Both the position numbers and the translations under genes were made by a program. This document shows, piece after piece, positions 1 to 64,000 of a DNA stretch of 64,000 nucleotides. The DNA is from Asterias amurensis. Lineage: Eukaryota > Echinodermata > Asteroidea > Forcipulatida > Asteriidae. The stretch is from the NCBI RefSeq assembly GCF_032118995.1, contig NC_092655.1:12658406-12722405 (forward strand). The letters run 5' to 3'. The notes beneath the pieces are model-generated. The model did no database searches. It was not told where the DNA came from and was given only the letters and a program-made list of their open reading frames with translations. Positions within the stretch are counted from its first letter, which is position 1, and every line of letters begins with the position of its first letter.

Positions 1-245
1 AAAATCTGCTTTTCTACTATTCTGGTAGCAGACATGCAAATGGCCGTTTTTCATCCGCCAGCATTAGGAGAAAAAGTAAAACCTGCTTTTCAGGTAACAG
101 AAAAGTAGAAACGTAAAAAATGCATTTTCACAAAACGTTCAATCTACTTTTCAGGCAGCAGGAAAGTAGAGAGGAGAATTATTGATATAAAAAACCCATA
201 AAATCTGCTTTTCTGCAATTCTGATACCAGAAAAGCAGATGTCCA
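1..245. repeat. Cluster of short hairpin-like repeats
   Basis: Four copies of a motif like CTGCTTTTCTGNNATTCTG followed by AGAAAAGCAGA occur at about 5-33, 79-110, 149-171 and 203-240. The last is a clean hairpin with 13-bp arms (203-240). It lies in the SLC5A7 intron upstream of the first visible exon. Family unknown. Confidence 0.5.
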
Positions 246-349
246 CTTTTCGTCCTCCATATTGCTGCCAAAACACAAAGGTTTTGCCCGGCGGTATGCG
301 CGCGAATTATGTTATGGTTTTCGTGTGACGTCAGAGGTCACATCGTCTA

Positions 350-596
350 TAGGGTGCTTTCGTTTAGCTTCCCTGGGTCGACCTAGCAGTGCTCACTCGG
401 GTGAGCCCCTGACAAGAGCTAAACGAACGATCACATTCGCCCTCTCGTGGTGACGGCATGTACCTCAGGTCACCGCCAACTGACCCACTCCAAAAGCAGG
501 GCACCGGGGGCTGACCCGGGTGAGCCCCGTCAAAGCTATTCGAACGTACCGGGGCAGACCGGGGTCGACCCAGGGAAGCTAAACGAACGCACCCAT
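350..596. mobile_element. Foldback MITE family V, copy 1
   Basis: The ends are inverted copies of each other: GGTGCTTTCGTTTAGCTTCC at the left, and GGAAGCTAAACGAACGCACC at the right. The interior is GC-rich with further inverted GGGTGAGCCCC motifs. A second copy lies at 803-1058. No coding capacity is seen. ATAG on both flanks may be a short target duplication. Confidence 0.65.
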
Positions 597-802
597 AGTT
601 AGCCTGAACATCTGACGTCACTCTTCGAGCCTCGTGAATAACGCCAGGGACCTTCCTCCAAACCGGCCTGTGCATTCACCTTTTACCTAAACTAATTTCA
701 CATAGAGATACGCAGTCAAATTCTATGGCGGACGTGGTAGGATTGTACTGTTTGTGCAATATGGAAAGCTCATGTCATTGTGCACATTATTGGTTGCATC
801 CC

Positions 803-1058
803 AAAATGGTTCGATTAGCTTCCCTTGGTCTACCCCGCGGTGCTCATTCGGCTGAGCCCCTGACAAAAGCTAAACGAACGATCACTCACCGCTCTCGTAG
901 TGACGTCATGCACCTGGGGCCAGCCCCAAGTGGTCCACTCCGCAAGCAGGGCACTGGGGGCTGACCCGGGTGAGCCCCTGGACTGACGTCAAAGCTATAC
1001 TCGAACGCACCGGTAGCAGACCGGGTTCGACCAAGGGAAACTAAACGAACGCACCCAT
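803..1058. mobile_element. Foldback MITE family V, copy 2
   Basis: Same layout as the 350-596 copy, with matching blocks such as GAGCCCCTGACAAAAGCTAA and GGGGGCTGACCCGGGTGAGC. The left end is shortened compared with the right end, which still reads CTAAACGAACGCACCCAT. Confidence 0.65.
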
Positions 1059-1324
1059 CGTATACAATATCATTGTATTCAATGGAATCACTTGATCTTG
1101 ATAGCAGGTACCTGTCTATCTTTCCTTGCGGATAAAGACAGCTATATGGACCCAGTCTAGCGCGTAGTCTGCATCTAAACGTATCCGAAAACAACCGGTT
1201 ATAATTACCTCCAGCTGGTTATTATCAATCGTTTAAGCACCCCACGTGACGCACTCTCCACCTATTAAAGGAACAGCGAACTGTCTGAGGTATTTTATGA
1301 ATATCTTATAAATCTTTCTTTCAG

Positions 1325-1988
1325 ATTGGAACGCAACAGGGTTGAATATGGAGACAATGAACCCGTACGATCAAAGCAGTCTGATACTGCCATTGGTCAT
1401 CCAGTTCTTGACTCCACCAATCGTTTCTTTTATCGGACTGGGAGCCGTGGCAGCTGCTGTAATGTCATCTGCAGATTCGTCTCTTCTCTCGGCCAGTTCT
1501 ATGTTCTCCCGTAACGTCTACAAATTGATCTTTAGACCAAAGGTATACAACTTTGATGACCGAAAAGTCTCAATTTAGAGTAATATCTTTACGGTTTTCA
1601 CATAATTTTTTGAATTGTAAGCTTGAACTGCAAACACCGGGGTACGTTTTATCACAAACGTAAACGATAGACTGCAGGACTTGCAGTACCTGCAATAACA
1701 AGGTTGTGGGATCGAATCCCCCAGCTAACCGCTGATTTCACAATGACCAGAATAAATATTGTCGTAGTTAATTAATCACAATTCCTTGATTTGTTTAACT
1801 CATAATCATAAACGTTAAACCAATGTTTTTAAGAGAGATTGGCTGTTGCCAGCTAGGTGTTTATATCCCTTGTGGGAGTTTGCCGAGTTCCCTTGATGGG
1901 AAGATCATTCAAACAAACAAACAAACAAACAAACAAACAAACAAACAAACAAACAAACAAACAAACAAACAAACAAACAAACAAACAC

Positions 1989-2023
<35 letters not shown>

Positions 2024-3796
2024 AACAAACGAACAAACAAACAAACAAACAAACAAACAAACATAAAAGGTTTATCGTTTTTTAAGACAGACCCGAGTGG
2101 CGTGTCGTGGCCGAGTTCATACTTTCCATACGAATGCGATACGAACATTTTTTAGTAATTAGTTCATATATAGTGTTTGAGGCATTGCTTGGACGGTAAG
2201 GTATCAATGTATATTTGGTTTGCGGTAACACCATGTGTGTATCTATACTTGCAGGGAAGAGTTTGTTCTTAGAGAATTGCTTGTTTATTTTACTACCCGC
2301 GGAGTAGATGTTCGGGGTTCGGGAGACTTCTCAGTTCTGAAAAGAATTGCCCTGCTTTTCAACTATAACCTGGTCGGATGGTATGGAAAATGGGCTGGGA
2401 CTACTACTAAAGCTTACAGGATCGTGATTCTACCGCAGAGTACATTTCTTAAATTGGTCTCTTAATTGGTCTCGTAATTAGTTCGCAACGAAAAAAATTA
2501 GCATCATTTGACTTGGATCGGGCGAGTTGGTAGTAGATAAAAATGTGCTTGAAACCGATTGTTGTGTGCATGTGGTTAGAAAGAAGTTTTATAAGTAGGA
2601 TACAACGATCCACACAAAACAATATCAGAGATATTTTTTGGAATTTCATATTGACGGTTTCAATACAGCCAGAGCATAAAGTATCACACGAGATATAATG
2701 CTACTTGTGAGGCCAGCGCAGATTTGTTATGAATACTCGTTATGAAAATTCCCGTTGCGAATTTATGACGTCAACATTCGATTCGCATTCGCAGGAAGTA
2801 TGAACCAAGCTCAAACCTTTCAAAATGTTCAAAGATGTGCAAAACAGTTTTGTGTATGGTGAAAAGCACAATCCCACCGCCGCAATATTTATCAAGTGAT
2901 AGAAAGGTATAGACCATACGTTGAATGCAGAGCCCAATAGGACTTTCAGGACGCTTGGTGGCAGCAGACTTACCAGGTAAAATCCATTGTTCTCGGTAAT
3001 GTGCGCATGCTCAGAACTACGGACCTGGTAAGTCTGCTGCCACCTAGCGCCTCAAAGTCTCCCATTATCAATATTCTGGTAGTGAAACCAAGGATACCCC
3101 AAGTGAATGTTTTAAATGCAGAATGTATTGATCCACAAATATATTCCTCCTTATGACGTCTTGAACTAACACGGCACGGCAATTTAACTTTGATGAGTAA
3201 AATTTACAAAATGGCCGACCGTGTAAGTTCGCATTATTATGACCATGCAGTTTAGAGGCATATCTGCCCTACGTAAAAAAAAACCTTTAAAAAAAAACCC
3301 AGTATTGACATTGATAATGATAATGTGTCTATCTTCACTCCAACAGGCCAGTGAGACAGAAGTGATGTGGGTAATGCGCCTAAGCATCGTTCTGTTTGGT
3401 GCCCTGGCAACGACACTCAGCCTTTTTATCACCTCTATTTACGACCTCTTCGTTCTGTGCGCGGATTTTGTCTACGTGGTCCTCTTTCCTCAGCTCTTCT
3501 GCGTTGTGTATTTCTACAAAAGCAACACATATGGCTCTCTACTGGGCTACATCATTGGGCTGTTTCTACGGCTGGGTGGTGGGGACCCAACCCTCATGAT
3601 CCCGCCGCTTATTCAGTACCCCTTCTTCGATGAAACTTACGGGCAGTTGTTCCCTTTTAGGACCTTGGCCATGCTTGTGTCCTTTGTGACCATTCTCATT
3701 GTGTCTTACCCCCTGGACTATTTATTCAGGAATAATAAAATACCAATGAAATATGATTTCTTCAAGTGTTTCACCAACGGTGAAGAAGAAAAATAG
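1325..3796 (+). CDS. SLC5A7: High-affinity choline transporter, C-terminal two exons (partial)
   Basis: This is the C-terminal part of a sodium-coupled choline transporter, which takes choline up across the plasma membrane (in neurons, for acetylcholine synthesis). Two exons are visible: 1325-1542 (acceptor ttcag, donor gtatac) and 3347-3796 (acceptor caacag, stop TAG), joined in phase 0. They give about 221 residues. The first exon holds a transmembrane segment followed by [18 protein letters not shown], nearly the signature of animal CHT1. The second encodes hydrophobic segments with FPQLFCVVY and [14 protein letters not shown], also as in CHT1. The N-terminal exons lie before the window. 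The cytoplasmic tail after the last membrane segment is only about 24 residues, far shorter than in vertebrate CHT1, so this may be an SLC5A7-like paralogue. The 1.8-kb intron carries a SINE with a CAAA microsatellite. Confidence 0.9.
1662..1907 (+). mobile_element. tRNA-derived SINE family II, copy 1
   Basis: The head contains a B-box-like GGGATCGAATCCC after AAGGTTGT. The body (CTAACCGCTGATTTCACA, then GAGAGATTGGCTGTTGCCAG, then TTCCCTTGATGGGAAGATCA) matches copies at 6545-6812, 45150-45420 and 54482-54712. It runs directly into the CAAA microsatellite, which is its expanded tail. Confidence 0.75.
1908..2063. repeat. CAAA/CAGA microsatellite
   Basis: About 155 bp of AAAC tetranucleotides with an internal CAGA block (about 1994-2018) and a few point changes. 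It begins where the SINE body ends, so it probably grew from the SINE's 3' tail. Long reading frames across it are artefacts of the 4-bp period. Confidence 0.95.
2200..2300 (+). repeat. Family L repeat fragment
   Basis: Contains GGTTTGCGGTAACACCATGT, a phrase shared with repeats near 8330, 9060-9130, 19985-20165, 23865-23940, 28995-29110 and 63565-63730. Element type unknown. Confidence 0.45.
2510..2633 (+). mobile_element. MITE-C relic, left arm only
   Basis: A diverged half copy: CTTGGATCGGGCGAGTTGGT followed, with changes, by TGTGCATGTGGTTAGAAAGA and ATACAACGATCCACACAAA, in the same order as full MITE-C copies such as 27487-27868. Confidence 0.5.
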
Positions 3797-4070
3797 TCCA
3801 AGACAAAAGGGTTCTTCATGTGGGAAAAGATGCCTAGATTTGTAACCGATATACTTTTATTGTTCCTCCCTTTTCGATACATTGTAATGTGTGTATAGTA
3901 TAATTTTTTTTTAGATTGTCTATTTTTAATGCCTTAGATTTGTATGTTATTTTAACAGAGCATTGATGCCGATGTGCTTTATACATGGTGCCTATTATTA
4001 TTGTGGCTCAGCGTCCGCCATAGGTCGCCAAGGAAATTGTACGGTGACTTCAGGCACTGACTGGACACTA
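3797..4070 (+). other. SLC5A7 3' flank, probable 3' UTR
   Basis: AT-rich sequence after the stop. No canonical AATAAA was seen, so the poly(A) site is unassigned. No other feature is seen. Confidence 0.4.
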
Positions 4071-4074
4071 TAGT

Positions 4075-4234
4075 CACTCAAAATAATTGTTATCATACAA
4101 ACTCATATCCAGACGAGCAGTGGAGAGCTTTTGGTAGTATAAAACATGAAAAACGGCTCCCTCTGAAGTAACGTATATAGTTTTTGAAAAAAAGAAGTTA
4201 TTTTTTACTCTAAATGACTTCGGGCCTGAAGTCT
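4075..4234 (+). mobile_element. MITE-D relic (left part)
   Basis: Contains ACTCAAAATAATTGTTATCA and AACGGCTCCCTCTGAAGTAA in the order seen in MITE-B/D copies, and stops at the TTAA (4235-4238) where the next small element begins. Confidence 0.6.
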
Positions 4235-4238
4235 TTAA

Positions 4239-4336
4239 TACGGTGGCCCACAACTGTGCTTTTTGTTTTGCCGTGGCGCTTTTTGTTTTGCCGTGGCGCT
4301 TTTTGTTTTGCCGTGACAGTTGTGGGCCACCGTACT
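4239..4336. repeat. TTAA-flanked mini-hairpin with tandem loop repeats
   Basis: Two 19-bp arms (TACGGTGGCCCACAACTGT at 4239-4257 and its reverse complement at 4316-4334) enclose three head-to-tail copies of the 20-mer GCTTTTTGTTTTGCCGTGGC (the third slightly short). TTAA lies on both sides (4235-4238 and 4337-4340), so it fits the same target preference as its MITE neighbours. Confidence 0.8.
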
Positions 4337-4340
4337 TTAA

Positions 4341-4626
4341 AGCCATTAGACACTTTCGGAACAGAATTGTTTTTTTAAAGTTCACAGATTTATAAATAAC
4401 TTACAGGGTTTACAGAAGGTAATGGTGAAAGACTTCTCTTGAAATATTATTCCTTGAAATGCTTTACTTTTTGAGAAAACATTAAAACAATATCAATTCT
4501 CGATAGGAGAATTACGGATTTATTTTAAACACATGTCATTGTCATGCCACGGCGAAACCGTGCGGAAACAAGGGTGGGTTTTCCCGTTATTTTCTCCCAA
4601 CTCCGATGACCGATTGAGCCAAAATG
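4341..4626 (+). mobile_element. MITE-A copy 1, 3'-truncated
   Basis: Starts AGCCATTAGACACTTTCGG straight after TTAA and runs through TTACAGGGTTTACAGAAGGT and CGATGACCGATTGAGCC, then loses similarity. The right terminal repeat is absent. Confidence 0.8.
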
Positions 4627-4639
4627 TTTTCCTTTAAGT

Positions 4640-5645
4640 TGTTTGGACGTTCAGCTGTTGGGTGAAGTTATTGCTGAATATATTTTTATATATTTTGGGT
4701 TGATATTAATTTGCTCCTTGTTAACGGGATTGTGTTCAGCGGAGTGCATAATCTGCCATTGACATTGTTTTTTAATGAAAATATGTATTTTATATAATAA
4801 TTATTTATTATTAATTATCAGCTTATGGGTTATTACTCTCAATACGTATGATTTGAAACATATTTTAATGAGTATGTCTTCGGCCACGTTTGAATTCAGT
4901 TCAGTGTACAAGAAAAGAAGAATTTTGTGGACCTTGCACAGCGCCCCCATCCAACCAAAAGTAGGCTACACTATCCGGCGGCCCGGGGGTATGTGTGTGT
5001 GCACTTGTTGCAGCGGCGCGCTACATCCACCGGGGGTTCGTTGACATCGTGGTAACTAAGGCCGCCGTAACCATGTGACGCGGAAAGGAACCATTGTGCA
5101 CCCATGCAGTGTGCACGCAAAAAACAAGTCCATGTGTGTTTCATGCACAAAACTATGTTGTGATTTTTCGTACAGCTGAGGTATCTAGTGAAGATCGGTA
5201 CGGGCAAATATATAGAATGGGCTAAACTATGGTTTATTCCTTACCATGTCAACTAGGTTTGAGAACTTTTGTTAACACGATGTAACTGTCGATGCTGTTG
5301 GCAAAAGAGGGGAAAAAACAACTCAAAAAGTTCAAAAGTAACGTAGGTTTTAGTTTGGTAAACGTCGGAAAGTAATTTTTGTCCTCTCTCTGGTGGTTTG
5401 AAACTACACTCAAGCAAGAAGTATGGCGACAGTAACTGCAGTAAGGCCAACAGAGGGTGAGTTGAATTTACACAGATTGTTAGGAATGTATTTTCTTACA
5501 CTTACAGGTTTTATTAATTTATTGTTAGTGTTAATATTGGTAAAGTTCTTTCATTCTTCCAATAATAAATAAAGGAAAAGTTTCCATATCCTGCAATCGC
5601 TTTTCCATTCGCTTTGTTGCCTTTTTCTTTGGTATCTATCCTTCC
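4640..5645. other. Intergenic, no feature recognised
   Basis: A GC-richer patch at about 4920-5210 with short open frames but no recognisable protein, splice structure or repeat pairing. Confidence 0.5.
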
Positions 5646-5650
5646 TTCGA

Positions 5651-5832
5651 AAAGTTTCCGTATGGCGCCACCACTTTTTCATTCGATATGAAATAATATA
5701 GTATCTAATTTACCTCAATGAGATATCCCTTTTTGAAAAAAATTGTGAACAAGTGGTGGCGAGGTGCGGAAAGTTATCCTCCCTTTTTGTAAAAATTAGT
5801 GAAAGGTGGTGGCGCCATACGGAAAGTTATCC
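5651..5832. mobile_element. Palindromic MITE-J copy 1
   Basis: Ends are inverted: GTTTCCGTATGGCGCCACCA left, GGTGGCGCCATACGGAAAGT right. The right arm is partly duplicated (a GTGGCGAGGTGCGGAAAGTT version sits just inside). Related copies lie at 33314, 34590, 50619 and 51835. Confidence 0.75.
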
Positions 5833-5850
5833 CAAACAAAACTTGTTTAA

Positions 5851-6217
5851 AGCCATTATACACTTTCGGTTCAGAAAGAAGAAAAACAATTCACAGATTT
5901 ACAATAATTTACAGGGTTTACAGAAGGTAATGGTGAAAGACTTCTCTTGAAATATTGTTCCATGAAATGCTTTACTTTTTGAGAAAACATTAAAATAATA
6001 TTAATTCTCGTTAGCGAGAATTACGGATTTATTTCAAACACATTTCATGACACGGCGAAACATGCGGAAACAAGGGTGGGTTTTCCCGTTATTTTCTCCC
6101 GACTCTGATGACCGATTGAGCCTAAATTTTCACAGGTTTGTTGTTTTATATTTAAGTTGTGATACACGAAGTGTGGGACTTAGACAATATTGTTTACCGA
6201 AAGTGTATAATGGCTTT
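5851..6217 (+). mobile_element. MITE-A copy 2
   Basis: Left end AGCCATTATACACTTTCGG follows TTAA (5847-5850). The right end CCGAAAGTGTATAATGGCTT is its inverted copy. The centre has the short inverted motif ATTCTCGTTAGCGAGAAT. No coding capacity. Confidence 0.85.
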
Positions 6218-6544
6218 TACATAGGTCTTGGACAATCCGGACAATGTTGTTGTCCAAGAAGAAAAAACAAGTGTTGGGTAATTAAGTCTCTAGCTGATGG
6301 CCGATGATGCGATGACTTAAGTGAAACGCAGAATTAGCGACATCGCAATTGCGGTGGATTTGAGGTTTGCGATCTCATCGCAAGTGTGTTAGCGATGATC
6401 GCAAACATAGACGTTAGTGAAATCGGCCCCTGGTTTTTGAACAAATAACGAGGGGGCGAGCTGACCAGCCCCTGTAATCCCACCCAAGACATTTCAAGAC
6501 CAGTGAATTGGCCCTACCTAACCTACACTATACAGTCAGTTTGC

Positions 6545-6812
6545 TTAGATGATCCTTCTGTTATGGAAACTCAGGAACACTACCATAGGGGGTATAAATG
6601 CCAAGCTGGCAACACTCGATTTCTCTCATCATGGAGGTAGAAACAAGCCTGGTTTAAATTCCTATGATTGCATGAATCAAGAAATTGTTAATTAGTAGCT
6701 TGACGACAATGTGAGTCATTGTGAAATTAGCAGTTAGCTTAGGGGATTCTAACCCACAACCTTGCAATTGAAAATTCTGCAGTCTAACGACTGGGCCGCG
6801 GTGACCTAATCA
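6545..6812 (-). mobile_element. tRNA-derived SINE family II, copy 2
   Basis: On the minus strand it has the tRNA-like head with AAGGTTGTGGGTTAGAATCC, then the CTAACTGCTAATTTCACAAT body and the TTGCCAGCTTGGCATTTATA region, matching copies at 1662, 45150 and 54482. It is diverged and lacks a clear tail. Confidence 0.7.
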
Positions 6813-8300
6813 TTGTATGGCAAAAAAAAACGAAAAAAAAAAAAAGTTGATCGTCCCCTCCCTCAACCTTTTTTGAGGCCGCGGCATCCTTTTTTAACTT
6901 TTTTGTTTTTAAACAACAAAAAAATTTCTGTATTTTTCTCATTTAACTTACTTATTTTTTAAGAACTTGTAACTACATAAAGTAGGTGGTGACTTTAAAC
7001 TGAAGAATTGGTGGCCAGTTTGAATTAAAACTTCTATGTAAGCCTAATATAATTTTGTAGTGTCATAAAAAAACAATAATAATAAACAGGTTATTCATCA
7101 GAATATTTGTCCATGTTCTCTTGAAGTACTAAATTTGTCCGTTAATCCGATAAAAGAAAGTAATTAAATTTGTGAAAAGTATTTCTACAGTCGGGACCCT
7201 TAGGCCTATCTTAGTCTCCAATCGTGTCGATAAGGCCCCTATGTTTCAAAAGAGCATAAAAAAAATACCCCAAATTATGTTCAATATAAAGAGTAAGCAA
7301 AGCTAAAATGCAACCATAAATCCCTTAGCCCCAACAACCACCTCCCCCCCCCCCAAAGAAAAAAACAAGTATAAATTACAAATGAAAAATTAATAAATTA
7401 TAGTATTAAATAGATTAATAAAATGGTAACTGCGGACTAAATAATCTTATTTTACAACAACAAATGTTTGGAGGGAGTTTCCTTGGAGGGGACTATTGAC
7501 CACCGCAGAGTGACTTGTGTTATATATTTTTTATTATAATACATATGGCAGGTGTTGTTCCTAAATCTTGATGGCCTTCCCACTCTGTCTCCACAAGATT
7601 TATTTAATATCTATAAGGTCGGATAATCATCTCTCACATTGGTTAATCCTTGGTGGTATTTATTCTAATCCTCGATCTGTTTATGTGTCTGCCAGCTGGA
7701 GGCGCTTCAGTTGAGACTTACAATGGAATCAGAATAACAATAGGAGCCATGGCAGCTTAGCTCTGCTTGCTCCAGTAATTGAGTTGTATTCATTCTGTAT
7801 CCCTCTGTGTTTGCATGCATTGTGATCCTTGTTGAAGCATCATGAGGTGCCTTTGTTGACACAACATGAAGTGGGGGTGACTACTGCCGCCCCATGCTGA
7901 GATGCGCGCTGCGTTTAACAACGGTTTAACCACGGTTTAACCACAGCACAGTTTGTACTTAAAAGTCCACACGCCCCCCTCTCTAAAGTAAAGGTGGGGT
8001 AATGGATTTCTGGTAAACTTTTAATTCCTGTACCCGGAAACAATGTACTAATGAGGTATAGAAAATCAAATGTGATCAACATATTGAAAGCTATAAATTC
8101 TTGTCCCATTTGAAAAGGGATAAGTTTTCCGAAGAAACACTCCTTCTTAAAACTTGTTGAATGGATTCTTTCTCATTGAGGAAAGAAAAGTCTAGGACAA
8201 AACTTTTGCCCCGAGCAACATTCTACGGGGTATGAGACGCTCCACTGTTTAAATACCAAATACTTTACAGGTTAATTATGTAACTTAACTGGCTCGATAA
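6813..8300. other. AT-rich intergenic, nothing recognised
   Basis: A-rich and T-rich tracts (6822-6846), a C tract near 7337-7349, no convincing exon, and no repeat matching elsewhere in the window. Confidence 0.5.
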
Positions 8301-8607
8301 TAATTTCTACTCTTTTGGACCAAATATCATTCAGAATCTTAAGTATGATTTGAAACTTTGCATGGTGGGTGTATAATTTGGTGAAGTTTTTGCGATGTGT
8401 TATCTCTTTTGAGTAGTTCTGAGAATAACCTGTGGTTGACAACTCAACGTTTCGATGAGGACGCTTTAATCGTCATCAGGAGGATGCTGGACTCTGAGTG
8501 TTTTGTTGTTACTTTTAGAAGTACAGGAGGATTACTGGTAGTTGGGCTTGGACGACTCGAATAGACCTTAAGCAATATACACATTGCGCAAGCGCTAACT
8601 GTTGAAT

Positions 8608-8653
8608 GATGCTGGTCTAGCTAGTGATAAAATTTGATAGCTATCTAGACCAG
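8608..8653. repeat. Small hairpin U, copy 1
   Basis: GCTGGTCTAGCTAGTGATAA and its near-complement TATCTAGACCAGC flank AAATTTG. A cleaner copy lies at 41167-41213. Confidence 0.55.
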
Positions 8654-8734
8654 CCTGCACCTCATTGTGCGCGTACCGAGTATTTGCGATAAGGTCTATG
8701 GGCGCGATGGCAAGAACAGGATTTATAATAATAT

Positions 8735-8920
8735 TAATATCGAAGTCTTTATAGCGCACATATCTACCAAACAAGGTACTCAAGGCGCTGAGACATTTCA
8801 GAAAGATAGGTAATATTGCAGTGATGAATTTTGAGACCCAATTTAGCACCTTTTAAGGGTTTCCAAGGTGCTACTGCATACTAATGCACAGCAGCCACAG
8901 CTGTATTAGGTCGGTAAACA
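8735..8920 (-). mobile_element. SINE family I, 3' half only
   Basis: Shares GTCTTTATAGCGCACATATC and AACAAGGTACTCAAGGCGCT with the tail of the 28555-28975 copy, including the AGACCCAATT stretch and a cacagcagccaca block. The tRNA head is missing. Confidence 0.55.
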
Positions 8921-9348
8921 AGCTGTAACTGAAAGCAACATTCAGCATTAGAGTCCAGCGTCCTCCTGGACATCCTAGAGGATCAGAGCATGGAGGTAGA
9001 AATGATCAGAGCATACTTTATGAAACGCCGATACGAAACGCCAAGTTGTCAACCACTGGTTCTTCTCAGAACAGAACCATCTCAAAGAGAGATTTACACA
9101 TGGTGCTACTGTAAACCTTCCACATGATTTAGAATTCTATAAATATTTTATGTTGACCTTACGAAAGTATTAGTATCGTCTGTTTTGGTTGAAGTTGGAA
9201 GGGGTGTATTTATAAAGTGATTAGAAACTTGACCTTTAGCACTGATTGATGAAATTATGATAAATGTATTCATTCAATATTGACAAGCTCACACCTAATT
9301 GATCAGTATCAAAAGATTTACCCGTAATGCTACAGGTTTTACAAATGC

Positions 9349-9389
9349 TAACAATTATTTTGAGTAATTACCAATAGTGTCCACTGCCT
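9349..9389. mobile_element. Solo terminal fragment of MITE-B
   Basis: ATTATTTTGAGTAATTACCA and ATAGTGTCCACTGCCT ending at TTAA (9390-9393) is one arm of MITE-B with the rest missing. Confidence 0.7.
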
Positions 9390-9872
9390 TTAAAGCTATC
9401 AAAACAATTTTTTATTTCACCCTTTGATTAGGCCTTAGAAGTAGTTTCTTTGAAAGTTTCCAATCTGGAAAAAAATGAAACCAAAACTGCCTAAAAGAGT
9501 CAGATTTCTAAAGAAAAAAAGTTTCAAAATAACCAAAATAATTTCACTTGTCATTGGACACAGTAGAGGAAATTATATTTCCACGCATGTTTTCTATACA
9601 TTTAATTACTCCGCAAAATGTACACCTGGCTGCAAATCGATAACAATGTATGGCGAGGCTTGGGCATGCGGAACTTGTCTCAGAAACTGAGTTTTGTGTT
9701 GACAAGCCTACATGGTTAATTAAAATCTAATTGATATCTGAAATGTAATTTAAGTTTATTGTCTTGTATAATGACCTGCTTAATCACAAGTTACCATGGT
9801 ACTTTAAAATACATGGTACAAGCAGGGTTTGCTCATCTGGAGGTTAATAATAATAAGACTTTTATTGTGGAA

Positions 9873-10291
9873 CTGTCGTGGCCGAGCGGTTAAGAGCACG
9901 GAATTCAAACTCTGGTGTTTCTGATCAGCAGAGTGTGGGTTCGAATCCCCAGTCATGACACTTGTGTACTTTAAAAGCAAGACACTTAACCATTGCTTCG
10001 TCCTTCGTATGGGACGTAAAGCCGTTGGTCCCATGTGTTGTGTAAACGCATGTAAAAGAACCCAGTGCACTTATCGTACAGAGAAGGGGTTTGCCCCGGT
10101 GTTCCTGGCCGGATTGGCAGCATATTGCGCCACAGCACCTTGTAAACCATTACATGGTGCTTAAGGATTAGGTCTTATAATCTCAAACTTCGTACCATTC
10201 CTTGCAGTAATAATACCTGACGCTTTGTATCCTTTGGCAAAAGGCGCGTTATAAATACGGTTATTATTATTATTATTTATTATTATTATTG
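9873..10291 (+). mobile_element. tRNA-Leu-derived SINE family I, full copy
   Basis: The head GTGGCCGAGCGGTTAAGAGC has an A-box, an anticodon-loop-like ATTCAAACT (CAA, leucine-like), and the B-box GGTTCGAATCCC. The first and last 7 bases still pair mostly like an acceptor stem. The body (GGGACGTAAAGCCGTTGGTC) and GCGTTATAAATACGG lead into an ATT-repeat tail. It is a SINE, not a working tRNA gene: it is fused to about 330 bp of repeated body. Confidence 0.85.
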
Positions 10292-10299
10292 TGCACATA

Positions 10300-11545
10300 T
10301 CCAGTTGCTATGCAAAGGCTTGTCCCAAGCTATTTGACATAGCAACTGTCTCTGCAGTCTGAGATACTCAAGTAAGCAGTGACTTAGGACTAGAAGGCAG
10401 TCATAATTCAAAACTAACTTGCAAATGGCTTACTAGATAAACATTTCTTAGCAGTCAAAGTTTTTCTTCTTGTGAAAATTCATGACGGAAACCAATTTAG
10501 TTAGTTCAGAGGCAACCGATTTTCAGGTTCTAGTGTAACATTTCCAGTGCAAGAAGTGGTAAGTGAAAATATTCACATGTTTTTTTTGTTTCCTGAAGTT
10601 GGGTCACACAAAGTGCAGATACTGGTCTTTGAGGTTTACTTAATTTTTGGGGGTTTTACTATTATTTAAGTGGATATTTGCAGATTCGATTGCAAGTCAG
10701 GCTTCTAAAACTTGGTGCCCCTTTAGAATTTGCCCATGGACTTAAAGATTTTGCAAATGATTTTTTTAAGTGCTCTTCACAAAATGAAAATGGCATTTTC
10801 TGCTCAAATTTGAAATTCCAGACCTGTTATAGGTAACAAAATAATTAATTAATCAAAAAGTCTACGTCAGCTTTGGTGATTACTTTCTGCTCAAACGTTT
10901 CTTTCTAATTGCTACTAACTTTTTCAAGACTGTTTCCCCAACAAATAACCTGAGGTGTTATCTTCACAATGATATCATTTTTTTGTGCAAAAAAAATTGT
11001 TAATGGCCTCACGCTTCTAAACCATGTAAGCATAGTCTTTCGAGAAATTCTGCTAGGGTCACCTTTTGGTTTGCTAAGCAGTTTAGGTTGAGTAAGTTAA
11101 GCTTTTTGATTAAAAAAAATAAATTAACTTTCTAATAAGGGACTTACTTCAAGAGGATAGTTTGTCCACAAATACGGAGGAGCGAGCCATCAGCAGACAA
11201 TTGCAATTATTGGCATGCGTACGTACAAAATTCAGCTAATTCTGTTTTCCACTTTTTTTTAATGTGATATTTATATTGGTCCATCGTTATCACTGAGCAA
11301 GCATTATTGACCCTCATCGTCACAGTTGGAGAATATAAAGTATAAACATTTAGTCAACCTGGTTACCAGGGAGTCGCCAGGGACGCAGTTGTTGGTAGTC
11401 AAGTATCCGTCAGCCATTATGCAAGTAAATCTGTCCTCTATTGTTGTCGATAGGAGAGGATCTGTGATTAAAGGGAAGCTAGGTGCTAGACTGTCCTTGA
11501 AATTTACTGGTAGATTATTTAGACATTCTAAACAAATCTGACTGA
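10300..11545. other. Intergenic, nothing recognised
   Basis: AT-rich with short frames only. A 71-codon frame at 11326-11541 has no recognised domain and no splice context. Confidence 0.5.
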
Positions 11546-11553
11546 GATTTTAA

Positions 11554-11923
11554 AGCCATTAGACACTTTCGGTAAACAGTATTGTCCAAGGTCCACACTT
11601 CGTGTATCACAACTTCTATATCAAATAACAAACCTGTGAAAATGTAGGCTCAATCGGTCATCGGAGTCGGGAGAAAATAACGGGAAAACCCACCCTTGTT
11701 TCCACACGTTTCGCCATGTCATGACATGTGTTTAAAATAAATCCGTAATTCTCAATATTGAGAATTGATATTGTTTTAATGTTTTCTCAAAAAGTAAAGC
11801 ATTTCATGGAATAACATTTCAATAGAAGTCTTTCACCATTACCTTCTGTAAACCCTGTAAGTTATTTATAAATCTGTGAACTTTTTTTTTTTTTTTTTGC
11901 TGTACCAAAAGTGACCAATGGCT
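11554..11923 (-). mobile_element. MITE-A copy 3 (reverse)
   Basis: TTAA at 11550-11553 and 11924-11927 bound inverted ends AGCCATTAGACACTTTCGG and ACCAAAAGTGACCAATGGCT. The body is the reverse complement of the 5851 copy. A T-run of about 18 follows the CTTACAGGGTTTACAG complement. Confidence 0.9.
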
Positions 11924-11927
11924 TTAA

Positions 11928-12338
11928 AGGTAGGGTCATTCTTTATGAACTAAAGATTCTAATTGGAAATTATGAAATTGTTTCCTATCAGGAAGTTATT
12001 TTGTCTGAAGTGCCCCCCATTAATAAGAAAACACTAATATTTAATAGTAAAACAAAAAATGAATTTTGAAAGATCGTCTGCATGCGACTTTTGTGAATTT
12101 CTGTGATGTTCGTTTGAATGTTGTCCTCATTGTAGCCCGAGATACGGTTTGGTATCTGCTGGGACCTTCCTTAAAGGGGATGGATTCGGCGTCCTTAAAT
12201 GATGAATAAACCCATCAGGACACAATTTTCTCGACACGTTGGAACCAAAACTTTTACTGGTGTTTTTTTCCTTTTTCTAACTCATTTTGCTATGATAAAT
12301 CAGTTTTATGTTGAGAAAAAATAAATCGAACCATACCT
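11928..12338 (+). mobile_element. MITE-I, adjoining MITE-A and MITE-H
   Basis: Begins AGGTAGGGTCATTC right after the TTAA that ends MITE-A, and ends CGAACCATACCT before the TTAA that starts MITE-H. Ends are short imperfect inverted repeats. Only one copy is in the window, so the family status is inferred from the TTAA boundaries. Confidence 0.6.
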
Positions 12339-12342
12339 TTAA

Positions 12343-12712
12343 AGATGCTATGTCAGATTTTTTGCTGATTTGACCCAAAAACTTTGATTTAAAATTCAAT
12401 AGGTACTTTTGTTGGGGGTTGCGAAAGTTTGAAGCTTTTATTTGAGCCATTGCTCCAAAAAGGCCGCCAATTATTAGTAGTAGTGAAATAAAGTGCTCAA
12501 AATTAGTTTTTGTCGGGATCCCGACAATATCACGTAACCAATTCTTATGTGTTTTATAAGAAACGTTTTAAATTTTGGTCATGGTTCCTGACCATTAAAA
12601 GTAAAAGTTAAACTGTTTTTTTTTCGTTAGAGCAGGTGATACTCTTTGAAATACCTTTCACTCAAAAAATCTATTATTTAATGTTTGGGGCCAAAAATCT
12701 GACATAGCATCT
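12343..12712 (+). mobile_element. MITE-H copy 1
   Basis: Inverted ends AGATGCTATGTCAGATTTTT and AAAAATCTGACATAGCATCT, each next to TTAA (12339-12342 and 12713-12716). A second copy lies at 58091-58424. Confidence 0.9.
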
Positions 12713-12716
12713 TTAA

Positions 12717-13552
12717 GCTATTAATAATTGACATAAATAGTGTTGCCTGATCAATCTACTTTATTTGTTGAACATGTTTGATCCTAGAAAAGGAGAGCCT
12801 TCTTTAATGTACATGTACACAATTAAATCCCCAAGAACACTTAGCAAGAATGGAAAACTAAAAGACTTGAATCAACAAACTGGCTCAATAAATCGGAGTG
12901 TAAATATTGAAACAGATTTAGAGTACATTTACATACTGCTGCCTATGAATAAAGGTGCCGCTGAATTAAGCAACAAGTTTGACTAAGTTTTTTTTTATAT
13001 ATATATAGTGAGACACAGTACGCCTATAAAATAAATTATTGCAGCTCAGTGCTGTATAAAGTTGCTAATCGCAAATTCATATCAAAAATTACCAGTAGGT
13101 CATTAATTAACAAAGCGTAACTTTGACAAAATAATCAACATCCACCTACATGTATAAGTTCTGTTATCCTTTCTACTCTTACGTTTTTTCTTATTTCTGT
13201 GAAAAGTGCTTATTAATACACTTTGGTGTAAACTTCTATGGGTAAAAAAACCCAAAGAATCTTTCTCCCTGGTGCAAAAAAAACATTACATCTATTATTT
13301 CCACAAGCAATGTTTTTCTTTAAAAAAGTATTTGTTCTTTTTGACAAACAAACTATTGAGACCACTCTTGATCAATATACTTCATTCACCAGGACTTCTT
13401 AAACATGCAAACAAACAAAAAAATCACACAAAAAAATTCATTCTGGATCTTTTTTAAGTGCTCCTGTGTTTTTCACATATTTGTCATTGCAGTCTGTGTT
13501 TTTTTTTTTAAGCTGCCAGTCAGACTAAATTTTGTTCTTTTGGATTGTAGAG
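12717..13552. other. AT-rich intergenic, nothing recognised
   Basis: Short frames without similarity to known proteins. A stretch at about 13260-13400 loosely resembles 58460-58580 (ACCACTCTT...TCAATA), so it may be an old repeat. Confidence 0.4.
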
Positions 13553-13556
13553 TTAA

Positions 13557-13942
13557 AGGCAGTGGACACTATTGGTGTTTACTCAAAATAGTTATTAGCA
13601 TAAAACCTTTCTTGGTGACGAGTAATGGAAAGATGTTGATGGTATAAAACTTTGTGAGAAACGGCTCCCTCTGAAGTGCCATAGTTTTTGAGAAAAAAAG
13701 TAATTTTCCACGGATTTGATTTTGAGACCTCATATTTAGAACTTGAGGTCTCGAAATCAACCATCTAAACGCACACAACTTCATGTGACAAGGGCGTTTT
13801 CTTCTTTCATTATTATCTCGCAACTTTGATGATCGATTGAGCTCAAATTTTCACAGGTTAGTTATTTTATGCATATGTTGAGTTGACCAACTGTGAAGGC
13901 TAGTCTTTGACAATTACCAAAGTGTCCACTGTCCACTGCCTT
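13557..13942 (+). mobile_element. MITE-B copy 1
   Basis: Left end AGGCAGTGGACACTATTGGT after TTAA. The right end is the inverted GTCCACTGCCTTT, with a small duplication (gtccactgtccactgcc). The interior has the inverted pair GAGACCTCATATTTAGAAC / TTGAGGTCTCGAAATCAACC. No protein. Confidence 0.9.
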
Positions 13943-13945
13943 TCA

Positions 13946-15540
13946 GCAAATCTCATAATAAGTCAAATTCTTCAAATGAACATCACACCCTCTTACACTA
14001 AATCTGTGCACTGTTCGGCCGTTTCATCCAATAAAAGTTTACTTTTCCCCATAGATACTTATACTGACAAATGAAAATCTTTGAAACTAACAAATTAAAA
14101 AATGAAAAAATCTTTTATTCAGCCACACCATGTTTCTCAGATGCTTTCAACATCAAAATTAAAACTTTTACCTAATATTGGCTACATTGTTGTTTTCTTG
14201 TACCAATATTCATTAAATACATGTATTATAAATAACAACAGCGGAAAACACTATTTTGTTTAACTCAATTTGCATCAACAAACAAAGTTGGATCACACAC
14301 ACACACACCAGTCCAAGCAATTGAAAATACTGCAATTATTTCTTGAAGTCGTGGTTTGAGAGAAGTGTTCTAGTATTTTGTATTTTGCTTTGTGAATAAA
14401 TAAATCCCTCGAAAATCATTGCAACATAATAGTTTTTTAAAATTACTTTTATTCACAAAAGTTTTCAGGCATGCGAGACTTCCTCTTTTCAGCTGATTTC
14501 CTCTCTTTTGTTTTGATTTTCCCCTTTTTTCCCCACCGGTTTGCTCTTTTCCTCCCTTTTCATGGATAGTTACCCACATGCCTGTGTTTTACTTTATGAA
14601 ACGTCCTGTAGGTTTTTAACTGTTCACATGTTTTTCCAAAGAAAAAGTACTCGTACTGACTGTAGACACTGTTTTGTTGTAATGTTTCTTTGATTATGAA
14701 TGATATTGAAAAAAAACACCATCCCAATGTAAAAGGTTTGTTGAGGAATGTTGCTTGTTGCTAAGATTAGATTCCAAAGTTTTGTTACTGAATTATTCAA
14801 CCAAAGCAAATTTATTATTTAAGCTTCACGACTCGCCGCTAAAAGAAACATTCTTTTGTGAGAGTTGTTTCTTGTTATCCTTGCCTGTGTTTTCCATCTC
14901 CCCGACAAATATTGAAGTCTGGGGAGAAAACTCTGGAGAAGATAAATTTGCTCTGATGAGTGAGCTTTTGTTTTGAGGAGAACACTTCACTTAGCAGACA
15001 AAATAAACATTTACATTACAAATAAGATACTTTTGTTTGGTCTTTCAAAGTCTGCACAATGACCAAGATGCCATTTAGTTTCCTGCGACTGCGCATGGCT
15101 GTTTTTCACGAACCCATTATTATTAATGAAGCTACTCCAGGGCTAACAAGGGTGTATGACTTTAATCAATAATTCTATTCATGGAGACCATGTTATATTG
15201 AAGAAACAATACAGCAGGAGAGCAGAAGGCTTTGTAGAAGCACGCCCTAGGCTTTATATTGACTGATCACTGAACACTAGGCAACCGAGGGCTATAGCGA
15301 TACTACAACAGAAAGTGAAAATCAACCCTGAAATGCTTTCAGAATTTCCAGTTTTGTTCTAGAACTGGGAGTTGGTTGAGATGCTTACCACAAGATGGTA
15401 GGAGAGTATGATGGTGGGATATCATCACTCATATTGCCTACATCGAGAGTGGACATCTTGTCTAGGTTCTACTGAAAGTGAAATTACACTCGATCAGCAA
15501 CTAGGGAAGGACTCCATACCAGTAGTGTGTGCGAGTTTGT
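13946..15540. other. Intergenic DNA upstream of the THEG-like gene
   Basis: AT-rich, with no recognised repeat. The THEG-like gene's promoter must lie at the right end, but no TATA box or other clear core element was identified. Confidence 0.4.
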
Positions 15541-15557
15541 AAATATTGCAATCTAAG

Positions 15558-18500
15558 ATGGCTGGTGAACGATCTAAGAAACGAAAGCGGAAGAAGACGA
15601 AGTCTCCATCGTCTCTTTATTCAGCAACAACCTCCTCAGCTGCTAAGTCCGTCCTCAAGCTGCCTAAGATTAAGGGTGCATCTCCGGCTCCAACCAAGAG
15701 ATCGAAAGGTTCTGTGCCGCAGTTTCTTGGAAAAGCCAGTCAGGATAGTTGCTGCTAGTGTTCCTGCAAACGCTCAGAATTTACTCAACAGCTTTTGTTT
15801 TGCTTTTTTTCTCAACAGTCTCTTTACAGACTGTAAAGTTCAAACTTAAATTTAAAAATCATGAGGCCAACATTGGTATTTTATTCAAAGACTACATGTA
15901 CATATCCACACTTTGTGTGACCGACACAAAAAATAATGCTTTTGTGAATGTTTAAGCAGCTGTCATCAGAGGCGCAAGAAAGATGTTTTTAAAGAACCTT
16001 AATGCAGCTTTATCCTTTTTTCTCACTTTGGACTTTAAAATGAGTTTTCTTTTTAGAAATTGGAAGAATTTCATCATTTGTGTCTTTCTTTTCTTTAACA
16101 GGCACCTCTGGAAACCAATACACAGACCTCCAGGGAAGGTAAGTAAGGTTTACAAATTACATTCATGTTTAAGGAATTGTTATCAAAAACATTTTCAAGC
16201 AAAACAACATTTGCATGGTCAAGAACATCAATATAAGATTTTACATGGGGCCATGGCCTCTGGCGGTACCCCTCAAAACATTGCCCATAAACTTTTACTT
16301 AAAAAACGAAGTAACAATTTGGCATGAAATTTTGGTATGTTTTTTTTCTAAAGCCTTGTGTGATTTACTTTGTTTTGCAGAGAGCGATGTATCTACTTAG
16401 CAACTCCCAAATCATCCAAGGCAGTTTGGCTAACGAGTTTAGGGTAAGTCAATTGAGCTTTTTGACAACAACAAAAATCAAGGGACTAAACTTCAAGAAG
16501 ATAAAGTTTGTCCACAAATATAAAAGAGCCATCATCAGACAATATGATTAACTGAAAAACACAAGCACTATTGGCATGTAGTGGCTGAGCTAACTCATGT
16601 TTCTCTTCAGAGGTTGGGTTTGAGTCCATGCCGTGACACTTAAAGGCAGTGGACACTATTGGTAATTACTCAAAATAATTATTAGCATAAAACCTTTTTC
16701 TTGGTGATGAGCAATGGGGAGAGGTTGATGGTATAAAACATTGTGAGAAACGACTCCCTCTGAAGTGCCATCGTTTTCGAGAAAGAAGTAATTTTCCACG
16801 GATTTGATTTCGAGACCTCAGATTCAGAACTTGAGGTCTCGAAATCAACCATCTAAACGCACACAACTTCGTGTGACAAGGGCGTTTTTTTTCTTTCATT
16901 ATTATCTCGCAACTTCGATGACCGATTGAGCTCAAATTTTCACAGGTTAGTTATTTTATGCATATGTTGAGATATACCAACTGTGAAGGCTAGTCTTCGA
17001 CAATTACCAATAGTGTCCACTGCCTTTAAACCACTATTGCAGTGTCCTTCGATCGTATGGGACATAAAGCCGTTGGTCCCTAGTGTTGTGCAAAGCACAT
17101 AAAAGAAGCAAGTGCTCTTATCAACGAGAGAAGGGGGTTTGCCTTTGGTTTTCCTGGTTTGATAACATGCGGCACAAATATTACTTTTGTCCTACTCTCT
17201 ATATTTCTATAAAATAGTTGATGACTTTGGACGAAACTTAAGTTAAAAAGGATAAAAAAGGTGTTGATTTAGTTAAGTACTTTGGGTTCTGCTTTTTTTT
17301 AAACAATTATTAACTCTCCAACTTGTGTGTGTCTTCAGGCCCAAGTTGGTATGGGGGAACCAAGAGACCATTCTGCCAATCAGCAAGGCAGCCATGCAGT
17401 CCGAAGCATCCCCAAGAATTGGGCAGCTTTCTGTTCCTAAGAAAAACTTCCGCAGTGTCAATGATGGAGTCAAGTAAGTATAGGTCGCATACTCCTTAAA
17501 GAAACAGGTTGCCTTGGATCAGTCGAGTTGGTCTTTGAAAAGCGTTTCTAAACGATTGTTATAAAATGCATATGGTTAGAAAGAGGTCTTAAAAGTAGAA
17601 TACAATGATCCAAACACATTTGCCTCGAAGTTGGTGGTTTTCCTTTTACTTTGCAAACTAACAAGGTCAGCCATTTATGGGAGTCAAAATTGGCCGACTG
17701 TTTTTGCCACGAGGTAAAAGGAAAACCACGCAATTTCGAGTGATACTTGTGTGGATCATAATACACTACTTTTAAACTATCTTTCTAATCATATGCATTT
17801 TATAACAAACAGTTACAAACGCTTTTCAAAGATCAACTTGACTGATCCAAGGCAAGGGTTCCTTTAAAAAAAAATACAGCATTTGAATAGTAGAAATTGG
17901 AATGATTGAATTCAGTTTGTGAAACGTGAAAAACAACATGGAATTACACTGAGGCTGTATGGCCTCTGTTGGTATCCCTCCAAACATTTCTCATAAACTT
18001 CTAAGATTCGCATCATGAAAATGGCATGTAAGCTTGGGCGATATCGATTTATATTATTCTCAATATATCGCTGACAATATATCGCGATATTCGATATAAT
18101 CGCGATTAATTAAATTTGACATCATCAGTCTTCTAACTCCCATTGAAAGTTGTAGAAGAGACAGTCATAGCATAAGAGAGGTGTTCTAATGACCTATTCT
18201 TCTGGTTTTACTCCAAACCTATGGGCTGCAAGATGTCTCAGCTAGGAAATACATTGCGATTTTGCGATATTTAATCGATATCGCGATATATCGATATTTT
18301 TCGTTTAAAACCAAATCGATCCGATATCGATATCGTTTACATCGATATTCGATAATATCGTGATATCGCCCAAGCTTAATGGCATGGCTCTCTCAAAATT
18401 CTATATAGATAAGTAGGATTTGAAAACTTATGCAAAAGGCCTGAAATAGTTGATGTCCTGGGCTTGTGATCCGGCTTGGGATCCTTGCTTTGACTCTGAT

Positions 18501-21500
18501 CATCAATTTTGAAATTTTCAACATTCAACAGAGACGGAGCCTAAGCTAAGTTTTAGAAAAAGCATCTGTAACAATTGTTCTTCGATCATCGGCATATGTG
18601 AAACTGTCACGGTGAGGTCACAAAATCGCAATAAATAATTTGCTCTTCAGTTGAAATGTGCTTAACTCCTGCAAAACATTCCCTGCGAGTACAGCCCTGT
18701 GACGTCAAAATTTGCTTCACATTCGCAGGAAGTATAAACTGGGCTTTAGTCAGACATAAGCTTAATTGTCTAGTTTTTTTTTTTATTGTTATATAATCAG
18801 GCGGATCCATGTGTACAGCTGTGGGCGTAACTCTGTCATTTGGGAAGTCAGTCCTTTGGCAATGAAGGGCAATGCATCCCATAGAGTGTCAGAACTATCA
18901 AGATTTAAGATTCCTCCAGCAGCCTTCAAAGAAGACAGGTAAGTTTGTCTTAAGAAAATTACTTCCATCCTTCCTTTTCCAATTTCGGCAGGTTTGTCAA
19001 GAGTTGGTTTTAGTTTCTGCACTCTCTGTAAATCAGTCAATACAATACACAAAATCCACATGGAAAAAGCATTGTTAATTTGTGGTTATTGATCAACACT
19101 TGCATTATATTGCCTGCACTTAACATGCATGAAGCTCTTACCTACACTAACACCCAGAGTGCCATAACAAAAAGAAAATGGTATTCTGGTAAAAATCTAG
19201 CCTCGTCAAGGCAGTCGAATTATTCACTCCGAAAAAAGACCGCCGCTGTATAAAACCCACCCGTATTCACTGTGCGTAACATCGCACGACACGATGCCCC
19301 TGTACGCTATCCGCATGCGTCGGCCATTAGGCCGACAGCCGTGTAGGGTCTGTGTTGAAGCCACTGACCTCATTACAATTACAAGCGAAGAGTTCCCACG
19401 GTCAGCTCTATCATAATGCCCGCGAAAGACGAGACGTGTCTACATCACACACCACCACCACGGACGCTCAGCGAGCATGATAGGCGTGACGGCCTCCGCA
19501 TGCAGTTAGTGGTACGAGTACGGATGACTTGTGTGCACAGTAGTCGTACGATGTGACAGTGTGTATACGGGTGGGTCATGCGGTGTGATCGCACGCACCG
19601 CGCAGTGGGTTTACAGTGGCCTCTTTTGGAGCGAATAATGCGACTGCCTTGAGCAAGGCTAGTAAAAATCAAAATATGGCAGCTCATGATGTGCACCAAT
19701 CTTGCAAGTCAAAATATTTTCATTAGTCAAATGCTGGAATAAAACATTAAAACAAACAAAATATGTCAGAGGAATTTTTGCCAGTCAAGGAGGATTGCTA
19801 AGCAACTTGTTTTTCATTGATTTTTGAAATATACTTTTTAACAGTTGTCCAAAAAGGAAAGCGTTAACTCAGATAATCATCTACTTCAAAATACTGTTCC
19901 AATCAAAAGAGATTTTGTGTTTGAGATAAAGGGTCATTCTCAGGTCGAGACAACTAATTTGTTTTCTTCTAAGTTTCATTTTGTGTTTTGGAAAGGCTTG
20001 CGTTAACACCATGTAATGGCTATCTTTAAACGAGTTGAGGTGATTTCCTATCAAGAACCATTGCTTTTCAGAACCACCCCAACTCATTTAGAGATAGTCA
20101 AATTTACATGGTGTTACCGTAAACCTTTCCATATCATATTTTCACCATGCAAAGTTTCAAATCCTACTTATTTTGTGTTTTGTTGATTGTTCATTTTTAG
20201 GATAAATGGCGCTCTGAGCTGTGGGAGAGAATCACCTATATGGGAAGTGAGTGAAGCAGCAAAGCGTGCCAAAAGTAGACTCAGATTAGAGTCTTTGGCC
20301 AAGGAGAAAATGCCACACAGAGATTACCAGCCTCCCAGAGAGGTAAGTTTAAAGGAACACCTTGCCTTGGATCGGGCGAGTTGGTTTATAAAAAGCATTT
20401 TGTAACCGTTTGTTATAAAATGCATATGGTTGGAAAGATGTTTTAAAAGTAGAATATATACAATGATCCACCCAAATTTGCCTTGAAATTGCAAGGTTTT
20501 CCTTTTGCTTTGCGAACTAACTCAGTCGGCCATTTATGGGGGTCAAAAAATTGACTCCCATAAATGGCTGACCGTGTTAGTCGACGAGGTAAAAGGAAAA
20601 CCATGCAATTTCAAGGCATATTTGTGTGGATCATTGTATTCTACTTTAAAAACAGCTTTCCAACCATATGCATTTTACAGCAAACGGTTACAAACGCTTT
20701 TCAAAGACCAACTCGACCTGCAGCCAATTTCACGAAACTCTAGGATTAATCCTAACTCGAGTTAGGACCAGTAACCCGTCCTAACTTAGGATGGGTTCAA
20801 TTCTTCCTACGTATTTGGATGCGGGACTCAACTCGTCCTATGTCCTGAGATTAATCCTAACTTAAGAAGAGTTTGGTGTGCTAAAAGCATTAAAGGGAAG
20901 GTACATGTTTGGTAATTACTCAAAACAAATATTAACTTAAAAACTGACTTGGTTACGAGCAATGGAGAGCTGTTGATAGTATAAAACATTGTGAGAAACG
21001 GCTCCCTCCGAAGTAGCATAAATTTTAAAATAGAGGTAACTTCTCGCTAAAATAATAACATTTCTAGCTAGAAGTCTTTTATTCCTATTTGAAAGCACAC
21101 AAATACAACCAAAAAGGGTGTTGTTTCTCTCATCATTTTCTCCCAACTCCGATGACCAACTGAGCTCAAATTTTCACAGGTTTGTTATTTTATGCATATA
21201 TATGTTGAGATACACAAAGTGATAAAACTGGTCTTTGACAATTATCAATAGTATACCTTCCCTTTAAGCTCTATGAAATTGGGCCCTGATCATTAGCTTT
21301 TGTTTGTTTGGGTTAGCATCTCATATTAATTCCTCTTGTCATCCATAGATTGAATCTATTGTGAGCGACAATGCAAAGAAAGCAATTGCTTCAGCAAGAC
21401 TAGAGAGTCTATCAAGGGCCAAGAGTCGACCTGAAGGGCCGTTTAGAGATTCCAAATGGCCGGTAAGTACCAAAGATATATTTGGGTATCAAGTAGCTGA

Positions 21501-22948
21501 CCTGTATGCTTCGTTTTTTTGAGGCAGTCGCCTTTATTTCCTCCGTGAAGTATCAGGTCCGAGATAGGATATGGTACTTAAAAAGGAACACGTTGCCTTG
21601 GACCCACTGCTTGGACCGGTCAAGTTGGTCTTTGAAAAGCATTTTTAACTGTTTGTTTAAAAATGCACATGGTTGGAAAGATAATTTAAAAGTAGAATAC
21701 TTTCCTTTTACCTGTGCGACTAACACGGTCGGCCATCTCAAAGCAAAAGGAAAACCTTGCAATCTTTCCAACCATATGCATTTTATAACAACCTGTTACA
21801 AACGCTTTTTATAGACCAACTCGTCCGATAACCTAGTAGATTTACATGAGAACCAAAAGTCCAAAAGTATTTCTTGATGAGAAAGTACAGGATTGTTAAC
21901 TTCACATATTATCTTCATTTTGAAGTTCAGTGGTTTAAAGTTCATACCAAGCATCAATCTCTTCAGAGAAAGATTTTCAATTGAAATACTTACTGTCAAA
22001 GTAAAAACTAAATGGCATTTAGTGAAGACTCTGCAAATCACTCTTGCTGTTCGGGTGATTTTATTTTCATGTACAGAGATGATTTCGTTTTGTGCGTCTG
22101 GATTGTTACCTCGTTTTTGATATGTGTGAGACTTGGGAAGTGGATGAAATATAGACCATGTCATTTTTATCCCACACGCCCAAGTGCTGCTGGTTTACCC
22201 CAATTGCTGGGAGGCTGGTCGCGCAACACGGTTGTTGTACACAAAGCGTGAACAAAGGTTTTATGTTAAACTTTTTATGGGAATGAAGTGTCTTTTTACA
22301 CAAATTCCCTGACAGAACAACAAGATTTGGGGTTTAACACATATTTGAATCTGAACAGTAAAAAGTGAATACTGAAATTCTTGTCAAAAACATTGCTGAT
22401 GTAACACAACCCGACGTGCAGGGAAAGTGTGTAAATTGTTTAGAAAGACATATGATTCATATAGAAAGAGCAAGAGATTATGGTTTTTTCATGTATTTGT
22501 GTATAAAACCATGCGCGGCCTGCATCCCAGCAATGGAGGTACAGCATGCAGTCTTTGCGCATTGGATCAGTCTATATAAATAGTGTCTTGCTTATGATAC
22601 AAATAAATTATTATGAATTTTATTCATTTAACTTTGTTCTTATATGACCTACAGGTATCGGACTTGGCCAGGAATGCCACTGCGACACCCCGTCAGTTAG
22701 AACTAGCTAAGCCAAAGGGACTTGTGGATGGATACCAACATGAACGCCCCGTCCAAAGGGATATAAGTCGCGCCTCTCGACGTACCATCGCGACCACACG
22801 CACCGTAGACCTAGCGCGACCAATCATGCGCGCCACAATGGACCATGTGCAATTCAATCCTGATGCGTTTATCGTAAGTGATGGAGCCAAGAGAGCGCGA
22901 TGTCCGCCGCGTATTGAGGAATTAGCACAGCCTGTTACAAGAAGTTAA
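15558..22948 (+). CDS. THEG: THEG/SPMAP2-family sperm microtubule-associated protein, eight exons
   Basis: Exons: 15558-15708, 16102-16138, 16381-16443, 17339-17473, 18801-18938, 20201-20342, 21349-21462, 22655-22948. Every acceptor is AG, nearly all donors are gtaagt/gtaagta-like, and phases are consistent, giving about 357 residues (human THEG about 379). A lysine-rich N-terminus (MAGERSKKRKRKK) precedes a series of THEG repeats with an [RE]xxxLAxPK core: RCIYLATPK, SPRIGQLSVPKK, SHRVSELSRFK, LRLESLAKEK, ARLESLSRAK, RQLELAKPK, RTVDLARP, PRIEELAQP. Exon 4 also has PKLVWGNQE, as in vertebrate THEG. The family is expressed in spermatids and binds axonemal microtubules. The exon 1 donor is weak (AAAG|gttctg); donors at 15738 and 15747 keep the same phase, so the end of exon 1 is uncertain by up to 13 residues. 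Introns hold several MITEs, one abutting the exon 6 donor. It could be the THEGL paralogue. Confidence 0.85.
16228..16290 (+). repeat. Family T repeat fragment
   Basis: ACATGGGGCCATGGCCTCTG then CCCCTCAAAACATTGCCCAT resembles segments at 17940-18010, 28414-28508 and 46823-47128. Class unknown; inside THEG intron 2. Confidence 0.4.
16575..17175 (+). mobile_element. SINE family I copy split by a MITE-B insertion
   Basis: The tRNA-like head (GTAGTGGCTGAGC ... GGTTGGGTTTGAGTCC) ends at 16639. The body (GTATGGGACATAAAGCCGTT, GTTGTGCAAAGCACATAAAA) resumes at 17030. MITE-B copy 2 fills the gap, so the SINE is the older element. Confidence 0.75.
16644..17025 (+). mobile_element. MITE-B copy 2
   Basis: Perfect inverted ends AGGCAGTGGACACTATTGGT / ACCAATAGTGTCCACTGCCT, with TTAA on both sides (16640-16643, 17026-17029). 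Inserted in a SINE-I in THEG intron 3. Confidence 0.95.
17500..17863. mobile_element. MITE-C copy, long palindrome
   Basis: The whole element folds on itself: GCCTTGGATCAGTCGAGTTG at the left is mirrored by AACTTGACTGATCCAAGGCA at the right, and the centre has GCCATTTATGGGAGTCAAAA. TTAA on both sides (17496-17499, 17864-17867). It starts 26 bp downstream of the THEG exon 4 donor. Confidence 0.85.
17940..18010 (+). repeat. Family T repeat fragment
   Basis: CTGTATGGCCTCTGTTGGTA then CCAAACATTTCTCATAAACTTCT, paralleling 28414-28508. Confidence 0.4.
18029..18378. mobile_element. hAT-like MITE with 8-bp target duplication
   Basis: Terminal repeats TAAGCTTGGGCGATATCGAT and ATATCGTGATATCGCCCAAG(CTTA) are inverted, and ATGGCATG is repeated directly on each side (18021-18028, 18379-18386). 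An 8-bp duplication is typical of the hAT superfamily. The subterminal regions are runs of ATATCGCGATAT. 350 bp, no protein; in THEG intron 4. Confidence 0.85.
18663..18745. repeat. Family P repeat fragment
   Basis: Contains TGACGTCAAAATTTGCTTCACATTCGCAGGAAGTATAA (read here in two pieces, TGACGTCAAAATTTGC and TTCACATTCGCAGGAAGTAT). Similar pieces lie at 2745-2815 and 23702-23783. Confidence 0.4.
19191..19668. mobile_element. GC-rich foldback element
   Basis: Arms AATCTAGCCTCGTCAAGGCA and its partner TGCCTTGAGCAAGGCTAGTA are inverted, followed inward by GTCGAATTATTCACTCC / GGAGCGAATAATGCGAC. The interior is much richer in GC and CpG than its surroundings. No target duplication was identified and no protein. 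In THEG intron 5. Confidence 0.65.
19985..20165. repeat. Family L foldback repeat
   Basis: GTTAACACCATGTAATGGCT left and ACATGGTGTTACCGTAAACC right are inverted around a GAGTTGAGGTGATTTCC / GAACCACCCCAACTC core. It ends shortly before THEG exon 6. Confidence 0.55.
20353..20718. mobile_element. MITE-C copy abutting THEG exon 6 donor
   Basis: Starts AGGAACACCTTGCCTTGGAT after TTAA (20349-20352), directly behind the exon 6 donor gtaagt (20343-20348). The right end stops at CCAACTCGACC without the terminal repeat, where family N begins. Confidence 0.85.
20719..21289. mobile_element. MITE-N copy 1, interrupted by MITE-D
   Basis: CAATTTCACGAAACTCTAGG and AATCCTAACTCGAGTTAGGA at the left, and TATGAAATTGGGCCC at the right. 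The TTAA-bounded MITE-D (20894-21263) sits inside. A short uninterrupted relative is at 43766-43891. Confidence 0.6.
20894..21263 (+). mobile_element. MITE-D full copy
   Basis: Ends AGGGAAGGTACATGTTTGGT and ATCAATAGTATACCTTCCCT are inverted, with TTAA at 20890-20893 and 21264-21267. The interior resembles MITE-B (AACGGCTCCCTCCGAAGTAG; CTGAGCTCAAATTTTCACAG), so the two families share ancestry. Confidence 0.85.
21499..21560 (+). repeat. Family R, internally deleted copy
   Basis: CTGTATGCTTCGTTTTTTTG is joined to GAGGCAGTCGCCTTTATTTC and CTCCGTGAAGTATCAGG, the two ends of the copies at 30769-30943 and 49246-49422. Confidence 0.55.
21580..21832. mobile_element. MITE-C copy, shortened
   Basis: Left arm AAGGAACACGTTGCCTTGGA and ATGCACATGGTTGGAAAGAT; right arm CCATATGCATTTTATAACAA and GACCAACTCGTCCGATAACC. 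The middle is deleted and the right terminus is lost. In THEG intron 7. Confidence 0.65.
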
Positions 22949-24224
22949 AACGGTACACTATGCAATATATTATCTAGATTCAAGTGTGCGTCCAGACAAT
23001 GTGCTTTTTTAAAATTAATACACAAATATATAAAAATGTAGCACTGATTATACAAACACAAAACGTAAAACATTATGTTGTATAATAACTAACTAATTTT
23101 ATACTAAACCGATTTAGCACAGAAGAGATTTGCATAACAAAAATACAACAGAAAAACCTAAAGAGTGATGGTATTTTTTGGTGTAGTTTAAAAAAACATT
23201 TGAATAAAAAAATGATTGGTACTTGAACTCGCGACAACTAAGCCTGTGGACATTGGAATGATTTTTTAGGGGACAAATTATGCGTAGAAAACAATATAAA
23301 AAACTGTTTCATCAGAGAGAATAGCGTTGGCGGTCGGGTCCTGGGCTGGACAGTATGTACAATGTTTTGTGTTTGCCAGAAAAGTTAGCATTCACAAGAA
23401 TTTCACAAAACAATTTTTTGCTTGCATGTAAGCTTCCTTTTTGGGGGGTTTCCTTGTTAATATGCGGACTGTTTCCCCTTGCATATGACATCACAAGCAG
23501 AGCAGGGCCTTCACTGAGGTCAAAAGAAGACTTATCATTGGCTGAGAGAGTAAGTTGCATGTAAACACGTGCACATTTGACCTCAGCGATGGCCACATGC
23601 TTTATGCAAGGGTTCCTTTGCAGGAATGTTAAACTTTGCTGGCAGCTTGGACTAATGTCTAAAGACTGGTTAAAACTTCCTGCAATTGCTTCCTGCAATG
23701 CGAATTCCATTGCAGCAAAGAAGGAAGTGCGTATTGATTGTTGTTGCGTCACCAAAATACGCTTCACATTTGCAGGAAATATTATTTATAGATGAATTTG
23801 ACTGGCTAAATTTCAATAATTTTTACAGACAATTTTACTTCCCTAACCATCAATAACAATTTAAAGCAAGTAGGATTTGAAACTTTGCATGGTGGAAATA
23901 CGATATAGAAAGGTTTGCGGTAACACCAATTTAAAGCAGGCGTTTGTTTTCTGTTTTAAAAACTTGTTCATAAATGCAATTCTTAATGAGGCCATGTATA
24001 CGTGGTATTTGATATTAGCTACATATATTTTTTACAGTATTTTATTTTGGTATACCTTTTAACGTGTTAACCCTCGACAGTGAAAAGATCCAATTATACC
24101 AAACAGTGTGCTAGTTTGCATCAACGAAAAAGAATGCTGTATTTGTTATAAGTATTACCGCATGGATTGTGTGTGATTAAACTGTATAAAAATGTCAACT
24201 TATCAAATCCAATTCTTCCTTTCC
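22949..24224. other. THEG 3' flank and intergenic DNA
   Basis: Contains a family P fragment (about 23702-23783, GCGTCACCAAAATACGC and TTCACATTTGCAGGAAATAT) and a family L fragment (about 23865-23940, GAAACTTTGCATGGTGGAAA and GGTTTGCGGTAACACCAAT). Otherwise AT-rich and unrecognised. Confidence 0.45.
23203..23208 (+). terminator. Candidate poly(A) signal for the THEG-like gene
   Basis: AATAAA 255 bp after the stop codon. It is the first canonical signal downstream, but the surroundings are A-rich, so chance is possible. Confidence 0.4.
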
Positions 24225-24228
24225 TTAA

Positions 24229-24605
24229 AGGCAGTGGACACTATTGGTAATTGTCAAAGACTAGCCTTCACAGTTGGTGTATCTCAACATGTGCATAAAA
24301 TAACAAACCTGTGAAAATTTGAGCTCAATCGGTCATCGAACTTGCATGATAATAATAAAAGAAAAAACACCCTTGTCACACGAAGTTGTGTGCGTTTAGA
24401 TGGTTGATTTCGAGACCTCAAGTTCTAAACTTGAGGTCTTGAAATCTAATTCATTGAAAATTACTTCTTTCTCGAAAACTATGGCACTTCAGAGGGAGCC
24501 GTTTCTCACAATGTTTTATACCATCAGCCTCTCCCCATTACTCGTCACAAGAAACGTTTTATGCCAATAATTATTTTGAGTAATTACCAATAGTGTCCAC
24601 TGCCT
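24229..24605 (-). mobile_element. MITE-B copy 3 (reverse)
   Basis: Intact inverted ends with TTAA on both sides (24225-24228, 24606-24609). The body is the reverse complement of 16644-17025. Confidence 0.95.
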
Positions 24606-24802
24606 TTAATGCTCACAATCTTGATTCTTTGTTTGGAGCCCAAAACTGATCCATGCAGTGAGAGTATTTTCTGTAGATTTACAGGGATTGTTATTTTATT
24701 AGCAAATAATTTCTCTGAACAATTTGAGGCTTTTTTCATTGAATGGCAATCTTTGTCAAGTTCCAAATTTTTTCTTTTAACTTTCATTTCATAAAGTGAA
24801 AA

Positions 24803-24991
24803 GGGCCCAATTTCATAAAGCTGTTTGCAGAAAATACTGCTTGACAGGTTTATCTGCTAAGCCAAAATTTTGTAGGGCACCAGTCACAACACTGAAACTT
24901 AATGTAATTTTAGCTGGTTACCTGAGTATGTTAAGCAATGCTTTTTAAGCTTGTTTTTATTTGTGCTTACAGGCTTTAGGAAATTGGGCTC
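24803..24991. mobile_element. MITE-M copy
   Basis: GGGCCCAATTTCATAAAGCT left and GCTTTAGGAAATTGGGCTC right are inverted; the interior has TGCTTGACAGG and TTAAGCAATGC motifs. Relatives are at 46860, 49768 and 56305. Confidence 0.6.
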
Positions 24992-25320
24992 AGATTATGT
25001 TTCATCATCTTCTGTGGTTTCTAGCAATACCAAAAAATAATTTAAGACGTGCACAGTACACTTCTCATCTTAAGGAAACACATGCTTGAATTAATATAAA
25101 ATTTATTTGCTTTTCCGAGATTCCTGCACAAAACACTCATGGCACAAGTTTTGAACATCATAATTCTCGAACTTTAATTCATAATAATATTATCACTTAT
25201 GTTAACAATTAACGTGCTTGTAAATTTATTTTACTGTCATAATGTTTTTTTTCAGAATTTGAATAAATTATTGTGATCCTTAATTAGGGCATTACTTTTA
25301 CCTCAAATAAGTTACAAGCT

Positions 25321-25581
25321 ATAAGAGATGTTAAATTTGCATCGAGGATAAAGAATATTAATTTTGATTTTTTATACCCATACACCGATGTGTGTTAGCA
25401 CTGTATACTCAGTACTTTCCCGAGTCCTGTGAAAAAATATCACAAGCATGTTACTCGCATGGGATTCGAACCCACGACCCTTGCAATTCTAGAGCAGTGT
25501 CTAACCAACTAGACTACCGAGGTTGCCCGGTAGCTAGAGGCAGTTTGAATCCTATGTTTTGGCAGCGGGTACCACAACGAT
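25321..25581 (-). mobile_element. SINE family III, tandem unit 1
   Basis: On the minus strand a tRNA-like head, GGTAGTCTAGTTGGTTAGAC ... GGTTCGAATCCCA, is preceded by CAAACTGCCTCTAGCTACC and followed by TCACAGGACTCGGGAAAGTA and CACATCGGTGTATGGGTA. It repeats head to tail as the next unit (period 261 bp). Confidence 0.75.
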
Positions 25582-25835
25582 ATAAGAGATGTTAAATTTG
25601 CATCGGGGATAAAGAATATTAATTTTGATATTTACCCATACACCGATGTGTGTAAGCACTGTATACTCAGTACTTTCCCCCGAGTACTGTGAAAAAATAT
25701 CACAGGCATGTTACTCGGGTGGGATTCGAACCCACGACCCTTGCAATTCTAGAGCAGTGTCTTACCAACTAGACTACCGAGATTGCCTGGTAGCTAGAGG
25801 CAGTTCATAGGATTCAAACTGCCTCTAGCTCTTTT
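25582..25835 (-). mobile_element. SINE family III, tandem unit 2
   Basis: Nearly identical to the 25321 unit through ATAAGAGATGTTAAATTTGC and GTGGGATTCGAACCCACGAC. Its far end folds back: AGCTAGAGGCAGTTCATAG against ATTCAAACTGCCTCTAGCT (25793-25831). Confidence 0.75.
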
Positions 25836-25839
25836 AACC

Positions 25840-26900
25840 AAATTTATATACTCTTGTGGATGAGAAAGTTTCTGAATTCAGACCTTTTGATGTCCTTCCT
25901 CACATATACACAAACACTTTGATCTACCTCTTTAGCACCGAGTATGCTGTTTCTTAAAGCTTCTGAAAGCATATAACATCTAATTCATACAGGCGCACCA
26001 GAGTCGCGCCAAGCCAAATACATAAGGACTAACCCAAGTTCGACCCAAATAAATTTTGGTTTCAGACGGGCAAACTTAACATAACTTAACATAACATTTA
26101 CATTGGCTCATGACAAGGTCAAGGTCTACTGCAACCAAGGTGCTCCAGAGTCGTTACAAACGACTGCAACAGACATTCTTTCGACTTCCAGCTGTTTCAG
26201 ACGTCAAACAGTTCATGTACTTAATTCAGAATTTTTTAATTTCGGTGCGACTCTGGTCTGATATGGGTTTTACTCCCAAAAGTGGATTCTCATAATTTCA
26301 TAACGTTAAGACCTTAGTTTCAGATACTTTTTCTCTGCAATGCCTCCCATACGTCCTTCATTCTATTTGTGGACTAAAAAACAAGCTAAAAATAGAATAA
26401 TACAGTAGGGACAAATTTCACAGAGCTACAAAATCACATTTCAAGTATTTTCAGTTTACAATTCTGCCAACCCCAATTTAGTGCAGTCCTCCCCCCCCCC
26501 CAACCTTCAACAAAGGGTTCCCTTGACACCTTGAGAGTAAATCGGATTAGGGTATTTTATTTTTTAAACATAGGGCAAAATTACTTTTTCCTTTCTGACA
26601 ACTTTAATATCAGGGTTTTGTAAATTGTATTGTATGGGTGCAGCCTGCTATGCACAACACCTCTATAAAATAGTTCAATCACAACTGTTTTACTCTGTAA
26701 TATTCTAATGATTCATGTGAATACTGAGTGATAACTTGAATTTTTTTGTACTCGCTGAGAATACTATTCTGCAATAAAAATCTTTGTATATTGGTATAAT
26801 TTCGAACATGGTGTTTCAAATGTGTTTTTCATTTTATGTACCTGTCATATAAGCTATACATTGTAGCATTGAGAGGATCCAAGGTAGATTTCAGTTCCTG
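25840..26900. other. Intergenic, mostly unrecognised
   Basis: Two similar motifs in opposite orientation, GCACCAGAGTCGC (about 25993) and GCGACTCTGGT (about 26248), suggest a weak foldback element. A C tract lies at about 26487-26499. No gene is seen. Confidence 0.4.
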
Positions 26901-26908
26901 ATTTTTAA

Positions 26909-27268
26909 AGGCAGTGGACACTATTGGTAATTACTCAAAATAATTATTAGCATAAAGCTTTTCTTGATTACCAGTAATGGGGAGAGGTTGATGGTATAAG
27001 ACATTGCGAGAAACAGCTCCCTCTGAAGTGACGTAGTTTTTCGAGAAAGAAGTAATTTTCCACAAATTTGATTTCGACACCTCAAGTTTATAATTTGAGG
27101 TCTCGAAATCAACCATCTAAACGCACACAACTTCGTTTGACAAGGGTGTTTTTTCTTTTATTATTATCTCGCAACTTTGACGACCGATTGAGCTCAAATT
27201 TTCACAGGTTGGTTATTTTATGCATATGTTGAGATACACCAACTGTGAAGACTAGTCTATGACAATTA
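26909..27268 (+). mobile_element. MITE-B copy 4, right end missing
   Basis: Starts AGGCAGTGGACACTATTGGT after TTAA (26905-26908) and continues to AGTCTATGACAATTA, where similarity stops before the terminal repeat. Confidence 0.85.
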
Positions 27269-27486
27269 AAATTGAAAGAATTATTTGGGCTCGAATGACA
27301 TGAAACATCAAAAAATGAGCTATTAAAGTAGGAAGATTATCATGCCTAGTATTGATAAACAATGAGACAGAAACAAAAGCATTTTGTTCAAATAATTTGG
27401 AAAGAATTTTAGTGAATAATTTTTTTTTTTAAATGGTCTGAAACTTTCACCAAAATACTATTATTAATTTACCAGAAGCATCTTAA

Positions 27487-27868
27487 AGGAACACGTTGCC
27501 TTGGATCGGACGAGTTGGTCAAAACAAAAGCGTTTGTAACCGTTTTTTATAAAATGCATATGGTTTGAAAGATGTTTTAAAAGTAGAATACAATGATCCA
27601 CTCAAGTTTGCCTCGAAATTGCGTGGTTTTCCTTCTACTGTGCGAACTAACATGGTCGGCCATTTATGGGAGTCAAAATTTTGACCCCCATAAATGGCCG
27701 ACGTGTTAGTCGACGAGGTAAAAGAAAAACCACGCAATTTCGAGGAATGTTTGTGTGGATCATTGTATTCTACTTTTACAACATCTTTCTACCCATATGC
27801 ATTGTATAAAAAACGGTTACAAACGCTTTTCAAAGACCAACTCGACCGATCCAAGGCAACGTGTTCCT
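27487..27868. mobile_element. MITE-C copy, intact palindrome
   Basis: TTAA at 27483-27486 and 27869-27872. The arms pair along almost the whole 382 bp (GCCTTGGATCGGACGAGTTG against AACTCGACCGATCCAAGGCA), meeting at GGAGTCAAAATTTTGACCCC near 27680. The open frames here are palindrome artefacts. Confidence 0.95.
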
Positions 27869-27959
27869 TTAAATTCAAAAGGCTATACAGCAGGCATTTT
27901 ACTTTCCTCTATTTTATGGGAGGGGTCCACGAGTTTAATTCCAAGTCAGGGAGGAAATA

Positions 27960-28214
27960 AAATAAATGTCACTAGTGATATTATACAATAATGGACCCCC
28001 AAAAATCATATAAAAGAAGAAACAAAATTGTTGGGGAAAAGTGACAAAAACCAACTTTCATAGTTTATGTTTTTACAAAATATCCTGTGTACAGTATGTT
28101 TCTTGACATCCAAAGGATTGTAATATGAAAGATGAATCCATATTTGTAGCAGGAATTTCCTTCATCCTGCATTGGGTAGCAAAAGAGGTCCGTCCACCAG
28201 TGGTGTGGTTCAGC
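27960..28214. other. NOP16 3' flank
   Basis: Sequence downstream of the NOP16 stop (minus strand). No canonical poly(A) signal was found on the minus strand and no other feature is seen. Confidence 0.4.
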
Positions 28215-31200
28215 TCACCTCGTATCCATCACTTCACCTGTTTTTTTTTCACTGATCCCCTTCAGGTATGGGTCGTACTGCTGGGGGATGCTTTGGAATA
28301 AGATGATTTTCTTGCGGATTTGATTCGGTGTGTCTTGATAGTAGTTTTTGACATCTCTCGCCATTGCCTGGGAGGGAAAAACAAACAAATAAATACCAAA
28401 ATAGTAAAGCTGGCCTGGACTTACATGGAGGCCCTGGGGGTCATGGTCTTCGTTGCCCCTATTTTGGCCTTGGTGCCCCCTCAAAAGTTTCCCATAGACT
28501 TCTAATGGAAGTGCACACAAAATGAAAACAGCCTTGCCTTCTCCAAGATATTGATAATAATATTATAATAATATTGAAGTCTTATATAGCGCAAGTATCT
28601 ACCTAACAAGGTACTCAAGGCGCTGTGCATATACAAACTATCAGAAAGATAGTTTTATGAAGTGATTAATTCTGAGACCCAATTATGTAGCACCCTGTAA
28701 GAGTTTTCAAGGTGCTACGGCGCATTCAGCAGCCACAACCAGAAACACCGGGGCGAACCCCTTCTCTTTTCGTTAAGTGCACTGGGTTCTTTTACATGCG
28801 TTACACAACACATGGAACCATTAGCTTTACGTCCCAACCGAAGGGCGAAGCAATGGTTAAATGTCTTGCTGAAGGACACAAGTGTCACGGCTGGGGATTC
28901 GAACCCACACTCTGCTGATCAGAAACACCAGAGTTTGAATTCGGTGTTCTTAACCGCTCGACCACGGCACCTCCACGATGAAACTCCAGACGGTGATGTT
29001 TGATTGACATCAGTGATGTTTGAATCTTTGCATGGTGCGGAAAAAGAAGTAACTTGGTAGACTTGGAGGTACAGCCAAGTGTAAATCTCTTTTGGGAGGA
29101 GGGAAGGCTCTGAAAAGAGCCAGTGTACATAGTCGTGTTCATTCAACAATCTACTCTGCTCACAACTTACATGTAGTTAGACCACCAAGCTGGCGTGAGT
29201 GAATCTTATGTGTTAGCAACGGAGACCACAACAATTTAATGACTTGGTTGTCAGTTAAAGAAATAGTTAACTTGATTTACAAATACCTTGTAATCTTCAC
29301 CGTATGTTTCCATCATGTAAACACAGTATCGAAGGAGGGGTTGTGATATCCGTATACCTCGACCAGGTGGTACGTTGGCCATATCCTCAAGGGCTACAAA
29401 AAAAGACAACAAAGTTATTTCCATTTATAATAAAAATGCTGGCAATGCAACAAAAATCCAACCGAGCTTACTGCTGAGTTCACATTGACTTGAATAAGTA
29501 TGAACGTCTAGCTATTAAATCGTTTATTTATATATTTGTGTAGTTCATAATCCTACACATTAAACATGTTAAAGGCAGTGGACACTATTGGTAATTACTC
29601 AAAATAACTATTATCATAAAACCTTTCTTGATTATGAGTAATGGGGAGAGGTTGATAGTATAAAACAAGGAACACGTTGCCTTGGATCGGACGAGTTGGT
29701 CAAAACAAAAGCGTTTGTAACCGTTTTTTATAAAATGCATATGGTTGGAAAGATGTTTTAAAAGTAGAATACAATGATCCACACAAGTTTGCCTCGAAAT
29801 TGCGTGGTTTTCCTTCTACTGTGCGAACTAACATGGTCGGCCATTTATGGGAGTCAAAATTTTGACCCCCATAAATGGCCGACGTGTTAGTCGACGAGGT
29901 AAAAGGGAAACCACGCAATTTCGAGGCATGTTTGTGTGGATCATTGTATTCTACTTTTACAACATCTTTCTACCCATATGTATTTTATAAAAAACGGTTA
30001 CAAACGCTTTTCAAAGACCAACTCGACCGATCCAAGGCAACGTGTTCCTTTAAAGAGTGATTACCCAATAGAAACCTTTCCGTTAAAGCAGATCATTCAA
30101 AAAAATCTGAAGTTTCACACTGTTGCAAGATTCGTAATAATACACTGTTCAAGGCAGTGGACACTATTGGTAATTACATAAAATATTTATTAGCATAAAA
30201 CCTTTCTTAGGGACAAGTGATAGGGAGAGGTTGATGGTATAAAACATTGTGAGAATCCGCTCGAGAGAGAAGTAATTTTCCACGAATTTGATTTTGAGAC
30301 CTCAGGTTTAGAACTTGAGTTCTCGAAAGCAACCATCTAAACGCACACAACTTCGTGTGACAAGGGTGTTTTTTTTTCTTTCATTTTATCTCGCAAGTTC
30401 GATGATCGATTGAGCTCAAATTTTCAAAGGTTTGTTATTTTATGCACATGTTGAGATACACCAACTGTGAAGGCTAGTCTTTGACAATTACCAATAGTGT
30501 CCACTGTCTTTAAGTCTATTTTTGTTTACGTTAATTTTGGTCATTGCCTTAATGAGTGAAGGAAATAGACACTACATCCACATCTATGCCGGTACTTGTC
30601 AGTGCTTTTCAGTAGTTTAACGAGGGTTGTGTGTGATGTGTCGCAGTTGGTGGACACAAGTGCGTGGTGCTCTTTACATTTACAAATGGTGCACGTAAAA
30701 AAAAAAGGCCATATGATTGAACACACATAAGACTTTCACAGTCTATAGATGGATTGCAATACGCGTCCAGGCCTGTATGCTTCGTTTTTGAAAGGGCAAG
30801 GGCACCAAGGCATTTTCCCCCTGGTATAGGGCACCCTATGATGAAATTGCAAATTTCTACTGAAGCATTTCAAGGGCACCAAGGCAATGACCAGGGGACA
30901 TGGAGGCAATCGCCTTCGTTGCCTCCGTGAAGTGTATCAGGCCAGTGCGTCATTGAGCGCCAGCTTTGATGTATTTTACAGGTGAGGAGTGTCACGCACA
31001 GTGTGACACCCGTGCACCATTCCCGTGTAAAATACATCAAAGATGAGCGGTCAATGACACGTATTTCAATCCATCCATTAGGACATGTAGGACCTATTAC
31101 AATATATAAATTCTACAAACATACTTACCATGTAAAACAAAGACCTTTGCTGGGTCTTTCGGTGCAATGTCGGCCATCTTGGATATGTCTAGTGCCTTGT

Positions 31201-33856
31201 GCTTCATAAACGCATCCTACAAATACCATGGGAGAGGCGATTATGGATTACATATTAAATCTACATTGTAACTTTATTATCAATCAAACGAAAGGGATCA
31301 AATTTCGACTGGCCTTTTGTAAACTAACCAAGCAAATGGGTTACTCCACCAATGTAAGTCCAGTGCGAATAGCCTAGGAAGGTTCCCCCCCCCCCCCCCG
31401 ACTTCAATGGGCAGATTAACTAACCGGCAGAGCCGATAAGTCCAGTGCTAACACCATCTGGGTAAAAGCCTCCCCTTTAAACAGCACATCCGGTCCCCCT
31501 AACCTAGTCCCCAATGATATATGATCGTCGGGTGACAGACCTGACGATCACGTAACGTGGCGGCCTGGTTGTACCTGTAAATGTCTTCTGAGTTAGTCTT
31601 TTCAGAGCTTCCCAGTTGAGTTTACCCATGTCTTTCAATTGTGGATGCTGGTAAGGTTCACCCATTGGAAAACAGTCTAACATGAATGAACACGGCTTAA
31701 AACTTCATGGAGGCATTGAAAGCAAGCTTTAAAACCCTAACAGACCAAACCCTTCAGAAACATACTGCCCAAATCCTTCAATATCCTTCAGTTTGAAGTT
31801 GTCGTAAACCTTAAGTGTCCAAATCCTTCAATATCCTTCTCCTTATTGTAAATGAACATACATGTACTATCCCAAATCCTTCTAAATCCTTACGTGTTTA
31901 TGATTTAGTTTAGGACTTTGTTGGGGCCCTTGGTGTATTATATTTGATATTAGGTCTCCAATGGTAAGAGCCCAAAACCTTCACAATCCTATTCTGGCCA
32001 AGCTACATGAGACCTAATACCTTCAAAATCCTCCTTTATAAAAATGGCCTAATAGCCCAAGTCCTTCTTAATCTCATCCTCATACAAACTCATAGTGTCC
32101 CAAAGCCTTCAAAATCCTCCTGTGCTGCAGCTCACTAACAACCCAAATCCTTCTTTGTCATACACTTCAGCAATGAGGATATTGAAGGAGTTGGGCCCTA
32201 TAGGGTTATACTGTAGGCGCTTTATTATTAATAATGTTTGCACCAACAAACAAGAATGCTTGACTCAGCTCTAAGCCATAACCCAATATGCCCATAAAAT
32301 GGCGTTCATTGTAGGCTATTCAACCACAATCTTACCCTAGCTTTGGGTATTGGTATTGTCTTGTTGGGGTCGACTGACAAACCAAAATCAGCCAGGTTTT
32401 TCTCCATACTCTTTCTAGGATCCCATGCTTCCTTTAGTGGCTTACTGAAAAGATAAGACATCAAAACAATGATGGTTAAAGCCATTGGACCCTTTCGGTA
32501 CAGAAAAAAAAAAACGTTCACAGATTTACAAATAACTTACAGGGTTTACAGAAGGTAGTGGTGAAATACTTCTCTTGAAATATTATTCCATGAAATGCTT
32601 TACTTTTTGAGAAAACAGTAAAACAATATCAATTCTCGTTAACGAGAATTACGGATTTATTTTAAACACATGTCATGACACGGCGAAATGCGCGGATACG
32701 AGGGTGGGTTTTCCCGTTATTTTCTCCCTACTCCGATGACCCGATTGGGCCTAAATTTCCACAGGTTTGTTATTTGATATAGAAGTTGTGATACACGAAG
32801 TGTGGGCCTTGGACAATACTGTTTACCGAAAGGGTCCAATGGCTTTAATCGTTTAAATGGTGAAAATAATTTAATAAATTACAAAAGCAACTAAGAAAAT
32901 CATAGTGATGACAGGCACTTTAGAGCATGACTTCCAGCATGTGGGGATAGCAGTACAGTTTGGTGTGTGGTGGAAAAACTGTAATTGCCCATCATGAGAA
33001 TGAGATTAAAAGAATGGTGGATTGTGGGTCACAAAAAAAACAATTACAATGTATACACGTGTAGATTGAGCCTGGTTCATACTTCCTTTGAAAGCGATAC
33101 AAACTTTAACGACACAAATCCGCAACAATAATTTGCACCAATCAAAGTTGAGTTTTTCGTCCTTATTTTCCCGAAAATATTTAGTCAGTCATGTTTTAAT
33201 TTCATTCCCATATCGTATGGTGATTGGGTATCCTTTTAAAAGGGCCGGGTATTTGATTAGTATAAGTGTTGAAATTTGGGCAATCAATGGTGGTGCTTTC
33301 CCTTTGAAAACCGCAAAAGTTTCTGTATGGCGCCACCACTTTTATCATTCGATATGAAATAATATAGTATCTTTTTTTTTACCTCAATGAGATATCCCTT
33401 TTTGTAAAAATGAGTGAAAAAGTGGTTGCGCCATACGGAAAGTTATCTGAACTCAAACCTCGTCTATTTAAATACATGGAATAACGCCTAACGGTGCTTT
33501 GAAACGCTCGGGTCTTCGACCCATGCCACGCCAGAGCGTTAGAGTTGTAACTAAATGTTCATAATGCATGCTGTTGTCATCCGACTCTCGAATCCTTTTC
33601 ATTCATTCCAATCACCAAGGTCAAAAAAAAGAGTCACTGACTCAATCAATCAAAGTCATTTCAATTTTCAAACTCAAATTAATAAAAGCGAAAGGGATTT
33701 TATTTTTAGTATAAAAAAAAGCTAAAAAATAAAACAAAAAATAGAAATAAATAATTTATATTTTTTTATTTACCAAGTAATTGCTGGCATCTTCTTTGCC
33801 CTTTTCCACATGCGACGCCTGTTAACACTGTATCTAAACTTCTTTCCTTTCGCCAT
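28215..33856 (-). CDS. NOP16: Nucleolar protein 16, five exons
   Basis: Minus-strand exons: 33856-33774, 32444-32336, 31216-31129, 29393-29287, 28367-28215. All junctions are GT-AG and in frame; the product is 179 residues (human 178). The N-terminus MAKGKKFRYSVNRRRMWK matches the basic KFxYSVNRKR start of NOP16. EAWDPRKSMEKNLADFGL and VDPNK follow (residues about 33-57). YGEDYKAMARDVKNYYQDTP (about 124-143) is the highly conserved C-terminal block, followed by NQIRKKI. NOP16 acts in the nucleolus in assembly of pre-60S ribosomal particles. It starts 195 bp from HIGD2A on the opposite strand, so the two probably share a promoter. Introns hold MITE-A, -B, -C and -J copies, a SINE-I and an unusual CCTTC-rich repeat. 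The last about 25 residues diverge from vertebrates. Confidence 0.95.
28414..28508 (+). repeat. Family T repeat
   Basis: ACTTACATGGAGGCCCTGGG then TTGGTGCCCCCTCAAAAGTT and CCCATAGACTTCTAATGG. Parallels 16228-16290, 17940-18010 and the split copy at 46823-47128. In NOP16 intron 4. Confidence 0.45.
28555..28975 (-). mobile_element. SINE family I, copy with alternative 3' tail
   Basis: Minus-strand head GTGGTCGAGCGGTTAAGAAC, B-box GGTTCGAATCCCC, and body CACTTAACGAAAAGAGAAGG. The 3' part (CTCAAGGCGCTGTGCATATA, TATATAGCGCAAG, then ATAATATT tail) differs from the 9873 copy's tail but matches 8735-8920. Confidence 0.75.
28995..29110. repeat. Family L repeat fragment
   Basis: TGAATCTTTGCATGGTGCGG and GTGTAAATCTCTTTTGGGAG followed by CTCTGAAAAGAGCC resemble the family L phrases at 8960-9130 and 63565-63730. 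Confidence 0.4.
29573..29666 (+). mobile_element. MITE-B copy 5, left 94 bp only
   Basis: AGGCAGTGGACACTATTGGT after TTAA, running to GTTGATAGTATAAAAC, where a MITE-C begins immediately. The rest of the MITE-B is not found beyond it. Confidence 0.8.
29667..30049. mobile_element. MITE-C copy, intact palindrome
   Basis: Nearly identical to 27487-27868, including the GGAGTCAAAATTTTGACCCC centre. The right end has TTAA (30050-30053); the left joins MITE-B without a TTAA. In NOP16 intron 3. Confidence 0.9.
30152..30509 (+). mobile_element. MITE-B copy 6
   Basis: AGGCAGTGGACACTATTGGT at the left and ACCAATAGTGTCCACTGTCT at the right; TTAA at the right only (30510-30513). Lies 100 bp beyond the preceding MITE-C. 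Confidence 0.85.
30769..30943 (+). repeat. Family R repeat, copy 1
   Basis: AGGCCTGTATGCTTCGTTTT, AGGGCACCAAGGCATTTTCC, and GGAGGCAATCGCCTTCGTTG then GTATCAGGCC. The same order is seen at 49246-49422 and, deleted, at 21499-21560. The ends AGGCCTG / CAGGCC are short inverted repeats. Confidence 0.7.
30948..31060. repeat. Foldback hairpin next to family R
   Basis: CTTTGATGTATTTTAC at the left is the complement of GTAAAATACATCAAAG at the right; outside them TCATTGAGCGC pairs with GCGGTCAATGA. The loop contains GTGTCACGCACAGTGTGACA. In NOP16 intron 3, about 70 bp from exon 3. Confidence 0.75.
31744..32200. repeat. Degenerate CCCAAATCCTTC repeat array
   Basis: Eight copies of a motif near CCCAAATCCTTCAAAATCCT occur at about 31768, 31817, 31869, 31970, 32011, 32056, 32097 and 32140, spaced irregularly by 40-100 bp. 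One inverted copy (GGATATTGAAGGAGTTGGGC, about 32178) closes the array. In NOP16 intron 2; no protein or known element recognised. Confidence 0.6.
32480..32844 (+). mobile_element. MITE-A copy 4
   Basis: TTAA (32476-32479, 32845-32848) bounds inverted ends AGCCATTGGACCCTTTCGGT / ACCGAAAGGGTCCAATGGCT. NOP16 intron 1, 35 bp beyond the exon 2 acceptor. Confidence 0.95.
33314..33449. mobile_element. Palindromic MITE-J copy 2
   Basis: AGTTTCTGTATGGCGCCACC and GTTGCGCCATACGGAAAGTT as inverted ends; centre CCTCAATGAGATATCCC. NOP16 intron 1. Confidence 0.75.
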
Positions 33857-34051
33857 TTTCCTGATATTATTCGCTAAAAAGCGAGACAAAACTGTAAATT
33901 TAAATCAATCCCACGTCAAAACACGTGCGACTTCAGATTCTGAATTTTCAGTGCGGTACCCAGACTCGTTTTAATACAAAAAGGAAGTCGTCTGGTTCCC
34001 GACTACTTTTAGTCTTGAACTTTGACCTCATTGTGAAATTCAGCAATCAAG
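33857..34051. promoter_or_regulatory. Likely bidirectional promoter of NOP16 and HIGD2A
   Basis: The 195 bp between the two opposed start codons holds a perfect CACGTG E-box (33922-33927) and a nearby CCCACGTCA. AAGATGGCTGCC at the HIGD2A start codon resembles the YY1 site AAGATGGCGGC often found at housekeeping promoters. No TATA box is seen. NOP16 is a reported Myc target in mammals, and CACGTG is the Myc/Max site; functional use here is inferred. Confidence 0.6.
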
Positions 34052-35074
34052 ATGGCTGCCTCCACAGGAGAAGTTACGAAACGGCCCGGTAAAAAACTTT
34101 ATGGTGACAACTTTCACCATTATCCAAGTTCTTCGTCGGTGTCCAACATTGGAGAAATGCCGATAGAGCTTGCAGACTGGGAGCCGATAAATCCCATCGG
34201 TTTCAGGGAGAAATTCAAGAAGAAAGCCCTGGAGAATCCGTTCGTTCCTATCGGTAGGTGATCGTTTTGTGCATATTGAATAGGGGTCAACAAACTTTTG
34301 GATTGTTATGTCACTTTTTGTGTTTTGTTTTGGATGGATGAAATTTGGGGTTTAAGTTCATTTTTACCATACGACCAACATAAGTAATTGTTAACAAAAA
34401 GTATCAGCACTGATCAGCTGATGATGGCAATCCCACATCATGATCATGTGATCATGTGATGGATATTGCTCCATGTTTAGCCCCACTTGTGTGGCCAGCC
34501 AAGGATAGCTGAATCCTGCTTGGCCAAGTGGGGCTTGTGATCTGGATGAGAGTGCGATAATTCTGAAGTAATTTTGGTAAAAAAGTCCCCAGATCTCCTG
34601 CCACCACTTTTCATTCCCGTTTGGAGTAGAACTAATCTTTTTAATTTAAATGAGAAACTCTCTCTTTTTATTTATTTTTATTGGTCACTTATGGCAAGAT
34701 ACTGGTAGTTTCACATAATAAATGCCTGTATCCTGTCTCCACTTTTTCATTCTTTATGAAATCAAATAGTAGCGAACTTACTCAAAATAATTAGTGAGAA
34801 AGTGGTGGCAGGATACACATTCCCTACACGTACTTGGTGACAAAGCTTAAAAGTTATTGCTAATTTTCTTGGGCTTGTTTCTTTCTCTCTTACTACAGGT
34901 GTCTTTGCTACAACATGCGCACTCACCATGGGACTTTACAGCTTCCGTAAGGGTCAAACACAGAGATCACAATTGATGATGCGGTTCCGTGTTGCAGCTC
35001 AAGCCTTCACCATCGGGGCTGTACTAGTCGGCGTTGCTATACAATCTAGGAAGACCGATAAACCGGATACCTAG
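34052..35074 (+). CDS. HIGD2A: HIG1 domain family member 2A, two exons
   Basis: Exons 34052-34253 (donor gtaggt) and 34899-35074 (acceptor ctacag), joined within a glycine codon; 125 residues (human HIGD2A 106). A longer N-terminal region precedes FREKFKKKALENPFVPIG, which matches FKEKFxxKxxENPxVPIG of the family. Then come a first membrane segment (about 69-83), the loop GQTQRSQ, the exact HIG1 motif QX3RXRX3Q (QLMMRFRVAAQ, residues 92-102) and a second membrane segment. The protein sits in the mitochondrial inner membrane and helps assemble cytochrome c oxidase and respiratory supercomplexes. It is divergent from NOP16. The 645-bp intron has a MITE-J-like palindrome. The extra N-terminal 20 or so residues may be lineage-specific. 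Confidence 0.95.
34590..34820. mobile_element. MITE-J variant in HIGD2A intron
   Basis: GTATCCTGTCTCCACTTTTT and GAAAGTGGTGGCAGGATACA are inverted; an outer CTGCCACCACTTTTCATTCC adds a third arm. The GGCAGGATAC ends replace the GGCGCCATACGG of other J copies. Confidence 0.55.
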
Positions 35075-35078
35075 AAAC

Positions 35079-35084
35079 AATAAA
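35079..35084 (+). terminator. Candidate poly(A) signal of HIGD2A
   Basis: AATAAA begins 5 bp after the stop codon. If used, the 3' UTR would be very short; it may be a chance match. Confidence 0.35.
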
Positions 35085-35220
35085 GTGCATAAGAACTTAT
35101 CCAGTTTCCTTGGATGACCCTTCACCGATGTCGTCGTGCAAAGATGTTGCCGAGCATCGAGGATGTTGTCCTTCAAGATCACGTTTGAATCCGGTGAATT
35201 CATGGTGAAAATGCATTTAC

Positions 35221-35799
35221 TTCACCTGTAGAGCAACTGGATTTTCCCTCGCTCAAGGGCACTTCAAATGAGGGAACTTTAAGTTCCCTGTGTGACTAAA
35301 TTTTTAGACTCGTGTCAAAATGACAATCGAGTTATTGAATATGATTAGCAAAGACTGTTGAACTATAAATTGACAACAACAACAGCACTATCAAAACAAA
35401 CAACACCCCAAATCAACAAACAAACTAAACAAATAAACAAACACCTCAACAATCAAACAAATATTTTTGATGTAGAGAGCGCCAGTGTGTAACTTTGCCT
35501 GAAAACATTTCTTCACCTGTAGAGCAACTGGATTTTCCCATTGCTGAGGCAGTTCAAATGACCGAATTTTAAGTTCCCTGTGTGACTAACTTTTTAGACT
35601 CGTGTCAAAATGACAATCGAGTTATTGAATATGATCAGCAAAGACTGTTGAACTATAAATTGACAACAACAACAGCACTATCAAAACAAACACCCCAAAT
35701 CAACAAACAAACAAAACAAATAAACAAACACCTCAACAAACAAACAAATATTTTTGATGTAGAGAGCGCCAGTGTGTAACTTTGCCTGAAAACATTTCT
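35221..35799. repeat. Tandem duplication, 291-bp unit
   Basis: Two near-identical units, 35221-35511 and 35512-35799, each running from TTCACCTGTAGAGCAACTGG through GACAATCGAGTTATTGAATA to GAGCGCCAGTGTGTAACTTT. An AAAC-rich stretch inside differs in length. Few differences, so it is probably recent. It lies just behind HIGD2A and may include part of its 3' UTR. Confidence 0.9.
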
Positions 35800-36061
35800 G
35801 CTGCAAAGAAAAATTCACACATTGCTGTAATGGGTTGGGTGAATGAAGTATGCGCATAGCTAAGTTAATCTTGTGAAGTAAAGTTTTCTTTGCAAGATTC
35901 TAGTATTCTTATATACCTGATTTATTTTTGTTTATAATATCAAACTTATTATATGAAACTGAATAATTTGTTTAATTTAATTAAAGCTCTGCATCATTCT
36001 TGAATTATGTTTCTGTTGATCAGTTTGGTAGGACTGCAGTAGCTTTTTCTTATAGGTTTAA

Positions 36062-36434
36062 CGGCAGTGGACACTGTTGGTAATTACTCAAAATAATTAT
36101 TAGCATAAAATCTCACTTGGTAACGAGTAATGGAGAGAGGTTGATAGTAGAAAACATTTTGAGAAACGGCGCCCTCTGAAGTGAGGTAGTTTTTGAGAAA
36201 GAAGTAATCTTCCATGAATTTGATTTCTTAATTCTGAGGTTTTGAGGTCACGAAATCAAGCATCTGAAAGCACACAACTTTGTGTGCCAGGGCGTTTTTT
36301 CCCCCCATTATTATCTTGCAACTTCGACGACCAATTGAGCTCAAGTTTTCACAGGTTTGTTATTTTATGCATATGTTGAGATACACCAAGTGAGAAGACT
36401 GGTCTTTGACAATTACCAATGGTGTCCAGTGTCT
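36062..36434 (+). mobile_element. MITE-B copy 7
   Basis: CGGCAGTGGACACTGTTGGT left, ACCAATGGTGTCCAGTGTCT right, with TTAA at 36058-36061 and 36435-36438. The right TTAA is shared with MITE-G. Confidence 0.85.
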
Positions 36435-36438
36435 TTAA

Positions 36439-37160
36439 AGGGTCTGTATACATGTGGTAATGACTCTAAAATCAATAAAAGCTTACATGGTAAGAAGTAC
36501 AGCAGCTTTGGATTGTATAATGCATCTTTGAGAACCCTTTTACTTCGAAGTACTGCAGTTAAAGCCATTGGACCCTTTCGGTTCAGAAAAAAAATAAAAG
36601 TTCACAGATTTACAAATAACTTGCAGGGTTTACAGAAGGCAATGGTGAAAGACTTCTCTTGAAATATTATCCCATGAAATGCTTAACTTTTTGAGAAAAC
36701 AGCTAAACAATATAAATTCTTGTTAACGAGAATTGCGGATTTATTTTAAACACATGTCATGACACAGCGAAACGCGCGGAAACAAGGGTGGGGTTTTCCG
36801 TTGTTTTCTCCCAACTCCGATGACCGATTGAGCCTAAATTTTCACAGGTTTGTTATTTGATATAGAAGTTGTGGTACACAAAGTGTGGGCCTTGGACAAC
36901 ACTGTTTACCGAAAGGGTCCAATGGCTTTAAGGAAAAATATATAACTTTTTTACCCCAAAAATATACTACTCCGATTGTTCATTCCAATTGCATATTATT
37001 CTTCCTGCATGTGTGCCCAAGATTTTTCGGCAACATCTCAAAAACACTACCACCTTTTGAAATGAAATTTTCACAGGCTGCTGCTGTACTTATCGAGTAA
37101 TTTGTTATTGCCATTAATTTTCAGGGTCATTACCAAACGTATACACAGACCCTTCAATAT
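36439..37160. mobile_element. MITE-G, split by a MITE-A insertion
   Basis: Left AGGGTCTGTATACATGTGGT and right ACCAAACGTATACACAGACC(CTT) are inverted. A MITE-A (36563-36927) with its own TTAA pair sits inside; outside it the element continues to a TTAA at 37161-37164 shared with MITE-C. Confidence 0.75.
36563..36927 (+). mobile_element. MITE-A copy 5, nested in MITE-G
   Basis: TTAA (36559-36562, 36928-36931); inverted ends AGCCATTGGACCCTTTCGGT / ACCGAAAGGGTCCAATGGCT. Confidence 0.95.
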
Positions 37161-37164
37161 TTAA

Positions 37165-37547
37165 AGGAACACGTTGCCTTGGATCGGTCGAGTTGGTCTT
37201 TGAAAAGCGTTCTATAACCGTTTGTTATAAAATCGGTATGGTTAGAAAGATGTTGTAAAAGTAGAATACAATGATCTACACAAATATGCCTCGAAATTGC
37301 GTGGTTTTCGTGTTACCTCGTCGACAAACACGGTCGGCCATTTATGGGGGTCAAAAACTTGACTCCCATAAATGGCCGACCGAGTTAGTCCGCGACGTAA
37401 AATGAAAACCGTACAATGTTGAGTGCTACTTGTGTGGATCATTGTATTCTACTTTTAAAACATCTTTCTAACCATATGCATTTCATAACAAACGGTTTCA
37501 AACGCTTTTCATAGACCAACTCGTCCGATCCAAGGCAACGTGTTCCT
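37165..37547. mobile_element. MITE-C copy
   Basis: TTAA on both sides (37161-37164, 37548-37551); AGGAACACGTTGCCTTGGAT mirrored by ATCCAAGGCAACGTGTTCCT. The two halves differ slightly near the centre. Confidence 0.95.
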
Positions 37548-37634
37548 TTAAGAGGGAGGAGCCATTGTTTTTCGTTTATATTTTTTTGTGGGTTTGTAAG
37601 TTGAGTTTGAATAATAAATTTTAAATTGTTTTAA

Positions 37635-37987
37635 AGGGTCTATGTAACTTTTGTAGGACAAAAAACACAACGTCCACAGATTTACACTAAACTTACACAG
37701 TTTGAAGATAATGATAGTAGAAAGATTCCCTGAAAAAATTATGTGCTGAGGTGCTGTAGTTTTTGGGAAATGAGTAAAACAATGTCATGAAAATAATTTT
37801 CGTCTCATGAGACCAAAATTATTTTAAGCATTTACAAACGTATTTTCATGAAATTGTTTTACTCATTTCTCAAAAACTACAGCACGTTGGTTAGTAATAT
37901 TTGAAGGGAAGCTTTCCACTATCATTATCTTCAAACCCTCTAAGTTTAATGTAAATCTATGAACATTTTGAAAAGGTCTCAAATCCT
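37635..37987. mobile_element. MITE-E
   Basis: TTAA at 37631-37634 and 37988-37991. The halves are inverted copies: TTTGAAGATAATGATAGTAG against CACTATCATTATCTTCAAAC, and GTAAAACAATGTCATGAAAA against TTTCATGAAATTGTTTTAC. No protein, although a long frame runs through it on the minus strand. Confidence 0.75.
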
Positions 37988-38554
37988 TTAAGTTATATAG
38001 ACAATGATGCATTGCTGAACACAGGCTTTGTCTGAATGGCCAGTCTTGTGCATTTGACTCGTACAATTTATGAGTACAATGGTACTGTTGGTGTATCACA
38101 TTAAGGTAACTTTTTGTAAGGCTAATGGGTTGTACCTGTTGAAACTGGGGACTTAAACAAAAGGGTCTTTGGTGATTTGTCCTCGCGGTGGTAATCAAAA
38201 GATTTTGTAAAAAAAAGTGGGAGAACAAAAAACTCCTTGAATAACTACCGTAGGTCGAATGTGTTTGTTGGGGGCTGGGGGGCTCCAGAATACCATTTGA
38301 AAACTTGAAAGGGTCATCAAATTTTTGTCCTCTTGGGTGTTTTCGGTTTCCAAAAGAAGAACAAAACAGATGAACAGATGTGTAGATGCAAGACTGCTTA
38401 TTTGTTGCAAATGTTAATTTATAAATATATATACATGTGCAATGTACATGTTTGAGTGAACGATCTACATCGTGGACGACCCATAAATAAACTAAATTAT
38501 ACATTTTAAACAAAGTGGCTGATTGTGCTGTGGTTCTTTTTCGCATCAGTACAG

Positions 38555-38854
38555 GTATTTAGATAGTATAAAACATTGTGAGGAACGGCTCCCTCTGAAG
38601 TGACGTAGTTTTTGAGATCGAAGTAATTTTCATCGAATTTGATTCCCGAGACCTCCGCTTTAGAAATTGAGGTCTCGAAATCAAGCATATGAAAGCGCAC
38701 AACTCCATGTGGCAAGGGTGTTTTTTTCTTTCATTATTATCTCCCAACTTTGATGACCGATTGAGCACAAATTTTCACAGGTTTGTTATTTTATGCATAT
38801 GTTGAGATGCAGCCAGTGAGAAGACTGGTTTTTGACAATTACCAATAGTGTCCG
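38555..38854 (+). mobile_element. MITE-B copy 8, both ends damaged
   Basis: Begins at GATAGTATAAAACATTGTGA without the first about 80 bp and ends ACCAATAGTGTCC before the last bases, where a SINE-I fragment follows. Confidence 0.8.
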
Positions 38855-38970
38855 GGTGACTCCAAAGGACACAAGTGTCAATCAAGACCTGGACTTGAAC
38901 CCTCACTCAGCTGATCAGAAAAACCAGAGCTCGAATCTGGTCTGCTTGACTGCTTAGCCACAACACACAC
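38855..38970 (-). mobile_element. SINE family I head fragment
   Basis: Minus strand GTGGCTAAGCAGTCAAGCAG ... CTGATCAGCTGAGTGAGGGT, TTCAAGTCC, then GACACTTGTGTCC: tRNA-like head plus the first bases of the body. Confidence 0.55.
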
Positions 38971-38984
38971 ACATGTATGTTTAC

Positions 38985-39440
38985 GGTGTAAACCGAGGAC
39001 TTCTCTTTGTTCTCCCATTGTTTATGTTTCAGACGTCCCCGTTGGTTTTGTACACAAAATCAACCAAGGTATGTCCCTGGTGTGACTTTTCCCTGGATCC
39101 CTTTTGTTAAAGTCCTCAGTTATCAATAGTAGACATGCCATAACAAATTAAACACAGCTGTGTGTTGCATACACTCTGTGGACATTCGTTTGTTCAGTGC
39201 ACTTAAGAAAAATCCTATTCTTTAATACTGTAAAAACACTTTGTGGACTGGAGTAAGTATACACATTTAAACCAGGGTTCTATAACATAAGAGGACAATA
39301 GGATCCACAGTTCAGGAAAGGTCCACAGTTGGAAAGCGTGTACAAAACCAATGGGAGCTGTTGCAAAAAGGTTAGAGTTTAAACAAAAGAGGAACAAAAG
39401 GGGGTCCACGGTTGTAGGCGTAAACAAGCATGTGTTAAGA
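38985..39440. repeat. Unclassified repeat with CCACAGTT motifs
   Basis: TTCAGACGTCCCCGTTGGTTTTG, and repeated GGTCCACAGTT / GATCCACAGTTC phrases at 39301-39330, 39408 and 39872. Perhaps one repeat later split by the LINE fragment to its right. Weak. Confidence 0.3.
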
Positions 39441-39489
39441 TTCAACTTGGTCGACATCCCCTGGAACACCCTTCTGACACATTCAACCA

Positions 39490-39810
39490 CATTAACAAGA
39501 GGTCATGGCTCTTGAATTCACAATCCCACATACCAGCTCTTCAGTCTACGCCAGCTCCTTCTTCCCACGCACCATCCGGGACTGGAACAACCTCCCAGTT
39601 GATCATGTGGCATACCCGTCCCTTGATGCTTTCAAACTGGTGTTAAGGGATCCCCGGCTGAAGTAACGTCATCTCCAGCTTTTTACTCGCACCTGTACAT
39701 AATTCTATCTGCACCTGACACAAATTCCTGTTGCCTCAGTCAACCCATGCGCTCACACGTAGTGCGTACTTCTTCAACCATTTGAAGGCTGCACTTTATA
39801 AGGAAGAAGA
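39490..39810 (+). mobile_element. LINE 3' end with reverse-transcriptase C-terminus
   Basis: A frame ending at the TAA at 39664-39666 reads EFTIPHTSSSVYASSFFPRT then IRDWNNLPVDHVAYPSLDAF, a typical C-terminal tail of CR1/L2-like LINE polyproteins (PRTIxxWNxLP). About 120 bp of 3' UTR follow, ending in GAAGAAGAA. The copy is severely 5'-truncated, as usual for LINEs. Confidence 0.75.
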
Positions 39811-40253
39811 AGAAGAAGTTAGTTCACATAGTGGTTCAAGTCCCTACACTGTGTGGACCTCTTATTCTCAGGTCCACAGTTCATATGTAACACGACCTCA
39901 CTCTAAATGAATATATCTGCAACATAGTAAGTCTGTATCAGGGCTGAATATCCCAGCATTGCTATTTATTCGAACTTGAAGTTTCTATATAAAAGAAAAA
40001 AATGTGTAAGTGACAATCCTACGATACACATGTACATATAGAACAAATTTGTCTGAGATAAAACCTATTATATACACAAAACACAGGGGGCTAGATCCTC
40101 AAAACATCATAAGAACTGTTTATATACAACATTAAGTAGATGACAAAAAACAAAAAATCAGTCACTTGGTAAAAAGAAATGACACCGTACACAGGAAAAA
40201 CTGATAATAAAACCTACTTGTAATCAAAAACACCCCCAGTCCATGTGGCTTAA

Positions 40254-40621
40254 AGCCGTTGGACCCTTTCCGTACAGAAAAAAAAATAAAAGTTCACAGA
40301 TTTACAAATAACTTACAGGGTTTACAGAAGGTAGTGGTGAAAGACTTTTCTTGAAATATTAGTCCATGAAATGCTTTACTTTTTGAGAAAACAGTAAAAC
40401 AATATCAATTCTCGACAGCGAGAATTATGGATTTATTTTAAACACATGTCATGACACGGCGAAACGTGCGGATACAAGGATGGGTTTTCCCGTTATTTTC
40501 TCCCGACTCTGATGACCGATTGAGCCTAAATTTCCACAGGTTTGTTTAATTTATATAGAAGTTTCGCTACACGAAGTGTGGGCCTTGGGAAAATACTGTT
40601 TACCGAAAGGGTCCAATGGCT
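40254..40621 (+). mobile_element. MITE-A copy 6
   Basis: TTAA at 40250-40253 and 40622-40625; inverted ends AGCCGTTGGACCCTTTCCGT / ACCGAAAGGGTCCAATGGC. The right TTAA is shared with MITE-F. Confidence 0.95.
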
Positions 40622-40625
40622 TTAA

Positions 40626-40947
40626 ACGGGTGTCAACAGCATTGGTCCCATTGAAAATATAAATGATCACAGATTTGCACATAACTTGCGTGGTTGAAAA
40701 CTTCCCAAGAAGTATTTTGGTATGAAAGTTATTGATACATGAGTAAAACAGTTAGCTTTGATCTGCAAAATATCAAAGTCCAAAACTCAATCTTTGAAGA
40801 CAGTGAAAACACTTTTTTCCCACTATTTTCTTGCGACTCTGATGCTTTAACTTTCAAAGGTTTGTTATTTCATGTATGTATATATGTTGCTTCAAATACA
40901 GTGCAGACTAGGCATTGACAATTACCAATAATGTCTACATGCTTTAG
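40626..40947 (+). mobile_element. MITE-F, adjoining MITE-A
   Basis: Starts ACGGGTGTCAACAGCATTGG after the shared TTAA and ends CAATTACCAATAATGTCTAC, CATGCTTTA. The interior resembles other families (CACAGATTTGCACATAACTT; CTTTCAAAGGTTTGTTATTT). Confidence 0.6.
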
Positions 40948-40949
40948 AG

Positions 40950-41860
40950 AATACATTTTATCACAATAATTTTACTCATCACAATAATTAGTATGTAATT
41001 AATGAAACTAAACTCTTAATAAATAATCTCTTAAGAATATCAAGGATTGATGTAGTACATTTTAATTTACTCCAAGGTGTGTGTGTGTTTGTATGTCTTT
41101 AGTGGTAGGCCCCAATTTCGCAAATACGGGGAACACCCATGTTAGCTGTGGAAAACGGGGGTACATGCTGGTCTAGTTAGCGATAAAATTTGTCACTAAA
41201 CTAGACCAGCATACAACTTATTTCCTAGCTAGTTCACATGTACCAAGTACATGTACAATGTATTTGCCAAATAGTCTAGACTAAACACAGCAAGGGAATC
41301 AAGGCTAGAAGAAAAAATAGTATGGTTCCCATAACCATAACAAGAATTCAAATGAGTAATATAGTTGGGGTTGATAGGGAACCTGACAATAATGTTTCTT
41401 ATGTTTAACAAACAATGACCGCCATTTTCTATTGGTGGCCTTGATTACTACAAAATGTAAAACTGGCTTGACACAAATATACCCTTTAAGATAAACCATA
41501 AAAAGGCTTTCGCCCAAAGTTGTCAAGGTTGGAAAAACTCTCTTTACATGAGCCAAATTTAATACAGCCAAGTCAGTGCAAACAATTGCTCAGCACAGCA
41601 AAACAAATGCATAGCTAAAACAAAACCACCAGCCAAAATGCCACAAAATTAACATTGCTGCTATGCAGGCCTTATGATATTGTTTTGTAAAACTGGCAAA
41701 GTTGTGTATTCTACTAAACAGCTAAAATAAGGCCCTCCACTCTTTGTGCATTTTAACTACTCTGCATCCTGCTTTGTTACCATAACAATTTTGGCAACGA
41801 TAATCAATATAGGAATTGTGCGAACAAATTCACCCATAGCTACAGTTCTATCATGCAATA
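40950..41860. other. Intergenic, largely unrecognised
   Basis: Apart from the small hairpin U at 41167-41213 nothing is recognised. Confidence 0.45.
41167..41213. repeat. Small hairpin U, copy 2
   Basis: TGCTGGTCTAGTTAGCGATA and its complement TGTCACTAAACTAGACCAGCA fold around AAATT; 18 or so paired bases per arm. A decayed copy is at 8608-8653. Confidence 0.7.
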
Positions 41861-41861
41861 T

Positions 41862-42229
41862 GACACTATTGGTAATTACTCAAAATAATTATCAGCGTAA
41901 AAACTTACTTGGTGACGAGAATGGGGAGAGGTTGATAGTATAAAACATTGTGAGAAACAGCTTCCTCTGAATAACATAGTTTTCGAGAAAGAAGTAATTT
42001 TCCATGGATATGATTTCGAGACCTCAGATTTAGAATTTGAGGTCTCGAAATCAACCATCTAAAAGCACACAACTTCTTGTGACAAGGGTGTATTTTTCTT
42101 TCGTTGTTATCTCGCAACTTGACGACCGATTGAGCTCAAATTTTTACAGCTTTGTTATTTTATGCATATGTTGAGATACACCAAGTGAGAAGACTGGTCT
42201 TTGACAATTACCAATAGTGTCTAGTTTCT
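41862..42229 (+). mobile_element. MITE-B copy 9
   Basis: Left end starts at GACACTATTGGTAATTACTC (first bases of the repeat lost); right end ACCAATAGTGTCTAGTTTCT then TTAA (42230-42233). Confidence 0.85.
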
Positions 42230-42259
42230 TTAAAGTCATGAATACAATGGATGAGTACT

Positions 42260-42461
42260 AGGGCCTTTCTCAAACCTCGCATTGGACTCCGGCTCTGTGC
42301 GCTGCTTACGCAGTGGAAACGCAGTGAGCAGTGCGTATGAGCTGGCCTTGTCAGGCTTATACATTTTTGGAGCAGCATGTATTTGGCACGTGGTTGTACA
42401 TCAGCAGACTGGCAGACAGAGCCTGGGCCTGGAGCCCGAGCAGAGGTTTGAGAAAGGCCCC
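42260..42461. mobile_element. MITE-Q copy 1
   Basis: AGGGCCTTTCTCAAACCTCG left and AGAGGTTTGAGAAAGGCCCC right are inverted; GGACTCCGGCTC pairs loosely with GAGCCCGAGC. A relative is at 60322-60492. The open frames here come from the inverted structure. Confidence 0.7.
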
Positions 42462-42469
42462 CAGTGAAA

Positions 42470-43050
42470 GTAAATTTCATGACTTGGGAGACCCATACTG
42501 GAGTTTGTTTTCTATAAAAACTGAAAATGGCCTCAACAAGATCAAGGCAAAGCGAGACGATACGATTTACCTCACTTAATGTAAACACATCAACTTATTA
42601 AATACAAAAAGGTGCACAACCAAAGCTTCTACATATAACACTTGCATTGGCAAATGGTCACTGCATTAGATTAGAGACGGAACGGTCACACCAGAATCTG
42701 CATTGTTCAAGTTGTTATACGGAAATAATTTTGTTTCTTCTTAGTAGTCACCACAATAAAACGTTAAAAGAAATGTTTTTGAAATCATGATCAGTTATGT
42801 TGAAACGTCACAGTCATACCTGATTATGCACAATGCATTTTTTTTCACTCACATTAATTGGTAAATGGTCAAAATCGTTCATTCTATTATTAGTTTAAAT
42901 CAATTTTTTTTTGTTTTTAACTGACTGGCCTGTGTAGTGCAGGCGTACATAATGGTATATTTCACTAAAGAACTTTCAAAATCAAATTGGTGTACATTGT
43001 ACAAAACACGTCACGCTGAAAGAGAGGGTATACCTTTCAGAATTTCTCAG
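42470..43050. other. Intergenic, nothing recognised
   Basis: AT-rich sequence without repeats shared in the window. Confidence 0.4.
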
Positions 43051-43058
43051 TAACTTAA

Positions 43059-43439
43059 AGGAACACGTTGCCTTGGATCGGTCGAGTTGGTCTGTAAAAA
43101 GCGTTTGTAACCGTTTGTTATAAAATGCAGATGATTGGAAAGATGTTTTCAAAGTAGAATACAATGATCCACACAAATTTGCCACGAAATTGCGAGGTTT
43201 CCTTTTACTTTGCGAACTAACACAGTCGGCCATTTATGGGAATCAAAAATTTGACTCCCATAAATGGCTGACCGTGTTACTCGACGAGGTAAAAGGAAAA
43301 CCGTGCAATTTCGAGGCATGTTTGTGTGGACCATTGTATTCTACTTTTAAAACATCTTTCTAACCATATGCATTTGATAACAAATGGTTACAAACGCTTT
43401 TCAAAGACCAACTCGACCGATCCAAGGCAACGTGTTCCT
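43059..43439. mobile_element. MITE-C copy, intact palindrome
   Basis: TTAA at 43055-43058 and 43440-43443; AGGAACACGTTGCCTTGGAT against ATCCAAGGCAACGTGTTCCT; centre GGAATCAAAAATTTGACTCC. Confidence 0.95.
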
Positions 43440-43459
43440 TTAATGGCCATACAAAAAAA

Positions 43460-43720
43460 CGTACTTGGTAAGTAGCACTGCAGCTATAAATACATGTTGA
43501 GAAACAATGCCCTTCAAAGGAATGTGGTTTTAGAAAAAGGAATTCAAGAACTTTTCAATCTGAGAAACGTTTCCCAGATTGTGTATTCTAATTACGGGTT
43601 ATGTGTGGACATAACCACTCCAGATTGATGATCTCTCAAAAACGCTTTTGAAATGAAATTTACACAGGCTTGTTTTGTTGTATATATCTACATTTATATA
43701 GGATTGAAACAAAACTAGCA
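43460..43720 (+). mobile_element. MITE-G-like relic
   Basis: ACTTGGTAAGTAGCACTGCA, CTCTCAAAAACGCTTTTGAA and ATGAAATTTACACAGGCTTG follow the order of MITE-G; a hairpin CAATCTGAGAAACG / CGTTTCCCAGATTG lies inside. Ends not found. Confidence 0.45.
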
Positions 43721-43765
43721 AATCCAAAAACCAAAACCCAGAGGTATACTTTGCTATCAAAGGCA

Positions 43766-43891
43766 CAGGGGTAGATTTCACAAAGAGTTAGGGAGATATA
43801 CAAATTGCATGGATAGTCCTAAGTTAGGACGAGTAACTGGTCCTAACTCGAGATAAGACTAGTCCTAAATCTTTGTGAAATCCACCCCTGG
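43766..43891. mobile_element. MITE-N short copy
   Basis: CAGGGGTAGATTTCACAAAG and CTTTGTGAAATCCACCCCTG are inverted; inside, TCCTAAGTTAGGACGAGTAA and its complement repeat. 126 bp, no protein. Confidence 0.8.
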
Positions 43892-43964
43892 ACATGTTTG
43901 GTCAATACTCACCTGCAACCTATACATCCCAAATTGGGAGATTGCTTGCAGTACTAACCCAGAT

Positions 43965-44206
43965 CCAAAATATGTATTAATAAAAACTTACTTGGTGATG
44001 AGCAACAGAAAGCTGTTGATAGTATAAAACGTTGTGAGAAACAACTCGCTCTGAAGTAAAATATTTTTTGAGGAAGAGGTAATTTCTCACAAAAAATTTG
44101 AGAAAGACTTCAGGCCTGAAGCCTTTCTCAAGTTTGTTATTTTATGCATATGTTCGGATACACCAAGTGAAAATACTGGTCTCTGACAATAACCAACATG
44201 TCTTAC
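43965..44206 (+). mobile_element. MITE-D relic
   Basis: AGAAAGCTGTTGATAGTATA, ACTCGCTCTGAAGTAAAATA and ATGCATATGTTCGGATACAC in MITE-D order, with a strong internal hairpin (TTTGAGAAAGACTTCAGGCC / GGCCTGAAGCCTTTCTCAA). Ends missing. Confidence 0.65.
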
Positions 44207-44394
44207 ACCATTACCACATGTGGCTGTGGCTAAGGTCAGCATTCCTATTCTATAACCTTATCAATGCAGTCAAAGCCAAGAGCCTTAGTCAATGTTACCC
44301 AGTAAGGGAAACACCTTGCAGGAAATTATTCTTGCATTGGATAAGTTCAAAATAGATGGTTAGGGAAATGTACAATACATGTAGGTCTTTGGTT

Positions 44395-44620
44395 TCTGTT
44401 TTTTTTACCCTTACACCGATATGTATTAAGCTAAGTACTTTCCAGAAATCTGTGAACACAAAATCTATAGGCAAATCACTCGGGTGGGATTCAAACCCAA
44501 GACATTTGCATTGCTAAAGGAGATGTCTTACCACTAGACCACCGAGCTAGCCCGACAACTAGAGGCAGTTTGAAGTCGATGCGGTACCTGCTGCTTAGGA
44601 TTCAAACTGCCTAGTTGTTA
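44395..44620 (-). mobile_element. SINE family III copy 3 with hairpin leader
   Basis: Minus-strand head GGTGGTCTAGTGGTAAGACA ... GGTTTGAATCCCACCC; the tail CACATCGGTGTAT-like TACATATCGGTGTAAGGGTA matches the tandem copies at 25321-25835. Upstream of the head the sequence folds: ACAACTAGAGGCAGTTTGAA pairs with TTCAAACTGCCTAGTTGT (44559-44620). Confidence 0.7.
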
Positions 44621-44637
44621 GAGCAGTGGCACATTAA

Positions 44638-44757
44638 AGGCAGTGGACACTATTGGTAATTACTCAAAATAATTGTTATCATAAATCCTTACTTGTTACC
44701 AAGTAAGGTTTTATGCTGATAATTATTTTGAGTAATTACCAATAGTGTCCACTGCCT
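44638..44757. mobile_element. Minimal MITE-B hairpin, 120 bp
   Basis: Only the two terminal arms of MITE-B remain (AGGCAGTGGACACTATTGGT and AATTACTCAAAATAATTGTT against their complements), separated by a short centre that itself pairs (CTTACTTG / CAAGTAAG). TTAA at 44634-44637 and 44758-44761. A nearly complete single hairpin. Confidence 0.9.
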
Positions 44758-45149
44758 TTAACTACATACTCTCTATATGTTCGTTTTAACCATCAGAAGA
44801 AGAGCATTGTAGAAAGTTTGGGTTGCTGTTGCTGTTTAGGGGTATGATGAAAAGAGGGGGTTACTTTTAACAAAAATGTACTTTTATCAAAGGAAGTTAC
44901 ATGGATACAGCACCACCTCCTTATATAAGTTCTCAAAGATGTGCAATACACATTTTATAGATGCAATAGATTAACAAAATTCTACATCTATACATTAAGA
45001 GCAAGAATATAGGAATACATTGTAGTAGATTAAAAATTGAAAGATTCCTTATTCCAATAAATGAATCTCTTCAATAATGTTTAAAAAATTGTCCAGGTGA
45101 CGTCAGCTGATGTGCTTTTTCTTCTATGGTACAAAGCCGTTTTTTGTTT

Positions 45150-45420
45150 TTGTTTTATGAGATGATCTTCCCATCAAGGGAACTCATCAAACTCCAACGA
45201 GGGGATATAAACACCAAGCCGGCAACAGCCAATCTCTCTCATACTAAACATTGGTTTAACGTCTACGATTATGAATTGCACAAATCAACAAATTGTGATT
45301 CAGTATTAGACGACGATACTTACTCTAGTCAGTGTGAAAATCAGCGGTTAGCTTGGGAGATTCGAACCCACAACCTTGTAATTGCAAGTCTAGCAGTCTG
45401 ACCGCTGGACCACAATGGAA
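45150..45420 (-). mobile_element. tRNA-derived SINE family II, full copy
   Basis: Minus strand: GTGGTCCAGCGGTCAGACTG, then AAGGTTGTGGGTTCGAATCT (B-box), CTAACCGCTGATTTTCACAC, GAGAGATTGGCTGTTGCCGG, TTCCCTTGATGGGAAGATCA, ending in an AAAAC tail. The best-preserved family II copy, with complete head and body. Confidence 0.8.
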
Positions 45421-45424
45421 TCGA

Positions 45425-46575
45425 CCAACAGTCGTCATGTTCAAAATGATAACCCCCGTGGGATACATGTACAGTACATCACTCATGTTTCCCTGAGCCA
45501 TGTACATGCGTCTTTGTAGGACATCCTGTGATTGGTTCTTGACCGATAACAGTTCAGCACCATGCTCATAATAGCAGGTAATAAACCAACAGATGTAGCT
45601 TCAGCTTAAAATTCAAGTCTTCCTTCCCCTCGTCCCATTGTTGCTTGTGTACCAATAAGTAACAGTTTCTATCATAAACCCTCACCCTTCAAAATCATCT
45701 TTATCCTTTTTTTCCCAATATGAAGGTTTCCAGAGGAATGAGGCATGCAACTGCCCATTGAAAACAAAAAAAAGGAAAATTTTCAAAGGCACAACGCAAG
45801 TGCGGAGCGAGGCAGCCAAAACGCCACAGGACATGATACCCACAATGGTACCCTAGAAAATGTTGAGGTTTATTATGCTCTTAGGTGCATTGTTAGCATG
45901 TACATGATGTACTAGGCTTATTTTACATGATTGTAGTTGTACACTGTTGTTGCCAGTCATATACAGGCATATATTAGGCTAACAAACAAAAAATCACGTT
46001 GTTAAAAAATGCGGAATTCCGCGGTTGCATGCCTGAGGAATGGAGGACTTGGGCCCAGATAACATTACAACAGCGTATAACTGGGCCAGGCATTCCAATC
46101 TTATCCAAGTCCAAAAGTATTGGTGTGGATTGGATTAGGAGAAGAGATTACTGGAGGATTAAGGGCACCTGTGGCTTCGAGAGTCAGGGTTTGCAAATGT
46201 TACAGATCTCAATCTGTGCTTGGGTACAAAATCAATGTTCGCTTAACCTCAATCCCCCTTCCCTAAACCTGTATACCCTTTTCCCAATTGCTGTTTAACC
46301 TGTTAATTGCCACCCTAGGACCGTCCCAAAAATATTATCTGCTTGACACCCAAGCATGAAGTAAAGTGGTTGTAGGATTAGTCTTTTAAAAAAGGTAGTT
46401 TCTGGAGCTACATATATGGCAGTGTATATAGCCTCAATACGATTCATGGTTCTTTTAAAAAAACAGCCTAGGGGTCGTTACTGGAAGCTGCTGGCTCTTT
46501 TTTCTTTTTTTTTCACTCACAAGTTTGTCAGAGATATACAAAGCAATTATATAATAAAATGTGGCATTGAACTCT
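45425..46575. other. Intergenic, 3' flank of ARL10
   Basis: No exon, repeat pairing or known element recognised. The 99-codon frame at 45999-46298 has no recognised domain. No canonical minus-strand poly(A) signal was found near the ARL10 stop. Confidence 0.4.
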
Positions 46576-46578
46576 CTC

Positions 46579-49500
46579 TCAGTCCTTGGACAAGGATACC
46601 ATTAATTCCATGACTTGTTTGACGTTGTCGCTTCCTGCGTTCAGTACTGTCTGTGTCTCCACTACATGGACCTCTCGTTCTTGGGACGGGACGGATGGAC
46701 TGAGGGCTGATATAAACTCGGCTCCCCGCTTCGCTGTGGCCTGATCCTGGTTTTTAAAGAACGAAAAAGGGAAACAAATTGCAGTTAGTATTTTATATTT
46801 TTGCTGATTACTAAGATTCGTGCCTGGATTTACACAGAAGCCAAGGCCTCTGTTGCCCTGGGCCCAATTTCATAGAGCTGCTAAGCACAAAAATTTGCTT
46901 AGCATGACATTTCTTACTTAATAAAAACAGGATTACCAACCAAATTTCAACGTAATTTTCAGGATGAGCAAACAACAGCTGAATACCAGTAACAAGAACT
47001 ATGCAACAAATTGAAACCTGGTTGGTAATCCGGTTTTTATACCAAGGAAGAAATTTCATGCTTAGCAAATTTTTGTGCTAAGCAGCTATATAAAATCGGG
47101 CCCTGGTGCCCCTTCAAAACTTGCTCATAATAATAATAATAATAGTAATAATAATAATACCAAAACTTATATAGCGCCCTAATCATGTAAACATGCTCTA
47201 GGGCGATGAACATGGAAAAATAGACAAACTAAAAAATAAGAAAATACGGAATTATATCAACAGGAACTAAAGATTTTCAACAGGAAATACCTTCTGCAAA
47301 ATGAGAACAGATTTGCACTCTTGGATGAAATTCCAGGCCTGAGTGTTATAATCTGTGCGCTAATACCTTGCTGCTGTGTACATAATAGAAGTTCATCAAC
47401 GTTCAATGGGAGTCGGGTCGGTCATTTTTGGAAAATTTGTTAATGTATAGATTGATCTTCTCATTAAATTGTTCCCATTTTGGGGCATTTCATCATCATC
47501 ATACTTCGTCCTTAGACGGAATAGTAGAAGCAGCATTGATGAAGTGGTGCCAGGTTGCTTTGTCCCTCATGAGTTGTCGGGTCTCGGTTGGACCGAGATT
47601 ACATGTACCCTCAACTTGGCAAAACTCAAATATTGATGACATGTATAGCTCTATGATTATGACTTTGGTGATCTTCACAAACGAAATCATTACAGTTTAC
47701 ATGGCTCAAATTTGTACACTGGACCACAAACCTGAGGCCTGTCTACCTAAAAGACTGCATAGCACCCATGTACCATCTAGGGAAGGCCTGCGATCGAGCC
47801 GGGACGTTACTCGTCTGTCCATCCCTAAGAGTAGCAGGCGGGTAGGCGATGGATCATTCAGTGTTTTCGAGCCAACTCTCTGGAACTCATTACCAAATAC
47901 CACAAGGTCCTCTCAAACAGTTTCCGCTTTCAAACGCAACCTCAAAACTTATTTATTCTAGTGTATTATATTTGCTATTGTTTGTGTGTAAAGCGCATTG
48001 ATCATTTCTTTGGAATCGCGCTATATAAGAGCTGGTTTTATATTGTTATTATTATTTTATTATATTATTATTACACTTTGTCTTGAAACCACCTAATAGG
48101 AGACACTTTACCTGTTTATTTGCAATGAGAACCAGGGGCACACACTTGAGCCTTTCATCGGCAAGAAGTTTGTGCAGTTCCTCTTTGGCTTCTGGTAAGC
48201 GTGCCTCATCAACGGCATCAACAACAAATACTAAGACGTCAGTTCCTTTGATGAAGTTCTCCCAGTACAGGCGCACACTCTGTTGGCCACCAACTAGAAC
48301 AGCAAAATATTATTATGATTTTATGACCAATTGTCTAAACAATAATAATAATAACCGTATTTATAACGCGCCTTTTGCCAAAGGATACAAAGCGCCAGGT
48401 ATTATTACTGCAAGGAGTTGGACGAAGTTTGAGATATAAACCCTAATCCTTAGCAACCATGTAATGGTTTACAAGGTGTTGTGGCGCAATATGCTGCCAA
48501 TCCAGCCAGGAACACCGGGACGAACCCCCTCTCTTTACGATAAGTGCACGGGTTGTTTTACATGCGTTTACACAACACATGGGACCAACGGCTTTACGTC
48601 CCATCCGAAGGACGAAGCAATGGTTAACTGTCTTGCGTAAGGACACAAGTGTCATGGATGGGGATTCGAACCCACACTCTGCTGGTCAGAAGTTTGAATT
48701 CAGTGCTCTTAACCGCTCGCCCATGATGCTTCTTCCCATGTTTTTGTTCTTCTTGGGGGCAGGGGGGGAGAACGAGAGAAACTCAATATTAAAAGCTAAA
48801 CTGAATAGCTGCCAGGTCACCGATTGCAAGAACACTTTACAGGTAAAATTAAGGCCTTTCTGCGCTACATGTAGCTAGCCAGTGAAAATTTGCTTGACAG
48901 AATTCCCTGCTTCCATAAGCGCTGATTCTTTGCTTACAGTAAGCAGATCCATGAAATTGGGCCTGTTTGGTTCAGGACTGCATTATAAGCAGTGGCTACA
49001 AAAGCAATGTAATTTTTTTACTTTATAAAACTTGGATTCAGGGACCTGATGAAAGCATAAAAAGATGAAGAGCTGCCCATAACAAAGCTAGAAACGAGAT
49101 GCATACAAGAACTTTAAAAAGAAGGATCACTAAAATGAAACCTGAAACTACTGCTTTAATGGACATAGTCCGACTAGGCGTGTGGTTCAACCATACTTTG
49201 AGGGCCCAGAACCCCGTAGGCTATCGATTTGCAGATCACCCAACTCAGGCCTGTATGTCTCGTTTTTGAAAAGGCAAGGGCACCAAGGCATTTTCTCCTT
49301 GCTACAGGGCACCCTATGACAGGGCACAGTTTCTACTGTGTATAGCATTTTAAGGGCACCAAGGCAATGACCAAGGGGCTTGGAGGCAATCGCCTTCGTT
49401 GCCTCCATGAAGTATCAGGCCCAACTCAACATCTCCTAGTTAGGAACTAAACCTACATACCTACTCTACACCACAATTTAAAAAGATTCAAGAAAGAAAC

Positions 49501-52285
49501 AAGACTTTACCTTCCCATATGTTGAGTGTAGCAGCTTTTGTCTGTACGCACATTACATTGAAACCTTCTGTTGGATCTGGAGGCCCTGAGCTTTCAGAAT
49601 GTGTCAGGCAGCGTAGCAGACTGCTTTTGCCGGAGTTATCAAGACCCAAAACCAAGATGCGCTTCTCCGGTAAATCCTGAAATATTATATGTAAAAGAAT
49701 ATGTACATTTTAAATGGACATATTCAGGAAAATAAAAACTCTTGCAACAATACTTCTGCTACAGATCAGGGCCAAATTTCATAGAGCTGCTAAGCGGTCG
49801 CACTAAATACCGACAACTCACAACCCCTCACGACAACAAATTTTTAATGCACTTTAAAAGAACATAAGTCCACCATCAAATAAATGTAAAAGAGTCGTAC
49901 ATGTATGCATCTAACTCACTGTTGAAAAAATTGTATTTTTAACTGCAAAAAAAAAGGTTGTTTTACCCTGAATTAGTAACGACCGCAAAAATTTGCCATG
50001 TTGTCTTTCGACGTACAGTACCTGTAGTACCTGGATGTTACCATTATACTGCTGGGGTAAATTCTAAGGGTTGAGTTGTATTTTTGCCTTCTTTTTGGTA
50101 TTAGCTGCTGCTTATTTCTGTAATGTAAAATTACTAAGCCGCCAATCTGGAATTTGAAGTTTCAAGGGGAGATCTAAATATCATATTTTGTTCCAACTCC
50201 ATGAGAGGCACATAAATAAAATGGTAAATAATCATCTTGCATTTTGTATTACCTTTGCGGTGTAATGCTAATGGTATCATACAGGTATGTCAAAAGACAA
50301 CACGGCTGATATTACCGTTCGTTACTAAATCTGGTTAAAAAAAAACTATTTTTCACAGGAAAAAAAATATATTTTTCAACCGTTTGAAAGTGATTTAGTA
50401 GATGCATATAACTCTTCTGCATCTTATGTTCAATTGTTCTCATAAAGTGCATTTAAAATTTGTTGTTGTGAGTTGCCGTGAGTAGTTGTGAGTTGTCAAT
50501 ATTCTCAGTGCGACCCCTGCTAAGTGCTTGTGCTAAGCCTAACTAAGCACAACAATTTGCTTAGCATGAAATATATTCCTTGATAAAAACAGGATAACCA
50601 ACCAACCAAACTTCTATTTGTATGGCGCCACCACTTTTTTATTCGATATGTATGATGATTTGAAATAATTTATCGTAGCGTCATACGTTATCGACCCTCA
50701 TATGTTTTCGGTCCCCAACTTTGATTCCCGTTTACTGCGAAATTGTGCAAGCTGCACCGGTGACAGAAGCTATGCAGTTTACTCACGGTCTGTATTTTCA
50801 TCAGGCTTAATCATGCTGAGAATAAAGTTTCCTGTCGTTGGTTATGCTCAAACATTTATAAAATGATTGATTTTTGGTACTAATCACTAGTGCATTATTA
50901 TGCCAACATTCAAGTGAGTCAAAGAAACATCATCCAACCTCGAAAGTTCAAAACAAAACTACTATCTGCTAGATTGAGTTTCATTCTGCTTTAGTCACTA
51001 GATTGATCACGTGAGGTGGTTACTATTTGGGATTCTATGGTGCGCAAATGTGGGGAAAATATTAAAATATTTTAAGTGAAAATGACAACAATTTTTTAAA
51101 TTTATTTACTGCATAACTGTTATAAATTCCGATAAGCGTAATAAATATTAAGTCTACATTTAAGAGAAAATATCATAGATTGGTTTCTTATCTCCTGAAA
51201 CCAAACATTACTGGTCTGAAATGGGGAAAACGGATTGTTATGAAGTGTGAGTGCATCAAGGGGGGGGGGGGGGGGGGTGGGGTGTTTTACTTTCATGCCT
51301 TATGATATCTCTGGATTCTAATATAGTAGCCATAATGCCTTAGGACAAAAATGTAATTAAATTTGTTAAGTACTAATTGAATAATAGGAATAATATTTTT
51401 GATTTACTTTGCCCGCCATACTAGCTTCTGAATATTCAATAAAATACCAACCAATGAAAGGTGTGAAAACATATGACGTTGCTCCAATGTTGTGCATGCA
51501 CTTGTAAGCACTGTCAATGGCGGACTGTCTCTCGCAACGCAAAACCAAAACTTTAAAAATTTCAACACACCATGAAGTGAAAGTGTTATTGTTAAAAAAT
51601 TGGCTAGATGATTTGAAAAAAAAAATATTTAGTTTTTGATTGTGAACAATTTTCCTGTTATCCTACTGAAAACACATGACACCAGGATACCTCAATTGTC
51701 AATTGAGGGGTGACCGAGAGATTTCCCTTTTTGTTAAAATTAGTGAAAAAGTGGTGGCCCCTTTCAGCAAGATAAAAAAAAGGGCAGATGGATGCAGAAT
51801 TTTAGCCCTACTCTGTACAGTTTGTAGTGTAGTGGGATAACTTTCCGTATGGCGCCACCACTTTTTCACTCATTTTTACAAAAAGGGATATCTCATTGAG
51901 GTAAATTAGATACTATATTATTTCATTTCGAATGAAAAAGTGGTGGCGCCATGCGGAAACTTTTCCGTGTAGTGTAACTAAACAGTAAAAGAAACAAGTG
52001 TAAACCACTTGCTTGGGTGTCCCTTGCTTGCAGTCAAACTCGCCATTGGTTCACACACACTTAATAATTGAACAAGAGAAGAAATCCGATTGCCAAAAAT
52101 CAATGTTTTCATACCGTCTCTGCAACCTCCTGGATGGCCATGTCACCCCCTTGAAGCTCGGCAGACTTCCTCCTGTGTCTAAGGATTGCGTAGACAACCC
52201 CAGTAATAACGGCTCCGGACCCAACGATAACCGTAGCCTTTTTCCACAAACACAAATCCCTGAACCAAGTTGCACCTTCCGCCAT
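46579..52285 (-). CDS. ARL10: ADP-ribosylation factor-like GTPase 10, four exons
   Basis: Minus-strand exons: 52285-52115, 49676-49511, 48293-48112, 46746-46579; all GT-AG and in frame; 228 residues (human ARL10 about 244). Instead of a myristoylated Gly2 there is MAEGATWF and then a membrane anchor at about 17-35 (TVIVGSGAVITGVVYAIL), as in ARL10. P-loop GLDNSGKS at 68-75; switch I threonine in PTEGFNV (92-98); G3 is EVGGQ (112-116), with Glu in place of the usual Asp, a change also present in the human protein as I recall it; WENFIKGTDVLVFVVDA follows; G4 NKQD (171-174) spans the last intron. Small GTPase, probably membrane-bound; its cellular role is not well defined. Introns carry a LINE end, SINE-I, MITE-M with a hAT insertion, families R and J. 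The start was chosen at ATGGCGGAAG; an upstream in-frame stretch has no ATG. Confidence 0.95.
46823..47128. repeat. Family T repeat split by MITE-M
   Basis: GGATTTACACAGAAGCCAAG and GCCTCTGTTGCCCTG lie left of MITE-M, and CTGGTGCCCCTTCAAAACTT lies right of it. Joined, these follow the 28414-28508 repeat. Confidence 0.55.
46860..47103. mobile_element. MITE-M copy, full palindrome
   Basis: GGGCCCAATTTCATAGAGCT mirrored by AGCAGCTATATAAAATCGGG(CCC); inner pairs GCACAAAAATTTGCTTAGCA and ACAGGATTACCAACCA. 244 bp, no protein. ARL10 intron 3. Confidence 0.85.
47130..47265. repeat. SINE/LINE tail-like fragment
   Basis: AATAATAATAATAG tract followed by ACTTATATAGCGCCCTAATC and CTCTAGGGCGATGAACAT, resembling the inverted tail of the SINE-I/LINE families (ATATAGCGC motif). 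Confidence 0.4.
47700..48066 (+). mobile_element. LINE 3' end with reverse-transcriptase C-terminus
   Basis: A frame ending at 47961 carries CLPKRLHSTHVPSREGLRSS, then GDGSFSVFEPTLWNSLPNTT and FKRNLKTYLF, the familiar C-terminus of CR1/L2-type LINE ORF2 (FSVxxPxLWNSLP...FKxxLKTYLF). The 3' UTR includes AAGCGCATTGATC and CGCGCTATATAAG and ends in TTATTA repeats. 5'-truncated, sense opposite to ARL10 in whose intron 3 it lies. Confidence 0.8.
48338..48731 (-). mobile_element. tRNA-Leu-derived SINE family I, full copy
   Basis: Minus strand: GGGCGAGCGGTTAAGAGCAC, GTGGGTTCGAATCCCCATCC, GGGACGTAAAGCCGTTGGTC, then CTTTTGGCAAAAGGCGCGTT and an ATT tail. Collinear with the 9873 copy over its whole length. 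ARL10 intron 2, same strand as the gene. Confidence 0.85.
49246..49422 (+). repeat. Family R repeat, copy 2
   Basis: AGGCCTGTATGTCTCGTTTT ... GGAGGCAATCGCCTTCGTTG ... AGTATCAGGCC, as at 30769-30943. ARL10 intron 2. Confidence 0.7.
49768..50612. mobile_element. MITE-M copy split by a hAT-like element
   Basis: GGGCCAAATTTCATAGAGCTG at the left and AGCACAACAATTTGCTTAGC, ATAAAAACAGGATAACCAAC at the right belong to one MITE-M half; 722 bp of hAT-like DNA separates them. ARL10 intron 1. Confidence 0.7.
49795..50516. mobile_element. hAT-like element with 8-bp target duplication
   Basis: Inverted ends GGTCGCACTAAATACCGACA / GTTGTGAGTTGTC...AGTGCGACC, and CTGCTAAG repeated directly on each side (49787-49794, 50517-50524). 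722 bp, no reading frame of note, so non-autonomous. Inserted in a MITE-M. Confidence 0.8.
50619..50692. mobile_element. MITE-J fragment
   Basis: TATGGCGCCACCACTTTTTT, ATTCGATATG and GCGTCATACGTTATC: shortened J element with a degraded right arm. Confidence 0.5.
51259..51286. repeat. Poly-G tract
   Basis: About 19 G followed by TGGGGTG. Other mononucleotide tracts lie at about 31385-31400 (C), 53777-53812 (C then A) and 59602-59619 (G). Confidence 0.9.
51835..51967 (-). mobile_element. MITE-J copy 5
   Basis: AACTTTCCGTATGGCGCCAC and GTGGTGGCGCCATGCGGAAA are inverted; a loose third arm (AGTGAAAAAGTGGTGGCCCC, about 51745) lies to its left. ARL10 intron 1. Confidence 0.75.
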
Positions 52286-52289
52286 GTTA

Positions 52290-53270
52290 CTTCGGTAACC
52301 CAGTAGGTCTTGACCTGTCACACTGTTTTTTCCAATTCATTACGTTTACGTGTGAAGTGCATTTTCTAGCGGTGGGGATGATCCAGACTGTTTCTGAAAG
52401 ACTGGGACTGGACAAAAGAGACGAGCGCCCTCTAATGGCGGAGAAGAGAACAGCGGTCAAACAAACACGCAAAAGCAGTTTGTTTTTGCAGAGAGCAAGT
52501 TTTTGAGTTTTGCAGTAAACAATTTTTTTGAATTCTTTCATCTTAATAAAATTATAGCATTGTACATGAAAAATAAAGCAAGGAGTAACAACGGACCATA
52601 TAAAAGCGATAAGGAAAAAGCTACACTGAAAACTGAAAATAATTATTTTAATTTATTATTATGTTATTGATTTATTTAGTTTGTTTGTTTATTTGTTTGT
52701 AGATGCTTCCAAAAAAGGGACCGCAGTAAAAGTTTCCAAAGGTCCCCAAAGAGGTTGTATGCCTTCAATCTAATAAACTGTGATTCAGTTCAGAAGCTCA
52801 GTAATCGTTTATAACCAGCTTGTTTACTTAAATTTATATAATATCTAGCTATGATGACAAGTAAATAAAACCCAACATGTTTTGGAAACAAAAAGCACAA
52901 AACTTGTACTGGTATACTTCAAAAGTCTCCTGGGGTCATTTTAATTAAATAATTAATCAAACAATTAGTCAAAACTAAAGCACATGGATAATCTCGCGCG
53001 ACCAACAAAACATCTGCCAAACGTGATTATAAAGACTAAAGACTGAGACTGGGTTTTTATAAAGAGGGGGCCTTAGTGTTGACCTCCGTGGTGTAATAAA
53101 AACATTAATTTTGCGTTTTCGAATTGTTATAAGCAGTTTAGACACCGTATTAAAAAAAACTCAAATTGTTTATTTTAATTTTCAATTACTCTTTTTGACC
53201 CACGTCTACTTTGAGTTCGATTACCCCGAGCATGGCGAGGTAGTAGTCCAAATAGTGGCCCATGTAAAAC
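52290..53270. other. ARL10 upstream flank
   Basis: ARL10 5' UTR/promoter lies at the left end; TAACATGGCGGAAGG around the start codon has a YY1-like ATGGCGG. The rest is AT-rich with nothing recognised. Confidence 0.4.
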
Positions 53271-53278
53271 AATGTTAA

Positions 53279-53658
53279 AGGAACACGTTGCCTTGGATCG
53301 GACGAGTTGGTCAAAACAAAAGCGTTTGTAACCGTTTTTTATAAAATGCATATGGTTGGAAAGATGTTTTAAAAGTAGAATACAATGATCCACACAAGTT
53401 TGCCTCGAAATTGCGTGGTTTTCCTTTTACTGTGCGAACTAACATGGTCGGCCATTTATGGGAGTCAAAATTTTGACCCCCATAAATGGCCGACGTGTTA
53501 GTCGACGAGGTAAAAGGAAAACCACGCAATTTCGAGGCATGTCTGTGTGGATCATTGTATTCTACTTTTACATCTTTCTACCCATATGCATTTTATAAAA
53601 AACGGTTACAAACGCTTTTGTTTTGACCAACTCGTCCGATCCAAGGCAACGTGTTCCT
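53279..53658. mobile_element. MITE-C copy, intact palindrome
   Basis: TTAA at 53275-53278 and 53659-53662; halves pair almost perfectly (CGGACGAGTTGGTCAAAACA against GTTTTGACCAACTCGTCCG), unlike other copies whose right arm reads CTTTTCAAAGACC, so this is the most symmetrical copy. Confidence 0.95.
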
Positions 53659-53886
53659 TTAATAGCGGAACTTAGAACCTTTTGCGTCCTAATTAGCAGT
53701 TATATAAAAAGATGATGCCGCATCATCAAAACCATCATCCATAAATACTGTGATTATTTCCAGAAAGAACCCCATAATGACCCCCCCCCCAAAAAAAAAA
53801 AAAAAAAAAAACCCAAAACCCCAAAACTTTGTCAGTCAGGATCACAGAGCGCACGCGTCATAAAATGAATAAACATTACAGGAGAT

Positions 53887-54010
53887 CACGTGACAAAATT
53901 GATAACAAGATGGCGGCGATTTAAATGAATAATATGGGAGCGTCAACCTTCTCAAAATATTTGCAACGTAACGACGGAATTTCTTCTCATTTGTTGAAGT
54001 GTAAACAGAT
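53887..54010 (+). promoter_or_regulatory. Candidate promoter and first exon of an unidentified gene
   Basis: A GATCACGTGAC E-box (53885-53894) is followed 15 bp later by AAGATGGCGGC (53907-53917), a full YY1 consensus that often marks transcription starts. A splice donor CAGAT|gtgagt follows at 54010/54011. Two small frames start here (ATGGCGGCGATTTAA, and an ATG at 53925 open to the donor), so the exon may be 5' UTR or coding. No product is recognised. Confidence 0.4.
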
Positions 54011-54481
54011 GTGAGTATCCTTAAATTTTATGAACTGTTTTGAGTATTGCTTGTGTGAAAATTTAAGACCTATATACTAGAAAATTGCCGTCAAACTAAA
54101 ATCTAGCTTAAAAAAATAACAACAAACACGGACGTCGTCAAATTGTGTGAGTGACAGTTGTGTTTTGAGGCCAGATGAATGTTGACTTGGTTTGGGGTTA
54201 CTCTTTTGTCTCGGTCTTTTCGAGAAAAAAATCCCAATAAAAATAATTTTAGGCATCGATATCAGGATCTAGAGTTCATTTATGCTGTGTCGTCACCCTT
54301 TTCGCTCATATTTATTTAATTCATGTTTTGTACTTCTACGGTACTCTACGTCGTAGGGGGCCTACTTCTACTTTTTCTAGTACTTTCTAGAAACATTAAT
54401 ATTAATAAAGGCTAGTTTCTAGATGTTTCGTATTAATTTTTTAAATTCTTAAAAATTGCAACTTACTTAAATAAAAAAAAA

Positions 54482-54712
54482 CAGCTTACCGCTGATTTCA
54501 CAATGACTAGAATAAATATTGTATCACAATTTCTCGACTTGTGGTTGTGCAACTCATAAATCATCTAGATCATAGATGTTAAAACAATATTTGTATGAGA
54601 GAGATCGGTTGTTGCCAGCTTGGTCATAATGTTGGTGTTTACATTCCCTTGTTGTGGGAGTTTGCCAAATTCCCTTGATGAGGATCGAGGGGAAGATCAG
54701 ATAAACAACAAA
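54482..54712 (+). mobile_element. tRNA-derived SINE family II, 5'-truncated copy
   Basis: CAGCTTACCGCTGATTTCAC, ATGACTAGAATAAATATTGT, GAGAGATCGGTTGTTGCCAG and TTCCCTTGATGAGGATCG then an AACAAACAAC tail. Head missing. Confidence 0.75.
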
Positions 54713-55031
54713 CAACAAACTTGTATTTCCCTGTTTTTATTTTTGGCGGGGTAAAAAAAAAACAATTATTAATAATATTAGGCAAGTGAAAAATAATTTA
54801 CGCCAAACTGAAGGCCGGTGGCGGTTAGTAATTAGAGTCATCATGGTCATGAAGTTGATTGTTGTCATTATCATGTCATATCAAATTCAAACTATAGATG
54901 ATGATTATGACTTAATCATTTCTACTTACTTTACTATTATTATTACACTGCCTACTTGTTAATGTTATTGTTAACAATTAGGTTAGATTTGCGGCAAACA
55001 CCACACCATGTGAAAACCTAGTGTTGGTTTA

Positions 55032-55080
55032 GTTGCGATAACCCTCCTCCCGATGGCGAGGAGGGTTACGTTATCGCAAC
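55032..55080. repeat. Short strong hairpin
   Basis: GTTGCGATAACCCTCCTC faces GAGGAGGGTTACGTTATCGC(AAC) across an 8-base loop, with a 5-base bulge on one side. No flanking element recognised. Confidence 0.7.
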
Positions 55081-55296
55081 TAGTGTTGATGGTTCTGAAA
55101 GGAAGCCGATAACTCAATGCTTCGATCAGTATGCTCTGATTGTCTTCAGTAGAAATACAAAAGTAAACTGCAAACAAAGGCAATTGGTTTTTACAACCGT
55201 GCCACAATTTTTAATTTTATGAGGCCTATGTTATAGTTGAACCAAGTCTAAAACATAAATTACTAATTGTTATTAACAAAATGAATGCCTCTATTT

Positions 55297-55862
55297 TAGG
55301 CCAAGTAATATAAATAACATGTTGCTTGTCCCCGCCCGCCTCGATTTTGGCGGCCGCATCGATTTTTTTAATAAAATAATAAATAAATAAAATAAATTGA
55401 AGTCAATTTACATTATTGATAGCTATTTCAGTTGTACCTTTCATTTTTATTGAGCAATTTCATCATCTTTCTTGCATATGTAGGCCTACAAAAAACGCCA
55501 TCAAAACGCATGAGAAACTTGGTTTTGAAGCGTTTTGCCCTTCACGTTTGCATGCCACTGTTTTATGCACCATGGCGTGATGCTACACACACAGAATAAC
55601 TTTGGAGCAAAAGCGAGAGTAACTCTTTGGAAAGAATAACAATGTATCAAAATAGACACAGAAACACACACAGAATTTCAGGACATACAGAACATACTCA
55701 TAAAACCATAAAAACCATCTTCACAAATATGATATGGCGGCCATATTAGACATGGTGACCATCTTGAAAAAAAATTGAAAATAACAAATAACAAGGACCT
55801 CCCTCACCAACTTTTTCAAAAAGTCCGGACGAGCAACGTGTTATTTATTTTACTTGGCCTTA
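55297..55862. mobile_element. Foldback element family W, copy 1
   Basis: Left TAGGCCAAGTAATATAAATA(ACATGTTGCT) is the inverse of right AGCAACGTGTTATTTATTTT(ACTTGGCCTTA). Interior includes GGCGGCCATATTAGACATGG. A second copy in the opposite orientation follows at 56465-56854. Confidence 0.65.
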
Positions 55863-56304
55863 CTTTTTAGTATATATTGAAAAATTCTTAATTTTGTAAT
55901 CATGAATGGCTTAGAGTGTTCCAACATTTTGATTGTGTGTAGTTGAAATGTGATCACATTTTATACACGTATGATACATGAAAAGAAAAAAGGGCAAAAC
56001 TACCACTAGACATGCCAGAGATGGGCCAATATGAGACAACAACATGAAGAAGAATTAAAATCACTTATGTGATCCACATAATTGTGTCTTATATTAACTA
56101 TAAAACAAAATAAAAATATAAGTTCTAAGAAAATTAACACATTCTAGTATGATTAAAAGTAAACTATTTCAAAATGTAACAGAAATAGGAAAACATAAAA
56201 TAAACAATGGCACCCACAGCAGGTGACATAGTGCCCTACATTTGCTTTTTTGCTGTGGTAGGCCCCCTCAACAACAAAGTTCAACGCCTGATAACAAAGC
56301 AGGA

Positions 56305-56395
56305 AATTTGTTTAGTAATCCTGTTTTTATCAAGGAAGTATGTTCGATGCTAAGCAAATTTTTGTGCTTAGCAGCTCTAAGAAATTGGGCCCAGG
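56305..56395. mobile_element. MITE-M half copy
   Basis: TTAGTAATCCTGTTTTTATC, GATGCTAAGCAAATTTTTGT and GAAATTGGGCCCAGG: the right half of the palindrome only. Confidence 0.6.
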
Positions 56396-56464
56396 TCATA
56401 ATATTTTTTACAAGACCATTAGTCTAAAATAAGAAAGAATCTTTTCCTGAAGTTTTTATAGTAT

Positions 56465-56854
56465 TAAGGCCATGTGAAAAAAATAACATGCTGCTCATCT
56501 GGACTTTTAAAAATGTTGGTTAGAGAGGTCTTTGTTCAGTATTTGTTATTTTCCATTTTGTTTTTATCTTTTGTAAAGATGACCGCCATATGTCTGAGAT
56601 GGGCGCCATAACATACAGACCTTTCTATCAAAGTAACCGACCAAGTTTTTGACAACTGAGGTTGAAAAGCTATGGAAAGCCATAAATGCAAACTAAAAAC
56701 AGATAGTTTGTAGCAACATTTGATTCACGTTATTAAAAAAATAAATAAGCCAATCAAAGTTTTTTTTTTTTTTAATAATAAATGACAAAAATGCGACATC
56801 CAAGTTTGGAGCGAGCAGGGCCGAGTAACATGTATTTTATTTTACTAGGCCTAA
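56465..56854. mobile_element. Foldback element family W, copy 2
   Basis: AAGGCCATGTGAAAAAAATA(ACATGCTGCTCATC) left and GAGTAACATGTATTTTATTT(TACTAGGCCTAA) right. The first 170 bp are an inverted copy of 55717-55862 (e.g. GATGACCGCCATATGTCTGA against CATATTAGACATGGTGACCATC). Confidence 0.65.
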
Positions 56855-56859
56855 ACAAA

Positions 56860-58085
56860 ATTGTCAGATATTTATTAGACTCAAAAAGCCAACATTCCTT
56901 GTTTTTTTTATGCTACTACACAGTTATGTACATGTCCATTATTTTATTCAATTGAAAAACACAAGACTGCCGGACTTGTTCAACCGCGTTTCTGGCCTCA
57001 AGCCTGAAGTCAATTTTGATCCTTGGAGTAAAAGTTGAGCATATAGGATTTTTACAAAAAGTAACCAACAAGCTTGCATTGTACTGTAAGTATGCAGATA
57101 GTTTTTGGCCTAACATACTTCTCATTTTTTGTATTCATAAACTAGATTGTTGAAATCAATCATCACATGTTAGCCCAGCTGACAATATTATTTGGAATTT
57201 TTTATTTTTATTTGTGTGGAGGATGAAATATTTGGGATACATGCTTCATTGCACTATATGTAATTTCCGTCCAGATGTTGCTCATTTCATGCTTGTGTCC
57301 AGGAATGTGTTCCCAAAAGGATGAATGATGCGCATTAAATGTGTACAATATGTGCGTGCGTGTGTGTATGCTGCAGACAATATGCATTGCATATATTGTA
57401 CGGTGTGCATAACATTATCCAGAATTTCATAAACAAATTTATGATAGTATGTGATCTACAATTTGACACTGTTTGCATTTAGCAGAGTCAGTTTTCCACC
57501 CCATCAATTAATTCCCCCTCATCCCCTATTCATCCTGACCTGATTATTTTTATATGAGTGTTGATAAGATTACGATGTACAATGAATAACATCAGATCCC
57601 GTGTGCCCGACTGCTCCCCTCACCATAAGTAGATGCACTATATTCATCCATGCATTAGGTACATGTCATTATGCGTGATTCACAATGATTGTACCTCCAC
57701 ACAGTACATAAAGCGTTGCAGTCTCAGTGGCGACGTGTGTGTGTGTGTGTATGGGGAGGATTTGCCTCTAGGTGCCCCTAAGCAGGTTGGAAATTGGAAG
57801 GAAATTATCATTCAGAGTTTGGGCTGTGTGGGTTGATATTGATGAAGGGAATCTATGTTGCTCCACTCCATATGTGATTGTACCTGATAGCAAAAAGTTC
57901 TCAAATCATACATGTCAAAATTGTCTATAAATTTTCATGTTTGTACAAAGTATTATGTGCAATCCAGTGCATGGAGAGAAAAAGACACCTTCAAATTTTG
58001 CTAACTACAACTTTACTTACCATCATCTCAGTGCTAATACATGTAAGGTCATTAATTGCAATTTCTATGTATTGATCAGAAGGGT
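56860..58085. other. Intergenic, nothing recognised
   Basis: A GT microsatellite lies at 57735-57752. No gene or paired repeat. Confidence 0.45.
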
Positions 58086-58090
58086 GTTAA

Positions 58091-58424
58091 AGATGCTATG
58101 TCAGATTTTTGGCCGATTTGACCCCAAAATTTTGATTTAAAATTCAATAGGTATTTTGATGGGGGTCGAGAAAGTTACAAGCTTTCATTTGAGCCATGGC
58201 TAAAAAAAGTCCGCAAATTATTAGTAGTCAGTGACATAAAGTGCTCAAAATTAGTTTTTGTGTTTTATAAGAAACGTTTTAAATTTTTGTCATGGTTCCT
58301 GACCATTAAAAGTAAAAGTTAAACCTTTTTTCGTTAGAGCGGGTGATACTCTTTGAAATACCATTCACTCAAAAAAATCTATTTTTTAATGTTTGGGGCA
58401 AAAAATCTGACAATTGTAGCATCT
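58091..58424 (+). mobile_element. MITE-H copy 2
   Basis: TTAA at 58087-58090 and 58425-58428; AGATGCTATGTCAGATTTTT left and AAAAATCTGACAATTGTAGC(ATCT) right. Collinear with 12343-12712 but lacking about 35 bp in the middle. Confidence 0.9.
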
Positions 58425-58429
58425 TTAAA

Positions 58430-60110
58430 AGAAAAACGTGTAGGCCTATAATTTGAAACCCATAAATCCAAAAACAAATGTTTTTTTTTTCCTTCAAAAA
58501 TTAATGTTTTTTTTTTGCCAAACAATTACTTTGAAGACCACTCTTTGTCAATAAAGCCATTTATCAGGAGCTCCAAAACGTCTAGAGTGAAAGCCATGCA
58601 GTCGGCACTAACGACCACCTTGTGGTCCTGAGCTGATATAAAACTATAGTAATTGCTCTTAAAGGAAGACTAAGACTGCTGGACAATGACCTCCTAGACA
58701 AGAGGTCACTTCTATGAGGGAAATTTAAATTTAAACTTCTAGAAACATTTAGTAACAGGCCTTAATATTTAGTTTTTTTCTCAAAATATCTTCATTTCTG
58801 CTGTTGATAATACTATAAGAAATGACAAGTTCTAAAAATTGAACGCCATCGCACCAATGTGAAATAGTTGAACATTTTTGACAGCCGCTACACCTTAAGG
58901 TGTTTTCTAGCTCAACCCTGCACCTACATGTAGCACCTGTAAATTAAGAAACCTACATGTAATTAACATCTGAAGTCCACACATTCATAATGTACAGTAG
59001 AGCTATAGAAACATGCCAACAGTACATGTAGGTGTACGGTGCGGCAATCAATAAACTTAGGGATGTGATTCAACCTGCAAACTATAATATGGAGAATGGT
59101 AGTTCATTAATTTATAACTATTCATTTTTTAAATATCAGTCCACAAAGATGTTGAATTAGGCCTTCATGCAACAAGTACATGTATGTAAAAAAGATTAGT
59201 ATGAAAATTAAAACACTGGGATGTCATAAAAGAACAAAATTGTAGATCCTTTTTTTCTTTGATTTCTAATACAATGTCATGAATAAAAAATGGTACAGCC
59301 GACCCTCTCGGATCCATGATCCATCCAGGCTATTCAATAGGTGCAAATTATAAAAAGCTGATAACAATTCCCCACACCCCTCACAAAAATAAACCAACAA
59401 GCAACCACCCCAACAAGCAAACAAACAAACAAACAAACAAACAAACTAATAAACAAACACCCCTAACAAACCAATACTGTCCCTTTATGTAGTTATGACA
59501 CTATTATTTGGAATTGGTGGGGGAAGCACTGCAGCGACAAAGACTGTTGCGGATATTTAATGATTGAATCGTTCTTTTGTGCATTTTATTTTTATCTCAA
59601 GGAGGGGGGGGGGGGGGGGATTTCTGAGCTATCGCCCCCCCTGCTCCCTCCCCTTTAGTTTTGCCACTGCTGTTTTGATGGTTGTTGTAATAGCTAAGGA
59701 AAATGTTCCCATGATTTGAACAGACACAGTCATGACAGTGTGTATTGAGCCCAGAATGCACTGAATGTGTTCATGACTCTCGACACTTCAGGAGCAGCAG
59801 TTGACTTGGTTCCGTCGACGAGTATTATGCGGGTACTCAAAACTACTGGTCCACATTTATATTGATTTACCATCATTTTATAGTGCTGTCATCATATCCA
59901 GACAGCCAATCAGCCATGTTTAATCAGGCTAACATTCATGTGTGTCAGCTTTATGCTCAGAGAAATTCACATTTGCCCTTAAGATTTATAAAATCTGGTC
60001 GTCTTTCTTCCTCCTTCTTTAGATTGGCTTTTATGAATGAGACGTTGAACCCATGAGCTCTATGTCAGGAACCTATAATAAGCTCTATACAGTGTGTGAC
60101 ATTTACGCAG
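58430..60110. other. Intergenic or intron, nothing recognised
   Basis: AT-rich with short AAAC (59418-59445) and G tracts. If the candidate gene at 53.9 kb is real this would be its first intron. Confidence 0.4.
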
Positions 60111-60185
60111 CATGACTGTAGATGGGGATTAATCTAGATCGTCTGGTGACGAGGTTTCTACGTTGGTGAGGGGACTAATTCCATC

Positions 60186-60248
60186 ATGTCTTCTAGCAGT
60201 GGATCATCAAGATCCAGCTCACGATCTGCTTCAGCCCACAAGAAAGAG
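60186..60248 (+). CDS. Candidate first coding exon of an unidentified gene (partial)
   Basis: An ATG opens 21 codons, MSSSSGSSRSSSRSASAHKK then E, ending exactly at a donor, AAAGAG|gtacag (60249). A possible acceptor, TTTACGCAG, precedes it at 60110. Serine/arginine-rich start; too short to identify. No further exon was recognised before the window ends, so the gene would continue beyond 64000. Confidence 0.4.
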
Positions 60249-60321
60249 GTACAGTTCCACAACAAATTCTTCTGATAAAATAACATTCTTCCATATTATT
60301 TGTAACTCATAATTTTTTACT

Positions 60322-60492
60322 GAGGGGATTTTCCAAACATCGGCTTTGGTTCACGACTCCAGCTTCAGGCTCCAGTTTGATTGTTGAAGTGCCATTCGAT
60401 AGTGTTCAATGTAATTCACAATGCTCAAGAATTGATAATGGAGCCCAAGCCAGAGCCTGGGGCCTAAGAAGCCTTGGTTTGGAGAAGGCCCT
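60322..60492. mobile_element. MITE-Q copy 2
   Basis: GGGGATTTTCCAAACATCGG left and GCCTTGGTTTGGAGAAGGCC right are inverted; CCAGCTTCAGGCTCC pairs loosely with GGAGCCCAAGCCAGAGCC. Compare 42260-42461. Confidence 0.6.
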
Positions 60493-60689
60493 CAAATGAA
60501 CTAGTGGTATTTACTGACAAAACTAATACTCATTATTTATGATAAGTGCAGAGAAGGGAGACATTGTTTGTCGATATTAACTCTATATATCACAGACACA
60601 GTCCTAATTACATTGATTTAATTCACTAAATTCCATCTTGCCAAAGCTTTCATTCCCGTGGTCAGGCTTCAAAATATCATTTCAAGTTC

Positions 60690-61065
60690 CAGCTGTTTTT
60701 TTTCTTTTTTTTTTTTTTCTTCGTGTTCTTCTCCTCGAACGTTCTCGCGCGATTTTCGCAAAAACTAAAGCTTGTATGAACCTGAAACTTACCATATATA
60801 TTGATCTTAATGAGTAGACGAAACAGCAACATTTTTGGAATGATGACGTCATTGATGACGTCATTACGTTCAAAAAACCGCTAAAAATTGGAGAGTTCAT
60901 ATCTTGAGAACTACAAATGCCACACACAAGATATTTGGTGCATATAAAAGGTCTTGTAATTAGCTACAAAAGTCGTGCACAACGTGACCTCATGTGACTT
61001 TTACTTCCGGTTGAAACCGGAAGTACAAAATTTCAAAAGTTCATATCTCAAGAACTATATATTCT
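60690..61065. repeat. Unclassified repeat with paired CRE sites and ETS palindrome
   Basis: On the minus strand it starts near an A-rich GAAGAAAAAA tract, then CTCGAACGTTCTCGCGCGAT on the plus strand. Two TGACGTCA sites lie 12 bp apart (60844-60851, 60856-60863); ACTTCCGGTT / AACCGGAAGT form a palindrome at 61003-61024; and TTCATATCTTGAGAACTA / TTCATATCTCAAGAACTA is repeated (60895, 61039). It has the look of a dispersed repeat, but only one copy is in the window. Confidence 0.4.
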
Positions 61066-61069
61066 TTTC

Positions 61070-62925
61070 TTGTTACACACATGTCTGTCCAATCCCTTTT
61101 TGCTGTCGATAATAGTGCTTGAATTTAGGAGAAACATCCACAGGACCACAAGGCTGCTGTTGTACTCTAAATCTTTACTATAAATCACAGTGTAACAGTA
61201 TAGAAAAACATACATGAATTGCTTTTATTTGAAAATAAGCACAAAGAGGAAAGTTATTTAATTTTAGAAATAATACTAGTACAGACTTTTAACAAAGCAC
61301 TTGGATATCTGGCACTGCCTTGATCTAGTCTACTCAAGGCGCTGAACAATAAAGAATTAAATATAAACAAATTTATGAGCTCTGAACATTTCAGTAAATA
61401 CCGATCGGCAAGTAATATTTGCTTCAGTCCTCAAATGGAATTGAAACAATAGCACACCGAACGTCAACGCTTGAATATCTAACAAAATATAAATGCACAC
61501 AGTGAAGTATTATTATTTGATTGAAAAACACAGGATCGTTGGACTTTTCCGGTTGTACTAAGTTTACTGGCCCAGGGCTAAAATCACTGGCGTCTGGCTT
61601 GTGATCCAGTGTTAATTTGATACCTTGCTGTAAACTGAAACTTTGTGTTTTTAAATAAAACCTGTGATGGCTGTGTAGACTTAAATTTCAGCTGAGTTGA
61701 GTTAAGTTATAAATATAGTGTACATATTATTATGATTACGTGTGTTTTATTTTGTGTCATATCAAAATAGACCCTACATGTGCGTATGCAAAGAAATTGT
61801 CCTCCATGGGATGGTACGGGTAGGACCATTAAAGATGAATTAAATTGAATTACAAATGTCAGTGTACACTGTATGTACTTAACCAGATGTTCAGTATTAC
61901 TGTTATAATTTAGTTAATTAAATTCATTAGACCCAATGCACTTGTTGGGCATGTTTGGTGGCTATGTTCAATTTCAATAACCAATGTAAATTACATTACT
62001 ATCTTAATTTATAACAATTTGTTGAAGAAATCAATTCATAATTGAGTTACATATCATACCTACGTAAGCATTAAGAAACATGATGCCTTCACAAACATTT
62101 GGCGTGTACACATCAATGTACAATTGTGTTATGTAGACTAATATTGTGTGTATTATTTAATATTTTTGTGAGATGCTTTATTGCTCCTTACATTTTAAAT
62201 TAATTGAATCAAGCGTGCAACGTGGACAGTTTACAATGAATTACGGATGATACAGGCGTGCACGCTATAGGTTAAAAAAATTCTATAGACACGTACTGTA
62301 CGTATGACATATGATAATGTTTTTGCAGGTTGACTCAGGGTTTAGGTGTACATGTATCATCAGCATGATCAATGTGCTTCAATATTTAAAAAAAATGTCA
62401 CATCCACTGCCACTTTGGTTTGTCATCGATTGACGTGACATTTTACTCGTCATGTACTATCTGCTTTTTGAAAGGCAGCTTGCTAAAAGCTATCTGATTG
62501 ATTGATAAACCTCTGCATTTGAAGTAGTCAGACTCAACCACTTTATAATAATGTTCAAGTCTGCATTTTTGTAGTCCACCTGTGTGTGCATGTTGTTGAA
62601 AGGTTGCTCATAATCTTGGCCAGGCGAATTCATTATCACATATTTGTAGTGAAAGACTTGCCCCCATAATACATTCATGCAGCGCGCAATAATGTGTAAT
62701 TTACATCACGTTGAGTGGCCTTCAATTGTAATACCACATTGAAGTATACTGGGTGTAATTAACAGTGAATTACCATTATTATTCATTGCTATTGATTATA
62801 ATTATATCTTATTGAAAACTATGGCTGGTTCACATTGTTTTTGGAGCGGGCATTTGCAAGCTAACATTCTATTCTGAATATAAGCCGTGTGAAATATTAA
62901 TTGACAAGGCTCTCACTGCATGTCT
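61070..62925. other. AT-rich DNA, nothing recognised
   Basis: A short GATCTAGTCTACTCAAGGCGCTG piece (about 61323-61345) resembles the SINE-I tail (CTCAAGGCGCTG). Otherwise no repeat, exon or hairpin of note. Confidence 0.4.
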
Positions 62926-62931
62926 GGTGTA

Positions 62932-63308
62932 AAGACAGTGGACACTATTGGTACAAATGTATTTTGTCAAAGACTAGTCTTTACAGTTGGTGTATCTCAA
63001 CGAGTCAATGCATCAGTTTCTATATGCATAAAATAACAAACCTGTGACAATTGGAGCTCAATCGGTCGGCGAAGCTGCGAGATAATAGGCCTAATTAAAG
63101 AAAAAATACCCTTGTTACATGAAGATGCTTGATTTCGGGGTCTCAAATTTTAAATCTGACATGTCTGAGATCTCGAAACCAAATGAGTGGAAAATTATGT
63201 CTTTCTCGAAAACTACATTAGGGCCTACTTCAGAGGAGCCATTTCTTACAATGTTTTACACTATCAACCTCTCCACATGAGTTACCAAGAAATTAGTGTC
63301 CACTGCCT
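62932..63308 (-). mobile_element. MITE-B copy 11 (reverse)
   Basis: ACAGTGGACACTATTGGTAC left; AGTGTCCACTGCCT right with TTAA (63309-63312). The body is the reverse complement of other B copies (GGAGCTCAATCGGTCGGCGA), more diverged than most. Confidence 0.85.
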
Positions 63309-63564
63309 TTAAAACAAACAGAACAGTGTAAAAATGGTAGTTTTTGTTTTTTTTACCTGAAAGCAAAAATGATTTTAGAGAAAGGAAAAGGAATACTAAT
63401 ATTCAAATGCATCAAACAAAAATTAGCTTCTTTTTGAAGTTCATTCAATCATGTCTTCATTTATTGATTTCACAGGATAAAAACAACCTTCATAAAAATA
63501 AATACTTTATCAAAGTTAATCTTCATGAAATTGCATATAAATAATACTTGTTTTAAAAAATAAA

Positions 63565-63730
63565 TAATGAGTTGGGGTGATCTGAAAGAAGATGATCAGA
63601 GCATACTGATCGAGTTGAAACCAAAGGTTTTTTTCAGAACCACCCCAACTCATTAGAGATAGTCATTACATGGTGTTACCGCAAACCTTTCTATATCGTA
63701 TTTCCACCATGCAAAGTTTCAAATCTTACC
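63565..63730. repeat. Family L repeat
   Basis: GATGATCAGAGCATACTGAT, GAACCACCCCAACTCATTAG, TACATGGTGTTACCGCAAAC and CACCATGCAAAGTTTCAAAT: the fullest version of the phrases seen at 2200, 8320-9135, 19985 and 23865. Confidence 0.55.
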
Positions 63731-64000
63731 TAAAATAAATACTTGCAAAAAAAGAAAATATATGGACATTTATAGAATGAATCAAATCAGCCATGTATTC
63801 AAACGGAATTGGCATGACTGGGCTGGGTGCATGGCTCTGGTTACATAGAAAAGCATGTCTATTATAATATAAAGCTGCCTCTCTTTAGCAAGGGACTTTT
63901 ATATTACTCATTTGTATACAATTTTTGTAATAATTGCCTACAATGTAGTATATATTATACATATTTGTTCATTGTTTTATGTTTTGTATTGTGCATAGAG

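Follow-up and report, generated by a model that had tools for sequence, protein, structure and literature searches.

Introduction

Ancient microsynteny around a divergent gene pair is of a kind already known. The unrelated genes PDCD10 and SERPINI1 (neuroserpin), divergently transcribed like the pair treated here, have been linked since at least the split between vertebrates and sea urchin, as described in a study that compared vertebrates, lancelet and sea urchin and cited a promoter study. Its authors suggest that a bidirectional promoter holds the pair together, and several vertebrates have retained GOLPH4 as a third neighbour (PMC2556349). COL4A1 and COL4A2 are likewise described as divergent genes with a bidirectional promoter, an arrangement retained throughout the metazoans apart from few exceptions (PMC12141075).

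The gene list given for cattle chromosome 7 runs ARL10, NOP16, HIGD2A, CLTB, FAF2 and RNF44 (PMC7655849). A second cattle list holds PPAT, PAICS, SRP72, ARL9 and THEGL (PMC7764440), and AASDH, ARL9, THEGL, HOPX and NOA1 are listed for goat chromosome 6 (PMC9902602). HIGD2A, FAF2 and SNCB are reported near DDX41 on zebrafish chromosome 14, an arrangement like that of human chromosome 5 with the order partly reversed (PMC6005158). ARL9 and ARL10 have been described as vertebrate in-paralogs of a single Arl10, which originated in the metazoan stem and has an N-terminal membrane segment as a trait (PMC8358228). As ARL10 dates to that stem, the full trio of ARL10, NOP16 and HIGD2A can be no older.

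Here we report the arrangement of these genes in the starfish Asterias amurensis. The window, the whole stretch of 64,000 nucleotides that was analysed, occupies 12.66-12.72 Mb of contig C8 (24.4 Mb). NOP16 functions in ribosome assembly and HIGD2A in respiratory chain assembly, and the two genes are unrelated.

Results

Gene order in the window

Four genes lie within 35 kb, in the order THEG (+), NOP16 (-), HIGD2A (+) and ARL10 (-). The features are as follows.

17376..22945, + strand: THEG-family gene, defined by THEG repeat matches at 17376-17453, 18820-18903, 20241-20348, 21355-21423 and 22655-22933 (first, second and fourth below the family cut-off); exon borders provisional
28215..33856, - strand: NOP16 gene, 179 aa, five coding exons (33774-33856, 32336-32444, 31129-31216, 29287-29393, 28215-28367)
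33857..34051, no strand: gap of 195 bp between the NOP16 and HIGD2A starts, presumed shared promoter
34052..35074, + strand: HIGD2A gene, 125 aa, exons 34052-34253 and 34899-35074
46579..52285, - strand: ARL10 gene, 228 aa, four exons (52115-52285 with the N-terminal membrane segment, 49511-49676, 48112-48293, and 46579-46746 with the stop)

The first-pass annotation had read NOP16 (-), HIGD2A (+) and ARL10 (-) in a row between 28215 and 52285. Our gene models and the Pfam and PDB matches agree with it, these limits coinciding with the final base of the NOP16 stop codon and the initial base of the ARL10 start codon. The fourth member of the cluster, the THEG-family gene adjoining NOP16, was absent from it. 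The THEG gene ends 5.3 kb from NOP16, and 11.5 kb separate HIGD2A from ARL10.

We compared hand-chosen open frames with Pfam, a scan that very short or strongly diverged exons escape. Of the 73 frames between 34.8 and 64 kb (at least about 55 aa), two had a match: the HIGD2A control, and a frame assigned to the bacterial family NtdA_N (E 2e-4), which is implausible here and was taken as a chance match. Between 2.2 and 34 kb, 4 of 44 frames were matched, all to THEG. Among the frames scanned, no other credible protein family is predicted between the trio genes.

The window also holds SSF-family transporter exons at 1312-1575 and 3227-3793 (+; the Pfam SSF match is to 1312-1575), which we take to resemble the choline transporter SLC5A7. 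An SSF-like frame that looks very similar by eye occurs in flank segment L029 (L030/L029, about 100 to 86 kb left of the window), so that a second copy of this transporter probably lies about 90 kb leftward. Minus-strand tRNA family matches were found at 25451-25523, 25711-25783 and 44476-44548, while ARAGORN gives only 25710-25783; together with stretches that resemble them by eye around 28.9 and 48.7 kb, they suggest tRNA-derived SINEs. A palindromic MITE-like repeat is abundant (27519-27960, 29585-30060, 53175-53577 and others), its translated frames recurring widely by eye, and a simple tandem repeat at 1799-2155 translates as TNKQ repeats.

The NOP16-HIGD2A pair

All four NOP16 introns are GT-AG. 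The product matches Pfam Nop16 (PF09420) above the cut-off (E 7e-19), its top PDB match is 8fkp, 'Nucleolar protein 16' (E 6e-38), and it is 46% identical to human NOP16. Our genome-wide searches covered 491,506,623 bases in 23 contigs. The Nop16 family gave no match at E 0.001 in such a search, as expected of a gene broken into short exons, and no relatives were confirmed on stray animal contigs in genome_contigs and viral_contigs. Intron 2 contains, at 31507-31704 (-), an open frame of 66 aa with a protein-like look and no Pfam family.

The HIGD2A product matches HIG_1_N in Pfam (E 2e-23). Its PDB matches are to 'HIG1 domain family member 2A' with E 8e-25 against 2e-9 for HIGD1A, and by these values the predicted protein is clearly of type 2A, not type 1. 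Genome-wide, HIG_1_N has at least two matches, the window gene and one on C5 (4 candidates scored).

The divergent pair claimed by the first-pass annotation was recovered: its two genes, NOP16 and HIGD2A, lie head to head with 195 bp between start codons, a distance below 1 kb that is measured between codons and not transcription starts. The CpG observed/expected ratio in and around the gap is 1.14, against 0.69 over 264 kb, a weak hint that one promoter might drive both genes. A CACGTG E-box lies in the gap at 33922. It was not counted as a link to MYC, since 34 of 1353 195-bp tiles in the 264 kb hold one and ten motifs were sought.

In mammals NOP16 and HIGD2A adjoin in the cattle list (PMC7655849), their head-to-head strands there being presumed. 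A single ChIP promoter fragment, chr17:16083944-16084731, is assigned to both Higd2a and Nop16, in rat as judged from its RGD symbols (PMC3440412).

Identity of the ARL gene

The product of the ARL gene contains an Arf domain (PF00025; E 3e-41, 141 bits, profile positions 14-165 of 174). The terminal exon, 46579-46746, is the least certain of the model. It was not recovered by tblastn, motif searches or a home-made profile (true frame 0.8 bits). It was located by listing exons with a phase-0 acceptor, one of the four candidates being exon 3 of NOP16, and picked for its length, its stop and how closely it resembled the human end. The Arf score is 126.9 bits without this exon and 141.3 bits with it; taken by itself, the exon has no significant match in Pfam.

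Is this GTPase ARL10, or a divergent copy of ARL3 or ARL2, in which case the trio would be only a pair? Its top PDB match is ARL3, and none of the best 60 of 261 matches is named ARL9 or ARL10. BLAST against provisional human sequences gives a slight preference to ARL3 (116 bits, with ARL2 and ARL10 at 110 each). In a tree of 13 rows, with nine provisional human sequences and no ARL9, the window protein pairs with human ARL10 (85/90; 86% of 200 bootstrap trees), on long branches, and the ARL10 pair is placed among ARL3 sequences; all 10 inner branches fall short of the tool's threshold for strong support.

Apart from this pairing, two observations argue against an ARL3 or ARL2 copy. The protein has an N-terminal membrane segment like that of ARL10 and not seen in ARL2 or ARL3: residues 17-35 have a mean Kyte-Doolittle value of 2.05, and the values for the provisional human sequences are 2.52 for ARL10, 0.75 for ARL3 and 0.32 for ARL2. 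Furthermore, the genome already has separate exons elsewhere that are ARL2-like (C1) and ARL3-like (C8, at 22.9 and 23.7 Mb); the next best match of the window protein by score in the genome has 39% identity. We therefore regard an ARL3 or ARL2 copy as unlikely. The ARL10 identity, based on membrane segment and tree, appears moderately supported, with BLAST leaning slightly to ARL3.

The THEG-family gene

THEG repeats (PF14912) were matched above the Pfam cut-off in 22607-22945 (E 1.5e-27). Genome-wide, one further locus passed the cut-off, on C17; a weak match on C9 (E 1.8) has internal stops. Two PDB entries served for comparison: 8snb, which we take to be from sea urchin sperm, and 8otz, presumably bovine and holding a THEGL chain. 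The C17 copy scores 234 bits to the 8snb chain and 62 to the THEGL chain, and the window copy 64 and 47. On these scores the C17 copy is the predicted sea-urchin-type one. An unrooted four-row tree, with mammalian THEG left out, joins the window copy with THEGL and the urchin sequence with the C17 copy (support 98). The window copy has nearly the same identity with each of them, 37% with THEGL and 37 and 38% with the sea-urchin-type copies, and pairwise identity does not single out THEGL as its kin.

Comparison with vertebrate gene orders

Our comparison set consists of this starfish and a few vertebrates taken from papers, whose lists are assumed to be in chromosomal order. The human order ARL10, NOP16, HIGD2A, given in the first-pass annotation, matches the cattle list, and the starfish has these same neighbours of the mammalian ARL10-NOP16-HIGD2A-CLTB-FAF2 block (PMC7655849). 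In the mammalian ARL9-THEGL block it is the paralogue of ARL10 that adjoins THEGL (PMC7764440, PMC9902602), and in the starfish ARL10 itself lies near THEG. The listed mammals have two separate loci, the starfish one cluster. Since ARL9 and ARL10 derive from one gene (PMC8358228), the starfish order unites both mammalian neighbourhoods.

ARL10 lies on the HIGD2A side of the pair in starfish and on the NOP16 side in the cattle list (PMC7655849). A local inversion of the pair or a move of ARL10 had been proposed to account for this, and one inversion of NOP16-HIGD2A suffices. With the human strands presumed to be ARL10 +, NOP16 - and HIGD2A +, the starfish arrangement, strands included, results when the NOP16-HIGD2A unit is inverted alone; a move of ARL10 would need an additional flip.

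Extent of the linkage

SRP72, PAICS, CLTB and UNC5A are present in the mammalian lists (PMC7764440, PMC7655849). Their families and complexin were sought genome-wide, and 2 of the 5 were found on C8, a contig that makes up 5% of the genome: SRP72, 1.1 Mb from the window cluster, and complexin at 6.2 Mb, with another complexin match on C5. We take complexin to belong to the 5q35 and 4p16 regions. Clathrin light chain was matched on C17 and PAICS on C4, neither on C8. The UNC5-type UPA domain has clear matches on C21 and C6, its lone match on C8 being far below the cut-off (E 0.39). A wider mammalian-like block with clathrin light chain, PAICS and UNC5 was accordingly rejected, their families being matched on other chromosomes. 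In cattle, clathrin light chain adjoins HIGD2A (PMC7655849), unlike in the starfish. Extension of the conserved linkage beyond the cluster appears patchy from these matches.

In the flanks, 41 of 59 listed frames were compared with Pfam, giving three EVC2-like exons, one p24 (TMED), one ALMS motif and one SSF match, and three further matches that are low-complexity. The EVC2-like gene has its three PF12297 matches, each below the cut-off, at L017:2135-2440, 7219-7506 and 8453-8770 (+), and on the opposite strand a coiled-coil gene, in minus-strand frames of L013-L015, adjoins it. In human, EVC and EVC2 form a head-to-head pair, so the EVC2-like and coiled-coil genes may represent another old divergent pair. 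The p24-family exon, L020:3713-3955 (-), is TMED4/TMED9-like by eye; we assume that it belongs to the TMED4/TMED9 subfamily and that TMED9 lies at human 5q35. A frame of 1184 aa at L011:3971-7522 (+), noted along with further frames in L011-L012, is open without a Pfam match.

Common descent or chance

The chance of one given gene lying within 25 kb on either side of NOP16 is 1.0e-4, and HIGD2A, ARL10 and THEG all do. These genes were chosen after the fact; the mammalian lists were fixed beforehand, and with about 1e-4 per gene this makes common descent the better explanation of the linkage in starfish and mammals. The earlier proposal that the linkage goes back to the deuterostome ancestor is supported by its presence in both starfish and mammals. 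In favour of a coincidence, with the genes brought together separately on the way to starfish and to vertebrates, one can cite the small number of lineages compared and the three of five further neighbours that fail to follow (clathrin light chain, PAICS and UNC5). Against such a coincidence stand the low chance per gene, the fact that HIGD2A, ARL10 and THEG, all beside NOP16, are mammalian neighbours of NOP16 or of the ARL paralogue, and the close NOP16-HIGD2A promoter arrangement also found in rat (PMC3440412). We consider coincidence hardly credible, and a conserved ancestral neighbourhood of THEG, NOP16, HIGD2A and one ARL9/10 gene, duplicated in vertebrates with the copies losing different genes, very likely.

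Common descent may also hold with only the NOP16-HIGD2A pair under constraint, ARL10 and THEG having remained near through slow drift of local order, which is enough to explain their proximity. The different sides taken by ARL10 in starfish and cattle, its 11.5 kb distance from HIGD2A in starfish, and the looser conservation of SRP72 and complexin on the same chromosome all speak for a constraint limited to the pair, to which we give slightly better than even chances. This reading and that of a conserved neighbourhood are compatible, differing solely in the reason they give for the persistence of the linkage.

Discussion

These results point to the following history. The last common ancestor of echinoderms and vertebrates would have had THEG, NOP16, HIGD2A and one ARL9/10 gene close by one another, with a short divergent promoter common to NOP16 and HIGD2A. 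The starfish would have retained all four. In vertebrates the block would have been duplicated with the genome, a step that we infer, and the copies would have lost different genes, one retaining ARL10-NOP16-HIGD2A and the other ARL9-THEGL; under such duplication and differential loss, the union of the two mammalian neighbourhoods in the starfish order is as expected. A break between NOP16 and HIGD2A would cut one or both of them off from the core promoter; for this reason the pair would move as one unit, and a single inversion of this unit could account for the changed position of ARL10. The persistence of the pair is probably due to the putative shared short promoter, an explanation like that proposed for PDCD10 and SERPINI1 (PMC2556349). 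That the two mammalian neighbourhoods are remnants of one deuterostome cluster, intact in starfish, with a pair made indivisible by one promoter, seems to us fairly probable as a whole.

Within the literature covered by our search, no report of NOP16-HIGD2A-ARL10 linkage in an invertebrate was found. The locus offers a small, testable example of pre-vertebrate microsynteny, in which two unrelated genes share a putative divergent promoter of 195 bp and a THEG-ARL link connects two separate mammalian loci. If true, it would provide an independent argument that ARL9 and ARL10 arose by duplication of a single gene, as well as a natural inversion in which a promoter unit stays whole, and would join ribosome and respiratory-chain assembly via one putative promoter.

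Compared with the described systems, the starfish locus involves different genes from PDCD10-SERPINI1 and is more compact, with 195 bp between NOP16 and HIGD2A start codons where about 0.9 kb is given between the PDCD10 and SERPINI1 transcription units (PMC2556349). COL4A1 and COL4A2 are members of one family (PMC12141075), whereas NOP16 and HIGD2A, like PDCD10 and SERPINI1, are unrelated genes.
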